Below, piece after piece: positions 1 to 64,000 of a stretch of 64,000 bases of DNA; positions within the stretch are counted from its first letter, which is position 1; each line of letters begins with the position of its first letter. Source of the stretch: a bacterium (GTDB lineage Bacteria > Hydrothermota > UBA3073 > JACQXS01 > JAGMCI01); contig JASEGA010000001.1 in NCBI GenBank assembly GCA_030018315.1, forward strand, positions 76,673 through 140,672. Reading direction: 5' to 3'. The notes below the pieces were generated by a model. That model ran no database searches. It was not told the DNA's origin and saw nothing but the letters and a program-made list of their open reading frames with translations. Both the position numbers and the translations under genes were made by a program.

Positions 1-48
1 TTTCTTCTTGACTTCTGACGAAGTCTCTGTTACAATGATACTATTCAT
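1..48 (-). CDS. 5' end of a hypothetical gene running off the window
   Basis: An ATG (complement of 46-48) preceded by a strong Shine-Dalgarno AGGAGG (complement near 52-59, about 5 nt spacing) opens a frame that reads MNSIIVTETSSEVKKK to the window edge without a stop. Only 16 residues are visible, so no function can be given. It is called because of the ideal ribosome-binding site and spacing; it is divergent from the restriction-enzyme remnant at 245. Confidence 0.45.
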   Translation of the reverse strand, partial: MNSIIVTETSSEVKKK

Positions 49-95
49 GGAAGCCTCCTTTTTTGTTTAAGTTTATCATAGTATCAATTATATCG

Positions 96-154
96 GAAAG
101 GAGGCTCCTTTCAAGTTTTTTTATTTTCAAAATTTTCACCTATTGGGTGAAAAT
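96..154. terminator. Two adjacent hairpins, terminator-like
   Basis: Positions 96-112 form a palindrome (GAAAGGAG-g-CTCCTTTC) followed by a T-rich run at 115-124, resembling a Rho-independent terminator on the plus strand. Positions 132-140 and 146-154 form a second perfect 9-bp inverted repeat (ATTTTCACC / GGTGAAAAT) with a 5-nt loop. The frame through 141-227 reads a plausible peptide tail ending in HVLVIAEFG and a stop at 225-227; it could be the remnant 3' end of an upstream gene, for instance a partner methylase, but this is weak. Nothing else is seen in 49-244. Confidence 0.35.
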
Positions 155-244
155 CTCAAAGTGTGTAATTGCTTATTGCGACAAGACAAAGAACATTCAT
201 GTCCTTGTTATCGCTGAATTTGGGTAAATTATATTAAAGAGGTA

Positions 245-628
245 GTGATTAATAGAACTTTTGATGGCTATCAAACCGAGATTCAAACTGTATACGGTCC
301 ACTGCAAAATATTCTTGGTGTCTCCATAAAACCGGCACCAGATGAGTGGGATAGGCTTTATAATGTAGATTTCTTTATAGAGGTGAACGGCAAATATATT
401 GGGCTGCAGATAAAGCCTATTACTTTTGAACATACCTTTGAGGATTACAAATGGAAAGAGATGCAAGAGGCAACTCATCTTAAGTTCTAAGAAAAATTGG
501 GTGGAAGAATCTTTATTGTGTTCTCTGTTAAAGTTGGGGGAAAGAAGATGATAAAAAATTCGGAAGTGATAGATGAGAGTGAAAATGAGATTGAGAAACT
601 AAAAAACTTAAAAAGAAGTAGATTATAG
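245..628 (+). pseudogene. MjaI-type restriction endonuclease remnant with an in-frame stop
   Basis: The frame opens with GTG at 245 and reads a stretch that resembles the C-terminal part of MjaI-family type II restriction endonucleases, including YNVDFFIEVNGKYIGLQIKP. The Asp of VDF and the QIK triplet fit a PD-(D/E)XK-type nuclease core with Gln in place of Glu. A TAA at 488-490 interrupts it, but the same frame continues with EKLGGRIFIVFSVKVGGKK to a TAG at 626-628 and still looks like protein. No N-terminal half or intact methylase is present in the window, although the remnant lies near the left edge and a partner could lie beyond it. What is seen is a broken gene; the family assignment is from recognition of the core, moderate certainty. 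Confidence 0.6.
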
Positions 629-637
629 TGAAATAGA

Positions 638-2281
638 ATGAACTCACTTTGGCTGGGGGTAATTGGGTTGGTAGCATTCGCTCTGGGGTATAAGTTTTAT
701 GGCAAGCTAATAGAGAAGCTGTTTGATGTAGACCCAGAGAGGAAAACGCCCGCCCATACTAAATTTGATGGCATAGATTATGTTCCCGCAAGGCACTGGT
801 TAATGCTTTTTGGGCACCACTTTTCATCAATTGCGGGTGCAGGACCAATTCTTGGTCCTGTAATTGCTGGTGCTATATGGGGATGGGGACCTGCGGTGCT
901 GTGGATTATACTGGGCTCTATACTTTTGGGTGGTGTGCACGACTTTTCTACACTTATGGTTTCAATTAGACACGAAGGGCGCTCTATTGCTGATGTTGCT
1001 GAATCTACTCTGGGACGCAGAGCAAGGACTATCTTTGCCATATTTGTTTGGCTCGCACTTATCCTTGTTATAGCCGTGTTTGCCGCCTCTGCTGCAAAAA
1101 CACTTGAGACTACACCTGAGATTGTGATTCCTACATTCGGAATTATACCTACAGCTATATTAGTGGGGCTTATGCTATACAGGTGGAAGTGGCCATCACC
1201 ACTTGCAACGGTTTTAGGTGTCGGCATCCTATTTGGACTAATAGTTTGTGGTTATTATTGCCCGATACCAGGGAGCTACCATCTATGGCTTTTTATTTTG
1301 CTAATAGCATATGCTTATACTGCATCTATATTGCCAGTAAATATTATACTACAGCCACGCGACTACCTATCATTTTTCATTTTATTCTTTGGCCTGCTTG
1401 TCGGCTATATAGGGCTTATATCCACACGTCCACCCATACATGCCCCAATCTTTATCGGTTTTTCTGGTGGTAAACAAGGATGGCTATTCCCTATGATGTG
1501 CGTGACAATAGCTTGTGGTGCAGTATCAGGGTTCCATTCGCTTGTGGCAAGTGGCACAACTTCCAAGCAATTGCCAAACGAGAGGTTCGCCAAGCCCATA
1601 GGCTACGGTGCTATGCTAACCGAGGGTGTGCTTGCAATCCTTGCATTAATTTGTGTTTGCGCAGGGTTATACTGGGTAGGCGGCCCTGAAGGGCTTGTTT
1701 ATCCAGAGCTTATAAAAGGCGGCAACTGGATAGTAGCATTCGGCAAAGGGTACGGCGAAATAACCAGACCAATCTTAGGTATGTTAGGTATGTTTATAGG
1801 CATAACAATGCTCAAAACCTTTATAGTTACAACACTTGATACTGCTACAAGAATTACAAGATATATAGGGACAGAATTGTTTGCTGATAAGCTGGGTCTC
1901 AAATTTATGCGAAATATGTATATAAATACTGCAATTGTAATTGGGTTAGCTACTTGGCTGGCACTCGGTGCCTGGCAGACGATTTGGCCTGTGTTTGGTG
2001 CTGCAAATCAGCTTGTTGCTGCACTTACATTGCTTGTGGTTACTGCGTGGTTATTAAGCAAAGGTAAGTATATAAAGTGGACATTATGGCCGGCTATTTT
2101 TATGTTGCTTACAACTGTTGTTGCTCTTGTTTGGGAGGTGGTTGGCTTTTTTTCTGGACATAAGGTTTTGTTAGGTGTAATTGCTTGCGTCCTAATCGTG
2201 CTGGCATGTGTAATGATAGGAGAAACACTGCGAGTGGTGCTTACCACTAAAGCAATAAAGAGGGGGTGCGTTATGAAATAA
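638..2281 (+). CDS. cstA: Carbon starvation protein CstA-type transporter
   Basis: This 547-residue polytopic membrane protein matches the CstA family (peptide and pyruvate uptake during carbon limitation). The N-terminal family signature is clear: YVPARHWLMLFGHHFSSIAG at about residues 48-67, followed by AGPILGPVIAGAIWGWGP and the VHDFSTLMVSIRHEGRS loop. At least 13 hydrophobic segments run to the C-terminus. It is shorter than the ~700-residue E. coli CstA and closer in size to the shorter variants found in many anaerobes. The ATG at 638 has only a weak upstream purine stretch; a restriction-gene remnant lies immediately upstream and a pseudogene downstream, so it is probably transcribed alone. 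Substrate here is inferred from family only. Confidence 0.93.
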   Translation: MNSLWLGVIGLVAFALGYKFYGKLIEKLFDVDPERKTPAHTKFDGIDYVPARHWLMLFGHHFSSIAGAGPILGPVIAGAIWGWGPAVLWIILGSILLGGVHDFSTLMVSIRHEGRSIADVAESTLGRRARTIFAIFVWLALILVIAVFAASAAKTLETTPEIVIPTFGIIPTAILVGLMLYRWKWPSPLATVLGVGILFGLIVCGYYCPIPGSYHLWLFILLIAYAYTASILPVNIILQPRDYLSFFILFFGLLVGYIGLISTRPPIHAPIFIGFSGGKQGWLFPMMCVTIACGAVSGFHSLVASGTTSKQLPNERFAKPIGYGAMLTEGVLAILALICVCAGLYWVGGPEGLVYPELIKGGNWIVAFGKGYGEITRPILGMLGMFIGITMLKTFIVTTLDTATRITRYIGTELFADKLGLKFMRNMYINTAIVIGLATWLALGAWQTIWPVFGAANQLVAALTLLVVTAWLLSKGKYIKWTLWPAIFMLLTTVVALVWEVVGFFSGHKVLLGVIACVLIVLACVMIGETLRVVLTTKAIKRGCVMK

Positions 2282-2324
2282 CGCAAAACTCAAAAAAAGG
2301 ATTTGAGATGTTTAACTAGAGGAT

Positions 2325-2948
2325 ATGTGTAGAAAGGTATTACTGATAGTAAGCGTAGTTGTCTGTGGGTTATTTTCGCAGGGGTTCACACCTAATGTCA
2401 GAGGAAATGATGTGACCACGAATAAGCAGAATAGTTAGGGGAACTGTGCGATTGCAGTCAGAGGTGATACTGTCTATGCGGTCTGGAATGATTTACGAGG
2501 AGGAGCATACTTGGATTTATAGTTTGCTAAATCAACAGATGGTGGCGCATCATTTGAGCCGAGTATCAAGGTGAGTAGTTTTCCTGATACTGCGTATCAA
2601 GCCTGACCATCAATTGTTGTTGACGATGACGGTGTCATCTATGTGAGCTGGTCAACCGATGGTGGCGAAAACTGGGCCTCTCCAGTTATAGTTGACAGCG
2701 GAATATGTAATCTCTCATCTATTGCAGTTTATGGGAATGATGTTTATGTTCTAATCTCAAAGGGCTGGCCCTTTATGGATTACTATTTTGCCAGCTCAAC
2801 TGATGGGGGTGCAAGTTTTGAGCCCTCCTATCAGATTAATGATACTGTAGTGCAAGATTCAGTAAATGAAATGCCTGTCGGTGATTTATGTCAGAATGGT
2901 GAAATTGGTGTCGTTTCTCATTTTTCTGTCTTGCTGGCTTGTCAATGA
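2325..2948 (+). pseudogene. Decayed exported BNR/Asp-box repeat protein
   Basis: From the ATG at 2325 one frame encodes a signal peptide (MCRKVLLIVSVVVCGLFSQG) and then Asp-box-type repeats such as STDGGASFEP and SWSTDGGENW, as in sialidase-like beta-propeller proteins. The frame is broken by TAG at 2436-2438, TAG at 2520-2522 and TGA at 2604-2606, yet the protein-like sequence continues in register after each. The longest open piece is 2643-2948. The 3' end is also lost: the last residues (SHFSVLLACQ) do not look like repeat sequence, there is no C-terminal sorting domain, and the stop overlaps the 3' end of the convergent pit gene. Two different stop codons argue for decay rather than recoding. 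Confidence 0.75.
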
Positions 2949-4189
2949 AAAATCAGACCTGACACCATTTTCTGCAAAATTGTATATATGCCAACAGATG
3001 TCAACGCTGCTATCGGCAGTGTGATTACCCATGAGATTAATATTTTACGTACTACACCAAAGTCAACCGCATCTAATCCTCTTGCAAGCCCAACCCCAAT
3101 CACTGAGCCCACAGCTGCATGAGTGGTTGATACCGGCATACCAAGTTTAGTTGCTAAAATGACACTTGTAGCGCCGCCAAAGTCTATAGAATATCCTCTT
3201 GTGTTTGTAAGTTCAGTAATCTTAAATCCAATCGTCTCCATCACCCTATAACCCCAAGTTAATACCCCTATTGATATCCCGACTCCGCCTAATACTAATA
3301 TAAAAAAAGGAATAGGAACTTGTGTCCCAAATGTACCAGTCTTAATGATACAAAAAATCGTAGCTACAGGTCCCATAGCATTGGCAACATCATTTGCACC
3401 TATTGAAAAAGCTACGTAACAGGAGGTTATAACTTGCAGTCTCCTAAACGACTCTTCAACTCCTTCAATTTCTCTACTTTTACTCTTGATAACTCCAATT
3501 ACCCAATGGTAGCCTATCATCCCAGCAATACCAGCTATTATCAATGAAACGCCCAAAATTTCTACTAAATTATTTGTAAATTTACCAAGTCTTGTATTAA
3601 GAAGCATAGCTAATGCCATAATAAAAAAAGCAATTCCCATATAAAATGGTACTAATCTTATAGTAGCACTGGCAGGTTCTTTATTATTTAATATAAATTT
3701 AACTATTGACTTAAATGTAAAAAAAGAAAACACTCCTGCTATTGCTGGAGACATAACCCAACTTGCTACTATTTCTACAATTTTTTTCCAATTCACACAA
3801 TAAGGACCACCAATAAGAAGCCCAAATCCAACTAAAGCGCCTACAATTGAATGCGTAGTAGAGACTGGCATTGCCTTCCATGTTGCAAGAGTCACCCAAA
3901 TAGCAGCTGCAAGTAGCGAGGAAAGGGCACCGAGTATCATAATCTTTGGATTAGGGATAAATGTTGGATTAATAATTCCTTTCCTTATTGTCTCTGTCAC
4001 ATGTGTACCAACAAAAGTAGCTCCTATAAAAGTAAATATAGAAGCAATTAAAACAGCTTGTCGTAAAGTAATTGCCCTCGCCCCAACTGCCGTTGCCATA
4101 GCGTTAGCAATATCATTTGCCCCTATTGACCATGCCATATATAGACCAACAGCACAAGCAACTAAAAGTAAAAGTGGGATAGTTACCAT
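2942..4189 (-). CDS. pit: PiT-family inorganic phosphate transporter
   Basis: A 415-residue membrane protein with the two PiT family signatures in inverted halves: GANDIANAM at about residue 23 and GANDVANAM at about residue 264, each paired with a PVSTTH motif (about residue 108 and in the C-terminal half). About ten transmembrane segments are visible, with a hydrophilic central loop near residues 233-252. The family moves phosphate (often as metal-phosphate) with H+ or Na+. No PhoU-like gene lies beside it. The start ATG (complement 4187-4189) lies 8 nt downstream of a good -10 box, so the transcript may be leaderless. It is convergent with, and overlaps by a few bases, the pseudogene ending at 2948. 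Confidence 0.95.
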   Translation of the reverse strand: MVTIPLLLLVACAVGLYMAWSIGANDIANAMATAVGARAITLRQAVLIASIFTFIGATFVGTHVTETIRKGIINPTFIPNPKIMILGALSSLLAAAIWVTLATWKAMPVSTTHSIVGALVGFGLLIGGPYCVNWKKIVEIVASWVMSPAIAGVFSFFTFKSIVKFILNNKEPASATIRLVPFYMGIAFFIMALAMLLNTRLGKFTNNLVEILGVSLIIAGIAGMIGYHWVIGVIKSKSREIEGVEESFRRLQVITSCYVAFSIGANDVANAMGPVATIFCIIKTGTFGTQVPIPFFILVLGGVGISIGVLTWGYRVMETIGFKITELTNTRGYSIDFGGATSVILATKLGMPVSTTHAAVGSVIGVGLARGLDAVDFGVVRKILISWVITLPIAALTSVGIYTILQKMVSGLIFH

Positions 4190-4197
4190 TCAACAAA

Positions 4198-4225
4198 AAT
4201 ATAATCTAAATAAAATTTGTGTCAA
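4198..4225 (-). promoter_or_regulatory. Promoter of the phosphate transporter gene
   Basis: On the minus strand TTGACA (4225-4220), a 16-bp spacer and TATATT (4203-4198) form a near-consensus sigma70-type promoter. The -10 box ends 8 nt before the ATG, so the predicted start point is at or next to the start codon. Confidence 0.65.
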
Positions 4226-4260
4226 GTGAATTAAAATTGAGTTCTAAAACTCTGGGCAAG

Positions 4261-4437
4261 TTTTTCTTGCTTTGTTGAATAATTCGCTTTACAAAACTTG
4301 CAACACCTTGATTGACACCGATTTATGAGATTCTTCATTTCGTTCAGAATGACAATGTCAAAATTGTCTAAAACCAAGTCAGAGGTTGAAAATCAAAGGT
4401 GCCAAAAATGTTTATTCAACAAAGCAAATTTTTCTTG
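4261..4437. mobile_element. MITE-like element with 16-bp terminal inverted repeats
   Basis: Positions 4267-4282 (TTGCTTTGTTGAATAA) and 4412-4427 are a perfect 16-bp inverted repeat about 160 bp apart. The ends resemble the GGCTTTGTTGAATAA-type termini of IS903-group (IS5 family) insertion sequences. A 9-bp direct repeat (TTTTTCTTG) occurs at 4261-4269 and 4429-4437, though it is not flush with both inverted repeats. There is no transposase frame inside; instead a dispersed-repeat copy lies at 4327-4354. The right flank merges into the -35 box of the fabH promoter. The rest of 4190-4474 holds nothing else recognisable. Confidence 0.5.
4327..4354 (-). repeat. Dispersed repeat, TGTCATTCTGA...GAATCTC type
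   Basis: On the minus strand this reads TGTCATTCTGA, a variable core and GAAGAATCTC. It is the same family as the copies at 6575-6602, and is related in its ends to those at 46515-46544 and 54305-54342. Such short repeats are dispersed in many environmental bacterial genomes; function unknown. Confidence 0.6.
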
Positions 4438-4463
4438 ACAGCAGTTTATTTTCTCCTTATAAT
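4435..4463 (+). promoter_or_regulatory. Consensus promoter of fabH
   Basis: TTGACA at 4435-4440, a 17-bp spacer and TATAAT at 4458-4463 match the sigma70 consensus exactly. The fabH ATG is at 4475, leaving a predicted 5' leader of only about 5 nt and no Shine-Dalgarno sequence. Confidence 0.8.
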
Positions 4464-4474
4464 TTAAAATTCTA

Positions 4475-5455
4475 ATGCGTAATATAAAGATTATAGGTAC
4501 TGGTTCATATGTGCCACCAAAAGTTATAACTAATTTTGATTTAGAGAAGATGGTTGATACCTCAAATGATTGGATAATAGAGCGGACTGGTATTCGTGAG
4601 CGTCATATAGTAGAAGGTGATACCGCGACATCTGATTTAGTAGTTCAGGCGGCTAATAATGCATTAGCGCAAGCGGGTCTAAAAGCTACTGCCCTTGACG
4701 CACTTATAGTAGCGACTGCGAGTCCTGATACTGCGTATCCGTCAACTGCTTGTTGGGCACAGAAAGGTTTGGGTATCCCTGGTATAGCTGCATTTGATGT
4801 AGGGGCTGCGTGTTCAGGCTTTCTTTATGGGCTTGAGGTAGCGGCGGGGCTTATAGAGTCTGGCAATTACAAGAATGTTCTCGTTTGCGGTGCTGAGGTT
4901 ATGTCAAGGGTTGTTAACTGGGAGGACAGGAACACTTGTGTATTATTTGGTGATGGTGCTGGTGCGTGCATAGTTACAAGTAGTGATGGTAGTAGTGGCA
5001 TTTTATCTTCTTATTTAGGTGCGGATGGCACTATTGGGCACTTACTTGTTCAGCCAGCGGGTGGGACGCGGCTGCCAGCTTCTTCTGAGACTGTTACTAA
5101 TAAGCTTCATTCAGTGCATATGGAGGGTAGGGAGGTATTTAAGCATGCAGTGCGTGCTATGGGTAATTCAGCTATCCGTGTACTAAAATTGGCAAATCTA
5201 AAAAATGAAGACATAGCCCTGTTTATTCCACATCAAGCTAACTTACGGATAGTGGAGGCGACTTGTAAGCGTGTAAAGATACCGATGGATAAGGCGTATA
5301 TAATAATAGACAAGTATGGCAATGTGCCAGCAGCTTCTATTCCACTGGCACTGGATGAGGCAAACAGGGTTGGCAGGATAAAGCGTGGCGATATAATCCT
5401 ATTAGTTGCTTTTGGGGCTGGGTTTACTTGGGGTGGGATGGTATTGAAATGGTGA
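4475..5455 (+). CDS. fabH: Beta-ketoacyl-ACP synthase III (FabH)
   Basis: This 326-residue protein starts fatty-acid elongation by condensing acetyl-CoA with malonyl-ACP. The catalytic triad is visible: Cys113 in GAACSGFLYGLE, His253 in IPHQAN and Asn283 in YGNVPAAS. The N-terminal DWIIERTGIRERH and the C-terminal GAGFTWGG are family hallmarks, and the length is normal for FabH. The gene is not followed by other fab genes (fabD, fabG, acpP), so it is probably monocistronic. It has an exact consensus promoter whose -10 box ends 11 nt before the ATG, suggesting a nearly leaderless mRNA. Confidence 0.96.
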   Translation: MRNIKIIGTGSYVPPKVITNFDLEKMVDTSNDWIIERTGIRERHIVEGDTATSDLVVQAANNALAQAGLKATALDALIVATASPDTAYPSTACWAQKGLGIPGIAAFDVGAACSGFLYGLEVAAGLIESGNYKNVLVCGAEVMSRVVNWEDRNTCVLFGDGAGACIVTSSDGSSGILSSYLGADGTIGHLLVQPAGGTRLPASSETVTNKLHSVHMEGREVFKHAVRAMGNSAIRVLKLANLKNEDIALFIPHQANLRIVEATCKRVKIPMDKAYIIIDKYGNVPAASIPLALDEANRVGRIKRGDIILLVAFGAGFTWGGMVLKW

Positions 5456-5534
5456 CTGGTGAATGGGCAAGAGTCTAAAAGTCTAAGAAATGATAAATAA
5501 TAAATACCGAGAGAATGACGAAAGGATATGTGCG

Positions 5535-6530
5535 ATGTATAAGTTAATTGTTAAAGTTGTAATAGCAACTGTGATTGGGCTACCATTATTGTCTAATCCA
5601 ATAGTTGCTGGCTGGGAAAGGACATATGGTGGAATTAATAGCGACGTTGGCTGCTCAGTGGTACAGGCTCAAGATGGTGACTATATTATAGCTGGAGCAA
5701 CCAGTTCATACGGTGTGGGAGGAGAAGATGTTTGGTTAATAAAAACAGATGCAACCGGTAATATACTTTGGACTAGAACATATGGTGGAGCTGGTAACGA
5801 TGTTGGCTTGTCGATCATGCAAACACTGGATAGTGGCTATATTGTAGCTGGAATAACTAATTCATATGGTGCAGGACTGGATGATATCTATCTAATAAAG
5901 ACAAATTCAAATGGTGATTTAGTGTGGACAAAGACATATGGTGGAACTTATGAAGATGTTGGTCTTTCAATAGCTCACACCTTGGACGAAGGCTGTATTA
6001 TAACTGGAAGCACTGAATCGTATGGTGAAATATGGGGGGATGTTTGGTTGGTAAGGATAGGTGCAGCTGGTGATACACTCTGGACAAGAACATACGGTGG
6101 AAACAGAGAAGATTGCGGCCTCTCAGTGAGACAGACATTGGATGGTGGTTATATTGTAACAGGACGGACTGCTTCATACGGTGCGGGAGCGGTTGATGTC
6201 TATCTAATAAAGGTTGATGCTGAAGGAGTAGAAGAAAGTTCAAATGTCAAAGCTCAAAGTTCAAATCTTGAAATCTATCCTAATCCATTTACTTCAGTAG
6301 TTAGTGTCAAGTGGTCAGGGATTAGTGAAAGCCAAGGAATTGGCATACAAATTTATGATTTAAGTGGTAGGTTGGTAAAAACACTAATCACTAACCACTC
6401 TCCACTGACCACTGCTGTTACTTGGGATGGTACAGATGCGAGTGGAAAAGAGGTTGAGTCAGGTGTATACTTCTGCCAGCTTAAGGTTGGTGATAATAGT
6501 GTGATAAAGAAACTGATTATGATGAGGTGA
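5535..6530 (+). CDS. Exported protein with four ~53-residue repeats and a C-terminal sorting domain
   Basis: The chosen ATG at 5535 follows a GAAAGGA ribosome-binding site at 5519-5525 and begins a signal peptide (MYKLIVKVVIATVIGLPLL); an in-frame ATG at 5490 would add 15 hydrophilic residues. After the signal, four repeats of about 53 residues follow, each with the pattern TYGG...DVG.S..QT.D.GYI..G.T.SYG....D..LIK (a beta-propeller-like repeat common in secreted proteins of this kind). The C-terminus carries a FlgD-like sorting domain with YPNPF, IYDLSGRLVK, WDGTDASG and SGVYF, the usual signal for outer-membrane secretion. A linker rich in Ser/Asn (SSNVKAQSSN) is encoded by an A/T-rich repeat-like stretch. 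Role on the cell surface is unknown. Confidence 0.8.
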   Translation: MYKLIVKVVIATVIGLPLLSNPIVAGWERTYGGINSDVGCSVVQAQDGDYIIAGATSSYGVGGEDVWLIKTDATGNILWTRTYGGAGNDVGLSIMQTLDSGYIVAGITNSYGAGLDDIYLIKTNSNGDLVWTKTYGGTYEDVGLSIAHTLDEGCIITGSTESYGEIWGDVWLVRIGAAGDTLWTRTYGGNREDCGLSVRQTLDGGYIVTGRTASYGAGAVDVYLIKVDAEGVEESSNVKAQSSNLEIYPNPFTSVVSVKWSGISESQGIGIQIYDLSGRLVKTLITNHSPLTTAVTWDGTDASGKEVESGVYFCQLKVGDNSVIKKLIMMR

Positions 6531-6574
6531 GTCGGTTATGTCCGTTAGGTCGGTTAAGTAGATTTTTTACTGAT

Positions 6575-6602
6575 GAGGTTCTTCGCTTTACTCAGAATGA
6601 CA
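6575..6602 (-). repeat. Dispersed repeat, TGTCATTCTGAG type
   Basis: The minus strand reads TGTCATTCTGAG, a short variable core and GAAGAACCTC, the same family as the copy at 4327-4354. It lies in the 268-bp gap between the exported repeat protein and korD. Confidence 0.55.
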
Positions 6603-6621
6603 AAAAAGAGGGTATAATGAT

Positions 6622-6802
6622 ATGGTTGGGATAAGGTTTAACATGGGGCAGGATGGTGCTAAAATGGTAGGGTGTAATTCAAATTAAAAATCAAATATTA
6701 AATATGCAGATTGCAAATTACAAATTACAGATTACAAATTAAAAAGCTATGGTTGAGATAAGGTTTCACATGTGGCAGTATGATATTAAAGTAGTGAGAT
6801 GA
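6622..6802 (+). repeat. Duplicated 53-bp segment with tiny ORFs and AT-rich short repeats, upstream of korD
   Basis: Two imperfect direct copies of about 53 bp lie at 6622-6674 and 6749-6801. Both begin with ATG and encode similar peptides, MVGIRFNMGQDGAKMVG and MVEIRFHMWQYDIKVVR. The second is a complete 17-residue ORF whose TGA (6800-6802) overlaps the korD ATG (6799-6801) as ATGA. The start MVEIRFH resembles the first residues of PorG/KorC gamma subunits. Between the copies (about 6711-6744) lies a run of 8-9 bp units such as CAAATTACAGATTA. No clear promoter for the kor operon was found here. Confidence 0.5.
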
Positions 6803-7029
6803 AAGAGTCAACTACTAAACTGAAGGCAAAAGTAACAATTTACGAAGAGCTTTGTAAGGGGTGTGGCTACTGTATTGATGCCTGTCCTAAGAAGATACTT
6901 GAGATGACATCCAAATTTAATTATAGTGGCTATCATCCACCACACTGCACGAATATAGAAGAATGTATTGGGTGTGGTCTGTGCTATCAGGTATGCCCGG
7001 AGATAGCGATTGAGGTTGAAAAGTTATGA
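6799..7029 (+). CDS. korD: 2-oxoacid:ferredoxin oxidoreductase, ferredoxin-like delta subunit
   Basis: A 76-residue 2[4Fe-4S] ferredoxin-like subunit that carries electrons out of the oxidoreductase complex. Both cluster motifs are intact: Cys19, 22, 25, 29 (CKGCGYCIDACP) and Cys56, 59, 62, 66 (CIGCGLCYQVCP). It is the first gene of a tight korD-korA-korB-korC operon; its stop overlaps the next ATG. A 17-residue ORF directly upstream overlaps its start by ATGA, so its translation may be coupled to that peptide. Confidence 0.9.
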   Translation: MKESTTKLKAKVTIYEELCKGCGYCIDACPKKILEMTSKFNYSGYHPPHCTNIEECIGCGLCYQVCPEIAIEVEKL

Positions 7030-8135
7030 CTACAAAAGATATAGTGAGGTATAAGACAGGTGAAAAGATATTAATAAAGGGAAATGAAGCTCTTGCAGAA
7101 GGTGCTGTTCGTGCTGGGTGCAGATTTTTTGCTGGCTATCCTATTACACCACAAAATGAGATTCCTGAGTACCTTTCCTGGCGTTTATTTGAGGTAGGTG
7201 GTACTTTTATTCAGTCAGAATCTGAGATTGCTGCTGTTAATATGATATTTGGTGCTGCTGCTTGTGGTGTCCGGGGGATGACATCTTCATCTGGGTGCGG
7301 TATTAGCTTGAAACAGGAAGGTATTTCGTATATATCATCAGCTGAACTCCCTTTTTTTTATGCCAACATCGTTCGCGGTGGTCCTGGACTTGGCAACATT
7401 GCACCTGCACAAAGTGATTATTTTCAGGCAACTCGTGGTGGTGGTCATGGGGACTATCGTGTGATTGTGTTGGCGCCCGGTTCAGTGACTGAGATGGGTA
7501 ATTTTCCAAAGTTAGCATATGACTTGGGAGATAAATACCGTAATCCGTGTATGGTATTGGCAGATGGCTTGTTAGGTCAGATGATGGAGCCGATGCAGTT
7601 TGAGTTTGACTGGGTAGACTTAGATAAGTTGCCTCCAAAGGATTACATAACGACGGGCTGCAAGGGTAGAAAGCGTAGGATTATCAACACACTGTATATG
7701 GCACCGGGTAGACTTGAAGAACACAACTGGCACCTGTATGAGAAATACCAGAAAATAGAGACAAATGAGGTACGATATGAGGAATTGGAACTGGACGATG
7801 CTGAGCTCGCAATCATTGCCTACGGGACTTCAGCTCGGATATCAAAGGATGCAGTGATCAAGGGTAGGAAAAAGGGAATAAAGATTGGACTCTTCAGGCC
7901 AATAACTTTATGGCCGTTTCCTAAAGTGGCTATAAATACACTGGCTGATAGGGTGAAGAAATTTTTAGTTGTTGAGATGAATATGGGGCAGATGATTGAA
8001 GATGTCCAGATATCTGCTCGTGGCAAGGCTAATATTCACTTTCTTGGTCATCCTGGCGGTGGTCTGCCGACAGGAGATGAAGTCTTGGGTAAAGTAGAAG
8101 AAATATTAAGCACCTCCACAGGATACTGCGTATAA
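7026..8135 (+). CDS. korA: 2-oxoacid:ferredoxin oxidoreductase alpha subunit
   Basis: This 369-residue subunit forms the transketolase-like pyrimidine-binding part of the enzyme that converts 2-oxoglutarate (or a related 2-oxoacid) and CoA to the acyl-CoA, CO2 and reduced ferredoxin. Visible family features are [20 protein letters not shown] and [13 protein letters not shown] near the N-terminus, the [17 protein letters not shown] segment, and a C-terminal domain with [13 protein letters not shown]. The ATG overlaps the korD stop (ATGA). Substrate could be 2-oxoglutarate or branched-chain 2-oxoacids (VorB-like); sequence alone does not decide. Confidence 0.9.
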
Positions 8136-8136
8136 T

Positions 8137-8952
8137 ATGGGCAAAATTTACAAAAAGCCGGCAAGCATGACAGGAATTACGATGCGTTACTGTCCAGGTT
8201 GTGGTCACGGTATCGTGCATCGGCTTATAGCAGAGGTGATTGATGAGCTGGGTATTCGTGAGCGTACTACTGGGATAGCACCTGTGGGCTGTTCTGTATT
8301 TTTAGATGAATACTTAGATTGTGACATGATACAGGTTCCTCATGGACGAGGTTGTGCTGCTGCAACCGGGATGAAACGGGTATGCCCAGATTTAGTTGTC
8401 TTCTCCTATCAAGGTGACGGTGATTTGGCTGGCATCGGGACAGCTGAAACCATTCATGCTGCTGCCAGAGGCGAAAACTTTACAGTAATATTCATCAACA
8501 ATGCTATTTATGGGATGACTGGTGGGCAGCAAGCACCAACAACTATGCCGGGTCAGAAGACAAGCACCAATCCTTTTGGTCGGGACCCAAAGGTTGCTGG
8601 CTATCCTATCAGGGTGTGTGAACTTCTCTCCTCACTTGACGGTCCTGTCTATTTGGAGCGGACTACTGTGAACAGTGTTTCCAATGTGCTGAAAACGAAG
8701 CGTGCTCTGAAGAAGGCATTTCAGATACAACTTGATAGACTAGGTTTTACACTGGTTGAAATTCTATCACCATGTCCTACGGGTTGGGGTGTAACCCCTA
8801 AGAAGGCGTGCGAGTTTATAGAGGAGAAGATGAGTAAATATTATCCGCTGGGTGTGTATAAAGATTTGACGCCAGCAAAAGCAGAAATAAGAATTTATGA
8901 GGAAAAAATACCACCAGAAAAACCGTCAGAAATAGAGGGTATCGGATTTTAG
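8137..8952 (+). CDS. korB: 2-oxoacid:ferredoxin oxidoreductase beta subunit (TPP-binding)
   Basis: A 271-residue subunit carrying the thiamine-diphosphate site. The TPP motif [17 protein letters not shown] and the following [16 protein letters not shown] are typical of Kor/Vor beta subunits; [15 protein letters not shown] near the N-terminus is the conserved cysteine motif. It lies 1 bp after korA and 10 bp before the gamma subunit, so all four genes should be co-transcribed. Confidence 0.92.
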
Positions 8953-8962
8953 TATTAAAGGA

Positions 8963-9502
8963 ATGAGACAGGAAGTAATTATCGCTGGCTTTGGTGGCCA
9001 GGGAGTTATCAAAGCGGGTGTCTTATTGGCGGCAGCGGCTATGAATGAAGACAAGCACTGCACCCATTTTCCATCTTATGGTGCTGAGATGAGGGGTGGG
9101 ACTGCAAATTGTTCCGTGATTGTGTCCACGGACGAGATTGCATCCCCAGTGATTACAGAACCGGATACTATAATCATCATGAATGAACCCTCTCTTGACA
9201 AGTTTGAGCCCCGTCTAAAGAAGGGTGGACTCCTTATCTACAATTCTTCACTTATCCATAGGAAGCCGAAAAGAGATGATATTCAGGTACTTGCAGTTCC
9301 GGCCAGTGAAATAGCAGAAAGGCTGGGCACAGTCAAATGTGCTAATATGACTGTTATGGGTGCTTATGTAGCCAGTACTGGGGCTGTCAGCCTGGATAGC
9401 ATAAAGGCAGCTATCCCCATAGTCTTTCCCAAGCTCAATGAAGACCTTATTACCATAAACAAAAACGCCCTCCATGAGGGTGCTACAATTGTACAGAAGT
9501 AG
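8963..9502 (+). CDS. korC: 2-oxoacid:ferredoxin oxidoreductase gamma subunit
   Basis: A 179-residue gamma subunit with the family start VIIAGFGGQGVIKAGVLLA and the conserved FPSYGAEMRGGTANCSV segment. It completes the four-subunit complex encoded by this operon. A good AAAGGA ribosome-binding site precedes the ATG at 8963. The operon ends here; the next 200 bp on the plus strand hold only a structured repeat region. Confidence 0.92.
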   Translation: MRQEVIIAGFGGQGVIKAGVLLAAAAMNEDKHCTHFPSYGAEMRGGTANCSVIVSTDEIASPVITEPDTIIIMNEPSLDKFEPRLKKGGLLIYNSSLIHRKPKRDDIQVLAVPASEIAERLGTVKCANMTVMGAYVASTGAVSLDSIKAAIPIVFPKLNEDLITINKNALHEGATIVQK

Positions 9503-9550
9503 GTGTTTATTATTTATATCTCTGGAAAATATAGGGTATTATGGATGACT

Positions 9551-9716
9551 ATATTATTTGATTATCGTATCGAGGATAAAAGAAGTTTTGCGGAACGAAG
9601 TGGAGCAAAATTTGGACGAGCGATAGCAGAGTCTTTTATCCTCTGTTATACGCTCCCGATAGGGACGAGGAATGCGAAGTATTCCGAAGAGTCGGCGGAT
9701 GAAACGCTTATTTCTT
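9551..9716. repeat. Structured repeat region with a 12-bp inverted repeat
   Basis: GAGGATAAAAGA at 9572-9583 pairs with TCTTTTATCCTC at 9632-9643; inside, TTTTGC and GCAAAA form a smaller inverted repeat. A further hairpin (GGAAT...ATTCC) lies near 9669-9684. The words GAACGAAGTGGAG, GACGAGCGATAGCAG and GACGAGGAATGCGAAG echo the GAGCGATAGCGAAG core of the dispersed repeat at 46515. It could be a small mobile palindromic element or the 3' structure of the kor mRNA. Confidence 0.4.
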
Positions 9717-9911
9717 GAATACGGTATACAATGGTTTTATTGCTAAGAGTATGACCACTGCAATAATCTACCAAACATTGATTTCTATAAGGGAGGGAAT
9801 TAATGCGGCAAGCATCACTCCAGAAGCAATACAACTAAGTTTTACTAAAATATAATCAGCAAAACTTGCTCATTTCCAGAATTTTTCTTTCCAAATATCA
9901 CTTAAATTCGT
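9708..9911 (-). pseudogene. Small membrane protein gene with lost start and two in-frame stops
   Basis: Minus-strand frame 9911-9708 (68 codons) reads NLSDIWKEKFWK, stop, ASFADYILVKLSCIASGVML, AALIPSLIEINVW, stop, IIAVVILLAIKPLYTVFKK and then TAA. Two hydrophobic segments remain recognisable. A perfect AGGAGG lies 7 nt upstream of codon 1, which is ACG instead of ATG, so the start codon also appears mutated. Family unknown; the pattern is of a two-helix membrane protein. The remainder of 9912-9989 shows nothing recognisable. Confidence 0.6.
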
Positions 9912-9989
9912 TTTTCCACCTCCTTTTTAATATTTAATTTCTCGACCTTTAAATATATTGTGTCCCGAAGCCGATTGCGTATAACTATG

Positions 9990-10061
9990 TGGAGGTGAGG
10001 GGATTCGAACCCCTGCCCCCCTGCTTGCAAAGCAGATGCTCTCCCTCTGAGCTACACCCCC
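9990..10061 (-). tRNA. tRNA-Ala (anticodon TGC)
   Basis: The minus strand folds as a complete tRNA: acceptor GGGGGTG/CACCTCC, D arm with AGCTCAGAGGGAGAGC, anticodon loop CTTTGCAAG giving TGC, and T arm with GGTTCGAATCC. The CCA end is not encoded. It lies downstream of 16S and tRNA-Ile in the same orientation, but a protein gene separates it from tRNA-Ile. Confidence 0.95.
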
Positions 10062-10110
10062 ATATCTCTAAAAATAAATATAATCTATAAACCAAAAATT
10101 GTCAATAAAA

Positions 10111-10144
10111 AAAGCTGGGCACCTGTTAAAGGTAACCCAGCTTT
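10111..10144. terminator. Strong hairpin terminator
   Basis: AAAGCTGGG (10111-10119) and CCCAGCTTT (10136-10144) form a perfect 9-bp stem extended inward by ACCT/AGGT. Read on the minus strand it follows the stop of the porin-like gene and ends in a T run (complement of the A run at 10107-10113). Confidence 0.8.
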
Positions 10145-10163
10145 AAATTTCTTAATTCCTATA

Positions 10164-11369
10164 TTACTTACCGAATGTGTATGTCAAACTCGCCAGTGCA
10201 GCAGCACATGGGGTTCCACTGATGAGATAAGGGCCTGAGAAGAAGAATGCATTTGGAATCTGGACATCAAATGTGAAGTCACCTAATTTGGCACAGGCAC
10301 CAAAAGCAAGATTGAACGGAGCATTGAAAGTGGTTATTGTAGTAGCCTTGTCTTTATCTGCTCCACTTTGAGGTGTTACATCCATTTTTACTGGATTCAA
10401 GTATTTCCAAAAACCGACTCTCGCCCCAAGCCAGCTCCAAATTTGAGCCTCAGCCCCAAATACAATACCGGGTAGAGTAGTTATGGTGACAGCAGTCTTG
10501 CTCTTTGTAGTATCTTCAGGGGTAGTAGTCTCCTTGTCCATCCTGCCAACGAGCCCAAATAGGAGTGTACCATTTTCAAAAATAGGATGAGTACCACCAA
10601 CTCCTAATGTCACATCCATTAACTTAAGCTCTTCAGATGTAGTATCAATCGTTGCCCTCTCCCAGCTTGCATCTCCTATATTGAGGTGTAACAGAGAGAT
10701 AAGAGTTTTTTCACTCATCGTAAAGAAAGCTCTGGTGTCTATACCGTAGAAGAGTTTACCTTTAGCATTCCATTTGTATTTGACTCCTTCCAAATCGCAC
10801 TCCTCAAGTGACCAATTATGAGTACGAATCCCAAGTGCAAAATCAACAAAGTTCTTTTCTCCGAGAGCAAACTTTACCCCAGGTCTTATACCAATTATGC
10901 CCATTGATTCTTTCATATCCATAGTATCTCCATGAGGGACATCTATACTAATAGCATTACTAGCTAATTCTACATCAAGTCCAGCAGCAAGTGGGCCAAA
11001 TTCAGCTCCTCCAACGAACTCTAACTGAGGTAAGGGGGCAACAAAGCCTGGCGTGAATTGGGCGCCTGAATTTGTAATAGCAGTATTTACAAGAGCAGGA
11101 AAAGCACTCCTCTGTAAAGCTACTCCATAATTCACAGGTAGTATTCTACCCTTAAAGAAAGCACCTAAAGTTGGGAAAGCACCTGTAGCACCAAGTTCAC
11201 CTATTACATTACCTGCATAAGCATTCACCCATGCCGGATACCCGTAAATATTAGAGTCGTCAATTAAGAAATCAGACCAGCCTCCCATAGTAGCGACACG
11301 TGTATTTGTTGCAAATCCCATTGTTGCAACAAATATTACTGCTATCACAAGCAATGATACCTTTTTCAC
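10164..11369 (-). CDS. Outer-membrane beta-barrel (porin-like) protein of unknown function
   Basis: A 401-residue exported protein. A signal peptide (KKVSLLVIAVIFVATMGFA) is followed by NTRVATMGGWSDFLIDDSN, an N-terminal motif seen in many PorV/OmpP1-like barrels, and then alternating polar/hydrophobic strands. The C-terminus ends in LASLTYTFGK, a beta-signal-like ending with a penultimate aromatic. The GTG start (complement 11367-11369) has a strong AGGAGG 5 nt upstream. The gene sits between tRNA-Ile and tRNA-Ala in the 16S transcription unit; it also has a possible own promoter (TTGACT at 11430-11425, TAATAA at 11407-11402) and its own terminator. It may be very strongly expressed. No specific substrate can be assigned. 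Confidence 0.75.
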   Translation of the reverse strand: MKKVSLLVIAVIFVATMGFATNTRVATMGGWSDFLIDDSNIYGYPAWVNAYAGNVIGELGATGAFPTLGAFFKGRILPVNYGVALQRSAFPALVNTAITNSGAQFTPGFVAPLPQLEFVGGAEFGPLAAGLDVELASNAISIDVPHGDTMDMKESMGIIGIRPGVKFALGEKNFVDFALGIRTHNWSLEECDLEGVKYKWNAKGKLFYGIDTRAFFTMSEKTLISLLHLNIGDASWERATIDTTSEELKLMDVTLGVGGTHPIFENGTLLFGLVGRMDKETTTPEDTTKSKTAVTITTLPGIVFGAEAQIWSWLGARVGFWKYLNPVKMDVTPQSGADKDKATTITTFNAPFNLAFGACAKLGDFTFDVQIPNAFFFSGPYLISGTPCAAALASLTYTFGK

Positions 11370-11466
11370 TTTCTCCTCCTTTCTTTGGAACTGATCCCAA
11401 TTTATTATTAGGACCGAAGCCCAAAGTCAATGGGCCTAATCTCATGCAGTCATCTTCCCAATTTAC

Positions 11467-11540
11467 TGGGCCTGGGTGGATTCGAACCACCCACCTTACG
11501 GTTATCAACCGTACGCTCTAACCAACTGAGCTACAGGCCC
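11467..11540 (-). tRNA. tRNA-Ile (anticodon GAT)
   Basis: The minus strand gives a complete cloverleaf: acceptor GGGCCTG/CAGGCCC, D arm TAGCTCAGTTGGTTAGAGC, anticodon loop TTGATAA giving GAT, T arm GGTTCGAATCC. It lies about 150 bp downstream of 16S, the usual place in a bacterial rRNA spacer. Confidence 0.96.
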
Positions 11541-11691
11541 CTATCGGGGACTCTAACCGCTCCCTACGAACGTTTAGAAAGTTTTTGGGAACGTAGCTAA
11601 AAACTGTAGGCCCAAAATAAAATATAAATAAAGCGCGCACCACTTTTTTGGTCAAAATAATTTTCGTTAAACCTAAAAACCAATCTCCGTA

Positions 11692-13195
<1,504 letters not shown>

Positions 13196-13244
13196 GACCT
13201 CAAAAGTGATGCACGCGTATATAAATTTCAAAGAGCTCTACTTT

Positions 13245-13273
13245 TATATAACACTTTATTAGAGATTTGTCAA
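13245..13273 (-). promoter_or_regulatory. 16S rRNA promoter
   Basis: TTGACA (13273-13268), a 17-bp spacer and TATATA (13250-13245) lie on the minus strand, about 50 bp upstream of the mature 16S 5' end. This would drive 16S, tRNA-Ile and probably the porin-like gene and tRNA-Ala. Confidence 0.75.
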
Positions 13274-13298
13274 GTTTTTTTTTAAAAAAAGTTAAAAT

Positions 13299-14291
13299 TT
13301 AGCTCAATCCAATTATTCCTCTTATTTCTTTTTCAAGTGTAGAACTAATTTCTGGGTGCTGTATTAAGTAATCTATTGCATTTTCCCTACCTTGCCCAAT
13401 TTTTTCACCCTTGTAAGAAAACCAAGTCCCAGCCTTCTCTACAAGATTATGCTTAACTGCAAGATCAAATATATCACCAACCATTGAAATCCCTTTTCCA
13501 TAAAGGATATCAAATTCTGCACTCTTAAATGGGGGCGCAAGCTTGTTTTTGACAACCATAACCTTTATATGGTTACCTATCCTTTCTTCTCCCTTTTTAA
13601 TAGGGGTGACACTTTTTATTTCAAGTCTCACAGATGAATGAAATTTAAGTGCCAATCCACCAGGAGTTGTCATCGGGTTACCCAAAAGTACGCCAATTTT
13701 GTATCTTATCTGATTTATAAAGATGGCGCAAGTCTTTGATTTTGATACTACTCCTGTAAGTTTTCTAAGTGCTTGCGACATAAGTCTTGCCTGTAATCCA
13801 ATGAAAGATTCGCCTATCTCACCCTCAATTTCAGCTCTTGGGACAAGCGCAGCCACAGAGTCAATAACTATGACATCAACTGCTCCACTCCTTGTGAGAG
13901 TCTCTGCAATCTCAAGTGCCTCCTCCCCTGTATCTGGCTGTGATATAAGTAGGTTATCAACATCTACACCTAAATTTTTAGCATATACTGGGTCAAGTGC
14001 ATGCTCAGCATCAATAAATGCGCCTACCCCTCCCTTTTTTTGGGCTTCTGCTAAAATATGTAACCCAAGTGTAGTCTTACCACTTCCCTCTGACCCAAAT
14101 ATCTCTACTGTCCTGCCACGTGGTATGCCTCCTATTCCAAGTGCTGCATCAAGCGAAAGTGAACCAGTTGAGATTGCATCTTTACACACCTTAATCTCCT
14201 TCTCACCAAGTCTCATCACAGCACCCTTACCAAAGCTCTTCTCTATTTGGCGCAAAGCCTCATTTATTGCACGCTCTCTTGTCTCTTCCAT
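13299..14291 (-). CDS. recA: Recombinase RecA
   Basis: A 330-residue RecA, the strand-exchange ATPase of homologous recombination and SOS induction. Walker A GSEGSGKT is at about residues 66-73, Walker [16 protein letters not shown] follows, and [22 protein letters not shown] covers the L2 DNA-binding loop region. The C-terminal acidic tail found in longer RecA proteins is absent. It lies 49 bp downstream of lnt, but that gap contains a near-consensus promoter with the -10 box ending 9 nt before the ATG, so recA can be transcribed alone and possibly without a leader. No LexA-type operator was recognised. Confidence 0.97.
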
Positions 14292-14300
14292 TTCAATAAA

Positions 14301-14329
14301 AATATATGTAAAAATTGTCTAAATGTCAA
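14301..14329 (-). promoter_or_regulatory. recA promoter
   Basis: TTGACA (14329-14324), 17 bp, TATATT (14306-14301) on the minus strand; 9 nt separate the -10 box from the recA ATG, predicting a leader of about 3 nt. Confidence 0.7.
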
Positions 14330-14340
14330 GAAAAAAAAGA

Positions 14341-15774
14341 TTATTTTTTGGACATAAATCTCAAATTAATAAGCAAAAATAGTAGTCCCACACACAGCCA
14401 CGCAAACCAGTCACCCCATCTTGCATAAAAAGTAAGGTTCTTCCTTAACGGGATATCTCTTATAATAATTTGCTGTGTGAATATTTTGGTAATCTCTTTT
14501 ACTTCACCCTTTGGAGTCACAAAATATGAGATACCCGTGTTGCCACATCTCACAACTGGTATCCTGTATTCTACTGCTCTCAAAACTGCCTGCTGTGCAT
14601 GCTGGTATGGGCCTGCAGTCCTACCAAACCATGAATCCTCAGTTATATTCACAAGCACTTGTGCCCCATTGCGGACAAATTTTCTTGAAATTCTTGGGAA
14701 TATAGATTCAAAACAAATAAGAACAGAGAATTTAAATTTGGGAAGCTCAAAAACTTTGTAATTCTTACCGGGTGAGAAATTACCCTGTCCAAAATTTAGT
14801 CTTTGTAGCCCCGTAAATATTTCATCAAAAGGTAAGCGTTCACCGAATGGGACTAAATAAATTTTGTCGTAAAATCCCTTAACCCTATATTTAGGGACAA
14901 CGAGAAAACAGGAATTGTAAGTCTTTGCTTGCTTCTCACTCAACTCTAATCTCATACCACCCATGATTACTGGGATATTCAATGAATCTACAATTTTAAA
15001 AACCTTTTGCCCTAAATCATTAAGGTTGAGATACCCAGGTATTGCAGTCTCGGGCCAGACAAGTAAATCACACGTCCCTACTTTTTCACTTAACTTATAT
15101 AACAATAATAATCTGTAGTCAAAAGAGTCCTCCTCTCGCTTTATTTCAGGTACTACATTTGGCTGGATAACACCAATCCTAACTTCTGGAGCAGACTCTT
15201 TTTGGTCTAATGCGAGTCTACCTTGAAGCCATACAATGCAAACAACAATTGCTGCACCGTATAGGTATCGCAATTTTCTACTCACCATTGTGTAAAAAAT
15301 GAGCGAGTTTATAAGCAACACAAAAAATGTTATCCCTGGGAGTCCGATAAATTCGGCGAACTGTACAAATTGTAAATAATGGGTAAGTGCATAGCCCACG
15401 CTTCCCCACGGGAAACCAAGTTCAGGTGATAATGAACGGATGAACTCTACACTCGTCCATGCTATTGGGATAAAGATGAAGCTTCTAATTCTATTTGAAA
15501 ACCATGCAGAAAATCCAAATATAAGTCCAAAGTATATGAATAAAAGTAATACACCTGCCCATAACCAGACTCTAAAAGGTACCTCAAGCACAAGTATCCA
15601 GTAAAGTAGACCCACAGAAAAGACAAAACCGGATATAAAACCGTATTTGAAAGCATTATTAGATTTATAGGAGACAAAAATGAGTGGTATAAAGCTGACA
15701 AACACAACAAAAGGAGCACAGTAAAAAGAGAGGAGCAATAAAATAGAGGTCAATAAACTCATAAAGACGAACAT
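14341..15774 (-). CDS. lnt: Apolipoprotein N-acyltransferase
   Basis: A 477-residue inner-membrane enzyme that adds the third acyl chain to lipoproteins. About six N-terminal transmembrane segments precede a nitrilase-type periplasmic domain. The catalytic triad candidates are visible: Glu in VWPETAIPGY, Lys in YDKIYLVPFGE and Cys in VLICFESIF; a final transmembrane helix ends the protein. The presence of Lnt supports a diderm cell envelope. The start is chosen at the ATG 7 nt downstream of a strong promoter; no Shine-Dalgarno precedes it. Confidence 0.94.
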   Translation of the reverse strand: MFVFMSLLTSILLLLSFYCAPFVVFVSFIPLIFVSYKSNNAFKYGFISGFVFSVGLLYWILVLEVPFRVWLWAGVLLLFIYFGLIFGFSAWFSNRIRSFIFIPIAWTSVEFIRSLSPELGFPWGSVGYALTHYLQFVQFAEFIGLPGITFFVLLINSLIFYTMVSRKLRYLYGAAIVVCIVWLQGRLALDQKESAPEVRIGVIQPNVVPEIKREEDSFDYRLLLLYKLSEKVGTCDLLVWPETAIPGYLNLNDLGQKVFKIVDSLNIPVIMGGMRLELSEKQAKTYNSCFLVVPKYRVKGFYDKIYLVPFGERLPFDEIFTGLQRLNFGQGNFSPGKNYKVFELPKFKFSVLICFESIFPRISRKFVRNGAQVLVNITEDSWFGRTAGPYQHAQQAVLRAVEYRIPVVRCGNTGISYFVTPKGEVKEITKIFTQQIIIRDIPLRKNLTFYARWGDWFAWLCVGLLFLLINLRFMSKK

Positions 15775-15781
15775 AAGCTAA

Positions 15782-15810
15782 ATAATATTACTATATCAAC
15801 TTATTGTCAA
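15782..15810 (-). promoter_or_regulatory. lnt promoter
   Basis: TTGACA (15810-15805), 17 bp, TATTAT (15787-15782) on the minus strand; the -10 box ends 7 nt before the lnt ATG, so transcription would start at the start codon itself. Confidence 0.7.
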
Positions 15811-15879
15811 GCTAAGGTAAAATTAAGAAGTGGGATAAGTAAAAATTCTCCGTAAAAAAAAAGAAAACATGCTATTAAA

Positions 15880-16017
15880 ATGGGGAAAACTTGGCAACTT
15901 TCTATAGCTCATTTTGTATCAGAAGTCGCTAAATGCAGATTAGATAATAACCTTATCACTACCCATGTCAAAAATGTTATTATTGGACAGCCTCCCGTTC
16001 CTAATTTACTTGAGTAA
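15880..16017 (+). CDS. Possible 45-residue small protein
   Basis: An ATG at 15880 opens a short frame reading MGKTWQLSIAHFVSEVAK and ending QPPVPNLLE before TAA at 16015-16017. It overlaps the 3' end of the convergent protease gene by 12 bp. There is no evident ribosome-binding site and no recognised family. It fills most of the otherwise featureless 231-bp gap at 15775-16005. It may be a chance frame or a gene remnant. Confidence 0.2.
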   Translation: MGKTWQLSIAHFVSEVAKCRLDNNLITTHVKNVIIGQPPVPNLLE

Positions 16018-19000
16018 AATTACCTTATCTGTTGCTTTACTATGATTGTCTACGATAAGTTTTATAAAGTAGACGCCTGTTGCTACTTTTCTACCACTGT
16101 CATCTTTACCATCCCAAGAAACAGCAGCAGTCAGTGATAAGTGATTAGTGGGAAGTGTAAAAGACTTAACCAATCTTCCACTTAAATCATAAATTTGTAA
16201 GCCAACCCTATCTTTTTCACTAACCCCTACACCCTGAACCCTAATCGCTGTATTATGAGTAAATGGGTCAGGATAATTATCAAGCATTACATAAGTGGAC
16301 TTATCTTTAGAGATAATATCGTCTTCTTCAACCCCAGTTACGCCAACGCGGAGCACAACTTTCACTGGATACATACCTTCATCTGGGTCATTAGAAGTAA
16401 TTTTCAGAGTATCACGATATACCCCCTGTGGCAATCCCTTAGGATTTACAAGAACTGTTACTCCACAGGAATCACCGGGGCTAACTGAGAAAGATGAAGG
16501 ATTAGTTGACACAATCCAGTTCTGTGTGTGTGAGATATTTGATACATTCAATACCCCATCTCCATTATTATGGACACGCATAGTACCGCTTAGATATTCA
16601 CCACCAACCGCACCAAAGTGATATAAGGCTGGATCTCCATAGAGGACAAAATCGTATAGATTAAGCCAGTGCTCAAACCCTAAATTAGTAACATATTCAT
16701 TCCTGCCAGCATCAAACGCATCGCCCACTTTTGCATGCGTTGTAGAGGTATCTTTTAGTAAATTCTCAAAGAAATAGTAATCCCAGTTCTCACCTGTTCC
16801 CCATGAGACACGTGTAGCTGCTATTATACTGGCACAGCCTTGATACAAAAGGGCGGCACCAAGATTATTGAGTGTCTCTGGATATCCACACAGACATGAC
16901 ATAAGGAAACCAATTGCAGGATGGATATCGTCTACTAATGGTGCACAACTTGTGCTAAATGCCTCAGGCCATTGCATTTCAGCATCCTCCGGTATGTTAT
17001 TACCGTTATCCCATGCCCATACCTTCCGATAGTATGCTACATTTGCCCCATGATTAAACTCATTAAAGATTCCCCTATTACTCCAGTAATTGATTGTATT
17101 CTGCTCAGTAAGTGGTGCAGTACAGGAATGTGGACTTGGAGATAGTCCCTCTTTCTCGTATAGGTAGGCAGCGTTCGCCCTTTCTATAACCCCGTTGTCC
17201 ATCAAATCTTCCATAACTTTTGCACCATCATAAAAGGGAATGTTGGGGTTTCCGTTCTCATTAGCAAAAAATAGTATTCCACCAGCAAGTAGTGCCATTT
17301 TCTTATAAGTAAGGTCAGTATTTTGCTCAAATGCCACTATTTTATCACATATATGCCTTATTTTTTGACCATCACTCCACGGAATCCTACCCAAATGGAT
17401 ATCGGCATGATAGTCTGGTCTATCATCTCCTGGTGGCTCATGGTTTTGACCCCAAACCTCACCGTAGTAACTGTCACCGTCACTATTCCAGGATGTATTG
17501 TCTGGGGCTGTCAATTCAGCATAATATAAATCAGTTGGTATAGGAGAGCACTGTGGGTCATTCATTGGACCATCTGGGTCATTATTATAAGGAGTACATA
17601 TACGCATAGGTATATTATTGTTATCACCTACAATAAGCACATACTTTATACCCCACTGGCTACTTGGATATTTATCACGCAAAAAGTTGCGTATCTTTTG
17701 CTGTATATCATTCCCTGTGTAATTAGTATTTATCCATTCTTTTGTCACTACATTCACACTGTAGCCAAGTGAAGTCTTCCAATTCACTAACGTAGCACAG
17801 TCGCCAGTATTTGCTTGTGTAGTTATAATCACATAATCATAAGTCTGTTTTGCTGGTATAATATTTCCATACCACTCTCTTGCCTGGCTGTAGTTATAAA
17901 TAACCTCACTCGCCGCATCATCTGCTAAATTATCAGATAATAGTCTCATAGACTCTTCTTTTTTCTTGCTGTCCATAGTATATCTAATTGTTATCGTAAC
18001 ATCGTGTGTATAATAAAGTTTCTTGGATACAGGTTGATATGTAAATGGATAAATGGCAACATCAACTAAGTTGTATCTTCTCAACCCACCTGTCCCGCGC
18101 AGTTCACCTATGACCGCAGGATAAAGTGCAGTAGAGGAGTAAAATTTATCTTTATTCGCATTGTATTGCTCCATTAGCTGTGCTACAATTTCTTGATAAT
18201 CGTTTAGTGGCAAAGATGGTGGTGTGGGCATAATGTTATAAGTGCCGGGGAGCTCATTTCTTGTCCCAGTCACATCAACAGACTTCACAACTGCACCCGG
18301 TGGTATTGCAACAGTGTATATCTTTGCTGGTAGGTATGGTGCACCAATTTTACCAAGATGACCAAAGCCAGCAATGTTGACCTTTTGAGTACCGTCTTCA
18401 AGTGACTCAACCTTAAAATCCGGTACATTAACTTTAACACATACCTCTCTATCATTCCAGTATCCATTAACTTTAGCAACCTTTGATGGACCTTCATAAT
18501 AATAATATAGAGATTCAGGTGTAACATATATATCTGGTGTACCACCCCCTATCCCAATCACAGTTACATAATCTACACCTACACTATTTTGGTCCGGTGT
18601 TGCTGTGTAATAATCAAATCCAATTACTACACTTGGTTGACCGTCGTATGCAGATAGGTCAGCATACCAGCCATCCCAGTTAGAACCACTCTGATAAAGA
18701 TAGCCTAAAGAAGTCCATGTCGGGTCATTTACACCACCACCTTGGGTTACAACCCCAATAACGAGATAATCGTCATAGTTACTGCTCTGCCACGCATAAA
18801 ATGTAAGCGTACAACCCGTGTAACTTGAAAAATCCAATACAGGTGTCTGTAAAACTTGCTCCTGAACATAGTATTGGTCATAGTTTATCCATGCTACATA
18901 ATTGCCATCGTGCCCGGCATCCTCTCCTCTAAACCATATATTAGATGATTGGTCCCATGGAGATGAAAACTGGCTCCATCCGGATGGCGGGACTGCAGTC

Positions 19001-19080
19001 TCAAAGCCTTCAGGACCAAGGATGTTAACTTTACGTCCTTTTGTTGTAGCTGGTTGAGTCTTTGCAAGAGAGAGGGGGCA
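16006..19080 (-). CDS. Gingipain-type C25 cysteine protease, secreted (main part of an interrupted gene)
   Basis: The open frame codes for about 1,020 residues in the order: an N-terminal adhesin/MAM-like domain (GFETAVPPSGW, later SSYTGCTLTFYAW), a propeptide-like region, and a peptidase C25 domain. The catalytic His is in NHGANVAYY (codon near 17050-17052) and the Cys in FLMSCLCGYPE (codon near 16894-16896). An Ig-like module and a FlgD-like sorting domain (IYDLSGRLVK, WDGKDDSG, TGVYF) follow. The family cleaves proteins outside the cell. No ATG or GTG start exists at the 5' end; the first possible start is a TTG at 18837. The frame instead joins, across a single TAA at 19083-19081, the signal-peptide fragment upstream. 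It is therefore probably a pseudogene, or carries an assembly error. Confidence 0.8.
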   Translation of the reverse strand, partial: CPLSLAKTQPATTKGRKVNILGPEGFETAVPPSGWSQFSSPWDQSSNIWFRGEDAGHDGNYVAWINYDQYYVQEQVLQTPVLDFSSYTGCTLTFYAWQSSNYDDYLVIGVVTQGGGVNDPTWTSLGYLYQSGSNWDGWYADLSAYDGQPSVVIGFDYYTATPDQNSVGVDYVTVIGIGGGTPDIYVTPESLYYYYEGPSKVAKVNGYWNDREVCVKVNVPDFKVESLEDGTQKVNIAGFGHLGKIGAPYLPAKIYTVAIPPGAVVKSVDVTGTRNELPGTYNIMPTPPSLPLNDYQEIVAQLMEQYNANKDKFYSSTALYPAVIGELRGTGGLRRYNLVDVAIYPFTYQPVSKKLYYTHDVTITIRYTMDSKKKEESMRLLSDNLADDAASEVIYNYSQAREWYGNIIPAKQTYDYVIITTQANTGDCATLVNWKTSLGYSVNVVTKEWINTNYTGNDIQQKIRNFLRDKYPSSQWGIKYVLIVGDNNNIPMRICTPYNNDPDGPMNDPQCSPIPTDLYYAELTAPDNTSWNSDGDSYYGEVWGQNHEPPGDDRPDYHADIHLGRIPWSDGQKIRHICDKIVAFEQNTDLTYKKMALLAGGILFFANENGNPNIPFYDGAKVMEDLMDNGVIERANAAYLYEKEGLSPSPHSCTAPLTEQNTINYWSNRGIFNEFNHGANVAYYRKVWAWDNGNNIPEDAEMQWPEAFSTSCAPLVDDIHPAIGFLMSCLCGYPETLNNLGAALLYQGCASIIAATRVSWGTGENWDYYFFENLLKDTSTTHAKVGDAFDAGRNEYVTNLGFEHWLNLYDFVLYGDPALYHFGAVGGEYLSGTMRVHNNGDGVLNVSNISHTQNWIVSTNPSSFSVSPGDSCGVTVLVNPKGLPQGVYRDTLKITSNDPDEGMYPVKVVLRVGVTGVEEDDIISKDKSTYVMLDNYPDPFTHNTAIRVQGVGVSEKDRVGLQIYDLSGRLVKSFTLPTNHLSLTAAVSWDGKDDSGRKVATGVYFIKLIVDNHSKATDKVILLK

Positions 19081-19260
19081 TTATTTACTCTTCAATACCC
19101 AAGCCGGTAAGTACGTTCCCGTCTCAATATCTATATATGGAATTGTCTTTCTAATATTAGAACCAGATTTTTTCACAGGAACTGTAGAACTCCCATTAGC
19201 CAACGCCCAAAAACAAAAAACAAAAAATACACACCACTTTACTAACCTATATCCTCTCAT
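19081..19260 (-). pseudogene. Signal-peptide fragment of the C25 protease gene
   Basis: From the ATG at 19260 the frame encodes a signal peptide (RLVKWCVFFVFCFWALANG) and a short mature start ending PAWVLKSK before TAA (19083-19081). The downstream protease frame continues directly in the same register (next residues CPLSLAKTQPATTKG), so this is the 5' part of one interrupted gene. A GAGGAG lies just upstream of the ATG. A hairpin CAAGCC-AATC-GGCTTG (about 19273-19288) precedes it. A TTG at 19275 would add five residues. Confidence 0.7.
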
Positions 19261-19393
19261 CTCTCCTCGTTTCAAGCCAATCGGCTTGTGCTATAAATTG
19301 CTGGCAGTTCTTTTATCACTTATAATGTCATTTTTATACACATTACAAGCCAAATAAAAATTGTCGAGTTTTTTAATTTTTGCAAATTTGAAC

Positions 19394-19424
19394 TTGACAC
19401 TCTCCAATTGTAGACTATTATAAT
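19394..19424 (+). promoter_or_regulatory. Butyrate kinase promoter
   Basis: TTGACA at 19394-19399 and TATAAT at 19419-19424 are separated by 19 bp; ATTATA at 19417-19422 gives 17 bp. The AGGAGGTAAGG ribosome-binding site follows at 19437-19447, so unlike several other genes here this one has a normal leader. Confidence 0.55.
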
Positions 19425-19447
19425 ATTTATTATAACAGGAGGTAAGG

Positions 19448-20545
19448 ATGCGTAAATATAAGATATTTGTCATAAATCCGGGCTCTACATCAACTATTGT
19501 TGCACTCTTTGAGAATGATAAAGAGATAAATAGGGTAAAAATTGAGCATTCACAGGAAGAACTCAAAAAATATTCAAGTGCTATAGAACAGCTTGAATTT
19601 AGGAAGCAAATGATTAAAAATATACTTAATGAATGGAGAATACCTGCCCGCCGCTTTGCTTTGACAGGCGGGAAAGATGTCAATGCAGTTGTGGGTAGAG
19701 GAGGGCTATTAAAACCATTAGAAAGTGGAACTTATAGAATAAATGAAGCTATGGTTAACGATATCAAAGAAGGACGAGTTCAAAGTGAGCATATATCAAA
19801 TATAGGTCCGCTGCTGGCATTTGAGATTGGAAATGAGCTTGGTGTACCCTCATTTACAGCTGACCCTGTATCAGTTGATGAATTTGAGCCCCTTTCAAGG
19901 GTGTCGGGTATACCAGAAATTAAAAGAATAGCACTACAGCATACCTTAAACATAAAAGCTATGGCAAAGAAAGCATCAAAGGAACTTGGTAAATCATTGG
20001 AAGAAATAAATCTTATAGTAGCACATATCGGTGGAGGTATATCTATCTGTCCAATTAAGAGAGGCCGAATAGTGGACAGCAACAATGCAAATGAAGAAGG
20101 ACCATTTTCACCTGAGCGAAGTGGCGGACTACCCGTATATCAACTTGTTAAGTTATGCTTTTCTGGAAAGTATGACGAAAGTTGGCTTAAAAAGAGAATA
20201 GTAGGTAATGGTGGACTTATAGCTTATCTTGAAACAAATAAAGTAGAAGAAGTAGAGGAAAGGATAGCTAAACACGACGAAAAAGCAAAGTTTTATCTTG
20301 AGGCTATGGCTTATCAAATTGCAAAAGAGATAGGGGCAATGGCTACAGTACTTAAAGGAAAAGTGGATGTCATAGTCATTACGGGAGGGGCAGCAAATTC
20401 TAATATGCTAATCAACTGGATAAAAGAGAGAATCTCATTTATAGCACCTATACTTGTTTACCCCGGGGAGAATGAAATGTTAGCTCTTGCACAAGCAACT
20501 TTGAGAATACTAAAGAATGAAGAAAAAGAGAAAATATATAAATAA
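19448..20545 (+). CDS. buk: Butyrate kinase
   Basis: A 365-residue acetokinase-family enzyme that converts acyl-phosphate and ADP to the free acid and ATP (butyryl- or branched-chain acyl-phosphate). Typical features are FVINPGSTSTIVALFEND at the N-terminus, ALTGGKDVNAVVGRGGLL, NLIVAHIGGGISICP and EGPFSPERSGGLP, and ITGGAANSN near the C-terminus. It has an ideal Shine-Dalgarno sequence. The usual partner ptb (phosphate butyryltransferase) is not beside it; the neighbour 2 bp downstream is a 6-TM membrane protein. It may serve ATP formation from acyl-CoA made by the ferredoxin oxidoreductase at 6.8-9.5 kb. Confidence 0.93.
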   Translation: MRKYKIFVINPGSTSTIVALFENDKEINRVKIEHSQEELKKYSSAIEQLEFRKQMIKNILNEWRIPARRFALTGGKDVNAVVGRGGLLKPLESGTYRINEAMVNDIKEGRVQSEHISNIGPLLAFEIGNELGVPSFTADPVSVDEFEPLSRVSGIPEIKRIALQHTLNIKAMAKKASKELGKSLEEINLIVAHIGGGISICPIKRGRIVDSNNANEEGPFSPERSGGLPVYQLVKLCFSGKYDESWLKKRIVGNGGLIAYLETNKVEEVEERIAKHDEKAKFYLEAMAYQIAKEIGAMATVLKGKVDVIVITGGAANSNMLINWIKERISFIAPILVYPGENEMLALAQATLRILKNEEKEKIYK

Positions 20546-20547
20546 AA

Positions 20548-21204
20548 ATGGAATTTCATGAAAAAGGTGGGGTAAAACACATTCTTATTGAACTTGCCGA
20601 GCACATCCCTTATACAATTTTTGGTGTTATAATTGGCTTAATAAGTATGGGAATTTTAACTTTTATTGTCACAGCGATAGGAAGGGAAGAGCTGTTACCT
20701 GAAGCTTCTTACGACCTTTTTCATATATTTCACCCAATCCATTTACTTTTAAGCTCTACTGTGACTACAGCTATGTTTTGGAAACATGAGCGAAAAATTG
20801 TAAAGGCTTTTGTTATTGGATTTATTGGCTCAGTTGCGATATGTGGGATAAGTGATATAGGAATACCATTTTTGAGCGGTACTCTATTAGGTGTTCGTAT
20901 GCGACTGCATATATGTGTGATTGAGCACCCACAGATTATCCTACCATTTGTCATATTAGGTATTGCAGTTAGCTACTTTGTTCCAAATATAGTTGAAAAG
21001 AGTACCCAGTATTCACATGGAGCTCATGTATTAGTTAGCAGTATGGCTTCAATACTTTACCTTTTATCATTTGGATTTACCCATTGGATACATCATATAG
21101 GGAGTGTTTTTATTATCGCAGTTGTTGCAGTTATGCTACCTTGTTGTGTAAGTGACATAGTTTTTCCATTGTGTTTTACTAAAAAACTTGACAAACTTTT
21201 TTAA
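20548..21204 (+). CDS. Six-helix membrane protein, histidine-rich, unknown function
   Basis: A 218-residue protein with about six hydrophobic segments. Conserved-looking motifs include LAEHIPYTIFG, LFHIFHPIHLLLSSTVTTAMFW, GISDIGIPFLSG, RMRLHICVIEHPQIILPF and MLPCCVSDIVFP. The many His, Cys and Asp residues within or beside helices suggest metal binding or transport, but this is only inference. It starts 2 bp after the butyrate kinase stop and is clearly co-transcribed with it. I recall similar proteins in archaea and thermophilic bacteria but cannot name the family. Confidence 0.7.
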   Translation: MEFHEKGGVKHILIELAEHIPYTIFGVIIGLISMGILTFIVTAIGREELLPEASYDLFHIFHPIHLLLSSTVTTAMFWKHERKIVKAFVIGFIGSVAICGISDIGIPFLSGTLLGVRMRLHICVIEHPQIILPFVILGIAVSYFVPNIVEKSTQYSHGAHVLVSSMASILYLLSFGFTHWIHHIGSVFIIAVVAVMLPCCVSDIVFPLCFTKKLDKLF

Positions 21205-21231
21205 CATATAATTATATTATAATTAAGTGAG

Positions 21232-24069
21232 ATGAACGCAATTTATATTCTTATTACATTACTCTCACTTCAGCTACCTAAAAGGTTAGTTGAAATTCCA
21301 ATTAAAACTCACAATGAAGTTTATAAACTTGGTAGATTAAAGATTACAATCGTAGATGCAGGTGATTCCTATGCGAGAGCTATTTTGGATGATAAAGAAA
21401 TAGAGCATCTCAAGTCTTTAGGATACGAGGTGAAGGTCATATTTGAGGATTACAGAGAACTATCCAAGAGAATATTGGAGAAAAAGCAATATCATACATA
21501 CGAGCAAGTGGTTCAAGAAATGATTGAAGTAGCAACTAATTATCCACATATTGCAACACTTGATACAATAGGCTATTCAGTCCAAAATAGGTTGATACTT
21601 GGAATGAAGATTTCAGATAATCCAATAGCTCATGAGAATGAGCCAGGTATTAGATTTACTGGATGCCATCATGGGGATGAACATATTGCAACAGAGATTG
21701 TTCTTTATATGATTCACTATCTAACTGATAACTATTCAACAAGTCCACATATAAAAGAGCTCGTTGATTCAAGGGAGATATGGTTTATCCCGATGGTCAA
21801 TCCTGATGGTGTTTACCATAATACAAGAGAGAATGCAAATGGAGTAGATTTAAATCGTGATTATGGATATATGTGGGAAGGATGGGGTGGAAGTCCTGGC
21901 CCATTCTCACAGCCAGAAACTCAAGCGATGAGAAAAAATGTGTTAGAGAATAGATTTGTACTCGGGTTTGATTACCATTCAGCTCCTAATGTAGGCTCTG
22001 ACGTGAGAATTGTAAACACTCTTTGGGACTATTCACCAATATACCCTCAGGTAGATACTATAATGATGAACATCGGCAAAGATTATGCAGACTCTACAGG
22101 ATATGAGTTAATTCGAGGCTGGTATTGGTATGGAGTCCATGGTAGTTGCCAAGATGCTATGTATGGATGTGAAGGGATTATTGACTATACAATAGAAACA
22201 CCTTATCCTGATAATCCAGAAGGTGTTTGTGAGTCCAATAGGGAGGCAATACTTTCAATGATAAATAGGGCTGGTGATATAGGGATTGCAGGAATTGTGA
22301 CCGACTCAATAACAGGAGCTCCACTGGATGCAAGAGTAGATATTAAGGAAATACACTGGCCAATATACACAGATTCAAGACTCGGTGACTATCACCGTAT
22401 TCTACTACCCGGTACTTATACTGTTGAAGTCTCTGCTAATGGATACTTAACCAAAACAATACCGGGAGTAACGGTTAGTGATTTGGTTACTCAATTAGAT
22501 GTTACCCTTACGCCGGGTGGTGGTTGTTATGCACACCGTATTGTATGGGCATGTGTTGCAGACCCTAATGATGCTCATACTAATCGTACCCTGACCACAG
22601 ATGTACTTGGAGTACCAGATGATGCTTTTCTCTCTATCGGAGTGAGTGGAAACATAGTTCTCGATATGGGTGAGAATACACCAATCACCGGTATTTTCAC
22701 TGTTTATGAAGGTGATGACGGTGTCTCTGATGAGGGGTATGAAGTTCTAATTTCAAATATTTGGAATGGTCCATTTGTTTCAGTTGGCACAGGATATGGG
22801 ACACAGAGTTTTGATATAGGAATAGTAGGGTATGATGAAGCAAGGTATGTAAAAATTATTGATGATGGTGATGGCAATCCCAATACCCCCTATGCAGGCT
22901 TTGATTTAGATGCAATTGAAAGTAAACCAATATTAGGCCCTTGTCTCACTTATAAAGGATATTTAATTAACGATTCTGGGTCTGGTGGCAATAATGATTC
23001 AATCCCAGAACCTGGTGAGATTGTTGGTATTTCAATAATAATTAAAAATCGTGGCACTGAAAATCTATCAAATGTAACAGGAACTATTGTAACGCAATCT
23101 CCTTATATTAATATTCTTGTTGACACTGCAAGCTTTGGTGATGTATCAGCTGGTGAAGAGGATACTTCATCCACATATTACACGCTATCAATTGACTCGG
23201 GATGCCCTACTCCTTATCAACCTATCTGTGAACTAACACTGGCAGGTGACGGATATTCAACTACAAATAGCTTCTCAATAGTTATAGGAAGCCCTGGTTT
23301 CTATGATGATATGGAATGCGATACTTTACAGTGGACGCATTCAGGTGCTAATGACTTATGGCATATAACCGAGCATAGATACGCCTCCCCAACTCATTCT
23401 TGGTATTGTGGAAATGAGGGGAGCTGGCAATATGATAACAATATGAACGCATCCATTACGAGTAGAGAAATTCTTATTACATCTAATTCACATCTTGAGT
23501 TTGACCACTGGTATGACACAGAGTTGGGCTACGACTACGCTTATTTAGAAATTAGTGTAAATGGAAGTGGATGGACTCAACTTGACCGCTGGGATGGTGG
23601 CAGTGATGGATGGGAACACGAAACTTATGATTTTACCTATCCAGCAGGTACAATAGTGCAAATCAGGTTCAGACTGAATACAGACGGTTCTGAGGTTAGA
23701 GAGGGCTGGTATATTGACAACGTATATATATGGCCACCAGTGGTTGCAGTAAAAGAGCTCAAGGAGAGACAGGTAAAGATTGTTCTATTCCAGAATTTAC
23801 CAAATCCATTTACCAAAACTACAGTGATTAGGATTAAGGGATTAAGTAGTAGGTTGATTAATCAAACCCATACGCTACAAATTTACGACATTACTGGCAG
23901 ATTAGTCAAGTCTTTTCCACTAATCACCGACCACTTGTCACTTACCACTGCCGTTTCCTGGGATGGTACTGATAATTTAGGTAAAAAGGTAGGTTCTGGT
24001 GTTTATTTCTATCAGTTAGTGTTAGATAATTACAAATTGTCGAAGAAACTCATCTTTATAAATCACTAA
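21232..24069 (+). CDS. Secreted M14 zinc carboxypeptidase with sorting domain
   Basis: A 945-residue secreted metallopeptidase. After a short hydrophobic start (MNAIYILITLLSLQLP) and a propeptide-like segment, the M14 domain shows zinc ligands His147 and Glu150 (CHHGDEH) and His249 (FDYHSA), substrate-binding NPDG and DLNRDYG, and catalytic Glu322 (DYTIETPYP). Downstream are a carboxypeptidase-regulatory-like module (GIVTDSITGAPLDARV), a discoidin-like module, a CARDB-like module, a MAM-like module and a FlgD-like sorting domain (NLPNPFTK, IYDITGRLVK, SGVYF). It would trim peptides outside the cell. It ends 8 bp from the convergent ribosomal operon. Confidence 0.88.
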   Translation: MNAIYILITLLSLQLPKRLVEIPIKTHNEVYKLGRLKITIVDAGDSYARAILDDKEIEHLKSLGYEVKVIFEDYRELSKRILEKKQYHTYEQVVQEMIEVATNYPHIATLDTIGYSVQNRLILGMKISDNPIAHENEPGIRFTGCHHGDEHIATEIVLYMIHYLTDNYSTSPHIKELVDSREIWFIPMVNPDGVYHNTRENANGVDLNRDYGYMWEGWGGSPGPFSQPETQAMRKNVLENRFVLGFDYHSAPNVGSDVRIVNTLWDYSPIYPQVDTIMMNIGKDYADSTGYELIRGWYWYGVHGSCQDAMYGCEGIIDYTIETPYPDNPEGVCESNREAILSMINRAGDIGIAGIVTDSITGAPLDARVDIKEIHWPIYTDSRLGDYHRILLPGTYTVEVSANGYLTKTIPGVTVSDLVTQLDVTLTPGGGCYAHRIVWACVADPNDAHTNRTLTTDVLGVPDDAFLSIGVSGNIVLDMGENTPITGIFTVYEGDDGVSDEGYEVLISNIWNGPFVSVGTGYGTQSFDIGIVGYDEARYVKIIDDGDGNPNTPYAGFDLDAIESKPILGPCLTYKGYLINDSGSGGNNDSIPEPGEIVGISIIIKNRGTENLSNVTGTIVTQSPYINILVDTASFGDVSAGEEDTSSTYYTLSIDSGCPTPYQPICELTLAGDGYSTTNSFSIVIGSPGFYDDMECDTLQWTHSGANDLWHITEHRYASPTHSWYCGNEGSWQYDNNMNASITSREILITSNSHLEFDHWYDTELGYDYAYLEISVNGSGWTQLDRWDGGSDGWEHETYDFTYPAGTIVQIRFRLNTDGSEVREGWYIDNVYIWPPVVAVKELKERQVKIVLFQNLPNPFTKTTVIRIKGLSSRLINQTHTLQIYDITGRLVKSFPLITDHLSLTTAVSWDGTDNLGKKVGSGVYFYQLVLDNYKLSKKLIFINH

Positions 24070-24077
24070 TTATAGTT

Positions 24078-24263
24078 TTACCAGCTTGCTTTTTTAACTC
24101 CCGGGAGTTCACCTCTAAGAGCAAGTTGTCTAAAGCAAATCCTACAGAGACCAAATTTTCTGTAAACTGCCCTTGAACGACCACAAATTGCGCATCGTTG
24201 ATATTGTCTTGTCTTAAACTTTGGTGGTCTCTTCTGTTTAGCTATCCAGCTCTTTTTTGCCAT
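24078..24263 (-). CDS. rpsZ: Ribosomal protein S14, zinc-binding type
   Basis: A 61-residue type Z S14 with the four zinc cysteines in [20 protein letters not shown]. It is the last gene of the S10/spc string in this window; the usual next genes (rpsH, rplF, rplR and so on) are absent and a convergent carboxypeptidase gene follows at once. Confidence 0.97.
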
Positions 24264-24266
24264 TAG

Positions 24267-24809
24267 TTACCCCTTGAATGGCATACCAAACGCTTTCAAT
24301 AACTCACGCGAGTCCTCTTTACGCTCACACTTAACGCATATAGTTATATCCATACCTAAAGTGTGTTTAACTTTGTCATAAGAGATTTCAGGAAATATCA
24401 TCTGCTCCGAGACTCCAAAGGTGTAATTCCCATAAGCATCAAATGAATTAGGATTAAGTCCCCTAAAATCTCTTATTCTTGGAATAGCAAAATTAATGAG
24501 ACGGTCAAGAAATTCGTACATTCTATCACCTCTCAGAGTTACTTTGCAGCCTATAGGTTTACCTTTCCTTAATTTAAAGGCAGCTACTGACTTTCTTGCA
24601 TAAGTAACTAACGGACGTTGACCTGTTATTAGAGCTAAATCATTGACGCCGGCGTCTAAGATTTTTTGGTCCTGTATAGCTTCACCTATCCCCATATTTA
24701 CGACAATTTTTTCAAGTAGAGGGACTTGATGAGGATTTTTATACTTAAGCTTTTTCATAAGCTCAGGCAAAATATGACTCTTGTATTTCTCTTTTAATCT
24801 GGGTATCAT
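24267..24809 (-). CDS. rplE: Ribosomal protein L5
   Basis: The start is taken at the ATG 24809-24807, which overlaps the rplX stop as ATGA and follows a GGAGAAA site, giving 180 residues, the normal L5 length. Signatures: EKIVVNMGIGEA, KLRKGKPIGCKVTLRG, IPRIRDFRGLN. L5 binds 5S rRNA in the large subunit. A longer frame to 24839 exists but would overlap rplX further. Confidence 0.97.
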   Translation of the reverse strand: MIPRLKEKYKSHILPELMKKLKYKNPHQVPLLEKIVVNMGIGEAIQDQKILDAGVNDLALITGQRPLVTYARKSVAAFKLRKGKPIGCKVTLRGDRMYEFLDRLINFAIPRIRDFRGLNPNSFDAYGNYTFGVSEQMIFPEISYDKVKHTLGMDITICVKCERKEDSRELLKAFGMPFKG

Positions 24810-25117
24810 GCTTCTATCATTTCTCCACACTTTTTGCATATCCTTGTAAATATGTCTCCTACCTTTTTCTTACCAATTTTTGTTGGCATACCACATTTGG
24901 GACAGATGAGTTTAAGGTTTGAAATATGAACCGGACCCTCCTTTTTAAGCCTACCTGCCTGCTGATCTGGTGATGTTGGTCTTTGGTGTTTTATCTGAAA
25001 ATTAACTCCCTCTACTATACAGACACTGTGTGAAGGAAAAATTCTTAAAATCTTACCTTGTTTACCTTTATATTCTCCACTCATTACACGTACAATATCG
25101 CCTTTTTTAAGTCTCAT
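24806..25117 (-). CDS. rplX: Ribosomal protein L24 with C-terminal zinc ribbon
   Basis: A 103-residue L24 with the KOW start [20 protein letters not shown] and [12 protein letters not shown]. Two CxxC pairs (CPKCG and CKKCG) at the C-terminus form a zinc ribbon found in a subset of bacterial L24 proteins. Its ends overlap both neighbours (ATGA-type). Confidence 0.97.
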
Positions 25118-25482
25118 ATTACTTCAGATGCCAGTGAGGCAATCTTCATAAATTTCTTTTCCCTTAATTCTCGTGCAATCGGACCAAATACCCTTGTCCC
25201 AATTGGCTCACCCTCCTTATTTATTAGGACACAGGCATTTTCGTCAAATCTTATATAACTACCATCTTCTCTCCTACACTCCTTTTTTACCCTCACTATA
25301 ACTGCTCGCTGTATACTACTCTTCTTCATTTGTGATTGTGGTAATGCATCCTTTATAACAACTGTTATTATATCTCCAAGACTCGCATACCTCCTTGAAC
25401 CACCACCTGAAATTCCAATGCACATCCCTATTTTGGCACCCGAATTGTCGGCTATTTTTAGCCTTGTAAACCTTTGAATCAT
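25114..25482 (-). CDS. rplN: Ribosomal protein L14
   Basis: 122 residues, the standard L14 length, with [17 protein letters not shown] at the start and [20 protein letters not shown] at the end. Its 3' end overlaps rplX by 4 bp. Confidence 0.98.
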
Positions 25483-25484
25483 TA

Positions 25485-25721
25485 TTACTTACCAGCAATC
25501 TTTACTAACCTCCAATGTTTTGTTTTTGATATAGGTCTCGTTGCTTCTATTACTACCTTATCCCCAACTTTTGCTGTATTTTGTGAATCATGGCAGGCAA
25601 CACGAGTATGACGACGGATGTATTTTTTGTATAGTGGATGAAGAACCATCCTTTCAACCTCCACAATTATTGTCTTATTTTGCTTATCACTTACTACCTT
25701 GCCCTCTAATCTCTTTCTCAT
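25485..25721 (-). CDS. rpsQ: Ribosomal protein S17
   Basis: S17 with [18 protein letters not shown] and [11 protein letters not shown]. The start is chosen at the ATG (complement 25719-25721) giving MRKRLEGKV, which fits the family; this overlaps the end of rpmC by 35 bp. A TTG at 25745 would give an eight-residue longer N-terminus with no family support. Confidence 0.93.
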
Positions 25722-25893
25722 GTTTAATTGTAAGGACTCTTGCAATATCTCTTCTTAAAGTCCTAAGTTTTAATGGATTTGAGATACTTTGAGTCTTATG
25801 TTTAAACCTAAGTGAAAATAGTTCTTCACGCAACTCGTGTAATTTTGAATCGAGTTCATCTGGCAAGAGTTCGCGCAACTCTTTAGCTTTCAT
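25687..25893 (-). CDS. rpmC: Ribosomal protein L29
   Basis: 68 residues with [30 protein letters not shown] and [17 protein letters not shown], typical L29. Its last 35 bp overlap the start of rpsQ, an unusually long overlap for this gene pair. Confidence 0.95.
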
Positions 25894-26309
25894 CTATAAA
25901 ATTCACTCCTCTTTAAAAATCTTGTCTTAATTGGTAATTTTGATGCCCCAAGTCTTACAGCCTCTCTTGCTACATCTTCAGCAACACCAGCAAGTTCAAA
26001 TAAAATTCTACCCGGCTTAACTACAGCTACCCAATATTCTGGTTCCCCCTTCCCTTTACCCATCCTTGTCTCTGCTGGTTTCTTACTGATAGGCTTATCA
26101 GGAAAAATACGGAGCCAAACTTTTCCGCCTCGCTTAAGGTGACGAGTTATAGCTACTCTACAAGCTTCAATCTGACGACTACTTATCCAAGCAGGCTCAA
26201 GCGATTGGATAGCCCAGTCTCCAAAAGCTATACGAGTACCACCTTTTGCTTTACCTTTCATTCGTCCCCTGTGTTGTTTCCTAAATTTTGTACGTTTTGG
26301 CATTAACAT
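25890..26309 (-). CDS. rplP: Ribosomal protein L16
   Basis: 139 residues starting [19 protein letters not shown], the classical L16 N-terminus, with the [17 protein letters not shown] loop that reaches the peptidyl-transferase region. It overlaps rpmC by 4 bp. Confidence 0.97.
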
Positions 26310-26311
26310 AA

Positions 26312-26935
26312 TTAAGTGGTTTCCCCCTTATAAATCCACACTTTTATTCCTATCATCCCATACACTACACGTGCAGTTGTGCATGCATAGTCAATTTTTG
26401 CCCTTATTGTATGGAGAGGAATTTTTCCTTCTCTATACCATTCACAGCGCGCAATTTCTGCACCCATTAGTCGGCCCTTAGTTGCAACCCTTATCCCCTT
26501 TGCACCCAGCTTCATAGCCTCAGCTACTGCTCTCTTCATTGCTCTACGGTAAGATACCCTTTGCTCAATTCGACGGGCAACACTTTCAGCTACAAGAGTG
26601 GCATCAAGTTCAGGATCCCTTATTTCCTGAACTTCAATCGCAACATCACGAGAAACTGCAAGTTTAAGCTCATCCCTTAATCTATCTATTAAAGCTCCCT
26701 TCCTACCAATGACTATTCCGGGTCTTGCTGTATGTATTGTTATTATAACACGCTTCGGGGTACGTTGAATCTGTATCTTTGAGATAGCACCACCTTTTAT
26801 TCTCTTGGTTATATACCTCCTTATCATATAGTCTTCTTGAATAAACTTTGCAACCTCGTTTTTTGTAAACCATTTGGAACTCCAATCCTCAGTGATTCCA
26901 AGTCTAAATGCAGTTGGATGTGTCTTCTGTCCCAT
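26312..26935 (-). CDS. rpsC: Ribosomal protein S3
   Basis: 207 residues with [20 protein letters not shown], the KH-domain loop [13 protein letters not shown] and the C-terminal [13 protein letters not shown]. The ATG overlaps the last base of the rplV stop. The long C-terminal tail of some S3 proteins is absent. Confidence 0.97.
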
Positions 26936-27279
26936 TATTCACTCTTCACTATCACTGTGATATGAGAAGTCCTTCTCCTCATTATGTCTGCTCGTCCCAT
27001 AGCCCTTGGGTTGAGCCTCTTATATGCAGGACCACGGTCAATTTTTATGGTATATATCCATAAATCCTCATCTGTAGTAGGAGCGCCGGGACCGAGTTTG
27101 TTTTTAAGATTTGATGCTGCAGAATGTATTGCTCTCTGAAGCCACTTAGATGAGGGACTCGGTGAGAATTTTAATATGCTTTCTGCATCACGAACACTTT
27201 TTCCCTTGAGAGGCTCTGCAAGTCTCTTTAATTTTTTTGAAGCTACTCCAACATATTTTTGACAAGCTATACCTTCCAT
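26935..27279 (-). CDS. rplV: Ribosomal protein L22
   Basis: 114 residues from the ATG at 27279, which overlaps the rpsS stop (TGATG). L22 features: [48 protein letters not shown], the last covering the exit-tunnel hairpin. An adjacent TTG could add one residue. Confidence 0.97.
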
Positions 27280-27563
27280 CAACTTACCTCCTCAGCTCTT
27301 GCTTTTCTTCCACCATGCGCCCTAAATGTACGGGTGGGTGCAAACTCACCAAGTCGATGTCCTACCATATTTTCAGTTATATAAACTGGAACATGCTTGC
27401 GACCGTCATGGATAGCAATTGTATGACCAACAAAATCAGGTATTATAACTGACCTCCTTGACCAAGTCTTTATAATCTTTTTTTCTTTTGTTTTATCTAT
27501 CTTTTTGAGCTTATCAACTAATTTCTTATCAACCCAAACCCCTTTTTTAAGAGACCTTGCCAT
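27279..27563 (-). CDS. rpsS: Ribosomal protein S19
   Basis: 94 residues with [35 protein letters not shown] and [17 protein letters not shown], canonical S19. It abuts rplB (stop to start) and overlaps rplV. Confidence 0.98.
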
Positions 27564-28382
27564 TTACTTTCTCCGTTTTATTATATACTTATCTGATAGC
27601 TTTTTACCCCTCGTCTTGAATCCCTTTGCCGGTACGCCTGTAGGGGAACGTGGGATATGCCCCTTTGATTTGCCCTCACCGCCACCCATTGGATGGTCAA
27701 CAGGATTCATATGAGTGCCCCTTGTTCTTGGACGTCGTCCCAAATACCTACTCCTCCCAGCCTTACCTAAAACTATACTTCCATGGTCAGGATTAGATGT
27801 CCTACCAATTGTTGCGAGGCAATCAAGTCTTATGAGCCTTATCTCACCCGATGGAAGCCTCACATGAGCATAAGGTTCTTCTTTTGCAAGAATTTGAGCA
27901 GAGTTACCAGCAGAACGGACAAGCTCACCACCTCGTCCTGGAGTAAGCTCAAGATTATAGATTTCCATACCAAGTGGAATTTCACGTAAAGGGAGTGTGT
28001 TACCAATCTTTAGCGGAGAGCCTGGGCCTGAGATAATCTCATCCCCGGGCTTTAAACCTAACGGAGCAATTACATATCTCTTTTCCCCATCTTTATACAT
28101 AAGCAAAGCTATTCTTGAAGAGCGATTTGGGTCATATTCTATAGCTTCTACAGTTGCAGGAATGCCAAATTTATCACGCTTGAAGTCAATAATCCTATAC
28201 ATCCGTTTATGCCTGCCACCCCTATGTCTTGAAGTTATACTACCAAAGTTACCTCTTCCACCAGTGCGTGGAAGGGGAGCTAACAAAGACTTTTCAGGTT
28301 CTCGTTTAGTTATATCAGAAAAATCATCGTAAGTCTGATATCTCTGAGTAGATGTCACCGGTTTTCTCTTCTTTATACCCAT
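27564..28382 (-). CDS. rplB: Ribosomal protein L2
   Basis: 272 residues, standard L2, with RGGGHK-type core rendered [19 protein letters not shown], and the peptidyl-transferase-site motif [12 protein letters not shown] near the C-terminus. Upstream, between rplB and rplW, lie a sorting-domain remnant and an aspartic-protease gene not expected in this operon. Confidence 0.98.
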
Positions 28383-28393
28383 TTCTTTTCTTA

Positions 28394-28585
28394 TTACATT
28401 AAAATAAGCTTCTTAATTGAAATATAATCGCATGCTTCAAACTTTGCAAAATACACACCAGCCGGAAATCCTTTGGCAGCCCATGTCATATTATAATACC
28501 CGTGCTCTTTACTTCCATTTACCAGTGTCTCCACTAACCTACCGGACGCATCGTAAATCTTTAAACTCACTCCTACCTTCTGGGG
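28394..28585 (-). pseudogene. C-terminal sorting-domain remnant inside the ribosomal operon
   Basis: A minus-strand frame from about 28585 to TAA at 28396-28394 encodes a FlgD-like tail: KVGVSLKIYDASGRLVETL, then MTWAAKGFPAGVYFAKF and KKLILM. This is the C-terminal domain of secreted proteins such as those at 5535 and 21232, but there is no start codon and a TGA closes the frame just upstream. The remnant overlaps the stop of the aspartic-protease gene in another frame. It is the leftover of a secreted-protein gene inserted or duplicated here; the 180-bp gap to rplB is otherwise empty. Confidence 0.7.
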
Positions 28586-28980
28586 TCAGTATATTTATTT
28601 ACTAAATATTCTGTAAATTCTCTTCTTTTCAAACCACTCAGATCCAATTCACCCGTTTTCGTATCAATTTTTATTTCCCACTTCTCCATGGTCATCGCTC
28701 CAATAATTGCGTGTAATTTCTTGCCATCAACTGTCCCTAAATCATTAACAGGTATTACATAGGTGTCAAAGTCAAGTCCCTCTATTTTCCCTTTGATTAT
28801 GCAGGCCTCTTTAACTTCGAACACTGTACCACCAAGAGACACCTTAAACTTTGGAATTTTATAAATGGAGACTCCTTTCAAAATTCGTCTTTCAACATAA
28901 GTGTTAAACGAACCTGTATCAAACAATGTGGTTGCATCTTTGCCCTCAATTTCTATTTCCCTTATTATCCGCATGCTCAT
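28573..28980 (-). CDS. Retropepsin-like (clan AA) aspartic protease
   Basis: A 135-residue protein with the catalytic motif LFDTGSFNTYV (Asp-Thr-Gly at about residues 20-22) and the matching C-terminal motif HAIIGAMTMEKWEIKID, the hydrophobic-hydrophobic-Gly arrangement of single-domain retroviral-type proteases that act as dimers. No signal peptide is present, so it is likely cytoplasmic. The gene sits in the S10 operon between rplW and rplB and would be transcribed with them. An ATG at 28974 is an alternative start. Substrate is unknown. Confidence 0.8.
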   Translation of the reverse strand: MSMRIIREIEIEGKDATTLFDTGSFNTYVERRILKGVSIYKIPKFKVSLGGTVFEVKEACIIKGKIEGLDFDTYVIPVNDLGTVDGKKLHAIIGAMTMEKWEIKIDTKTGELDLSGLKRREFTEYLVNKYTDPRR

Positions 28981-29006
28981 CCCTCTTCCCTATTAGCTCT
29001 CATGTA

Positions 29007-29297
29007 TTACACTCCTTCAAATATTTCTATTTTATTGCCTTCTTCAAGTGTACATATTGCCTTCTTCCAATTTTCTCTTCTTCCTTCAAATCGTCCAAGT
29101 CTCTTTGGTTTACCTTTCATCCTTTGTGTAGTTACTTTTAATACTTTTACTTTAAAAAGTTGCTCTACTGCACGCTTTATCTCAATCCTGTTAGCCTCTA
29201 TAGCCACACAAAAAGTATACTTATTGGCTTTGTCTTTCAACTGTACAGCCTTTTCAGTTACAATTGGATAAAGAATTGTAGTCCTTGCGTCTTTCAT
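29007..29297 (-). CDS. rplW: Ribosomal protein L23
   Basis: 96 residues with ILYPIVTEKAVQLKDKANKY, FCVAIEANRIEIKRAVE and KVLKVTTQRMKGKPKRLGRF, normal L23. It overlaps rplD by 4 bp. Confidence 0.97.
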   Translation of the reverse strand: MKDARTTILYPIVTEKAVQLKDKANKYTFCVAIEANRIEIKRAVEQLFKVKVLKVTTQRMKGKPKRLGRFEGRRENWKKAICTLEEGNKIEIFEGV

Positions 29298-29929
29298 CTC
29301 TTAATTTCCAAAAAAGATTTAAGTGCATCCAAAGGAAAGACAAGAATATCTGTAGAGAGAACATCAAGTGCATTTAAGTCATTTGCATTTTTAAATTCTA
29401 CACCTTTTATATTTCTACCTGCTTTATAAAAGTTATCTTCACGCTTTAAGTTGGATGATACAAACAGTATACTCTTCTTTGAGTTTAAGCCAAGAGCACC
29501 AAGCATAGCATTAAACAATTTTGTCTTCTGCTCAGTAAAATCAAGTTTGTCAAGCAGTAGAATTTTACCTTCCATTGTTTTATAACTCAATGCAGAAAGA
29601 AGGGCAAGTCTTAACTTTTTTCTCGGTATTTTATAATAATAATTTCTTGGTTTCGGACCAAAAACAATTCCGCCACCCGGCCAAAGAGGAGACCTTATTG
29701 AGCCAGCTCTTGCCCTCCCTGTATGTTTTTGCACCCATGGCTTCCTTCCACCACCCCTTACTTCACCTCTTGTCTTTGTTGATGCAGTTCCCTGTCTCTT
29801 ATTTGCTTGATACATACGAATTGCTTCATAAATAGCACCATCGTTTGGCTTTATTCCAAATATATCGATGGGTAGAGTGTATTCCCCTACAATATTGCCA
29901 TCTTTTGAATATACATTTAACTTTAGCAT
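29294..29929 (-). CDS. rplD: Ribosomal protein L4
   Basis: 211 residues with TKTRGEVRGGGRKPWVQKHT and GRARAGSIRSPLWPGGG, the extended loop that lines the exit tunnel. In other bacteria L4 also autoregulates this operon. It follows an unrelated membrane-protein gene by 3 bp instead of directly following rplC. Confidence 0.97.
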   Translation of the reverse strand: MLKLNVYSKDGNIVGEYTLPIDIFGIKPNDGAIYEAIRMYQANKRQGTASTKTRGEVRGGGRKPWVQKHTGRARAGSIRSPLWPGGGIVFGPKPRNYYYKIPRKKLRLALLSALSYKTMEGKILLLDKLDFTEQKTKLFNAMLGALGLNSKKSILFVSSNLKREDNFYKAGRNIKGVEFKNANDLNALDVLSTDILVFPLDALKSFLEIKR

Positions 29930-29932
29930 AAT

Positions 29933-30415
29933 TTAATACTCGCTTATTGACTCAGGTAATTTTAAAATCTCGTCTATAAAACTATTAGCTCGATTTAATT
30001 CCTTTTCGATATGCTCTAAATGCTTTATTTCTTCTGCCTCTCCTTTTCTCTCCAGTTTAGACTTTAGGTATTCTGCAGCTAAACGAATCACTTCAAGTGA
30101 CTCCTGGAGTTGCTCGGTAGTAATTTTTGCAAATTTTTCTGCCGTCAATAATCTCTCTTCCTTTTTCATTTCTGTAAATAGTTCTCTCATAAGACGCTGA
30201 ATCTCAGCTTCTTTTAATACAGTATAGACTACAAAAAGCGTTATAAGGACGCAAAACCCAATCACATACACTTTTAAGTAATAACTCCTTTTAGCCCAAT
30301 CTTCAGGATTAGTTCCTATAGTATCTAATACCACATAGACACTTAATATTACCAATATAGCAAGAAAAACAGCCAATAAATGCCAATGCCTCTTTTGTAA
30401 ATGGAGTAAGTTCAT
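29933..30415 (-). CDS. Two-helix membrane protein with coiled-coil tail, inserted between rplC and rplD
   Basis: A 160-residue protein of no recognised family. Residues about 12-32 (LLAVFLAILVILSVYVVLD) and 47-66 (LKVYVIGFCVLITLFVVYTV) are transmembrane helices. The remaining ~95 residues are charged and helical (LREL FTEMKKEERLL, LEVIRLAAEYLKSKLERKG, LEHIEKELNRANSFI) and could form a coiled coil or a HisKA-like dimer, but no phosphorylatable His-Glu motif is seen. It is 16 bp downstream of rplC and 3 bp upstream of rplD, so it must be co-transcribed and probably co-translated with ribosomal proteins. A role at the membrane linked to translation is speculation. Confidence 0.75.
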   Translation of the reverse strand: MNLLHLQKRHWHLLAVFLAILVILSVYVVLDTIGTNPEDWAKRSYYLKVYVIGFCVLITLFVVYTVLKEAEIQRLMRELFTEMKKEERLLTAEKFAKITTEQLQESLEVIRLAAEYLKSKLERKGEAEEIKHLEHIEKELNRANSFIDEILKLPESISEY

Positions 30416-30431
30416 TTTTATGTATTTATTT

Positions 30432-31040
30432 TTACTTGCATTTTACCAAAACTAAAGCATTTCTTGGCCCCGGAACCTGTCCTTTTAAAAATAGCAAATT
30501 TTTAGCCTCATCAACCTTGATTACTTCAACATTTCGCGCCGTTACTTTATTACCCCCCATTCTGCCGGGAAGTGGGTGTCCCTTTACAACTCTTGCAGGA
30601 AATTTTCTTGCCCCAACAGAGCCTGGACGTGCGTGAAACTTTGACCCATGAGCTGCTGGGCCACCGGAGAAGCCATGCCGTTTCACACCTCCTGCAAAAC
30701 CGCATCCCTTGGAATAAGAAGTCACCTCTACTATTGAACCTGTAGAAAATATAGATGCCGTTATTTGTTTACCTATCCCCCAATCTGGTGGAGGGTCTCT
30801 TATTTCACGTAAGACATTGGTTGGCTTTATACCCTGCGACTTAAATACCCCAGAATATGGACGATTTGATTTCTTCTTAGCCCCAAATCCAAGTACACAG
30901 GCATCATAGCCATCTGTTGATTTGGTCTTACGATGTATAATAACATTAGGCTCTACCATAACCATAGTTACTGGAATAGCTATACCTTTCTCGCTAAAAA
31001 TCTGCATCATCCCAATTTTTTTACCTATTAATCCAAGCAT
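30432..31040 (-). CDS. rplC: Ribosomal protein L3
   Basis: 202 residues with MLGLIGKKIGMMQIFSEKG and the conserved FAGGVKRHGFSGGPAAHGSK and PGRMGGNKVTARN near the peptidyl-transferase centre. The 82-bp gap to rpsJ contains a short imperfect direct repeat (CTCTGTTTACCTCAACGA / CTCTGTCTACCTCAATGA). Confidence 0.97.
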   Translation of the reverse strand: MLGLIGKKIGMMQIFSEKGIAIPVTMVMVEPNVIIHRKTKSTDGYDACVLGFGAKKKSNRPYSGVFKSQGIKPTNVLREIRDPPPDWGIGKQITASIFSTGSIVEVTSYSKGCGFAGGVKRHGFSGGPAAHGSKFHARPGSVGARKFPARVVKGHPLPGRMGGNKVTARNVEVIKVDEAKNLLFLKGQVPGPRNALVLVKCK

Positions 31041-31122
31041 CTCATTGAGTTAAACTGAATATCATTGATTTAGGCTGAGCCCCCTCTGTTTACCTCAACG
31101 AACTCTGTCTACCTCAATGATT

Positions 31123-31425
31123 TCAAGTTTTTATTTCAACATCTACTCCTGCTGGTAAGTCAAGTCTTGTTAATGCCTCTGTAGTTCGCTTTGTTGGGTC
31201 ACTAACCTCAATAAGCCGTTTGTGGATGGTAAGCTCAAATTGCTCACGTGATTTCTTATTAATAAAAGGAGAACGTAACACTGTGTACAAGCTACGCTTC
31301 GTAGGCAATGGAATTGGACCTGAAACTTTTGCCCCTGTCTCACGAACTACATTCACAATCTCCTGTGCAGACCGATCGAGAAGCGCATGATCGTATGCCT
31401 TTAGTTTTATCCTTATCCTTTCCAT
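31123..31425 (-). CDS. rpsJ: Ribosomal protein S10
   Basis: 100 residues with [40 protein letters not shown] and [16 protein letters not shown], canonical S10. It begins immediately after the tuf stop codon. Confidence 0.98.
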
Positions 31426-32619
31426 TTATTCTAATGTCGCAGTCACTACACCTGCTCCTACTGTTTGACCGCCTTCCCTTATCGCAAACCGCATCTCTTT
31501 CTCCATAGCCACAGGATAGATAAGAGATGCTTCAAGCTCCACGTTATCACCAGGCATCACCATCTCTACACCTTCGGGAAGTTTTACGCTTCCTGTTACA
31601 TCCATTGTCCTGAAATAAAATTGAGGTGCATAACCTGTAAAGAATGGTGTGTGACGGCCGCCTTCCTCTTTAGTTAAGACATACACCTGGCCCTTAAATC
31701 TCTTGTATGGAGTTATTGTCCCGGGTGCTGCTATCACCATACCACGCTGAAGTTCGTCTTTCTCAATCCCGCGAACAAGTATACCAATATTATCGCCTGC
31801 AATAGCTTCATCCAAAACCTTTCTAAACATCTCTAAGCTTGTTGCCACTGTCTGGCGTGTCGGCTTAAATCCAACAATGTCCACGGGGTCGCCAGGTCTT
31901 ATCTTACCGCGTTCTATTCTGCCAGTACCAACAGTCCCCCTGCCTGTAATTGTAAAAACGTCCTCTACAGACATAAGAAATGGCTTATCTATCTCCCTTG
32001 TAGGTTCTGGTATGAATTTATCCACTGCATCCATCAATTCCCATACAAATTTGCAGTCCTCGCAAGTTGGGTCTTTAGCTTCTAAACACTTTAAGGCAGA
32101 CCCTTTAACCACAGGCACTTTATCTCCAGGAAACTCATACTTTTTTAAGAGGTCTCTAACCTCAAGCTCCACAAGGTCAATAAGTTCAGGGTCGTCAACT
32201 TGGTCTATCTTATTCAAGAACACTACCATAGCAGGTACGTTTACTTGGCGTGCAAGAAGAACATGCTCCCTTGTCTGTGCCTGTGCTCCATCTGCTGATG
32301 AGACTACAAGAATTGCACCATCCATTTGAGCTGCTCCAGTTATCATATTTTTTATGTAATCACGATGACCAGGGCAATCTATGTGAGCATAGTGACGATT
32401 TGCAGTCTCGTACTCACCGTGGTACAGACATATTGTCAGCCCACGAGCCCTCTCCTCAGGTGCCTTGTCTATTTCATCAAAAGGTACAAACTTTGCAAGC
32501 CCCTTTGTCTCTAATACCTTAGTGATAGCCGATGTCAATGTCGTCTTTCCATGGTCAACATGCCCTATAGTCCCTATATTCAAGTGGGGCTTAGTGCGTT
32601 TAAATTTTTCCTTTGGCAT
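31426..32619 (-). CDS. tuf: Elongation factor Tu
   Basis: EF-Tu delivers aminoacyl-tRNA to the ribosome. GTPase motifs are present: [16 protein letters not shown] and NKID. The start is the second of two adjacent ATGs (32619), better spaced from the AGGAGG site; the first is at 32622. Some normally constant positions differ: the switch-I segment reads [15 protein letters not shown] where most bacteria have ARGITINTAHVEYET, and [11 protein letters not shown] replaces DCPGHADYVKN. A Cys-rich insert ([12 protein letters not shown]) lies in the G domain. It is followed directly by rpsJ, as in many bacteria. Confidence 0.96.
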
Positions 32620-32718
32620 CATACCCTCCTTTCTATAGAAATGCTTAATTCTTAATGCTCAATTATGAATTTCTTAATTCAACATTCAGCATTTATAATT
32701 TAGAATTTAGCATTTCAT

Positions 32719-34818
32719 TCAGTAGCCTCTTATCTTCTTCAACACTAAATCTTGCTCCTCCTGGGGTAGTGGTTGATAAGTATCAAACTTCATTAGATGA
32801 ACTACCCTACCCTGTGTGATAGACCGCAGAACAGTTGCATAACCAAATAATTTGCGAAGAGGACAAGAAGCTATCACTGTATGTCTAACCTCACTTCCCG
32901 ATAAACTTAAAACTCTGCCCCCCCTGGTACTTAAATCGTCTAATATAGCACCAAGATACTCAGGTGGCACAATTATTTCAAGCCTCATCATTGGCTCCAA
33001 AAGCACTGGCTTACCCCTTTCCATACCCTTCTTAAACGCAATTGATGCAGCCATCTCAAATGCGATATCGGATGAATCTATTGAGTGGTAAGAGCCACCA
33101 AGTAGGACTACTTCTAAATCAACTATTGGGAATCCACCCAAAACGCCTACCTTCATAGATGCTTCTACTCCTTTACGGATTGCACCCCAATATTCACGTG
33201 GAATAGAGCCATCGCGCACCTTTTCCTTGAATTTAAATCCCCCACCTCTTTCCAGAGGCTTAAGCTCAAGCTCAACATCACCATACTGACCACGACCACC
33301 ACTTTGCTTGATAAATTGACCACGCTCACGTACTACCCTTGTTATAGTTTCCCTATATGCTACACGTGGATTTGTAAACCGAGTTTTAAGAGAAAACTCA
33401 CGCTCCATTCGCTGTGTCAACACCTCAAGATGTAATTCACCCATGCCCGACACTACTACCTCTCCTGTATCAGAATCTGTTTTAACCTTAAATGTTGGGT
33501 CATCAATGGTCAATTTATTCAATATTATAGAAAGCTTGTCTCCATCACTACGAGTCTTTGGCTCTATTGTCGCTGAAATGACTGGCTCAGGAAATTTCAA
33601 GCCTTCTAACATTATTGGAAAACCGGGCGCTGAAATAGTATCACCTGTTCGCGACTCTTTAAGCCCATAAACTGCCACAATGTCACCTGCACTCGCTTCC
33701 TCTATTATTTCCTGCCTGTCAGCGTACATCAAAAATATTTGTGAAATCCGTCCCTTTAATCCTGTATTCGTGTTTAAAACCACTGAGCCGGGCTTGATTT
33801 TACCAGAATAAATACGTAAATAGAAAAGTTTACCATGAGGCGTTGTCTGAAGTTTGAACACTAATGCACAAAATGGAGACTCCGGATCGGGCTTCAGTTT
33901 TTCAATTTGGCCTGTAAGAAGATTTTTACCTTCTACCGGACGACGGTCTATGGGGGATGGTAAATAATCTACTATACCATCAAGTAAAGGTTGGACTCCT
34001 GTATTCTTTAATGAAGAACCAAAAAATACTGGGACAAACCTATTCTTAATTGTCAGCCTTCGTATAGCTCTAATTAATTCTTCTCTCTCAACTACTTTGC
34101 CTTCAAGATATACTTCTCCAATACGGTCATCTTCAATTGAGATAGCCTCAAGTAAGTCCTTCTTTGCCAGCTCAAACTGTGCCTTTAGACTGCTCGGAAC
34201 CTCACTTACCTTGAACTTCGCTCCGTCACCCCCTGGTGGCCATTCTATTAATTTACCAGACAGTACATCACAAACACCATGAAAACTTTCTTCTATACCC
34301 ACAGGGAGTTGTAAGATGAGTGGATGACCTGCTAACCTATCTTTTATCATGTTTATACAGTGATATGGGTCAGCTCCTATTCTATCAAGCTTATTTATAT
34401 AGACAAGCCTCGGAACTTGATACCTATCCGCTTGGTACCATACTGACTCCGATTGTGACTCTACTCCCTCAACTGCACTAAATATCATAATTGCACCATC
34501 AAGCACCCTTAAAGAACGCTCAACTTCACCAGTGAAATCAATATGACCAGGTGTATCTATTATATTAATTCTCTTACCCCTCCAGTAGCAAGTTATAGCA
34601 GCCGCTGTTATAGTAATACCACGCTCTTTTTCCTCCTCCATCCAGTCCATAGTTGCAGAACCCTCATCTACTTCACCTATTTTATGGATGCAGTGCGTGT
34701 AATAAAGCATACGCTCTGTAGTCGTCGTCTTACCTGCATCTATATGGGCAATTATCCCTATATTACGTCCAGCACATACTTTATGCGCGGGATTAAAATT
34801 TTCAGTAACTTCAGCCAT
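32719..34818 (-). CDS. fusA: Elongation factor G
   Basis: 699 residues from the ATG at 34818, which follows an AGGTGG site and lies 4 nt after the rpsG stop. A longer frame to 34917 exists but overlaps rpsG. EF-G drives translocation. G-domain motifs IGIIAHIDAGKTTTTERMLY, DTPGHIDFTGEVERSLR and NKLDRIGADP are intact; domain IV contains the AYRETI and QSGGRGQYGDVELEL segments. It is an ordinary str-operon EF-G. The 95-bp gap to tuf holds AT-rich repeat-like sequence similar to that at 43730-43755. Confidence 0.97.
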   Translation of the reverse strand: MAEVTENFNPAHKVCAGRNIGIIAHIDAGKTTTTERMLYYTHCIHKIGEVDEGSATMDWMEEEKERGITITAAAITCYWRGKRINIIDTPGHIDFTGEVERSLRVLDGAIMIFSAVEGVESQSESVWYQADRYQVPRLVYINKLDRIGADPYHCINMIKDRLAGHPLILQLPVGIEESFHGVCDVLSGKLIEWPPGGDGAKFKVSEVPSSLKAQFELAKKDLLEAISIEDDRIGEVYLEGKVVEREELIRAIRRLTIKNRFVPVFFGSSLKNTGVQPLLDGIVDYLPSPIDRRPVEGKNLLTGQIEKLKPDPESPFCALVFKLQTTPHGKLFYLRIYSGKIKPGSVVLNTNTGLKGRISQIFLMYADRQEIIEEASAGDIVAVYGLKESRTGDTISAPGFPIMLEGLKFPEPVISATIEPKTRSDGDKLSIILNKLTIDDPTFKVKTDSDTGEVVVSGMGELHLEVLTQRMEREFSLKTRFTNPRVAYRETITRVVRERGQFIKQSGGRGQYGDVELELKPLERGGGFKFKEKVRDGSIPREYWGAIRKGVEASMKVGVLGGFPIVDLEVVLLGGSYHSIDSSDIAFEMAASIAFKKGMERGKPVLLEPMMRLEIIVPPEYLGAILDDLSTRGGRVLSLSGSEVRHTVIASCPLRKLFGYATVLRSITQGRVVHLMKFDTYQPLPQEEQDLVLKKIRGY

Positions 34819-34822
34819 CTTT

Positions 34823-35290
34823 TTACCACCTGTAATGAGCAAACGCCTTATTTGCTTCAGCCATCTTGTGCATATCCTCCTTACGTTTATAAGCGGTACC
34901 TTCACTTTTAGATGCAAGAATTAACTCATCGGCCAACTTCTCTGCCATAGGATGGCCCTTTTTATCGCGTGCAGCTTGAATTAACCACCTTATAGCTAAG
35001 GAGAACCTCCTTGAGGCTCTCACCTCACGCGGAACTTGATAAGTAGCACCACCAATCCGGCGTGGCCTCACCTCTACTGTCGGTTTAACATTGTTTATCG
35101 CCTGAGATAAAACAGATGTGCCAGCCGTCTTTGTCTTATCTTCGACAATCTTTAATGCATCATAAAATATACGCTCAGCTAAATACTTTTTACCATCCCA
35201 CATTAGAGAGTTTATAAACTTACCTGCAATTACATTCTTATACTTTGGGTCAGGTTCAACTTCTCTCTCCTCTGCCTTTCTACGTCTCAT
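34823..35290 (-). CDS. rpsG: Ribosomal protein S7
   Basis: 155 residues with [37 protein letters not shown] and [14 protein letters not shown], canonical S7. It is first in this operon; rpsL (S12), normally just upstream, is absent. An AAGGAGG site precedes the ATG. Confidence 0.97.
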
Positions 35291-35323
35291 TTTAGCCCCT
35301 CCTTAATATATATATAAACTTTA

Positions 35324-35442
35324 ATTATATTAAAATTCTCAATCTTGTCAAGCTTTTTAAAAGGGAGAAGAAAAATACCTCTATTTCTCTATACCCCTCC
35401 CAAATTTCAGTTTAAGATAGCATAGAACTAAACCTTTGTCAA
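35324..35442 (-). promoter_or_regulatory. Two candidate promoters of the str/S10 operon
   Basis: The upstream promoter has TTGACA (35442-35437), 17 bp and TATCTT (35419-35414). The downstream one has TTGACA (35351-35346), 16 bp and TATAAT (35329-35324), about 34 bp before the rpsG ATG. Between them is a purine/pyrimidine-rich leader. The rest of the gap (35443-35567) shows no gene or repeat that I recognise. Confidence 0.65.
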
Positions 35443-35567
35443 GTTATTTCCGCCACAAAATTCCTAATTCGCTGACTTTTCTTATATATAAATTATTGTG
35501 CAAGTTTTGAGGACAGTTCTCTTTTTATCTCCATCTCTTCTTATGTAATATCTTGAGTTATACGATT

Positions 35568-36644
35568 TTAAAGCAGACTTTCGGGCATGCGTACTCCCAA
35601 TCCTTCCTCATCAGTTACACGGTTCTCTCCATTTTCTGTAACTACTCCACCTTCCACTATATCCTTTTTTAACATCAAATGACCATCTAAGTCAGCATAT
35701 TTCACATTTTTCATCGCCAACCCTAAATGTGTAGCTGCTGAAATGCCAATCTTTGTCTCTGTCATACAACCAATCATACAGGGGATGCCAGCCGCCTCTG
35801 CTATTGTTATAATCTTCATCCCTTCCATTATACCACCCGATTTCATAAGCTTTATGTTAAATAAGTCGCATACCTCCTGTCTTATTAAATTGATTGCATC
35901 TTCTTTTGAATGCAAACTCTCATCCACCATTATAGGAATGCATGTTTTAGCTCGCACAGTTTTAAGTCCTTGAATATCACGGTAAGCTACAGGTTGCTCA
36001 ATAAACTCAATATCATAGCGCTCAAGTTTCTTTAATACATCTATTGCATCACTCACTTCATAACCTTGATTTGCATCTACTCTTAATTTTATTGAATAGC
36101 CAATCTCCTCCCTTATAGCTTTTATTTTTTCTACATCTTCTACTGGATTTTCACCTATTTTTACCTTTATAACTTTTACTCCATTTCTCACAAACCTCTT
36201 AGCCTCCTCTACAGTAGGTATGATTGGTTTTATACCTATAGTAATTGAAGTCGTTATTTTATCTCTGAATCCGCCTAATAGATTCTTAAGAGGTAGATGA
36301 GCATATTTACCTAATATATCATGTAGTGCAATATCAATTGCACATTTGGCACTTGAATTATGTAAGATAATTGAGTCGATTTCAGCCATTATATTTTCTA
36401 TAAGAATTGGATTCTTACCTATTATTGTAGGCCTTATCTTGTTCTCTATAACATCAATAACTGTACCTTGAGTCTCACCTGTCACTGTTGCTGAAGGTGA
36501 TGCCTCACCGAGCCCAAATATTCCTGCATCTGTCTCTATTTTTACAATTACACCATCATAGGTAACATCTGTGCCAAGTGCAATTTTAAACGGCTGCTTC
36601 AACAGTATAGTTACTGGGTTTGTAATTAAATTTGTGATATTCAT
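35568..36644 (-). CDS. Dipeptide epimerase (L-Ala-D/L-Glu epimerase type, enolase superfamily)
   Basis: A 358-residue enolase-superfamily enzyme. The acid/base lysine motif VIKVKIG, metal ligands in RVDANQGY, IEQPV and VDESLHS, and the opposite lysine in NIKLMKSGG are all present. GCMTETKIGISAATHL and YADLDGHLML match the dipeptide epimerase group that isomerises L-Ala-D-Glu from murein to L-Ala-L-Glu. It would take part in peptidoglycan recycling. Other specificities within the group are possible. It is divergent from the Wzz-like gene and appears monocistronic with a leaderless-type promoter. Confidence 0.88.
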   Translation of the reverse strand: MNITNLITNPVTILLKQPFKIALGTDVTYDGVIVKIETDAGIFGLGEASPSATVTGETQGTVIDVIENKIRPTIIGKNPILIENIMAEIDSIILHNSSAKCAIDIALHDILGKYAHLPLKNLLGGFRDKITTSITIGIKPIIPTVEEAKRFVRNGVKVIKVKIGENPVEDVEKIKAIREEIGYSIKLRVDANQGYEVSDAIDVLKKLERYDIEFIEQPVAYRDIQGLKTVRAKTCIPIMVDESLHSKEDAINLIRQEVCDLFNIKLMKSGGIMEGMKIITIAEAAGIPCMIGCMTETKIGISAATHLGLAMKNVKYADLDGHLMLKKDIVEGGVVTENGENRVTDEEGLGVRMPESLL

Positions 36645-36650
36645 AATAAA

Positions 36651-36678
36651 ATCATATAACAGATTTTACATAAGTCAA
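36651..36678 (-). promoter_or_regulatory. Promoter of the dipeptide epimerase gene
   Basis: TTGACT (36678-36673), 16 bp, TATGAT (36656-36651) on the minus strand, ending 6 nt before the ATG. For the divergent gene a weaker pair, TTGACC (36684-36689) and TATAGT (36708-36713), is visible on the plus strand. Confidence 0.55.
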
Positions 36679-36732
36679 GTAAATTGACCTTGACATTTTA
36701 TTAAGAATATAGTAGTTTATTTAAACAGCTGG

Positions 36733-37386
36733 ATGAATGAAGAAATAAATATTAGCGATTACTTAAGACCAATAAAGAATAAATGGTGGGTAACTCTATC
36801 TATATTTTTAGTTGCTGAACTCACAAGTATGCTCATTACTGTGAGACAACATAAAACTTACGAGTCTACAACTACTATATTTCCACCTAAAGTAGTAGAA
36901 ATAGATACTTTAAGTACAGCTATTCTTAAGATTAAGCGAAAGGTATCAATAGGACTAAGTCCCACACAATCTATTATAGCTATATTTAAATCAAAAAGAA
37001 TGGCAAGCGATATAGTGGAAAAATTTGGGCTCCTGAGTTTATATAATACTCAATTCAAATCAGATGCAGTTAAAAAATTAGAGAACTCAACAAATATTTC
37101 TGTATCAAAGGAAGGGGCCGTATCTGTCACAGTTAGTTCAATAGACCCTAAATTGGCTGCAGAGATTGCAAACTTTTATGTAGAAAACCTTGATAAGATA
37201 AACAATGAGTTAAAGCTATTTTCTGTAAAACCTGTGGTAACCGTCATTGACCCTGCTATACCTGCGGACAGACCATCCGGTCCAAAGGTTAAATTGTGTA
37301 TGTTTATAACTGGGCTACTCTCTATTCTTGTAGGTATTTTAGTTTCGTTTCCTATCAATTCCATTGAGAGAAGAAAAGAATCATAA
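36733..37386 (+). CDS. Wzz-like polysaccharide chain-length regulator
   Basis: A 217-residue protein with the polysaccharide co-polymerase plan: a short cytoplasmic start, a first membrane helix at about 18-38 (WVTLSIFLVAELTSMLITV), a periplasmic domain with YESTTTIFPPK and later VSVTVSSIDPKLAAEIANFYV, then a Pro-rich VIDPAIPADRPSGPK before a second helix at about 188-208. No kinase domain is attached. It probably sets chain length for the surface glycan whose genes lie at 48-64 kb, although it is not in that cluster. Its last 23 bp overlap an upstream-extended frame of murB. Confidence 0.8.
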   Translation: MNEEINISDYLRPIKNKWWVTLSIFLVAELTSMLITVRQHKTYESTTTIFPPKVVEIDTLSTAILKIKRKVSIGLSPTQSIIAIFKSKRMASDIVEKFGLLSLYNTQFKSDAVKKLENSTNISVSKEGAVSVTVSSIDPKLAAEIANFYVENLDKINNELKLFSVKPVVTVIDPAIPADRPSGPKVKLCMFITGLLSILVGILVSFPINSIERRKES

Positions 37387-37387
37387 T

Positions 37388-38299
37388 ATGGGACTTGAAT
37401 ATATTAAGTCATGTGAAATTAAAATTAATGAGAAGTTAAGCTCGCATACAAGCTTCAGAATAGGTGGAACTTGTGATACTTTCATGGTCCCAAAGACTAC
37501 TACAGGCTTAAAATTAGCAATTAGATATGTTGCTCAAAATAAGCTACCTCTATTAGTAATTGGAAATGGGACTAACATTTTGGTGCCAGATGATGGAATC
37601 ACGGGTGTCGTTATTAAAATTGGTGAACCATATTTTTGTAAATTTCATCTCCCGACACAGTGTAGGGATACGCCATGGCGTGTCCTTACAATAAGAGTAG
37701 GGGTAGGAATTTCACTTCAACAATTATTAAAAATTACTGCTAACCACTCACTATCGGGATTAGAATTTACAGCTGGTATCCCCGGGACATTGGGAGGCGC
37801 AATTGTAATGAATGCAGGTGCACAGAGGAAAACGATTAGTGAAGTTATAGAAAGGGTAAAAGTAGTAGATAAGTCAGGCAATGTTTACTGGGTTAAAAAT
37901 TGTGAATCTAATTTTGGCTATCGGGATAGCAGGTTCAGAAATAGCAGTGAAATTATAATAGAAGCTGAACTAAAATTAAAGAAAGGAGACACTGTTAAAA
38001 TTAAGAACGAAATCCAAGAAATACTTAAAAAAAGAGAAGCTTCATTACCACTCAAATTACCGAGTGCTGGTTGTGTATTTAAAAATCCTAATAATGCTAT
38101 TGCTGGCAAGCTTATTGAACTTGCAGGCTGTAAAGGGTTAAGAAGTGGTGATGCACAAGTATCAAGTAAACATGCAAACTTTATTGTAAATATTGGAAAT
38201 GCTACATATAAAGATGTTAAAACACTTATATCAGATGTCCAACACAAAGTATACGAGAAATTTAGAATTTATCTTGAACCCGAACTTGTAATATTATAA
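37388..38299 (+). CDS. murB: UDP-N-acetylenolpyruvoylglucosamine reductase
   Basis: MurB reduces UDP-GlcNAc-enolpyruvate to UDP-MurNAc. FAD-binding motifs VIGNGTNILVPD and GIPGTLGGAIVMNAGA are present, with FGYRDSRFRN and the proton-donor region PSAGCVFKNP. The start is set at the ATG at 37388 just past the upstream stop, giving 303 residues; a GTG/ATG further upstream (37364) overlaps the previous gene. The next gene starts immediately after the stop, with no gap. Confidence 0.95.
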   Translation: MGLEYIKSCEIKINEKLSSHTSFRIGGTCDTFMVPKTTTGLKLAIRYVAQNKLPLLVIGNGTNILVPDDGITGVVIKIGEPYFCKFHLPTQCRDTPWRVLTIRVGVGISLQQLLKITANHSLSGLEFTAGIPGTLGGAIVMNAGAQRKTISEVIERVKVVDKSGNVYWVKNCESNFGYRDSRFRNSSEIIIEAELKLKKGDTVKIKNEIQEILKKREASLPLKLPSAGCVFKNPNNAIAGKLIELAGCKGLRSGDAQVSSKHANFIVNIGNATYKDVKTLISDVQHKVYEKFRIYLEPELVIL

Positions 38300-39316
38300 A
38301 TGAAATGGAACTCACACCTGAGGATTGCAAAATGGGTAGGCTCAGCTTTGAATCTCAGTCAACCAAATCTACTAAAATTAGCTGACGGCTCCGTAGCACC
38401 TGATAATAGGTGGGACCACCGATACCACCATAATCATAGATATTTGGATAGTAAAATTAGAAATCATATAATAAAGGCAAGAGGCTTATTCTTAAAAGGA
38501 GATGACAAATGCTTTTTTGAGACTGGTGTCGCCCTCCATTACATACAAGATAGATGCCTACCTACAGAGTCATACATTAGGCACTTAAATATTGAAGAAG
38601 AATTAGCTAAAATATCGGAAACTAAACCAGGAAGTAGGAGATCTCTATCAACTAAAGGATATCTACAATTAGAAACAGTAAGGAAGAGAATTATGGAATC
38701 AAATATAGGGGAGATGGAAAAAGAGTTGTTACTTAGCTTACAATCAGTGAAAGAAAAGAGCTTTACTATATCTTTAGCTTTAATCAATTTACCTGCTAAT
38801 ATTGAGTCAAAGCTACTTCTTAATATCATTACACGTATCTCACTGGGGGTAGCCACTTCTATCCTGTCACATGACCCACCATTTCAACTTTTAGTTGAGA
38901 AATTTAAAGTGGTAACTAAAACTTTAACATCAGCTACTACTAAATTTAAAGTTCATATGGGCATAGAGATAATTCTACCATTATTATTTCTTTACTATGG
39001 CAAAATTGGAATATTGGCATACATATTAATTACAGTAGTAAATTTGTTATCACTTCTTCCATGTATTGCAATTCTGAAAAAAGCGATTCCAAAAAGAACA
39101 ATAAAAGCATATATAAGGTTACAAGAAAACTCAAAGCTACTTTTTACATTTTTTGCCCTTGTAACATTAGTTACAATTGTAGTATCTATCATTTTTTTAC
39201 ATAAGGTACTATTAGCTGGATTAATTCTTGCTCTTATTTCATTATTGCATCTAATTTATCCCAAAATATCAATAGATGATGAAGTAACTGATGAGATAGA
39301 CTGGTATAACTGGTAA
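38300..39316 (+). CDS. Membrane protein with PLC/P1-nuclease-like N-terminal domain
   Basis: A 338-residue protein. The N-terminal ~210 residues are helical and contain clustered potential zinc ligands: SHLRIAKWV (His6), DHRYHHNHRYLD (His40-His46) and GVALHYIQDRCLP (His80, Asp84). This resembles the zinc-dependent phospholipase C / S1-P1 nuclease fold. The C-terminal part has four membrane helices (around 222-260 and 288-325) ending in a charged tail. It is tightly linked to murB and amrS-like genes. Enzymatic activity is an inference from the histidine pattern. Confidence 0.6.
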   Translation: MKWNSHLRIAKWVGSALNLSQPNLLKLADGSVAPDNRWDHRYHHNHRYLDSKIRNHIIKARGLFLKGDDKCFFETGVALHYIQDRCLPTESYIRHLNIEEELAKISETKPGSRRSLSTKGYLQLETVRKRIMESNIGEMEKELLLSLQSVKEKSFTISLALINLPANIESKLLLNIITRISLGVATSILSHDPPFQLLVEKFKVVTKTLTSATTKFKVHMGIEIILPLLFLYYGKIGILAYILITVVNLLSLLPCIAILKKAIPKRTIKAYIRLQENSKLLFTFFALVTLVTIVVSIIFLHKVLLAGLILALISLLHLIYPKISIDDEVTDEIDWYNW

Positions 39317-39322
39317 ATTGGG

Positions 39323-40456
39323 ATGTGTAAAGTATGTGTTACTTTAATTTGTCTTATAACAGCATTAACTTTATATAGTGGTATCAGAACCAGTTTATCA
39401 CAAGATGCCGTTACCATAGCGACACCAAAAACAAAAAAGTCTGTTGTGAGGGAAGCTATGTTTTATAAAAAGTTAGATGATAATAAGGTATGGTGTCAAC
39501 TCTGTTTCAGGAAATGTATAATTAATGATGGAAAAAGAGGCTTTTGTAGAAATAGAGAGAATCGGGCTGGCACTTTATATAATGTAGTCTATGCTAAACC
39601 ATCAGCAGTCCATATAGACCCAATCGAAAAGGAGCCTCAACTCCATATGCTACCGGGAAGTAATATACTCTGCTTTGGGACAGCAGGCTGTAACTTTAGG
39701 TGCAGATTTTGCCATAACTGGCACCTATCACAGCGGTCTGTAGAAGAGATGGAATATTGTTATGATATGCCACCAGAAAAGGCAGTAGAGAGTGCTATTA
39801 AATATAATACTCCTACTATCTCATTCACATATAACGAGCCTACTTCATTCTATGAATATGTATACGATGTAGCTAAGCTTGCTAAGAAGAAAGGGCTAAA
39901 GATATTATGGCACTCAAATGGAGCAATTAATCCGGAGCCTTTAAAAACACTGTTAAAATATACTGATGCAGTTACTATTGATTTAAAGGGGTTTACTAAT
40001 AAGTTTTACAGTGAAGCATCATCTGCAGAATTAGAACCTGTACTTCAAACTCTTAAGATTATCAAAGAACAAGGAGTTTGGCTTGAGATTGTAAATCTGC
40101 TCATCCCTACTTTAAATGATAACCCAAAAGATATCAAGCAAATGTGTAAATGGATAAAGGAGAATTTGGGTCCTAATGTCCCACTACATTTTTCACGCTT
40201 TTCGCCCGCATATAAATTGACAAACCTACCCCCTACACCAATTGAGACATTAGAACAAGCTTACAAGATTGCTAAAGAAATAGGCCTTAATTATGTAACA
40301 ATAGGCAATGTGCCCGGTCATAAGTATAATTCCACATTCTGCCCAATGTGTCAAAAGAGACTGATTCACCGTATACATTTCCAGGTGTTGAGTAATCATA
40401 TAAAAGATGGAAAGTGTAGCTTTTGTGGTCATTATATTCCGGGAATTTGGGAATAA
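39323..40456 (+). CDS. amrS: AmrS-type radical SAM protein with N-terminal membrane anchor
   Basis: A 377-residue member of the radical SAM family in the AmmeMemoRadiSam system. The cluster motif is Cys123, 127, 130 (CNFRCRFCHNW). The N-terminal cysteines (CQLCFRKC, GFCRNR) and the HIDPIEKEPQLHMLPG and FTYNEPTSFYEY segments are diagnostic. A hydrophobic N-terminus (VCVTLICLITALTLY) suggests a membrane anchor or signal peptide, which is odd for an oxygen-sensitive radical enzyme. The C-terminus has two CxxC pairs (CPMCQKR and CSFCGHY) that could bind zinc. The MEMO and AMMECR1 partners are not in the window. It is followed 9 bp later by an aminopropyltransferase-like membrane protein. Confidence 0.85.
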   Translation: MCKVCVTLICLITALTLYSGIRTSLSQDAVTIATPKTKKSVVREAMFYKKLDDNKVWCQLCFRKCIINDGKRGFCRNRENRAGTLYNVVYAKPSAVHIDPIEKEPQLHMLPGSNILCFGTAGCNFRCRFCHNWHLSQRSVEEMEYCYDMPPEKAVESAIKYNTPTISFTYNEPTSFYEYVYDVAKLAKKKGLKILWHSNGAINPEPLKTLLKYTDAVTIDLKGFTNKFYSEASSAELEPVLQTLKIIKEQGVWLEIVNLLIPTLNDNPKDIKQMCKWIKENLGPNVPLHFSRFSPAYKLTNLPPTPIETLEQAYKIAKEIGLNYVTIGNVPGHKYNSTFCPMCQKRLIHRIHFQVLSNHIKDGKCSFCGHYIPGIWE

Positions 40457-40465
40457 CCTGATATT

Positions 40466-42778
40466 ATGAATAAACGCATCATTTTTGCTATATTAGTAAC
40501 AGGATTTAGTGGTATGGTTGCACAGTTGTTGCTAATCAGAGAATTGTTGATAACATTTTATGGAAACGAGCTCTCCATAGGGATTATGCTTGCTAACTGG
40601 CTTATATTAGAGGCAGCTGGCTGTGTTTCCATTAGAAGGAAAATTGAACATATGGAGAGAAGAGTTGAGTTATTCATTGGACTTCAGCTTATCTTTTCAT
40701 TATGTCTACCATTAGTAATTTACTTAGCCCGTACATTAAAGGAAATTATCGGAGTCACTTCAGGTGAATCTTTAGGTCTATTACCTATTTCTTTTTATTC
40801 TTTTCTTATCCTCCTTCCTATAGCTTTTACTCATGGTGCATTATTTACTTTCAACTGTAAGATATATTCACTGGTATCAAAAGGAGGTGACTCTCAATCT
40901 GTAAATGGACAGTCAATTGGTAAGGTATATGTTTATGAGACAGTTGGTACAATTATAGGTGGAATTATTTTTACTTATCTTCTTATTCCTTATTTTCACT
41001 CTTTCAATATAGTATTTGGAATAACTTTATTAAATTTTGCAATATGTATACTCTTGCTTGGACACTTCTGGCAAAGGAGGGCAGCACTCTCTAACAAAAT
41101 CTTGGGTAGTATCTCATTAATACTTTTTGTCCTGTATACTTACACTATTATTGGCACATTGGCGGATAATATCCATATGCTTTCAGCTAGACATCAATGG
41201 AAACAGCAAAATGTAGTTTATTACCAGAACTCAATCTACGGTAATGTGGCAGTGACAGAAAGAAGTAAACAATACACCTTTTTCTCAAACGGAATACCAA
41301 TCGTCGTAGCCCCTATCCCAGATATAGCATTTGTTGAAGAATTTGTTCACCTACCAATGCTTTCACATAAAAATCCAAAAGAGATACTTATTATCAGTGG
41401 TGGAGCAGGTGGTGTGATAAATGAAATCCTAAAACATCAAGTAGAAAGAATTGACTATGTTGAACTTGACCCTTTATTATTGAAAGTAATCAAACAGTTT
41501 ACTACACCATTGACTGAAAAGGAACTCACCAGTTATAGAGTAAATATTGAATATTTAGATGGTAGATTATTTATTAAAAGGACATCAAATAAATACGATA
41601 TTGTTATGGTCGGACTATTTGAGCCTTCAGACTTACAAGTAAATCGCCTTTTTACGAGAGAGTTCTTCTATTTAGTCAAAAATAAATTGAAAGAAGATGG
41701 TATATTAGTTGTCGGATTGCCGGGCTCTTTAACTTACTTAAATAAGGAATTGAAGAATCTCAATGCTTGTATTCTTAATACACTTGAAGCAGTTTATCCT
41801 TATGTTCAGGTAATTCCCGGTGATTTTAATTTATTTTTGGCTTCAACCTCTAATAAAATTACTTTAATCAACCATAATTTACTCAGCCACAGGCTGAATG
41901 GAAGAGAACTCAAAGTAAGCCTTATAACACCGCCACATATTGAGTATAGACTACACAAAAGATGGCTTAATTGGTTTTTGACTTCAATTGAAAACAGTAC
42001 AAAGAAGATAAATGATGACTTCTCTCCAATAGGGGTATTCTATAGTCTCTCCTATTGGAATGCTATGTTTTCACCTAATATAAGGGAGATTTTCAATAGG
42101 ATTGAGCGTGTAAATTTATTGCTATTTGCTATTTTGCTTTCTATATTTACTATACCATTTTTAATTGTTTGTCTTAAAATTAAAAGATTTGCTTATATAG
42201 GTGTTCCATTATGTATCGGTACCACAGGTTTTGCTGGTATGATATTTGATTTAGCGCTCGTCTTCACATTTCAGGTACTCTATGGATATATCTTCCGACA
42301 GATAGGACTTTTAGTGACTACGTTTATGGTTGGAATAGCAGTTGGTGGGATAACTATGACTTCATTTTTGGGACGAATCAAGAAAGACTTTATATCTTTT
42401 ACTGAGTTAGAAGTGGCTATAATTCTTTTCTCTATATTACTTCCATTGATATTTCTTAAATTTAGTCCACACTTGGAACAGTCAGCAGTCCGGCACATAA
42501 ATTTATGTGCCGGACTATTTCTTGTCATGGCCTTCTTTTCCGGTATCCTCATTGGTGCAGAATTCCCATTAGCTAACAAGATATATTTAAAAACTTCTAA
42601 TAACTTAAGTGGAACTGCTGGTCTACTTTATGGGGCAGACCTATTTGGGGGCTGGATAGGTGGTATTGTTGGTAGCGTAGTGCTATTGCCTGTTTTGGGG
42701 TTATTGAAGACTTGTATAGTAGTAATTATGCTTAAAGTAAGTAGTCTCATTATACTTATCACTTCAACTAAGAAGTAG
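40466..42778 (+). CDS. Polytopic membrane protein with spermidine-synthase-like domain
   Basis: A 770-residue protein with about six N-terminal membrane helices, a central soluble domain at about residues 250-480, and about seven C-terminal helices. The central domain has a Rossmann methyltransferase/aminopropyltransferase core: QNSIYGNVAVTE, ILIISGGAGGVINEIL, IDYVELDPLLL and later DIVMVGLFEPSD. In true spermidine synthases a catalytic Asp sits in the last of these segments; here VGLFEPSD is divergent, so enzymatic activity is uncertain. A 30-bp perfect palindrome lies in the coding region at 42487-42516. It is the last gene of the murB-PLC-amrS-like operon. Confidence 0.8.
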   Translation: MNKRIIFAILVTGFSGMVAQLLLIRELLITFYGNELSIGIMLANWLILEAAGCVSIRRKIEHMERRVELFIGLQLIFSLCLPLVIYLARTLKEIIGVTSGESLGLLPISFYSFLILLPIAFTHGALFTFNCKIYSLVSKGGDSQSVNGQSIGKVYVYETVGTIIGGIIFTYLLIPYFHSFNIVFGITLLNFAICILLLGHFWQRRAALSNKILGSISLILFVLYTYTIIGTLADNIHMLSARHQWKQQNVVYYQNSIYGNVAVTERSKQYTFFSNGIPIVVAPIPDIAFVEEFVHLPMLSHKNPKEILIISGGAGGVINEILKHQVERIDYVELDPLLLKVIKQFTTPLTEKELTSYRVNIEYLDGRLFIKRTSNKYDIVMVGLFEPSDLQVNRLFTREFFYLVKNKLKEDGILVVGLPGSLTYLNKELKNLNACILNTLEAVYPYVQVIPGDFNLFLASTSNKITLINHNLLSHRLNGRELKVSLITPPHIEYRLHKRWLNWFLTSIENSTKKINDDFSPIGVFYSLSYWNAMFSPNIREIFNRIERVNLLLFAILLSIFTIPFLIVCLKIKRFAYIGVPLCIGTTGFAGMIFDLALVFTFQVLYGYIFRQIGLLVTTFMVGIAVGGITMTSFLGRIKKDFISFTELEVAIILFSILLPLIFLKFSPHLEQSAVRHINLCAGLFLVMAFFSGILIGAEFPLANKIYLKTSNNLSGTAGLLYGADLFGGWIGGIVGSVVLLPVLGLLKTCIVVIMLKVSSLIILITSTKK
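42487..42516. repeat. Perfect 30-bp palindrome inside a coding region
   Basis: AGTCCGGCACATAAA at 42487-42501 is followed directly by its exact reverse complement at 42502-42516. It is read through as AVRHINLCAGLF in the C-terminal membrane domain. The fully self-complementary arms with no loop are unlike the surrounding coding sequence and suggest an inserted palindromic element or a binding site. Confidence 0.75.
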
Positions 42779-42831
42779 ACATAACTTGCTCTTTCTTTTA
42801 ACTCTTTGTCTTCATTCTCGCTTCCCATTTC

Positions 42832-43725
42832 TTAATTCTCACTTCTCTCACTAACAAGCCTATTTTGGACTTCAAGGTATTTATCATGTGTTTTCTTTAC
42901 TATCTCAGGTGGAAGAGTTGGAGCTGGTGGAGTCTTGTTCCAGCCTAAACTTTCTAAATAATCTCTTACAAATTGTTTGTCAAAACTCTTTTGTGCCCTA
43001 CCAGGTTCATAATCAGCTTTTGACCAGAACCTCGAAGAATCAGGAGTTAACAGCTCATCTACAAGTATAATTTCGTCTCCTATCTTGCCTGTCGGCAGAT
43101 AGGTCTTACCAAACTCAAACTTAGTATCCGCAATTATAATACCACATTTTTCAGCATAGGTTGAGGCAAACTTGTAAATCTCAATACTCTTTAATTTTAT
43201 GAATTGTGCAGTTTCATTCCCTAATATTTTTTCAAATTCTGTTTGAGTTAATGGGATATCGTGTCCAGTAGTTGCCTTTGTCGTAGGAGTAAAGATTGGC
43301 TCAAAAAGCTTTGATGACTCAACTAAACCTTCAGGCAATCTTATTCCACACACAACACCTTTTTCTTTATATTCCCTCCACCCAGAGCCAGCCAGCCAAC
43401 CCCTCACTACACATTCTACAGGAAGAACAGCTGCTTTCTTTACAAGCATAGAACGACCTAAAATAAGATTCTTATACTTCCTCACCATAGCAGGAAACTG
43501 TGATACTTTAGTTGTTATCAAGTGATTGGGAATGATGTGTTTTGTAAGATTGAACCAAAATTCACATAGAGAAGTCAGAATTTTACCCTTTTCAGGTATC
43601 TCAGTTGGAATTACACAGTCAAATGCTGAAATCCTATCTGTCGCTATAATAAGTAGTTCATTACCAAAGTCGTACAGGTCTCTTACTTTACCACACTTAA
43701 AAATGGGAATATTGAGGAGTTCCAT
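42832..43725 (-). CDS. purC: Phosphoribosylaminoimidazole-succinocarboxamide synthase
   Basis: SAICAR synthetase of purine synthesis, about 297 residues from the ATG at 43725 (MELLNIPIFKCGKVRDLYD); another ATG at 43734 adds three residues from a repeat-like sequence. Family motifs: IIATDRISAFDCVIP, VKKAAVLPVECVVRGWLAGS, GHDIPLTQTEFE and IIADTKFEFGK. Other pur genes are not nearby. It follows the TPR-containing ATPase gene by only about 10 bp and may be in its transcript. Confidence 0.95.
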   Translation of the reverse strand: MELLNIPIFKCGKVRDLYDFGNELLIIATDRISAFDCVIPTEIPEKGKILTSLCEFWFNLTKHIIPNHLITTKVSQFPAMVRKYKNLILGRSMLVKKAAVLPVECVVRGWLAGSGWREYKEKGVVCGIRLPEGLVESSKLFEPIFTPTTKATTGHDIPLTQTEFEKILGNETAQFIKLKSIEIYKFASTYAEKCGIIIADTKFEFGKTYLPTGKIGDEIILVDELLTPDSSRFWSKADYEPGRAQKSFDKQFVRDYLESLGWNKTPPAPTLPPEIVKKTHDKYLEVQNRLVSERSEN

Positions 43726-43734
43726 ATTTAGCAT

Positions 43735-46497
43735 TCATAATTTAGAATCCAGCATTTTTCCTATATAGGTTTGGACATAGCTCTTAAAACTACTTAAGTG
43801 CTCTTCAGGTATTTGGGGAAATTGTTTATACAAACACTCTTTTAATTCATTAAGCCATTCTTTTTTACCACTACACTCATACATAAACCAATAACCTTTC
43901 CACATAATGGGTAAAGATTCCGTCTTGCTACCAATCTCAATCATTCTTTTAGCATAGTTCTCAATTTTAGCAATCTCCTCCTTTTTATTGCTTTTTGCAA
44001 GTATCTTACACAACCGCAAGCAAGCAGTTGCTTCACTCATTTGCTCACCAAGTTCAATTGCTTTGTTCAATACTTCCTCAGCAAACCCGATTGCATTTTT
44101 AAAGTCGCCGTCTAATTCATAAAGTTTAGACTCAGCAAGTCTTAAATCAAGCATAGGTTTTATACTCTTTAGCTCAGCTACAGTTTTTTCTACCTTTTGT
44201 TTCAAAGCTTTTGCACTACCCAAATCACTTTTTCCTATATGGGCTTGAATCATCATTATAAGTGTGGATGCAATTCCACCCTTTGCACCAATTTGCTCAA
44301 ATAGTTTTAGCGATTGCTGAAAGTAACTCAATGCCTCTTTGTAGTTACCTAAATCCTGATACATGCCACCAATCTCCATAATTGAATCTGCTTCGCCTCT
44401 CTTACCACCCGTTTCTTGGTATATTTTCAATGATTGCTGAAAGTAAATAAGTGCTTTCTTATAGTTACCTAACAAAGAATATACAGTACCAATGTTATTG
44501 AAAGCCAGTGCTTCACCTGCTCTATTACCTATCTGCTGACTTATCATCAGTGATTGCTGATAACAGGTCAATGCCTCTTTATAATTGCTCAGATTATCAT
44601 ATATATTACCAATGTTATTGAAAGCCATTGCCTCATTTACTCTATCACCTATCTGCTGGCTTATCTTCAGTGATTGCTGATAATAGGTGAATGCTCCTTT
44701 GTAGTCACTTAAATTAAAATATATAATCCCAATATTATTGAGACAGTTCGCCTCACCTTGTCTATCACCTATCTCTGGTCTTATTTTTAGTGATTGTTGA
44801 AAGTAATTTAGTGCTTCATTATACTCACCCAGATTGTAATATACAGCACCAATGTTATTGAGAGAATAGGCCTCATTCTGCCTATCACATATTTCACGGG
44901 ATATTTTCAATGATTGTTGAAAGTAATTCAAAGCCTCAACAGAGTTTCCCAAATGAAAGTATGCAATACCAATCCGATTGAGTGACTCTGCTTTACCTTT
45001 CTCACATTTCAGCTCTATGTATATATCTAATGCACTTCTGGCTAATTTTAGCGATTCTTCATATTTGCTAAGTGCAGTGAAAATAATAGCTTTGTGTGTA
45101 AGACAGTCTGCCTCTGTTTTCCTATTGTTCGTCTTATTTGCTATAAGAAGCGCTTCATCTATGTCTACAAGTGCAGGTTGAGTTTGCCCTATTAGAGTAT
45201 AGACTTTTGAGCGTTCTTTTAAAACGCTAATTTGTAATTCAGTGTCCACGATTAGCTTACCTTCTATACCCACCACAGAGAGGATTCTGGTATAGTATTC
45301 TATCTCTTGTTGATTAGCGTATATAGCTCTTGCCTGTTTAGCTGCCTTTTCTGTATAGTCAAGTGCCTTTTGCCAGTCTTCACCTTTAAAATAATGCCAT
45401 GAAAGTAAACCGTAGTAATCATCAAGTCTGTCCTTGAACAACACCTCTGTACATTCGCCAACCCTACGATGTAGCTCAATTCGCCTCTTTTTTAAAAGGC
45501 TGTTGTAAGCTACCTCTTGAGTCAGTATATGTTTGAACAGATATTCCAATTCTACTAATATTTGCTTTAAAATAAATTGCCTATCTTCCAATAGGTTGAG
45601 TGATTTATCAAGTTCTTCTGAGATATCACCTCGAGTTGCATCAGATGCATACTTTAGAACCCGATATAAGAAGCTATGTCCTATAACAGATGCGGTCTGT
45701 AAAACTTGTTTAGTATTGTCATCAAGTTTATCTATTCTTGAAGCAATCACACTATGGACAGTATCCGGGACATCAATTTCTTTTATATCAATAGTCAACT
45801 GCCATAATCCGTTTTCTTCTCTTAATACCTTATAGTCAATAAGAGAACGGATTAGTTCTTCTACATAAAATGGGTTACCTTCAGATTTATCAAGAATTAG
45901 TTTCTTTAAACTATCAGGTACACTCGGTATGTCAAGAAGATTATTTATTAACCCGTTATTATCATCTTCAGGCAGTGGCGTAAGGTTTATTTCAACATAG
46001 TTATCCGGTATTCTTTTCTTAGCACACTCCATCAAGTGGACACAGCTACCTTCTTTTTTTGACCTAAAAAGAGAAATAATAAGAAACGGTGCAGATATAA
46101 CGCCATTTAACAGAAATTCAAGTAAATCAAGTGATGCTGTATCTATCCAGTGTAGGTCTTCAAGTACAAGAATCAATGGACATTTCTTACTTATTGTAAT
46201 GAATAAATCACGAAGTGACACAAATACCTCAAGTTTTAATGTTTCAGAATTAAGATATTTTACTTTATCTATATATTTATTATCAAGTTTAAGTGAAAGA
46301 AAAGTGCAAAGATATGGGATTAGCTCATTTGAGCGTTCACCAAACAGGGATGCGAGACAACTGGTTAGTTTATCTTTTATCTGAGCTTCATTATCTGATT
46401 CTGTTATCTCAAGATAAGACTTTACAATCTCAAGAAATGGCCAGTATGGGATTGATTTACCATAAGAGAGACAGTGACCTTCAAGCCAACAAATCAT
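43735..46497 (-). CDS. STAND-type ATPase with TPR repeats, N-terminally truncated
   Basis: A 920-residue frame. It begins at ICWLEGHCLSYGKSIPYWPF, the segment that normally follows Walker A in adenylate-cyclase-linked ATPases, so the P-loop itself is missing. Walker B is CPLILVLEDLHWIDTASLDL, and GNPFYVEELIRSLIDY marks the winged-helix junction. From about residue 370 a series of TPR units runs to the end, many nearly identical (NIGxVYxNLGxYxEALxYFQQSLKI). Its ATG overlaps the TGA of the preceding fragment as ATGA. Its last residues (MLDSKL) are encoded by a dispersed AT-rich repeat. Without a P-loop it cannot be a normal ATPase; it is likely the 3' part of a fused or deleted gene. Confidence 0.75.
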   Translation of the reverse strand: MICWLEGHCLSYGKSIPYWPFLEIVKSYLEITESDNEAQIKDKLTSCLASLFGERSNELIPYLCTFLSLKLDNKYIDKVKYLNSETLKLEVFVSLRDLFITISKKCPLILVLEDLHWIDTASLDLLEFLLNGVISAPFLIISLFRSKKEGSCVHLMECAKKRIPDNYVEINLTPLPEDDNNGLINNLLDIPSVPDSLKKLILDKSEGNPFYVEELIRSLIDYKVLREENGLWQLTIDIKEIDVPDTVHSVIASRIDKLDDNTKQVLQTASVIGHSFLYRVLKYASDATRGDISEELDKSLNLLEDRQFILKQILVELEYLFKHILTQEVAYNSLLKKRRIELHRRVGECTEVLFKDRLDDYYGLLSWHYFKGEDWQKALDYTEKAAKQARAIYANQQEIEYYTRILSVVGIEGKLIVDTELQISVLKERSKVYTLIGQTQPALVDIDEALLIANKTNNRKTEADCLTHKAIIFTALSKYEESLKLARSALDIYIELKCEKGKAESLNRIGIAYFHLGNSVEALNYFQQSLKISREICDRQNEAYSLNNIGAVYYNLGEYNEALNYFQQSLKIRPEIGDRQGEANCLNNIGIIYFNLSDYKGAFTYYQQSLKISQQIGDRVNEAMAFNNIGNIYDNLSNYKEALTCYQQSLMISQQIGNRAGEALAFNNIGTVYSLLGNYKKALIYFQQSLKIYQETGGKRGEADSIMEIGGMYQDLGNYKEALSYFQQSLKLFEQIGAKGGIASTLIMMIQAHIGKSDLGSAKALKQKVEKTVAELKSIKPMLDLRLAESKLYELDGDFKNAIGFAEEVLNKAIELGEQMSEATACLRLCKILAKSNKKEEIAKIENYAKRMIEIGSKTESLPIMWKGYWFMYECSGKKEWLNELKECLYKQFPQIPEEHLSSFKSYVQTYIGKMLDSKL

Positions 46498-46790
46498 ATT
46501 TCCTTGATTTTTATTGTCATTGCGAGCGATAGCGAAGCAATCTCTTGAATCATCTTAGAGAGCTCAGTTATAGAAAGTAGCTGTAATTGTATCTCTTTTG
46601 ATAGTTTGATGATATCGGATAGCTCTGTCCTAGTAGCTTCTCTGATAACCCCAAATATTAAGATACGAAATATGTGAATATTTTGTACCAAATAGTGAAG
46701 TAGAGAAAGACTTGCCTCATCTACTAAATGCAAGTTGTCTAAAAATAGGATAACAGGAGACTCCTCTGAGATAGTTGTAAGTAAACCCAT
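46494..46790 (-). pseudogene. Middle fragment of the disrupted GGDEF-ATPase gene
   Basis: This piece carries the Walker B and sensor part of the first ATPase: PVILFLDNLHLVDEASLSLL, then RILIFGVIREATRTEL and SITELSKMIQEI. It continues, one frame shifted, from the fragment at 46813-47916. In the same frame upstream of its ATG the sequence reads SKAYLFEGV, confirming the shift. Its last residues (ASLSLAMTIKIKEI) are translated from the dispersed repeat at 46515-46544, beyond which the second ATPase frame starts. Confidence 0.7.
46515..46544. repeat. Dispersed repeat TGTCATTGCGAG...GAAGCAATCTC at a gene-fusion junction
   Basis: The plus strand reads TGTCATTGCGAG, a core CGATAG, then CGAAGCAATCTC. 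The same ends occur at 54305-54342 with a different core. It lies exactly where the first ATPase reading ends and the second begins. Confidence 0.7.
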
Positions 46791-46812
46791 AACTCCTTCA
46801 AAAAGATAAGCT

Positions 46813-47916
46813 TTAGAAGCATTCGGGGACTGTCCCCGAATGGCTCAGTAAAAATGGAGGTACACGGCCGAGTGCCTTTTGAGCATTTTTTGAAAGTCTC
46901 CCAGACTTGTAAAGGTTTGTAAAAATAATTTTAAACGGTTCATATGGAGTAGATGGTAAAGCGTAACAGGAAGTGGCAAGAATTTGAGCGCCCTTAAATT
47001 TAACTATATCTAAAAATTCGTTAGCTAATCTTGTTTTGCCTACCCCTGCAGCTCCACTTATGAAAATTACCTTTCCATCACCCTGCATTACTTGTTTGAA
47101 CACATCTTCTAATTCTTTTAACTCTCTTTCTCTCCCTATCAACTTTGGAGAATGAATAGATAGATGCACTTTCTCGGGAATACCTATCCCTTTACGAGCT
47201 AATTCAAGTAAGAGTTGAGACGTATTTGCATCCTCCGGATATGCAGCTATACCAGTATTTACGGTAAGTCTGATACCATGCTTAAAAGTATAATCTTTAA
47301 TTATTCCTTTGAGTCTTTCCCCTACACTCAACGCCTCTTCTTTTTCTATTCCGGTGAGCAATAATGCAAACTCATCTCCATTGTATCTGAACAGCATATC
47401 TTCTGGACGAGTATTGGTTTTTAAAATCTTAGCTAACTGGATAAGGATTTCATCTCCTGCAGAAGAGCCAAACGAAATGTTTACATCGTTGAATTTGTTG
47501 ATATCTAAGAAAATTAGCGGCATAGCCAATTTCTTATATTCAGCCTCGCGAATTTTCACTTCTAAATAAGAATTAAGATACTTATAGTCGTGAAGTCCTG
47601 TTAGGGAATCGGTAGTTTCTTCTGGCTTTTCTATTTCAACTTCATGTAGAAGTGGTGGCGTAACTTTCTCCTCCATAATGATACGCTCTGTTGCCTCAAT
47701 TCCCTTTAGTGTTGCAATAGCATGTTCAAGATATTGCTCAGCTAAATGAGGAGAAATCTGTTCAATAGTAGCAGTAACTTTGGGTGGCTCTTTTTTGGCT
47801 GGACCTAATTCTTTTGCTCTCTTAATACCCTGCTCAAAGTATAATTCAGTGAGCTCATTTTTCACTGCTTGATTATCAGGAAATTTTTGTGCTATATATT
47901 CATAAGCCTCAATCAC
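46813..47916 (-). CDS. GGDEF domain plus AAA P-loop fragment of a disrupted signalling gene
   Basis: A 367-residue piece. Residues about 1-110 are helical with a TPR-like start (AYEYIAQKFPDNQ). Residues about 110-240 form a diguanylate-cyclase-like domain (TDSLTGLHDYKYLN, PLIFLDINKFNDVNISFGSS, FRYNGDEFALLLTG); the signature is NGDEF rather than GGDEF, so activity is unsure. Then comes LIGRERELKELEDVF and the Walker A GAAGVGKTRLANEF. The frame ends at HSGTVPECF, encoded by an inserted palindrome. It is in the same register as the upstream TPR piece, separated by one TAG at 47934-47932. TPR-GGDEF-ATPase was probably one protein. Confidence 0.7.
   Translation of the reverse strand: MIEAYEYIAQKFPDNQAVKNELTELYFEQGIKRAKELGPAKKEPPKVTATIEQISPHLAEQYLEHAIATLKGIEATERIIMEEKVTPPLLHEVEIEKPEETTDSLTGLHDYKYLNSYLEVKIREAEYKKLAMPLIFLDINKFNDVNISFGSSAGDEILIQLAKILKTNTRPEDMLFRYNGDEFALLLTGIEKEEALSVGERLKGIIKDYTFKHGIRLTVNTGIAAYPEDANTSQLLLELARKGIGIPEKVHLSIHSPKLIGRERELKELEDVFKQVMQGDGKVIFISGAAGVGKTRLANEFLDIVKFKGAQILATSCYALPSTPYEPFKIIFTNLYKSGRLSKNAQKALGRVPPFLLSHSGTVPECF
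46820..46842. repeat. Perfect 23-bp palindrome causing a frameshift
   Basis: CATTCGGGGAC (46820-46830), a central T, and GTCCCCGAATG (46832-46842) form a perfect inverted repeat. It lies where the frame of the GGDEF-ATPase gene shifts; before it the protein reads VPPFLLS, after it SKAYLFEGV in another frame. Confidence 0.7.
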
Positions 47917-47931
47917 TTTATCTATATTATT

Positions 47932-48309
47932 CTACATTCGTTTACGGTTTGCATATTCAATAAGGCTGGTCATTGCCACCAACGGTAATCCAAGTTCACC
48001 ATACAGTTTACCCAGTTGATTATATATCTCCACTCTATCAGGTTCTATCCTTAGTATCTTATTCCCAATAGCAATGGCATTATTATATAACGATTCCTTT
48101 TCATAAGCTAACATGGCTTGCTCATAAGAAATGATTGCATCTTCTATCAAGCCTGCTACCCGATAAGTATCCCCCATATTGTTAAGGAGCTCAGGGTCAT
48201 CCAGATGTGTTTCCAGTAGCCGATGATATTCAGAAATTGCTTCCTGATACTTACCTTTACGAATAAGTTCTCTTATCTTTTGCTCTACACGTCCTTTAGT
48301 CGCCATCAT
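47932..48309 (-). CDS. TPR protein, N-terminal fragment of the disrupted GGDEF-ATPase gene
   Basis: A 125-residue TPR protein (KGKYQEAISEYHRLLETH, LLNNMGDTYRVAGLIEDAI, IYNQLGKLYGELGL). It ends ANRKRM then TAG, but the frame continues past the stop as NNIDKVIEAYEYIAQKFPDN, another TPR-like helix pair. It therefore looks like the N-terminus of the longer gene below it. The TPR piece could still work alone. A promoter with the -10 box 7 nt before the ATG precedes it. Confidence 0.7.
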   Translation of the reverse strand: MMATKGRVEQKIRELIRKGKYQEAISEYHRLLETHLDDPELLNNMGDTYRVAGLIEDAIISYEQAMLAYEKESLYNNAIAIGNKILRIEPDRVEIYNQLGKLYGELGLPLVAMTSLIEYANRKRM

Positions 48310-48316
48310 AATGAAC

Positions 48317-48343
48317 TTTATACCCTACTTTGAGTGATGTCAA
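48317..48343 (-). promoter_or_regulatory. Promoter of the TPR-GGDEF-ATPase gene
   Basis: TTGACA (48343-48338), 15 bp, TATAAA (48322-48317) on the minus strand (TAAAGT two bases later gives a 17-bp spacer). It ends 7 nt before the ATG at 48309. Confidence 0.5.
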
Positions 48344-48416
48344 GAAAAATGCTAACTAAAATTTTAAATTCTATTTTATGGATTTTGACACAAACTGTGT
48401 GGGGTCATCAGGCAAT

Positions 48417-49529
48417 TCATGATGACTGTTCTTTCTTTATTACCATTAAGAAAGTTAACAAACCAAATATAACGATAGCTTGGAATAAGAGAAATAATAC
48501 ATTTGATAAAGAAAGAGAAGTTCTTAAGACCATTGCTCCTAAACCAAAACAGACACTTATCAAGTATATGAAAATAACTACTTGACGATAGGTGAAACCA
48601 AGCTTAAGTAATCTGTGATGAAGATGGTCCTTGCCCACATACTCTATTATCTCTCTCAAAGTCTTCGTCTCTTTATTTATTATCCTAGAGACAATTATAA
48701 ACATCATATCAAATATAAAAATTCCAAAGATTAAAAGGGGTACACTCAGAGCCTTAACTCCTACAGTTGACCATTCGCCCATTACAGCAAGAGCCCCAAG
48801 AGTAAATCCAAGAAAGCTTGACCCCGCATTCCCTAAGAATATGCTTGCTGGATAGAAGTTATACAATAGGAAGCCAACACATCCACCAATTAAGGCAGCG
48901 CCAAGATAACCAAAATATGACTGATGAGTCTGTAGGGCAACTAATAAGAAAAAGGAAGCTACAATAGCTACCATACCTGCGGCTAAGCCATCTATTCCAT
49001 CAAAGAAATTGACTGCGTTAATAATCAAAATGATCCAAAACATGGTTATTATAAACTCACCAACCTTCCCCCATAGTACGTTGGGTAAAAAGGATATCAT
49101 AACTCCATACCTTGCAAGAATCAGACAGGCAATGACTTGAATCAATAGTCTCACTGAAGCTGGTATAGGTTTTATGTCATCAATAAATCCTGTTACAAAA
49201 AGGAGAGTCCCACCAAGACAAACTCCTTTAAGTAAAAGTGAGAAGCGAAAGTTTACAAGGATAACCAAAGCAAATGCAGCAAAAATAGCAGCCCCTCCAA
49301 GTAAAGGCATTGGGCTAATGTGAATCTTACGGGGAGATGGATAATCTAAGATTTTCAATTTGAGAGCTATATTCCTTGATACAGGCGTAAAAGATACAGA
49401 AAGTAAGAAGGTAGCACAAAAGATGAAAAAACATTGCCAAAAGAAAATCCCTTTTAATCCACCTATGTGGAGCAATACAAAGGGCACTACTGCTACGGGT
49501 ACCAGAATGAGATTAAGATAGCCTTTCAT
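48417..49529 (-). CDS. wecA: WecA/TagO-type undecaprenyl-phosphate sugar-1-phosphate transferase
   Basis: A 370-residue membrane enzyme with about ten helices that starts glycan assembly by moving a HexNAc-1-phosphate from UDP-sugar to undecaprenyl phosphate. Family motifs: PSPRKIHISPMPLLGG, the DDI of GFIDDIKPIPAS, NAVNFFDGIDGLAAG, FLGNAGSSFLGF and the DHLHHRLLKLG loop. MraY would be located in the mur cluster, so this is more likely the surface-polysaccharide initiator. It is the last gene of the minus-strand glycan cluster and overlaps the aminotransferase gene by 17 bp. Confidence 0.92.
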   Translation of the reverse strand: MKGYLNLILVPVAVVPFVLLHIGGLKGIFFWQCFFIFCATFLLSVSFTPVSRNIALKLKILDYPSPRKIHISPMPLLGGAAIFAAFALVILVNFRFSLLLKGVCLGGTLLFVTGFIDDIKPIPASVRLLIQVIACLILARYGVMISFLPNVLWGKVGEFIITMFWIILIINAVNFFDGIDGLAAGMVAIVASFFLLVALQTHQSYFGYLGAALIGGCVGFLLYNFYPASIFLGNAGSSFLGFTLGALAVMGEWSTVGVKALSVPLLIFGIFIFDMMFIIVSRIINKETKTLREIIEYVGKDHLHHRLLKLGFTYRQVVIFIYLISVCFGLGAMVLRTSLSLSNVLFLLFQAIVIFGLLTFLMVIKKEQSS

Positions 49530-50562
49530 TTACTCGCTGTAACGCCTTAATTATAGAATCTATCTCTCTTGTTTGAAGAGATGGGTATATTGGGATAGAG
49601 ATAGCAGATTGATAAACTTGGTCAGCAGAATCAAAACCTGTTAGCCCCAGGTATCTATGTAAAGGTCTATATACAGGTATATCACACATTACACCCTTTC
49701 TCTTTAGTGCTTCTAAATAAACTCTTACATCACTTTTAATTTTTACAACATATCTATAAAATATATGCTCTCTATCTACACAAGAAACTGGAAGTGTAAA
49801 ATTGCAGTCCGATAAAGAAGCATTATACATGCCTGCTATCTTCTTTCTTCTTGCAATAAAGAAAGGCAGTTTGGCAAGCTGACTCAAAATTAGAGACGCT
49901 TCTACATCTGTCATTTTATAATTAAATCTTACTTTAAAGTCATCTTTTGCATCGTAGTCTCTCAAGTCCTTTATTTTTGAGAGTAGTTTACTTTCAGTAG
50001 ATAAAACCATACCACCCTCACCTCCAGTTATCACTTTAGTAGCATAGAATGAGAAAACAGAGATAATACCAAAACTACCAGTTTTCTTACCCTTATAATG
50101 TGCTCCTACAGAATGAGCGCAATCCTCTATTATAGGAAGACCAATCTTTAGTAATTCATCAATATTAGCTGGCTGACCAAACATATGTGGAACAATTATT
50201 ACTTTAGTCTTTTTAGTAAGTTTTTTTCTGACATCAGAAACTTTCAAATTAAAGGTATCCTCATCTATATCTACAAGCACTGGTTTTGCCCCTACATAGT
50301 ATATAGTATTTAAAGGGGCAGTACAAACATAGGTCGGAAGAATTACCTCATCTCCATCATTTATTTCCAGAGCTATAAGGGCAAGGTGTAATGCAGCTGT
50401 CCCAGAAGAGGTAGCTACACCCGGCTGCATCCCTATATATGAACTAAATTCTAATTCAAGCTCCCTTACTTTGTTACCTTGAGCTATGTAACCGGATTTA
50501 ATTGTTTCTATTACAGCCTTTACATCAGAATCATCTATTGTAGGTCTTGAGTGTGAAATCAT
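49513..50562 (-). CDS. DegT/DnrJ/EryC1/StrS-family sugar aminotransferase
   Basis: A 349-residue PLP enzyme that aminates nucleotide keto-sugars. The PLP lysine is Lys176 in SFYATKVITGGEGGM; TSSGTAALHLAL, PTYVCTAPLNTIYYVG and IIEDCAHSVGAHYKG are standard. The sugar product cannot be read from sequence. It overlaps the PIG-L gene by 4 bp and the wecA-like gene by 17 bp, indicating a tight operon. Confidence 0.92.
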   Translation of the reverse strand: MISHSRPTIDDSDVKAVIETIKSGYIAQGNKVRELELEFSSYIGMQPGVATSSGTAALHLALIALEINDGDEVILPTYVCTAPLNTIYYVGAKPVLVDIDEDTFNLKVSDVRKKLTKKTKVIIVPHMFGQPANIDELLKIGLPIIEDCAHSVGAHYKGKKTGSFGIISVFSFYATKVITGGEGGMVLSTESKLLSKIKDLRDYDAKDDFKVRFNYKMTDVEASLILSQLAKLPFFIARRKKIAGMYNASLSDCNFTLPVSCVDREHIFYRYVVKIKSDVRVYLEALKRKGVMCDIPVYRPLHRYLGLTGFDSADQVYQSAISIPIYPSLQTREIDSIIKALQRVNERLS

Positions 50563-51173
50563 ATCTCTATAGCATATCTAAATGAAATAAAGCCTTCGGC
50601 ATATTTTATTTTACCCTGAAAGCCCCTATAACTGGCAATTGAACGAACAGCCTCTAACATATCAAGCCCAGTTGGGTATGACCTTTTAACCTGTGATTTA
50701 TGTATACCTAACAGTTTTATCTTTTCCTCTAATATATCTTCTATATTAACAAAGATATTAGGCTCAAAATTTTGTGATGTGTAGTCTTCATAAAAGAGTA
50801 CCCTTTTTACATACCTTGCAGCCGCTATTACACATTCACTGCAAGCACGGTGGTCCTGGTGGTCATCTTTATAGTAGTTAACATATACCTCATCTGGCTC
50901 TACTTCTTTTATTACACTGTCAAGTTTGGAGATTAACGCCCTGCCCGTAGGAATCTTCGTATCCTTAAATTGACCCCAAAATAGTTTCTTTGTTCTTAGG
51001 ACTTTTGCTGCCTTTTCTTGCTCAATTTTTCTGATATTACTATCACCACCCAATTCACCAAAAGTCAAAACAAGTAGGTATATTTTGTCACCCCTATCTC
51101 TATATTTCAATAGAGTACCACCACATCCATACTCTATATCATCAGGATGCGCACCTATGGCTAAAATATTCAT
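50559..51173 (-). CDS. PIG-L/LmbE-family deacetylase
   Basis: A 204-residue zinc enzyme that removes N-acetyl groups from GlcNAc-type sugars. Zinc motif AHPDDIEYGCGG (His9, Asp12) is at the N-terminus and the third ligand region is DHQDHRACSE. With the neighbouring aminotransferase and WbqC it probably modifies amino-sugars in the surface glycan. Start ATG lies just beyond the frameshifted ATPase gene. Confidence 0.9.
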   Translation of the reverse strand: MNILAIGAHPDDIEYGCGGTLLKYRDRGDKIYLLVLTFGELGGDSNIRKIEQEKAAKVLRTKKLFWGQFKDTKIPTGRALISKLDSVIKEVEPDEVYVNYYKDDHQDHRACSECVIAAARYVKRVLFYEDYTSQNFEPNIFVNIEDILEEKIKLLGIHKSQVKRSYPTGLDMLEAVRSIASYRGFQGKIKYAEGFISFRYAIEI

Positions 51174-51178
51174 TAATG

Positions 51179-51974
51179 CTATAAACTATCTATTGCTTCT
51201 TTTACTATCTCATTATCTATACTTTTAACTTTTTTAACAAAACCAGTAAATAAGCACATGTCACAAATTTGATTTATCCGACGTGGAATACCACCAGCTC
51301 TGTCAAAAACCAACCCTAAAGCAGAGAGAGTAAAAAGCTCATTATCACAACCAGCCACTTTTAAGCGATGTTTTACATAGTTAACTGTATCAGCATGATT
51401 TAGACCGTCTAAATTATAACGCATAGCAATACGCTGAGCTAATTGCTTATTATCTTCAATTTTTGAATTTAATTCCGGTTGTCCTAATAACACAAGAGTC
51501 AGTAAAAATTTATCCTCTAATTGAAAATTTAATAGTAATCTTAACTCTTCAAAAATATTTTTATCTTCAATTGTATGAGCTTCATCAATTACAACTACTG
51601 TCTTTTTACCATCTTTAATGTTGTCAGTTAATAGTTTTTCTAAAACAATTAAGATATCGGTCTTCCTATCGGGTAATTCTACACTTTTTAATTGGGTAAG
51701 CAATCATTCTCAATAAATCAACATCATTTAAACGTGGATTGTTAACAAAACCAACCTTATAGACATCTTTTTCTAATTCTTCACGAAGAGCATGGCCTAA
51801 AACTGTTTTGCCACATCCAAAGATACCTGTCAACATACCTGCACCTTTACCTTCTTTTACCACGTAGATAAGCCTAAATAAAGCTTCCTCATGTTGAGGT
51901 GACCGATATAGGAAACGAGGGTCAGGTGTGTTCTCAAAAGGCTTCTCTCTTAGCCTCCAATATTCTTTATACAT
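51179..51974 (-). pseudogene. ExeA-like AAA ATPase, copy 3, frameshifted
   Basis: Third member of a tandem set. Frame one (51974-51666) holds MYKEYWRLREKPFENTPDP and Walker A GIFGCGKTVLG and ends KKCRITR. Frame two resumes as TQLKSVELPDRKTD and continues with Walker B KTVVVIDEAH and the sensor region GGIPRRINQICDM to 51179. Comparison with copies 1 and 2 shows one extra T near 51706-51710: removing it gives the continuous IATQLKSVELP. It may be a true frameshift or a sequencing error. Full length would be about 265 residues, like the other copies. Confidence 0.85.
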
Positions 51975-51987
51975 TAAAGCTTTCTAT

Positions 51988-52800
51988 TTATTCTTCTAAA
52001 GTATCGGCTACTTCTTGAATAATGTCATTGTCTATTGTTTTTAAATTCTTGCTAAAACCTGTAAGGAGTGCCAAATCGCAGATATGATTTATTCTCCTTG
52101 GAATACCACCTGATTTTTCATAGACAAGCTTACAGGCACTATCTGTAAAGATATCAACACCTCCTACTATCTTCAGCCGATGAGCGATATATTGCTCTGT
52201 GTCGGCATAAGTTAAACTATCCAAGCGGCACTTAATAGCAATCCTCTGTGCTAATTGTTTATTGGCATCTATACTCTTCTTCAATTCTGGCTGTCCTAAG
52301 AGCAATAAAGTCAAAAGGAATCTATCTTCGAGTTGAAAGTTTAGAATCAGCCTTAATTCTTCCCATACATCCTTATCTTCAATGATGTGAGCCTCATCGA
52401 TAATGACCACCGTCTTCTTACCATCCCTCATATTGTCTTGCAATATTGAGTTTAGAGTATCCAATATCACATTGGATAGCACCTCTGTCTTTTTAGTAGG
52501 TAGACCCTTAGCTCCTAAACCGCTGGCAATAGCCATCAAAAGCTCTATATGGCTGAGATGGGGATTAGTTATAAAAGCTGTTTTATATATATCCTTTCCC
52601 AATTCTTTTAGGAGTGTCCGTCCCAGAAGAGTCTTACCGCATCCAAATATACCTGTTAATACTCCTGCCCCTTTGCTTTCTCTTACTGCATAAATAAGTC
52701 TAAACAAAGCCTCTTCATGTTGAGGTGACCGATAAAAGAAACGAGGGTCAGGTGTGTTCTCAAAAGGCTTCTCTTTTAATCCCCAGTATTTTTCATACAT
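51988..52800 (-). CDS. ExeA-like AAA ATPase, copy 2
   Basis: A 270-residue ATPase starting MYEKYWGLKEKPFENTPDP, with Walker A GIFGCGKTLLG at about residues 47-57 and Walker B KTVVIIDEAH. The C-terminal lid holds GGIPRRINHICDLALL. The family (ExeA/GspA and exosortase-linked ATPases) powers assembly or export steps at the envelope. It is an intact tandem paralogue between copies 1 and 3. The linkage to glycan genes suggests a role in polysaccharide export or regulation, which is inference. Confidence 0.85.
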   Translation of the reverse strand: MYEKYWGLKEKPFENTPDPRFFYRSPQHEEALFRLIYAVRESKGAGVLTGIFGCGKTLLGRTLLKELGKDIYKTAFITNPHLSHIELLMAIASGLGAKGLPTKKTEVLSNVILDTLNSILQDNMRDGKKTVVIIDEAHIIEDKDVWEELRLILNFQLEDRFLLTLLLLGQPELKKSIDANKQLAQRIAIKCRLDSLTYADTEQYIAHRLKIVGGVDIFTDSACKLVYEKSGGIPRRINHICDLALLTGFSKNLKTIDNDIIQEVADTLEE

Positions 52801-52803
52801 TGT

Positions 52804-53619
52804 TCAAAGTATAAGAGCTTCCACTGCTTCTTGAATAATCCTTTCATCTACTTTATCTGCCTTCTTATCGAACCCCACAACCAGGCTCATATCACAAATT
52901 TGATTAATTCTCCGTGGAATGCCTCCAGAGTTTTCATAGACGGGCTTAAGGCACTGCTCGGTAAATATAGAGCTCCTTCCTCCTGCTACTTCCAGCCGAT
53001 GAGCTATATAACCCCATGTCTCCTCCTGGCTCAAAGGATCCAAATGGTATCCCATAGCTATTCGCTGGGCCAACTGCTTATTCTTGCGAATCTTTTCCCT
53101 CAACTCGGGTTGACCCATAAGCAAGAGTGTTAGAAGGAACCTGTCCTCAAATTGGAAGTTCAAAATTAACCTCAATTCTTCAAAGACGTCTATATCGTCT
53201 ATCACATGAGCTTCATCTACAATGACTACCGTTTCTTTGCCATCTTTTACATTATTAACCAAGATATTATTTATAACCTCCAAAAAATAATCTGACGACA
53301 TCTCAGTTATTTTCTCCGGCAAGTTCTCGGCACCCAATTGGCGTGCAATAGCCCTTAAGAGCTCTACTGATTTAAGATGGGGATTATTTACAAATGCTAT
53401 CTGATATATATTTTTATTTAACGCATTGCAAAGCGCCCTCCCAAGAACCGTTTTCCCACAACCAAATACACCCGTTAACATCCCTGCTCCCTTTTCTTCT
53501 CTTACTACATAAATAAATCTCGATAAAGCCTCATCATGCTGAGGTGAATGATACAAGAAACGAGGGTCAGGAGTGTTCTCAAATGGCTTCTCTTTTAGTC
53601 CCCAATAGGCTTCGTACAT
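52804..53619 (-). CDS. ExeA-like AAA ATPase, copy 1
   Basis: A 271-residue paralogue starting MYEAYWGLKEKPFENTPDP, with Walker A GVFGCGKTVLG and Walker B ETVVIVDEAH, and the C-terminal GGIPRRINQICDMSLVVG. It is the first of three tandem copies and overlaps the 3' end of the WbqC gene by 25 bp. The three copies differ enough to be old duplications, yet share the identical N-terminal FENTPDPRF motif. Confidence 0.85.
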   Translation of the reverse strand: MYEAYWGLKEKPFENTPDPRFLYHSPQHDEALSRFIYVVREEKGAGMLTGVFGCGKTVLGRALCNALNKNIYQIAFVNNPHLKSVELLRAIARQLGAENLPEKITEMSSDYFLEVINNILVNNVKDGKETVVIVDEAHVIDDIDVFEELRLILNFQFEDRFLLTLLLMGQPELREKIRKNKQLAQRIAMGYHLDPLSQEETWGYIAHRLEVAGGRSSIFTEQCLKPVYENSGGIPRRINQICDMSLVVGFDKKADKVDERIIQEAVEALIL

Positions 53620-54296
53620 TTTTGTAAAATTTTTAAACTGTCTTTACCATAATTGAAAAGTAAATCTATCACTGACATATTTGGCTGAAAATTACCATCC
53701 AATTTTACCTGAGGATAAATAGGATGATTAAAATTTTGGAAAACTACCTTTATTTTTTCATTTTCAAATAAACTCAAATCTAAATACTCTCTTGCACCTT
53801 CACCAGAAAGATAAATATCAGCTTGCAACTTCTTACAAATATTAACTAACCTATCAGTTTTTTGCCCATCTACCTGTAAGTCTGAAGACTTTACCAATTC
53901 AGTCTGTATTCCCAAAAATGTAGCTAAATTCTTAATTAAATAAATATTTAGCTCACACAAATACTCCCATTTCTTGCTATAAACTTCTTCAAAAAAGGCT
54001 CTGTAATCTTTAAAATACGGAGTTCCACTATAATTGATGACCAAAGAATGCAAATGTTTTTTCCCCCAATTTGTCTTATTATTAATTAAAACTTCATTAA
54101 TCTTCTGCCCAAATGTATAATGCACTGGCACTGTCAGCCATTGCCAGCCGTGGGATGTGCTAATTTTATTACGATTCTGCCACTCATTCTTTTTATACTG
54201 GACATCATCTAAAAGAACAAAAAAGTCACTCCTCAATAGCTTATCAAAATATCCGAGCCAAGGCAAATATTGAGGCTGATGGATAGCACAAATCAT
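53595..54296 (-). CDS. WbqC-family protein
   Basis: A 233-residue WbqC-like protein with the family start AIHQPQYLPWLGYFDKLLRS and FFVLLDDVQYKKNEWQNRNKI-like core (residues about 31-51), and KTNWGKKHLHSLVINYSGTP. Members occur in O-antigen and exopolysaccharide clusters and are thought to act on amino-sugar-containing glycans. It lies directly after a dispersed repeat that ends the preceding GT4 gene. Confidence 0.88.
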   Translation of the reverse strand: MICAIHQPQYLPWLGYFDKLLRSDFFVLLDDVQYKKNEWQNRNKISTSHGWQWLTVPVHYTFGQKINEVLINNKTNWGKKHLHSLVINYSGTPYFKDYRAFFEEVYSKKWEYLCELNIYLIKNLATFLGIQTELVKSSDLQVDGQKTDRLVNICKKLQADIYLSGEGAREYLDLSLFENEKIKVVFQNFNHPIYPQVKLDGNFQPNMSVIDLLFNYGKDSLKILQKCTKPIGD

Positions 54297-54304
54297 TTCC
54301 CCTC

Positions 54305-54342
54305 TGTCATTGCGAGTCCCGATTTATCGGGACGAAGCAATC
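54305..54342. repeat. Dispersed repeat TGTCATTGCGAG with an internal hairpin
   Basis: The plus strand reads TGTCATTGCGAG, then the palindrome TCCCGATTTATCGGGA, then CGAAGCAATCC. It forms the 3' end of the upstream glycosyltransferase gene, whose last residues (KADCFVPINRDSQ) are translated from it. Confidence 0.7.
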
Positions 54343-55491
54343 CGCTTTTATCTTAACACAGGTTTGTTGAGAAGTCAAAAGATTTTTATATAAATTATCA
54401 ATTTTTTCTATCATTTTATCTGCTGAATACATAAATGCCCTTTCCTTACCATTTTTTCCCATGTTACTGGCGAGTTCTTTGTCTTTAAGAAGGTGTAGAA
54501 TTGCCTGAGATAAACTCTCAGAATCCTTTGAAGGAATTAATATCCCAGTAACACCATCCACAACAACAGTTGGTATACCACCTACATTAGTAGCTACAAC
54601 AGGTAACCCCGATGCCATTGCCTCAATAATTACCCTACCCATACCTTCATTCAATGATGCTAACACAAATATGTCTGAAATGGCGAGTAGCTCCGGAATA
54701 TCAGCTCTATCTCCCAAGAATAGAACAGTCTCTGTAAGACCAAGCTTACATACCATTCTTTCTAATTTTTTTCTTAGTGGACCATCGCCTACTATTAGAA
54801 ATTTAGTGTCTGGAATAGTTTCAACTACTTTTTTTGCCGCTTCTATTAAGTACCGGTGCCCTTTCACAGGAACAAGACGTGCATTACAGATAATTACTGG
54901 TGAGTTCAAATTGAGACCAAACTCCTCTTTCTTAGCTTTCTTATCAACTTTGACATTAATAAATGGATCAAGCTCTACTCCAGAGTGAACTGTTACGAAC
55001 TTATCTATGTCGCCAGAAATCTTCAGTGAGAGATAGTCTTTAGTTTCAGCAGGAGTAAGGCATATTATTTTATTAGTAAATTTAGCACTAAATCGCTCAA
55101 GTAGGATAAAAATTAAAGTAATACTCTTACTAAAGTATCCATAAAATACATGCCCATGAGGTTTATGGATAATAATAGGACAGCCTGCTAACTTTGCTGC
55201 AACTCGTCCTAAGAAGCCTGCCTTTGAAGAATGTGTGTCGACTATATCAAATCGCCCTCTTCTTATGAGTTTGTATAACTCAAATACACATATAAAGTCT
55301 TTGATTGGTGAAATATTTCGTACCAGTGACGGAATTACAACTACATTGATACCTAATATGTCTATATCTTTTACTGAGCCTGTAGCTAAAGTTATATCAT
55401 ATTTATCTTGTAAACCCTTTACTTTTAACAATGTACTCTGGGCAGCACCACCCTTATCTAATCTCGTGATAATATAGAGAATCTTAGTCAT
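54307..55491 (-). CDS. Glycosyltransferase family 4
   Basis: A GT-B glycosyltransferase, about 394 residues from the ATG at 55491 (TKILYIITRLDKGGAAQST), chosen over an upstream start at 55527 that would overlap the previous gene further. The C-terminal nucleotide-sugar site EGMGRVIIEAMASGLPVVAT is clear, as is RLVPVKGHRYLIEAAKKV. Its final 13 residues come from a dispersed repeat that supplies the stop codon, so the original C-terminus has probably been altered. Sugar and linkage are unknown. Confidence 0.9.
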   Translation of the reverse strand: MTKILYIITRLDKGGAAQSTLLKVKGLQDKYDITLATGSVKDIDILGINVVVIPSLVRNISPIKDFICVFELYKLIRRGRFDIVDTHSSKAGFLGRVAAKLAGCPIIIHKPHGHVFYGYFSKSITLIFILLERFSAKFTNKIICLTPAETKDYLSLKISGDIDKFVTVHSGVELDPFINVKVDKKAKKEEFGLNLNSPVIICNARLVPVKGHRYLIEAAKKVVETIPDTKFLIVGDGPLRKKLERMVCKLGLTETVLFLGDRADIPELLAISDIFVLASLNEGMGRVIIEAMASGLPVVATNVGGIPTVVVDGVTGILIPSKDSESLSQAILHLLKDKELASNMGKNGKERAFMYSADKMIEKIDNLYKNLLTSQQTCVKIKADCFVPINRDSQ

Positions 55492-56401
55492 CAGTTTTTC
55501 TTGCAAATACTTCAATGCTGGGAGCAAGAGTAATTTTCCTGAAGCTCAAGAAATATACAAATTGGGCAATAAAATAGATAATTTTCTTAAAAAAGTAAAC
55601 TTTTAAATCAGACGAAAGAATACTGTAAGGGGCACCAGATGTAGGAAGTGAGCTCAGAACATTAATAGGTGCGAAATGACTCCTTTTAAGTAGTTTCTGT
55701 AAAGCTATATTTGAGAAGTTAAAAATATGGAATATATATACTTTCTTGGTGACCAACTTCCCCAGCCCAATAGATGAGAGAAACGAATGAATTCTATAAA
55801 TCATAATATGAAAATCCGCATTAGGAATTCTAATAAAAAGTATTCCGTTTGGGGCAAGAATTCTTTTTATTTCTTTGAGAACTTTTATAGGGCTCATCAT
55901 TTCATCTAATACATTACATAAGGTGATAACATCGAAATAATCATTAGAATAATCATTTTCTTCAAAAGGGATTGTCTCAATGTTTAAATTGTAGCGTTGC
56001 TTTCCCATTCTGGCAAGTGTCTCGCTAACTTCTACTCCGTAACAATTCCACCCCTTTTCTTTTGTAAGGGATAAAAAATACCCAAAACCGCATCCGATAT
56101 CTAAAATTCTCCGTGGATGAAGATGCTCTATTTTTGAAAAGAAATTGTTATATAATCTTCTTCGGGAGATTGCGACCAACTCAGAAGGGTCAACCTTTTC
56201 ATAATATTCAGTTATTTTTTTAAGATATTCCTCTTTATTAATCTGAGGAACCTGATAAATAACCCCACAATTCCTACCCTTGAGTAGAGAATAAAAATCG
56301 GTTTTGAGCAAGAGCAAGTTTCTATTACTTCCGCATATATTACACATTCCACTTAAATACCTTTCTTTTTCCATAGTTCTCATGGAGACCATTCTGGACA
56401 T
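55484..56401 (-). CDS. SAM-dependent methyltransferase with N-terminal Cys motif
   Basis: A 305-residue protein. The N-terminus has CNICGS and a later Cys in RNCGVIYQV, like the zinc-ribbon methyltransferases acting on nucleotide sugars. The class I fold is shown by RILDIGCGFGYFLSL, ITLCNVLDEMMSP and ILAPNGILFIRIPN. Several in-frame ATGs lie at the start; MEKERYLSGMCN is a likely alternative. It overlaps the GT4 start. Substrate unknown; probably a glycan precursor. Confidence 0.85.
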   Translation of the reverse strand: MSRMVSMRTMEKERYLSGMCNICGSNRNLLLLKTDFYSLLKGRNCGVIYQVPQINKEEYLKKITEYYEKVDPSELVAISRRRLYNNFFSKIEHLHPRRILDIGCGFGYFLSLTKEKGWNCYGVEVSETLARMGKQRYNLNIETIPFEENDYSNDYFDVITLCNVLDEMMSPIKVLKEIKRILAPNGILFIRIPNADFHIMIYRIHSFLSSIGLGKLVTKKVYIFHIFNFSNIALQKLLKRSHFAPINVLSSLPTSGAPYSILSSDLKVYFFKKIIYFIAQFVYFLSFRKITLAPSIEVFARKTDD

Positions 56402-56446
56402 TTCTATATTAATTTGGACTGCTCCTTAAAGCTGTTCTTCTCAATT

Positions 56447-57475
56447 TTATCCAAACAATCTTCTCACCCCCGACATCACATCTTCTACTGTTATATCCTT
56501 GAAACATCGAAGCTCCTTGCACCTTATAGTAGTCCTTGTTATACCCCTGGATGAATAACATGGGCTACACGGTAAATCTTTTCTTACTATTACCGCATTT
56601 TTACCCCAAGGACCACTGTTTTTATAATTAGTTGGCCCAAATATAGCTACTACTGGAGTCCCAACCGCACAGGCAATATGCACTATCCCACTGTCATTAC
56701 TTACGATTAAGTTGGTCCGTTCTATCAAAGCAGCAAGTTGCCCCAAAGTTGTCTTTCCTGATGCAATTATAGGTTTATGGACCATCAGGCTTGCAACTCT
56801 GTTTCCAAGCTCAATTTCATCTTTTCCTCCTAATAATACAATTTTAGCATTGTAATCCTCTACAATTCTATCAGCAAGTTTAGCAAATCGGGTCGGAAGC
56901 CAACGCTTGAATCTCGCCTGATACCTACCAGAACCAGAATGTATCCCTACAATAATATCTCCAGATTTTACTCCATATTGGGACAAAAAGTTAACTGCAA
57001 ATTCTTCGTCTTTCTTGTCAGTATGGATATACAGCTCCTTATCAGAAATATTGACCCCAAGCGCTTTGACAAGATTTAGATTTCCTTCTACTTGATGAGC
57101 TTCCTCATTATAAGGTACCTTTATGTTATAAAAGAGCCCTCTTCCTCTTATATTTTCTCCTAATCTAAATTTTGCACCCATTAAGAGGGCAACCAAGCCT
57201 GCTTTTACTGGATTAACACCTGTTGCAGTTATGACAAGGTCAAAGCATTTCTTTCTTAAATCACCTATTAGACATAGATTTTTAATAACTCCCTTTCTTA
57301 GAATAATAAATTCATTCACAAGTCCACTATTTTGAACTACTTCCCCTGGAGCAGACTCCGACAAAAACAGTGTTATCAAGCTCTTAGGAAAAGCATTTCG
57401 TAATGCTTTCAAAGCAGGTGTGAAGAGAATCATTTCACCAATCCCACCCATAAGTATTACCCCAATACTTTTCAT
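56447..57475 (-). CDS. Glycosyltransferase family 9 (heptosyltransferase-like), copy 1
   Basis: A 342-residue GT9 enzyme with VILMGGIGEMILFTPALKAL at the N-terminus and the donor site SNDSGIVHIACAVGTPVVAI in the C-terminal half, followed by FGPTNYKNSGPWG. The end has a Cys cluster (LPCSPCYSSRG, CKELRCFKDIT) shared with the second GT9 gene at 60458. The family transfers heptose or related sugars to lipid A core. It lies 3 bp after the asnB stop. Confidence 0.9.
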   Translation of the reverse strand: MKSIGVILMGGIGEMILFTPALKALRNAFPKSLITLFLSESAPGEVVQNSGLVNEFIILRKGVIKNLCLIGDLRKKCFDLVITATGVNPVKAGLVALLMGAKFRLGENIRGRGLFYNIKVPYNEEAHQVEGNLNLVKALGVNISDKELYIHTDKKDEEFAVNFLSQYGVKSGDIIVGIHSGSGRYQARFKRWLPTRFAKLADRIVEDYNAKIVLLGGKDEIELGNRVASLMVHKPIIASGKTTLGQLAALIERTNLIVSNDSGIVHIACAVGTPVVAIFGPTNYKNSGPWGKNAVIVRKDLPCSPCYSSRGITRTTIRCKELRCFKDITVEDVMSGVRRLFG

Positions 57476-57478
57476 TGT

Positions 57479-59410
57479 CTATCCATGTGGTTTATAATTT
57501 GTGCCATTATCAATATAAATTCTGTGCCACATCTCAAGTGTCATAAGAGCCCAAATTTGGTCAGATAAATTTTGCCTCCCCTCATAATGCTCTCTTAACA
57601 TCCATTGAATATAGTCACAATTAAAATAGCCCCTCCTTTTAATACTTTTACTTGATAGCAAATCTAAAGTCAAATCCTTAAGCTCTGTTTGCAGCCAAGA
57701 ACCAAGGGGTATCATAAAACCTTGCTTCCTTTTGGTAATTATTTCCTTCGGAAGTAACCGAGAAACAGCCCTTTTTAATAGATATTTTAGTCTTAACCCT
57801 TTAATTTTAAGCGAGTACGGAATACTGGCAGACAATTCCAATAACTTATGGTCACAAAAAGGGACTCTTAACTCTAATGAATTTGCCATGCTCATTCTAT
57901 CACCCATCGCTAATAAGTCATCTACAAGGTAAGTCTTTACATCTAAATAAAATATTCTGTCAAGAAATTCAGAAATCCATTCTTTGTCTAAAAGTTCCTT
58001 ATGTATTTTAAATGGGTCACTTATTAATAGTTCGTTCTTTAATTCCTCTGTAAATAGCTTATTATAGGCCTCATTATCAAAAAAGGATACCCAGCTTAAA
58101 TACCTTTCATCCGCAGGTAGTATTCCTCCCCGGATAAATCTTTTAAACCGACCGATAATATCTCCGCTTTCAGTAGATTCTGGAAGTTGATTAGTAAGTC
58201 TTAATAAAAGATTCTTACGCATAAAGAGAGGCAACTTTTTGTAATAACGAGCTAACTGCAATCCAATATATCTGGGATAGCCACTAAACGCTTCATCGCC
58301 ACCAATACCTGAAAGTGCTACAGTAATATGCTTTCTTGCTACTTGTGAAACTAAATAAGTGGATATAGCAGATGAGTCTGCAAAGGGTTCATCAAAATGA
58401 TGTATTATTTTAGGCAAAAGGTCTACAGCATCAGGTTTAACAATGAATTCGTGATGGTCGGTGCCAAAATGCTTTGCTACAAGACGCGAGTATTTGAGTT
58501 CGTTATAAGAAGCAAATCTTTCTTCATATCCTATAGAGAAAGTCTTTACCTTGGCGGTAGGGGTTTGATTAATCAAACCCTCACTCATTAGCCCTACAAT
58601 AGAGCTTGAATCAATACCACCTGATAGAAAAACACCTAAAGGCACATCGCTTATTAACCTGATTTTGACCGCCTCTTTCAGGAGGTCAAGAATTTGTTCA
58701 CAATAGTAATCCTCCCTCTGTATCTTACCTTTCGAAAAGCCAAGGTCCCAATATTGAGAAATGTCTATTTCACCATTTATATAACTCAAAGTATGGGCAG
58801 GAGGCAGTTTTTTAATCCCTTTAAACATTGATAAAGGTGTAGGAATGTAAAGAAATGTGAGGAAATAGTGCATCCCTACCAAATCTACATCCCTTTTTAC
58901 CTCCTCGCATTCAAGAAGAGCTTTAATTTCTGAAGCAAAAAGCAAGTTCCCATTAACTAAAGTGTAATACAGTGGTTTTATCCCTAACCTATCTCTTGCC
59001 AAAAATAGCTTCTTCTTTTCTTTATCCCAGACAGCAATAGCAAACATACCCCTAAACTTTTTAACACACTCTTCACCGTACTCTTCGTAAGAGTGCACTA
59101 TAGTCTCAGTATCGCTACGGGTAACAAACTTATGCCCTTCTTTCTCTAATACTTGCTTTAATTCTTTAAAGTTATATATCTCTCCGTTAAAGACTACCCA
59201 AATCGTTTTATCCTCGTTGCCCATGGGTTGATGTCCAGTATACAAATCGATGACACTTAACCGTTGTATCCCAATAGCTACATTTTCATCTATATAGAAA
59301 CCATTATCATCGGGACCCCTATGAACCATTGAATTACACATCCTTTGGAGAAGACCTTCGTCTATTGTCTTGTTTCTATTAGGACCGACAATCCCACATA
59401 TACCACACAT
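57479..59410 (-). CDS. asnB: Glutamine-hydrolysing asparagine synthase
   Basis: A 643-residue enzyme. The N-terminal glutaminase domain begins MCGICGIVG with Cys2 as nucleophile; the C-terminal synthetase domain shows the PP-loop LSGGIDSSSIVGLM and LSGIGGDEAFSGYPRY. In glycan clusters such enzymes often amidate uronic acids rather than make asparagine, and its position here supports that. It is the normal length of AsnB proteins. Confidence 0.93.
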   Translation of the reverse strand: MCGICGIVGPNRNKTIDEGLLQRMCNSMVHRGPDDNGFYIDENVAIGIQRLSVIDLYTGHQPMGNEDKTIWVVFNGEIYNFKELKQVLEKEGHKFVTRSDTETIVHSYEEYGEECVKKFRGMFAIAVWDKEKKKLFLARDRLGIKPLYYTLVNGNLLFASEIKALLECEEVKRDVDLVGMHYFLTFLYIPTPLSMFKGIKKLPPAHTLSYINGEIDISQYWDLGFSKGKIQREDYYCEQILDLLKEAVKIRLISDVPLGVFLSGGIDSSSIVGLMSEGLINQTPTAKVKTFSIGYEERFASYNELKYSRLVAKHFGTDHHEFIVKPDAVDLLPKIIHHFDEPFADSSAISTYLVSQVARKHITVALSGIGGDEAFSGYPRYIGLQLARYYKKLPLFMRKNLLLRLTNQLPESTESGDIIGRFKRFIRGGILPADERYLSWVSFFDNEAYNKLFTEELKNELLISDPFKIHKELLDKEWISEFLDRIFYLDVKTYLVDDLLAMGDRMSMANSLELRVPFCDHKLLELSASIPYSLKIKGLRLKYLLKRAVSRLLPKEIITKRKQGFMIPLGSWLQTELKDLTLDLLSSKSIKRRGYFNCDYIQWMLREHYEGRQNLSDQIWALMTLEMWHRIYIDNGTNYKPHG

Positions 59411-59422
59411 TAATCACCACCT

Positions 59423-60454
59423 CTAAAACAACTCCTTATTAGCTATAACCCACTCTATCAATTTGCTTATTCCCTTATCTATGTTTACCTTTGGAACCCA
59501 ACCTAACTCTTCTTTTGCTCTTCTTATATCGCTTACATAAACTTTTTGGTCACCCGGTCTCCATTGACTAAAAGAGTAATTTATTTTTTTGTTCAAGAGC
59601 CCACCTATTTTGGCAATAAGTTCCAACAATGACAAAGTATTCTCTGGCCCACCACCTATATTATAGACTTTTCCACAGATTTTATCAATCTTCTTAACTA
59701 CTTGCTCAAAAGCTTCTATAAGGTCATCTATAAATAAAATGTCCCTCGTTTGCATACCGTCTCCATATATTGTTAACTCCTTTCCTAACACCGATGATAT
59801 TATAAAATGAGCTACCCAACCCTGGTCCTCGCATCCAAACTGCCTCGGTCCATAGATACACGACAGCCGAAACACCACAGTTTTTAAGCCATAAATTCTT
59901 GCATAATCTTGGACATATTGGTCGGCAGCCCCTTTAGAACAGGCATAAGGAGAATGAAAATTAAGATTTCTATTCTCTGAAACGCCCTCTTTTAATTCTT
60001 TATATTCATACCTATTTTCTTTACAAACTACCTGAATATCTTCCATTGCTCCGTATACTTTGTTAGTAGAGGTAAAAACTAATATCTGTCTATCTTTATT
60101 TATTTTTCTCATTGCCTCAAGAACATTCAGAGTACCAAGAGCATTTATCTCAAAGTCATCACGTGGATTTGCTACTGATGTAGTGACGGCTACCTGAGAT
60201 GCAAAATGATAAATTATATCTACATCATCAATAACTCTTACTAATTTATCAAAATCACGAATATCTCCCACAATAATTCGTAGTGGCAATTCATGAATTG
60301 ACCCTGCTGATTTTTCCGTTAACCACTTTATATTCTTTTCTACTCCTCTTCTTGACATATTGTCATATATTGTTACTGCATCTCCTTTACCGAGATAATA
60401 ATTAGCTGTGTTGCTCCCAATAAAGCCTGCTCCGCCTGTGATTAAAATTTTCAT
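59423..60454 (-). CDS. NAD-dependent nucleotide-sugar epimerase, CDP-paratose 2-epimerase-like
   Basis: A 343-residue short-chain dehydrogenase of the extended type. The NAD motif GGAGFIG is at residues 7-13; the catalytic residues are Thr130, Tyr170 and Lys174 (SPYACSKG). RLSCIYGPRQFGCEDQGWVA is characteristic of the tyvelose (CDP-paratose) epimerase group. The rest of the dideoxyhexose pathway is not visible in this window, so the real substrate may differ. Confidence 0.87.
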   Translation of the reverse strand: MKILITGGAGFIGSNTANYYLGKGDAVTIYDNMSRRGVEKNIKWLTEKSAGSIHELPLRIIVGDIRDFDKLVRVIDDVDIIYHFASQVAVTTSVANPRDDFEINALGTLNVLEAMRKINKDRQILVFTSTNKVYGAMEDIQVVCKENRYEYKELKEGVSENRNLNFHSPYACSKGAADQYVQDYARIYGLKTVVFRLSCIYGPRQFGCEDQGWVAHFIISSVLGKELTIYGDGMQTRDILFIDDLIEAFEQVVKKIDKICGKVYNIGGGPENTLSLLELIAKIGGLLNKKINYSFSQWRPGDQKVYVSDIRRAKEELGWVPKVNIDKGISKLIEWVIANKELF

Positions 60455-60457
60455 TCC

Positions 60458-61594
60458 TTATTCTCTTTTTCGGGTTAATATGGTATTTACTGCTTCCATA
60501 ACTTCATTTACTGTTATAAGTTCCATGCATTTATGGTCATTACATACTCCTTTATTACATGGATTGCAAGGTAAATGTTTTCTTATTACTATGTTTCTAT
60601 CTCCCCAAGGCCACCAGCGAACTGGATTAGTAGGTCCCATAGTAGAAACTGTAGGAGTCCCAATCGCAGTCGCAATATGAAGGGGACCAGAGTTATTACA
60701 AATTAAAAGACTGCATCTGTCTATAATAGCAACTAAATTTCTTAAAGGTTCTCTTACATAGATAACAGGTTTATGCTTCATGTTACTTGCTATCTCTTCA
60801 ACTATTTCCTCTTCACCCGGCCCTCCCATAAGTATAATCTTTGCTTTATATTCATCAATAATCTTATCTCCCACCCTTGCAAATCTTTCAGGTAACCAGC
60901 GTTGAGTAGGATAATAGCCACCAGGATGAATTCCAACTAATAAATCATTGTTTAAAATATTGTTATGAATTAGAAAATTATTAACATATTGTTTCGCTTC
61001 AGGAATAATTGAGAGCTCAGGCTCCTCGGTAGATATATTTCCACTAACTGCTCTTATTAAGTCAAGAGTGTGTTCTACAAGGTGTTTTTCCTTTTTATCA
61101 GGCATCACTCTGATGTTTAAAAAAATACTTTTACCTGCAATATTAAATCCAACCCGATATTTAGCACCACTTAAATAAGCAATGAGCGCAGTCTTCAATG
61201 GATAATCAAGATGTAAATCAATTGCAAGGTTAAATTTTTTCCTTCTATTTTTGGAGTGCAATAACGATGTTATTGCAATCTTTCCGTTATATGGAATAAC
61301 TTCGTCCACATAAGGAGATTGAAGAAGTAAATCTTGAGTTTTAGGTGAAACAAGTATGGAAATATGGGAAATGGGAAATCTTTCTCTAAGCGCCCTTAAA
61401 GCGGGAGTTGAAAGGACAACATCACCAATCCTATCAATACGAATTAGAAGAATTCTCTTTATCTCATTAGGGTGAGGAGCTTTACTTTGCTTTGTAAGAA
61501 AAATTGAAAGAGTATTAAGAATCTTTCCTCTCAAGAATAGATATAGGCTATTAAGTTTTTGGCGCATAAAAGGCTCGTAGCTTGTTATCTTCAT
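60458..61594 (-). CDS. Glycosyltransferase family 9 (heptosyltransferase-like), copy 2
   Basis: A 378-residue GT9 enzyme. IKRILLIRIDRIGDVVLSTP and ALRALRERFPISHISILV mark the acceptor domain, and CNNSGPLHIATAIGTPTVST marks the donor domain, followed by MGPTNPVRWWPWG. An N-terminal ~45-residue extension precedes the GT9 core; a start at about 61567 is possible. The C-terminus ends with a Cys cluster like that of copy 1 (LPCNPCNKGVC). It overlaps the methyltransferase remnant by 44 bp. Confidence 0.9.
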   Translation of the reverse strand: MKITSYEPFMRQKLNSLYLFLRGKILNTLSIFLTKQSKAPHPNEIKRILLIRIDRIGDVVLSTPALRALRERFPISHISILVSPKTQDLLLQSPYVDEVIPYNGKIAITSLLHSKNRRKKFNLAIDLHLDYPLKTALIAYLSGAKYRVGFNIAGKSIFLNIRVMPDKKEKHLVEHTLDLIRAVSGNISTEEPELSIIPEAKQYVNNFLIHNNILNNDLLVGIHPGGYYPTQRWLPERFARVGDKIIDEYKAKIILMGGPGEEEIVEEIASNMKHKPVIYVREPLRNLVAIIDRCSLLICNNSGPLHIATAIGTPTVSTMGPTNPVRWWPWGDRNIVIRKHLPCNPCNKGVCNDHKCMELITVNEVMEAVNTILTRKRE

Positions 61595-62397
61595 CGTTTG
61601 GCTTCCTTAACTTTAGAGTGACTGACTCTGAAAAATGCTTTCCTAATGGTAGAAATTCAAGTATGCAGTCAACTATTAATACAAAGGCAAATAAAACTGG
61701 GTGACAATTATATCGGGGACCTCCATATATTAAAGCACCACGCTTAATATCCTCCACTATAAAACCACCTTTTCTAACAATTCTCAGCCATTCATTTAAT
61801 CCCTTTACAGAAATATGCCCACCTTCTTGTTTAAAATTGGATTTTGAAGAAATACTACTTCTGAATATCATTCCAATAATTCTAATAGCATTAGTTTTGT
61901 TTGGAGTAGTAATAATAACTGACCCGCCAGGTTTACACACTCTTTTTATCTCACTTAAACAATTCTCAGGTTTTTTTCAAATGCTCTAATACATCGTTAC
62001 ATAAAATAATATCAAAAGAATTTTGGGGAAACTCAAGATGTTCTGCATCACCAACTCTGAAATTTATATTATTAAATCCAAAGGAGTTATTTACTTCACG
62101 AGCAAACTCTATCTCTAACTCTGAAATATCAACTCCATCAAAACTAACTTTTTCTTTTACTTCCTTTAGCATATTAAGCAGGAATATATGATACCCATTA
62201 CCGCATCTTGCATCTAAGACTTTAAAAAGCTTATCTTTTTTGATTTCTTGTTTAAAACAGGTAACTATATTTTTAAGTTTCTTGTATGTCTCATAGCTTT
62301 TAGTATAGCTACCAAGGTTTCTTTGAAAAACTGAATCTTTAAATTGCTCTAAGCTGATTTTAAATCTTCTCTTATATAAGTCATAAATTTCATTCAT
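61551..62397 (-). pseudogene. SAM-dependent methyltransferase with a one-base frameshift
   Basis: Frame one (62397-61966) carries the SAM-binding core VLDARCGNGYHIFLL and DIILCNDVLEHLKKT. Frame two (to 61551) carries VCKPGGSVIITTPNKTN, then LNEWLRIVRKGGFIVEDI and the C-terminal part. The break is in a run of seven A (complement near 61970-61978): with six A the reading is EHLKKPENCLSEIKRVCKPG, a perfect methyltransferase. The SAM motif has Arg-Cys where GCG is usual. It is either a frameshift mutation, an assembly error in the homopolymer, or a slippage site. Confidence 0.85.
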
Positions 62398-62467
62398 CTC
62401 ATTATAGTGCCCACTCCATTGGACATGCGTAGCATCTCTCTAATTAAACTTTCTTTCTAATAAATTA

Positions 62468-64000
62468 TCACAAATCATTTCTATCAGTTCTTATCCACAA
62501 TGTATACGAACCAATATTCACACTTTTGAAATGATGAATTCGAAAATAATCAGAAATCAAATTAGAGCTAAATACATCTCTATATTGTTCTATAGTGTTC
62601 GAGGCTATTCCATAAACTACACAAGTGGGATTTATATCTTTCAATACTTTTATAAAATTTTCTGGTGTTGTTAAATCTCTACTGCTTACAACAAAGCCTG
62701 AATTTATTGCATCTAAATAATAAACTATTTCACAAGGAGCAATAATCCTATCATCGAAATTAATTCTTGATTTCAGAAACCTTACTAAATCCTTCGTGCC
62801 TTCTTTGCCATAAGTATATATTACCTGATATTTAGCTTTATATTGAATAATATTTAATGCTAAAGAACTGGAGATAAACATAATAAAAAAAGAAATTATA
62901 CAAGCAGATATAAACCGCTGCTTTCTTCCCTTACGATAAAAAATGAATATTGCCAACGATAGGATAAGCAATGAGAAAAGCTTAAATAGCATATTAAGCG
63001 ATTCTTTATGTAATATTAAAACATCAAAATGGCTTCTTATAAATCGCTCCTTTATTACATAATTTGTAAGATATAATAAGTCTCCAACAAAAATGATGTT
63101 GAAAATTAGCACAAGACCAATGATGATAATGAAACTCCTTATGCTATACAATATATCATGTTTAACCTTTGCTACAATATCTGCTATGAGAATACTCATA
63201 ATTGAAACAACAGGGAAAAGATATTTCGGAAAACCATGAGTCATAGGTATAAGGCATAAATAAATCATAAAAATGATTATACTTATTATAATCAGTAAAT
63301 CTTCACTGGTGTCTAAAATTTTACATTGAAAAATTCCATGTAATCTATCAATAATCTTCAATAGCCATAACAATAAAAAGAACGGTGAAAACCATAGGAG
63401 GGCACGAAAAATGTCGTATATAAATTGGGGGTCAAAAATATGTGTACCAACATGGCCTGAAGCTAATTCTATAAAAGATTTAAATATAGAAGATGGAGAA
63501 TAATTAAACTTTAAGCTATATAATATCCAGAACACACCAAAAAATATAAAGCCTAAAATGAAAATTTTTACTATGGAAATACTTTCAATAAATTTTTTAT
63601 TTATAAGAAGATAAAATAAAATAGCAAAAAGTATAAGGGGAGTGGTAAGTTTAGCACTTAATAATAAAGCAAAAACAAATGATAATTGGATTATATTTTT
63701 TGTGTTTAAACATTCCATATTCTTTAAAAATAAAAAAATAAAAGCGAGCATTAAGGTTGTTATTAGCGTATTATCGGGATCTATATGTAACGAGCCTCTA
63801 ATCATAAAAGGATTTATGGAGAATATAAAACAGGCTATTAATGGAACAAAATAATTGTTTTTATCTCTGCAGAGTTTACTGCTAATAAAATAGATAAAAA
63901 CAATTGAGATTAAACAACAAATTAGGCCAAATAACCTAAAAAATATAGTATTTGTCCCAGCTAATTTTCTTATAATACTTAATATAATTGAGTATAAAGG
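62468..64000 (-). CDS. GT39-like membrane glycosyltransferase, 5' end beyond the window
   Basis: The open frame continues from 62468 to the window edge (511 residues visible, no start needed within the window), although a Met at 63805 would be a possible internal start. Visible features fit the PMT/ArnT (GT39) plan: PLYSIILSIIRKLAG near the edge, LHIDPDNTLITTLMLAF, and about ten further membrane helices, ending in a soluble tail with IIAPCEIVYYLDAINSGFVV. Such enzymes transfer sugars from polyprenyl-phosphate donors. It is the first visible gene of the glycan cluster. Confidence 0.8.
   Translation of the reverse strand, partial: PLYSIILSIIRKLAGTNTIFFRLFGLICCLISIVFIYFISSKLCRDKNNYFVPLIACFIFSINPFMIRGSLHIDPDNTLITTLMLAFIFLFLKNMECLNTKNIIQLSFVFALLLSAKLTTPLILFAILFYLLINKKFIESISIVKIFILGFIFFGVFWILYSLKFNYSPSSIFKSFIELASGHVGTHIFDPQFIYDIFRALLWFSPFFLLLWLLKIIDRLHGIFQCKILDTSEDLLIIISIIIFMIYLCLIPMTHGFPKYLFPVVSIMSILIADIVAKVKHDILYSIRSFIIIIGLVLIFNIIFVGDLLYLTNYVIKERFIRSHFDVLILHKESLNMLFKLFSLLILSLAIFIFYRKGRKQRFISACIISFFIMFISSSLALNIIQYKAKYQVIYTYGKEGTKDLVRFLKSRINFDDRIIAPCEIVYYLDAINSGFVVSSRDLTTPENFIKVLKDINPTCVVYGIASNTIEQYRDVFSSNLISDYFRIHHFKSVNIGSYTLWIRTDRNDL

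What the first reader, a model, noticed from the sequence alone, without database searches (positions are those of the whole stretch)
4198..48343. Widespread leaderless-type promoters
Six genes show TTGACA-like boxes, 15-17 bp spacers and -10 boxes that end only 6-11 nt before the ATG: fabH (4435-4463), pit (4225-4198), recA (14329-14301), lnt (15810-15782), dipeptide epimerase (36678-36651) and the TPR gene (48343-48317). None has a Shine-Dalgarno in that gap, while internal operon genes and buk do. This implies that first genes are read from leaderless mRNAs and internal genes by anti-SD pairing, a mixed strategy. Seen directly: boxes and distances; inferred: start points.
Basis: partly seen in the sequence, partly recalled or inferred. 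Interest (0 to 1): 0.75.

Follow-up and report, generated by a model that had tools for sequence, protein, structure and literature searches.

The report
Leaderless gene starts in WOR-3 bacteria
In this uncultured bacterium and many sampled relatives, a good share of genes have their promoter so close to the start codon that the messenger RNA should begin at or almost at the AUG, without a ribosome-binding leader; this is a known way of starting genes that I did not find described for this group.

Summary
All six promoters lie at the stated coordinates: TTGAC(A/T), 15-17 bp spacer, -10 box ending 6-11 nt before ATG, no Shine-Dalgarno (SD) in the gap. It is far above chance. In 460 kb of the 1.95 Mb genome, the arrangement precedes 21 of 172 transcription-unit-first ATG starts (about 0.1 in dinucleotide shuffles) and 0 of 186 operon-internal ones. 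Genome-wide, the strict pattern occurs 130 times with a 6-10 nt gap, 36 times with a 26-30 nt gap. The organism belongs to candidate division WOR-3. Over 100 WOR-3 genomes near/far is 7082/3195; over 44 other bacteria 707/742. fabH keeps the arrangement in 7 of 8 fabH-bearing genomes of the order; sister family f5 uses SD and GTG.

A mixed strategy exists, but most first genes fail the leaderless test (142 of 176), and SD signal is stronger in those than in internal genes. RNA 5' ends are inferred. Leaderless genes are a known kind (PMC3160421). New here: the phylum, no GTG enrichment in pooled data, and excess carried by sites with a -35 box.

The parts
4435..4474 (+). fabH leaderless-type promoter: -35 TTGACA 4435-4440, -10 TATAAT 4458-4463, gap 4464-4474, ATG at 4475
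   Evidence: Read; score 14.0; geometry kept in 7 of 18 homologues scored, this one included, all in families f1-f3
4190..4225 (-). pit leaderless-type promoter: -35 4225-4220, -10 TATATT 4203-4198, gap 8, ATG at 4189
   Evidence: score 11.5
14292..14329 (-). recA leaderless-type promoter inside the 49-nt lnt-recA gap: -35 14329-14324, -10 TATATT 14306-14301, gap 9, ATG at 14291
   Evidence: score 12.5; 28 of 29 recA homologues scored hold an SD-like motif, this one does not
15775..15810 (-). lnt leaderless-type promoter: -35 15810-15805, -10 TATTAT 15787-15782, gap 7, ATG at 15774
   Evidence: score 12.2; not found at the 15 other lnt homologues scored
36645..36678 (-). dipeptide-epimerase-like gene leaderless-type promoter: TTGACT 36678-36673, TATGAT 36656-36651, gap 6, ATG at 36644
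   Evidence: score 9.9
48310..48343 (-). TPR gene leaderless-type promoter: TTGACA 48343-48338, TATAAA 48322-48317, gap 7, ATGATG at 48309
   Evidence: score 10.8 in the 17-nt-spacer register
11640..11720 (-). 3' end of the single 16S rRNA found, with canonical anti-SD (ggatcacctcctttct)
   Evidence: the SD route looks intact, so both routes can coexist

Best explanation
These are ordinary sigma-70-type promoters (TTGACA, about 17 bp, TANNNT) set so that the transcription start, normally 6-8 nt past the -10 box (recalled), falls on or within a few nt of the AUG. The mRNAs are therefore leaderless or nearly so, and are most likely started by direct binding of a 70S ribosome to a 5'-terminal AUG. 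Other first genes and many internal genes in the same cell use SD pairing with an intact 16S tail. The signal is present in many, not all, sampled families of candidate division WOR-3 and shifts gene by gene over evolution. Shown: sequences, distances, positional enrichment, start-codon preference, SD absence, conservation of fabH, distribution in 100 genomes. Inferred: RNA 5' ends, 70S initiation.
For: Six sites read directly. ATG peaks 5-12 nt after the -10 box (2.9-fold in a pool of 7 genomes chosen for the signal, 2.5-fold in all 14), while the other 11 triplets tested reach at most 1.26-fold. Shuffle test: 11 of 47 divergent, 10 of 125 gapped-first, 2 of 45 intermediate and 0 of 186 internal starts, shuffle means 0.01-0.09. 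No SD of 5 nt or more in 34 leaderless-type first genes. Whole-genome counts 130 near, 36 far, 13 backwards control. 91 of 100 WOR-3 genomes have near > far, 56 at p < 0.001, none reversed at p < 0.05; of 44 other bacteria 17 have near > far, lowest p 0.07. fabH geometry kept in 7 genomes while spacer and gap sequences differ between genera. Protein homology begins at these ATGs for fabH and recA.
Against: No RNA data. A gap of 11-12 nt (fabH) would leave a leader of about 4-6 nt, so some are 'near-leaderless'. TANNNT alone before ATG is only modestly enriched (19 against 9.8; 34 against 23.3). Against 38 near ATGs at score 10 or more, 27 promoters point at an in-frame start of a called gene; the rest may be chance or missed genes. 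4-nt SD strings near leaderless-type first genes: 9 of 34, control window 5. Some WOR-3 families show no signal (near/far: f16 25/31, f18 40/42, f21 73/89, f28 14/14, f9 44/41). Samples of G002 (2 against 2.7 expected) and G014 (6 against 5.3) show no enrichment at score 9, nor G027 at score 10 (1 against 1.2). Three internal genes also pass the score, two of them with an SD. recA and lnt are mostly not leaderless in relatives.
Confidence: 0.87

Rival explanations
1. Chance: in AT-rich DNA, -10-like boxes fall before ATG by accident.
For: TANNNT alone is common: shuffles give 9.8 of 47 and 23.3 of 125.
Against: The full -35/-10/ATG arrangement is more than 100 times above shuffles in first genes (21 against about 0.12). 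Other triplets do not peak likewise. AT-rich Thermoanaerobacterium and Thermoanaerobacter samples show no ATG peak (4 ATGs at 19 hits against 3.7 expected; 3 at 34 against 7.3).
Confidence: 0.02
2. The promoters are real, but translation starts at a downstream in-frame codon with its own SD; the adjoining ATG is incidental or a short upstream start.
For: The G001 recA locus has a promoter-adjacent ATG and, 16 codons downstream in frame, an SD-preceded ATG that aligns with the start in other species.
Against: 0 of 34 leaderless-type first genes have an SD of 5 nt or more at start candidates within the first 25 codons. fabH and recA protein homology begins at the promoter-adjacent ATG.
Confidence: 0.06
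3. The mRNAs carry very short leaders (about 3-8 nt) and start through ordinary 30S or S1-assisted initiation rather than true leaderless initiation. (Overlaps with the best explanation, which allows near-leaderless ends.)
For: The ATG peak in this genome lies 8 nt after the -10 box, with some at 10-12.
Against: An SD at its usual spacing does not fit into such a leader, and the gaps lack it (6 of 166 pooled gaps hold any 4-nt SD-like string).
Confidence: 0.2

Closest known systems
Leaderless ('TA-led') genes of bacteria, Zheng et al. 2011 (PMC3160421; abstract, outline and found passages seen)
   Same: A -10-type box about 10 bp upstream of the start codon, no SD, coexisting with SD-led genes; change between TA and SD signals among related species.
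   Different: In the passages seen, the 207 positive genomes (of 953) are listed from other groups plus one unclassified; WOR-3 is not named there. Here the signal is measured promoter-first and with far-gap and out-group controls.
Promoter -10 region adjacent to ORFs in Deinococcus-Thermus (PMC12340547; found passages seen)
   Same: A promoter box just before the ORF gives leaderless mRNA across a phylum.
   Different: There the -10 motif can serve as a promoter, and adding a -35 raises expression. Here the excess of -10 boxes over shuffles (about 9 and 11 sites) equals the number that carry TTGAC at the right spacing (11 and 10).
Leaderless transcripts of mycobacteria (PMC4633059; abstract and found passages seen)
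   Same: Nearly one-quarter of transcripts lack a leader; a mixed strategy.
   Different: Mycobacteria use ATG or GTG. Here GTG is not enriched in 14 pooled WOR-3 genomes (35 seen, 35.9 expected), closer to the AUG preference reported for E. coli (PMC9031893, passages).

Membership tests
Leaderless (TA-led) bacterial genes | -10-type box ending about 5-12 nt before the start codon, enriched over background | tested here: met
Leaderless (TA-led) bacterial genes | No SD sequence before the start codon | tested here: met
   Six gaps read; 0 of 34 leaderless-type first genes with 5 nt or more, 0 four-base hits against 0.9 expected
Leaderless (TA-led) bacterial genes | mRNA 5' end at or within about 5 nt of the start codon | not testable with these tools
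   No transcript data held
Leaderless (TA-led) bacterial genes | Concentrated in first genes of transcription units | tested here: met
   34 of 176 first genes, 3 of 188 internal; 21 of 172 against 0 of 186 for the stricter pattern
Deinococcus-Thermus type (-10 alone) | -10 boxes without a -35 enriched before ORFs | tested here: not met
   Without TTGAC: 8 of 47 and 24 of 125, against all-TANNNT shuffle means of 9.8 (sd 2.8) and 23.3 (sd 4.1) (by subtraction; only exact TTGAC counted as a -35, small excesses could be missed)
Mycobacterial type (ATG or GTG) | GTG enriched at the leaderless position | tested here: not met
   Pooled 35 against 35.9. Family f15 is a possible exception: GTG/ATG near 272/465, G027 sample 7 against 2.3; G027 has 50.5% GC, which may explain part of it

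The most novel reading that the evidence does not exclude
Leaderless transcription is an old, phylum-wide trait of candidate division WOR-3 (Caldifarciminota), lost in a few families, built on canonical -35/-10 promoters and, outside perhaps one family, on AUG only. Genes flip between SD-led and leaderless forms over short evolutionary distances, and the G001 recA locus, with both start types in one frame, would be a caught intermediate in which the leader has become coding sequence.
Probability: 0.55. Interest if true: 0.6.

Novelty: new member of a known kind. Interest (0 to 1): 0.48.

Why it matters
If true, another deep bacterial phylum joins those where leaderless expression is common, here in a low-GC genome with a clear -35 box. 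That makes the signal easy to read and lets gene-by-gene switching between SD-led and leaderless starts be followed through the 34 families sampled. In practice, start-codon calls that rely on SD may be wrong for such first genes in these metagenome-assembled genomes; the promoter-adjacent recA start of G001 lies 16 codons upstream of the SD-preceded one.

Tried and rejected
Plain TANNNT counts by distance to called starts were too noisy in this AT-rich genome, so I turned to promoter-first counts and the full -35/-10 arrangement. E. coli (3 hits at score >= 9 in 150 kb) and Deinococcus deserti plasmid 1 (5 hits in 150 kb) gave too few hits on this score scale to serve as controls, so there is no positive control; 44 other bacterial genomes serve as the negative one. 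lnt homologues did not help: in several relatives the start lies against an upstream gene (my reading), and 16 of 20 loci could be scored. I dropped two fabH loci (a partial hit and a paralogue) and scored 18 of 20; recA was scored at 29 of 30 loci, out of 56 genomes with a match. The plasmid record W01 (1 near, 0 far) is left out of the 44-genome control. The first pooled codon test used 7 of the 14 sampled WOR-3 genomes, chosen because they showed the signal; it was repeated with all 14 for ATG, GTG, TTG and CTG, and the GTG claim rests on the latter. The promoter matrix uses sigma-70 base frequencies that are recalled, not trained on this genome. The gene caller is my own simple one and misses short genes; starts are candidates, not annotations. 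Literature: GeneMarkS-2 is recalled, and StartLink (PMC9581028) was seen only in a listing.
Full report
What was checked. The six promoters were read base by base and all match the finding's coordinates. The gaps between the -10 box and ATG hold no SD-like string. Family searches support the gene names: fabH (TIGR00747), recA (TIGR02012), lnt (TIGR00546), PHO4 transporter (PF01384), a TPR protein, and an Ala-Glu-epimerase-like protein whose best match is below its curated cut-off. fabH, pit and the epimerase gene are divergent first genes; lnt and the TPR gene follow a same-strand gene after a gap; recA follows lnt by 49 nt with its own promoter in that gap.

Which organism. The best recA neighbour in named genomes (81% identical) is 'candidate division WOR-3 bacterium RS_16_8'; other close ones are titled WOR-3, Stahlbacteria or just bacterium. 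A look-up of 'candidate division WOR-3' in the NCBI taxonomy gives phylum Caldifarciminota. The genome held is 1.95 Mb in 74 contigs, with one 16S found that carries a normal anti-SD tail. GC is 37.9% in the window and 37.2% in the 460 kb sample.

Chance level. I took 460,000 bases, 24% of the genome. Around 166 TTGAC-15..18-TANNNT sites, coding ones included, ATG counts rise at 5-12 nt after the box (61 in all) and fall back beyond. With a promoter score and non-coding hits only: at score 10 or more, 78 hits, 38 ATGs at 5-12 nt, 12.4 expected from 15-59 nt; at 12 or more, 32 hits, 20 ATGs, 3.7 expected. GTG, TTG, CTG, ATT and CAT show no comparable rise. Of the 78 hits, 27 point at a promoter-adjacent in-frame ATG of a called gene, 17 at a gene with an SD-like start further on, 16 at a gene with neither, and 18 at no called gene; some of the rest serve tRNA genes by their sequence (my reading). 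TANNNT alone: 19 against 9.8, 34 against 23.3, 6 against 7.4, 28 against 29.4. The excess over shuffles is about the number of sites that also carry TTGAC, so these are -35/-10 promoters rather than bare -10 boxes (inference by subtraction).

Whole genome and phylum. The strict pattern TTGACA-15..18-TANNNT-6..10-ATG occurs 130 times in this genome; with a 26-30 nt gap 36 times; read backwards 13 times. The far gap is a conservative control because leadered SD genes also fall there (SD strings are visible in the listed matches); one promoter can match more than once. In 100 WOR-3 genomes, this one included, the totals are 7082 near and 3195 far; 91 have more near than far, 56 at binomial p < 0.001, none reversed at p < 0.05. 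In 44 genomes from other groups (mostly Bacillota and Pseudomonadota by record title) the totals are 707 and 742; 17 have more near, and the lowest p is 0.07. By family the near/far ratio runs from 6.4 (f20, one genome) and 3.7 (f1, this one) to about 1 or below (f9, f16, f18, f21, f28). In samples of 13 relatives at score 9 or more, 11 have more near ATGs than expected, G002 and G014 do not; at score 10 or more G027 does not either. Samples are small: 5 to 34 hits each except G001 with 105, and in G002, G011 and G014 none of the near ATGs was an in-frame start of a called gene.

Mixed strategy. At score 8 or more with a 5-12 nt gap: 20 of 48 divergent first genes, 14 of 128 first genes after a gap of 60 nt or more, 3 of 45 intermediate, 3 of 188 internal, 2 of 12 edge genes; with a 25-32 nt gap 5, 3, 1, 2 and 0. 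SD runs of 5 nt or more: 0 of 34 leaderless-type first genes (control window 1), 44 of 142 other first genes (control 26), 46 of 185 other internal genes (control 33); runs of 4 or more: 9 of 34 (control 5), 82 of 142 (50), 97 of 185 (84). By position, with one start per gene and ATG starts only, 4-nt SD strings at -16 to -6 (overlapping strings counted) are 84 against 15.0 expected in 93 non-leaderless first genes, 68 against 26.4 in 135 internal genes, and 0 against 0.9 in 34 leaderless-type first genes.

Conservation. Of 18 fabH homologues scored, 7 have a TTGACA promoter ending 6-12 nt before ATG, score 9.8 or more, and no SD. All 7 are in families f1-f3 of this order (G000, G001, G002, G003, G005, G006, G007; G003 and G006 share a genus and the same boxes). 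G004 of the same order has an SD, and G008 gave no match. The sister family f5 uses AAGGA plus GTG in 4 of 4 scored. G018 and G019 have SD-like strings; G016 (promoter score 7.5), G017, G010 and G012 show neither clearly. For recA, 2 of 29 scored homologues have a promoter-adjacent ATG at score 9 or more (G000 and G001), and 28 of 29 (all but G000) have an SD-like string. In G001 both are present: an ATG 6 nt after TATAAT, and 16 codons downstream in frame an ATG after GGAGG. lnt shows the arrangement only here, 1 of 16 scored. pit and the epimerase gene were not sought in relatives; the TPR search gave at best 53% identity to a part of other TPR proteins, and upstream regions were not compared.

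Start codon. In all 14 sampled WOR-3 genomes pooled (467 hits at score 9 or more), ATG at 5-12 nt is 170 against 66.8 expected, GTG 35 against 35.9, TTG 49 against 81.6, CTG 19 against 37.7. Family f15 may use GTG as well: GTG/ATG near 272/465 over 7 genomes, and 7 against 2.3 in G027, whose GC of 50.5% may explain part of it.

Mechanism. A sigma-70 RNA polymerase starts about 6-8 nt after the -10 box (recalled), so these mRNAs should begin within a few nt of AUG. Leaderless mRNAs are said to be started mostly by whole 70S ribosomes at a 5' AUG, which in E. coli is far better than GUG (PMC9031893, passages). That step is inferred here.

Literature. Zheng et al. 2011 (PMC3160421; outline and passages) report leaderless genes in 207 of 953 bacterial genomes, with the highest average share in Deinococcus-Thermus (39.4%) and high ones in Aquificae (26.5%) and Actinobacteria (19.2%). 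PMC12340547 (passages) shows promoter boxes next to ORFs across Deinococcus-Thermus and scanned bacteria widely. PMC5397173 (passages) studied 14 bacterial phyla. Searches for 'leaderless' with 'WOR-3', with 'Stahlbacteria', and for any two of 'leaderless', 'Caldifarciminota' and 'Hydrothermota', and for 'Shine-Dalgarno' with 'WOR-3', found no paper in the held library; most subscription papers, preprints and supplements are outside that search. So the kind is known, and I found no description for this phylum.

Noticed in passing
L085 (G001 recA) and L004: recA carries two in-frame starts: one 6 nt after a TATAAT box and one 16 codons later behind GGAGG; the short segment between looks like a leader turned into coding sequence.
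   Followed up: partly
window 9989-13194: The 16S rRNA is followed by tRNA-Ile, then a 401-codon ORF (10164-11369, minus strand) with no Pfam match at E <= 0.001, then tRNA-Ala; the Rfam scan of the window lists no 23S rRNA, so the rRNA operon looks split.
   Followed up: partly
window 5490-6530: The gene after fabH encodes a protein with a type IX secretion C-terminal sorting domain (TIGR04183, PF18962).
   Followed up: no
WOR-3 family f15 (G027, G033, G046, G054, G072, G074, G078): The GTG/ATG ratio at the leaderless position is 0.58, higher than in every other family but f9 (one genome without near/far excess), hinting that GTG may also serve there; higher GC may explain part.
   Followed up: partly
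WOR-3 families f9, f16, f18, f21, f28: No excess of promoter-adjacent ATG; these lineages may lack leaderless genes or use another promoter consensus.
   Followed up: no

Follow-up and report, generated by a model that had tools for sequence, protein, structure and literature searches.

The window, by which we mean the whole 64,000-nucleotide stretch of DNA analysed (C1:76673-140672 of a 1.95-Mb genome that is 97% complete and assembled in 74 contigs), contains a run of four open reading frames on the forward strand, separated by gaps of 0, 6 and 9 bp, an arrangement that bears out the preliminary description of this locus (Table 1). The first of these is an ordinary murB gene. The second had been taken to encode a PLC/P1-like protein; the reading frame is indeed present, but its Zn-PLC assignment is weak, as the PF00882 model matches only the N-terminal residues 6-86 with a score of 25.7 bits, below the cut-off of 26.8. 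The third codes for AmrS, the radical SAM enzyme of the AmmeMemoRadiSam system, which scores 355.8 bits against the curated TIGR04337 cut-off of 220 and is PflA-like (3c8f) by sequence. The fourth codes for a large membrane protein with a match to PF01564 (Spermine_synth; 112 bits) in its middle, which we refer to as the Spd-like protein.

Table 1. Genes and sequence features at the murB-amrS locus (window coordinates)
Feature	Position	Strand	Remarks
Wzz-like gene	36733-37386		Ends 1 bp ahead of murB
murB	37388-38299	+	MurB equivalog NF010480, 326.5 bits against a cut-off of 259
PLC/P1-like gene	38300-39316	+	Gap of 0 after murB
AmrS, AmmeMemoRadiSam radical SAM enzyme of the predicted exported type, 377 aa	39323-40456	+	TIGR04337; gap of 6 bp
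AmrS N-terminal leader, Sec-type signal/anchor, residues 1-43	39323-39451	+	Tat signals at the homologous position in many relatives
Radical SAM CX3CX2C motif, C123/C127/C130 of AmrS	39689-39712	+	Read from sequence
Spd-like membrane protein, 770 aa, 7 TM + spermidine-synthase-like domain + 7 TM	40466-42778	+	PF01564; gap of 9 bp
N-terminal membrane repeat, TM1-7	40469-41152	+	Invariant R25, E26, G33, N34, E35
Spermidine-synthase-like domain, predicted extracytoplasmic	41210-42100	+	E333, D335, D365 invariant; A314, G383 at catalytic positions
C-terminal membrane repeat, TM8-14	42116-42769	+	Repeat of the N-terminal half; AlphaFold2 model

A window-type amrS immediately precedes a co-oriented Spd-like gene in 11 of 147 WOR-3 genomes (G000, G013, G015, G066, G077, G085, G092, G099, G100, G101 and G126), which belong to 6 families and differ in the other neighbors of the pair. 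Because nothing besides this pair is conserved in the clustered gene-neighborhoods, we regard the murB and PLC-like genes as incidental to it, contrary to the earlier suggestion that they are parts of the same pathway. The idea that all four genes serve a single envelope pathway draws on their common strand and the 0-9 bp gaps between them, but elsewhere the murB and PLC-like genes lie away from the pair, and homologs of the PLC-like gene, which is restricted to one order, occur in just 5/147 WOR-3 genomes and never beside amrS outside the window genome. Hence, we rejected the four-gene conserved unit and give almost no credence to the single pathway.

The pair itself extends far beyond this group. 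When 11.3 million contigs were scanned with a profile, 357 confirmed matches to the Spd-like protein were recovered, of which the best-scoring 80 loci were analysed; since only the best 80 of 357 were taken, the frequencies that follow hold for this part of the family alone. These loci span about 18 named phyla, with the proviso that nearly all genomes surveyed are metagenome-assembled and the taxonomic titles of some are inconsistent. In 52 of the 80, a gene for AmrS or for a second radical-SAM family, which we take to be COG1313-like, is found no more than 700 bp from the Spd-like gene. Of these loci, 24 have AmrS upstream and 22 have the COG1313-like gene downstream, in both cases with the two genes on one strand, and 6 have AmrS in other arrangements. 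The remaining loci comprise 5 with AmrS farther off, 14 limited by a contig end and 9 with neither radical-SAM gene. Among these best 80 of the 357 loci, the Spd-like gene neighbors a leader-bearing AmrS in 12 named phyla and a COG1313-like gene in 9; thus, the recurrence of the pair, on which the preliminary description had made its proposal depend, is found across 12 named phyla. Bacteroidales loci carry two or three AmrS genes in tandem, and one module of this kind is present in the cultured Desulfobulbus alkaliphilus DSM 24258. At the level of whole genomes, a Spd-like protein co-occurs with an exported AmrS in 72 of 81 genomes, as against 4 of 14 genomes lacking an exported AmrS (p = 6e-6, uncorrected). 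The exceptions are nine genomes with an exported AmrS and no detected Spd-like protein, including two that are 97 and 94% complete (G084 and G050), and the four Spd-like genomes without a leader-bearing AmrS. Taken together, these contexts give good support to the view that amrS and the Spd-like gene constitute a genuine conserved module.

The COG1313-like proteins are members of PF04055, with scores of 31.7 bits against the TIGR04337 cut-off of 220 in a library scan, and share with AmrS and the PFL activases the CX3CX2C motif and similarity in the core sequence; the motif is present in 204 of the 205 AmrS and COG1313-like proteins examined. What sets the copies beside the Spd-like gene apart from PflA and most other COG1313-like proteins is a predicted N-terminal export leader. 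We called such leaders with a simple hydrophobicity/RR rule, rather than a trained predictor, in 110 AmrS and about 50 COG1313-like proteins. The conservation of the N-terminal segment of AmrS, which had been singled out as a point to check, is pronounced: leaders are seen in 89 of the 93 AmrS proteins with at least 47% identity to the window protein (40 Tat-like and 49 Sec/TM), and 13 of the 17 below 47% identity are leaderless. Likewise, all 24 COG1313-like proteins encoded beside a Spd-like gene bear Tat or Sec leaders, and 25 of 27 non-adjacent copies elsewhere in WOR-3 genomes are leaderless. As judged from these predicted leaders, the COG1313-like family is an internal control, with a leader on the same enzyme type where it adjoins the Spd-like gene.

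The leader of the window AmrS had been described as a membrane anchor. A hydrophobic leader is indeed there, but several observations suggest that it is an export signal rather than a mere anchor. Orthologs adjoining the same membrane gene display either a consensus twin-arginine motif (SRRDFLKK followed by hydrophobic residues) or Sec signals that look cleavable. Moreover, the leader type tracks the export machinery: TatC is present in 38 of 39 genomes with a Tat-type AmrS and absent in 35 of 42 with a Sec-type one (Fisher 1e-14), a value uncorrected for a tree in which leader type changes about ten times and which offers only four independent pairs, about three for and one against the link, so that a phylogenetically corrected test is powerless. 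Accordingly, we dropped the TatC/leader link as a phylogenetically independent test. One could still argue that the leaders are anchors or mispredicted starts, that AmrS is cytoplasmic, and that the pair forms a cytoplasmic membrane-associated pathway; the leader of the window protein consists of a brief hydrophobic segment in which no cleavage site stands out, the start codons are themselves predicted, and export of an Fe-S enzyme via Sec, as implied here, is unusual. However, this alternative sits poorly with the twin-arginine and cleavable-looking signals of the orthologs and with the TatC correspondence, as well as with the leaders on MEMO-AMMECR1 proteins and the predicted outside location of the partner domain (both below), and in our estimation it has a very slim chance. 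Export, by way of Tat in many relatives, is thus the well supported reading of the AmrS leader, to the extent that signal predictions allow.

The AmmeMemoRadiSam system (TIGR04335, TIGR04336 and TIGR04337 for AMMECR1, MEMO and AmrS respectively) is widely conserved and of unknown function, and its MEMO and AMMECR1 components have human homologs. These two partners were initially reported to be absent; while this is true of the operon, it does not hold for the genome, which encodes two MEMO-AMMECR1 fusions on contigs C34 and C5, with their domains above cut-off and neither adjacent to amrS. The C34 fusion has a lipoprotein-type leader (YLLICEILLLGCSS) and is a predicted lipoprotein, whereas the C5 fusion has no leader. 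The same dichotomy is seen among the four AmrS genes above cut-off in this genome, with leaders on the window copy and that on C47 and none on those of C28 and C10. The pattern points to two parallel sets, one with and one without leaders, and the presence of two fusions, one of them a predicted lipoprotein, suggests that an extracytoplasmic AmmeMemoRadiSam set operates alongside a cytosolic one. Consistent with this, an exported MEMO-AMMECR1 accompanies exported AmrS in the genomes compared, and MEMO without a leader occurs alongside leaderless AmrS. The predicted extracytoplasmic set therefore differs from the known system in the export leaders on AmrS and one MEMO-AMMECR1 fusion, in the unlinked genes, in the additional membrane-embedded Spd-like partner and in being accompanied by a second, leaderless set in the same genome.

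An AlphaFold2 model of the Spd-like protein built with 75 sequences (pLDDT 92.2, pTM 0.90) displays seven helices, a spermidine-synthase-like domain and seven further helices. A fold search with the whole model recovered spermidine synthases (best PDB match 1uir, E 1.3e-12), and the domain superimposes on these targets with TM-scores of about 0.65-0.77. Examination of the residues revealed a selective pattern of conservation. The acidic residues that in spermidine synthases bind ribose and adenine (E333, D335 and D365, in the VELD and LDGR motifs) are kept in 75/75 sequences of alignment A2, and the Gly-rich loop is likewise shared with SpeE. In contrast, Asp is found in 0/75 at two catalytic positions, that of the GGGDG motif and the leading one of DxxDP, where it is replaced mostly by Ala and Gly (A314 and G383 here); in the more diverse alignment A1, Asp occurs at the second catalytic position in 2/30. 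The soluble SpeE of the window genome retains every one of these residues, with GGGDGG and DSTDP intact. Given that both catalytic Asp residues are gone and the nucleoside-pocket residues retained, the Spd-like protein is not a normal aminopropyltransferase, and we rejected that identity. The earlier assignment as a membrane-embedded spermidine-synthase-like protein stands for the fold and the PF01564 match, and fails for the catalytic residues of aminopropyl transfer; the domain rather has the appearance of a module that binds SAM or a nucleoside derived from it.

The two membrane halves of the Spd-like protein are a duplication (hhalign probability 96.4, E 1e-9, over 183 columns) with invariant polar residues within the helices (R25, E26, N34, E35 and E158). 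The mean number of K+R per loop is 1.8, 4.2, 2.3, 2.9, 3.3, 3.1, 2.7 and 1.2 on the inside and 0-1.0 on the outside, a strict alternation of the positive-inside kind which would place both termini inside and the spermidine-synthase-like domain outside, with the topology resting on this simple charge rule and a single model. Hence, our initial model of a cytoplasmic SAM-binding domain was dropped in favor of a predicted extracytoplasmic one. Foldseek searches with the N-terminal half recovered largely MFS transporters as top matches, albeit weakly (probability 0.9-0.99, E at least 0.07), and we predict from the model that the membrane part is a duplicated MFS-like domain with a SAM-binding-fold domain inserted between its halves. 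A related architecture is captured by the NF037959 model (fused MFS/spermidine synthase), which the Spd-like protein passes (66.6 against 40 bits) and with which it shares membrane and SpdSyn domains; it falls below the cut-off of NF002956 (PRK03612; 188 against 472 bits), and the family scan reported no match to the PF17284 tetramerisation domain. Unlike in these families, and unlike in SpeE, the SpdSyn domain lies here between two 7-TM repeats, and the pairing with exported radical-SAM enzymes is outside the definition of either model.

These observations can be brought together in a scenario in which the two-gene module would perform radical-SAM chemistry at the outer face of the cytoplasmic membrane. 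AmrS would be translocated by Tat in many relatives and by a Sec-type leader/anchor in the window genome, in which no TatC was detected. Once outside, it would partner the exported lipoprotein form of the MEMO-AMMECR1 fusion, whose gene lies at another site in that genome. The Spd-like protein might move SAM across the membrane and present it outside to the exported radical-SAM enzymes, or, in the alternative direction, take back 5'-deoxyadenosine or methionine. Supply of SAM or clearance of products is the simplest role in this setting because two exported radical-SAM families share one membrane protein with a SAM-type pocket and a transporter-like duplication. We tentatively favor this proposal, namely that the radical-SAM enzyme works in the envelope, with SAM or its products being supplied or handled at that site by the MFS-like/SAM-fold protein. 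Somewhat more hesitantly, we extend it to bacteria of many phyla, in which exported radical-SAM enzymes would be fed via a dedicated MFS-like SAM exporter that uses an inactivated SpdSyn domain as its SAM-binding module.

An envelope enzyme, much as the preliminary description proposed, would account for some of the same features: the domain could catalyze a non-canonical transfer from SAM or dcSAM (methyl, aminocarboxypropyl or modified aminopropyl) onto the substrate of the radical-SAM enzyme, as might be surmised from its complete spermidine-synthase-like fold, the strictly conserved pocket and the stable pairing with radical-SAM enzymes. Yet both residues for aminopropyl transfer are lost in 75/75 sequences of A2, SAM would still need a route to the outside, and a single shared substrate becomes less natural because the Spd-like protein adjoins two different radical-SAM families; we consider this reading rather unlikely. 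There is a slimmer chance that the protein is a scaffold or receptor, which serves as a docking site for exported radical-SAM enzymes or as a sensor of SAM or its degradation products, with neither transport nor catalysis. The lost catalytic residues, the adjacency to radical-SAM genes and the large domain predicted outside as a possible docking surface would all be compatible with such a role, but a 2 x 7-TM duplication with invariant charged and polar residues in its helices exceeds the needs of a scaffold. If the SAM-handling hypothesis is true, the Spd-like protein would share the movement of SAM across a membrane with the known bacterial SAM transporters of intracellular Rickettsia and Chlamydia, which import SAM and lack a SAM-fold domain.

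Additional neighbors might throw light on the chemistry. Redox proteins are encoded in some of the loci, including FMN-binding/Fer4_5 (NosR/NapH-like), RnfG-like, RseC and DsbD_2 proteins and an exported SagB-like flavoprotein, and might provide a possible electron route for the exported radical-SAM enzyme. A SAM-dependent PCMT methyltransferase is predicted to be exported in two Spd-like loci and in the window genome; the notion that it strictly marks the Spd-like protein is weakened by one family (f24) that has a leader-bearing PCMT and no Spd-like gene.

The component families of this module are known; its exported form, the pairing and the SAM-export reading appear to be the new part. To our knowledge, characterised radical-SAM enzymes work inside cells, with access to SAM and low-potential electrons, and we know of no previous demonstration of SAM-powered radical chemistry outside the cytoplasm. 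A search of the open-access literature, with preprints and most subscription papers outside its scope, recovered no description of the exported form, the pairing or the inactivated outward-facing domain, and no use of the phrase 'periplasmic radical SAM'; 'AmmeMemoRadiSam' surfaced in a few papers with a single mention each. With this module AmmeMemoRadiSam would gain a compartment and a new partner, and the multi-phylum set of leader-bearing radical-SAM enzymes raises the question of how SAM, Fe-S clusters and electrons reach the outside, for which the two-gene system offers a handle. If true, our proposal would provide the first case of radical-SAM enzymology in exported proteins, along with the first SAM exporter linked to radical-SAM enzymes.

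The His-rich PLC/P1-like membrane protein encoded in the window has homologues in 5 of the 147 genomes of the phylum, all within the window's own order, and its gene showed no linkage beside amrS outside the window genome. Elsewhere in the window, three successive ORFs look like pieces of a single large signalling protein, whose split possibly reflects a frameshift.

The surroundings of the Spd-like gene, which codes for the membrane protein with a spermidine-synthase-like domain, vary across lineages. In Bacteroidales (L223, L227, L235, L242 and L260) two to three tandem AmrS genes lie upstream of a single Spd-like gene, their diverged products bearing mostly Tat-type leaders. In WOR-3 family f33 (L197, L204, L206) a DUF362 (PF04015) gene directly adjoins it. 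The G010 cluster combines AmrS, a MEMO-AMMECR1 lipoprotein, the Spd-like gene and RseC; its leaderless AmrS, possibly due to a mis-called start, breaks the rule that AmrS beside the Spd-like gene mostly bears an export leader.

In the window genome, the gene for a SagB/nitroreductase-like protein, which may carry a short signal of its own, is divergent to that for the MEMO-AMMECR1 lipoprotein. At five loci (L241, L252, L254, L272 and L283) the Spd-like gene likewise has a gene for an exported SagB-like protein in its vicinity. Signal-bearing protein-L-isoaspartate methyltransferases are common across WOR-3 genomes; they are an additional SAM-dependent enzyme, with a predicted location outside the cytoplasm.

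Compact Spirochaetales clusters code for an exported AmrS, the Spd-like protein, an exported SagB-like protein, a second exported AmrS, a NosR/NapH-like FMN-binding/Fer4_5 membrane protein and DsbD_2. They represent the fullest candidate pathway among the loci examined.

Locations of the features discussed
Feature	Location	Strand
PLC/P1-like gene	window 38300-39316	
PLC/P1-like homologues outside the window	G136:C2; G132:C90; G134:C17; G135:C83/C55	
Three signalling-protein-like ORFs: GGDEF/AAA (start), AAA (short), AAA/TPR	window 43735-47916	-
AmrS, MEMO-AMMECR1, Spd-like, RseC cluster	G010:C120 (L091:8137-13137)	
SagB-like and MEMO-AMMECR1 genes	G000:C34 (L043:2131-4848)	
Methyltransferases with Sec/lipoprotein signals	G000:C2:62269-62928 (L339); L259:6979-7680; L252:7182-8003	
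Spirochaetales clusters	L241:6754-14023; L254:6808-13916
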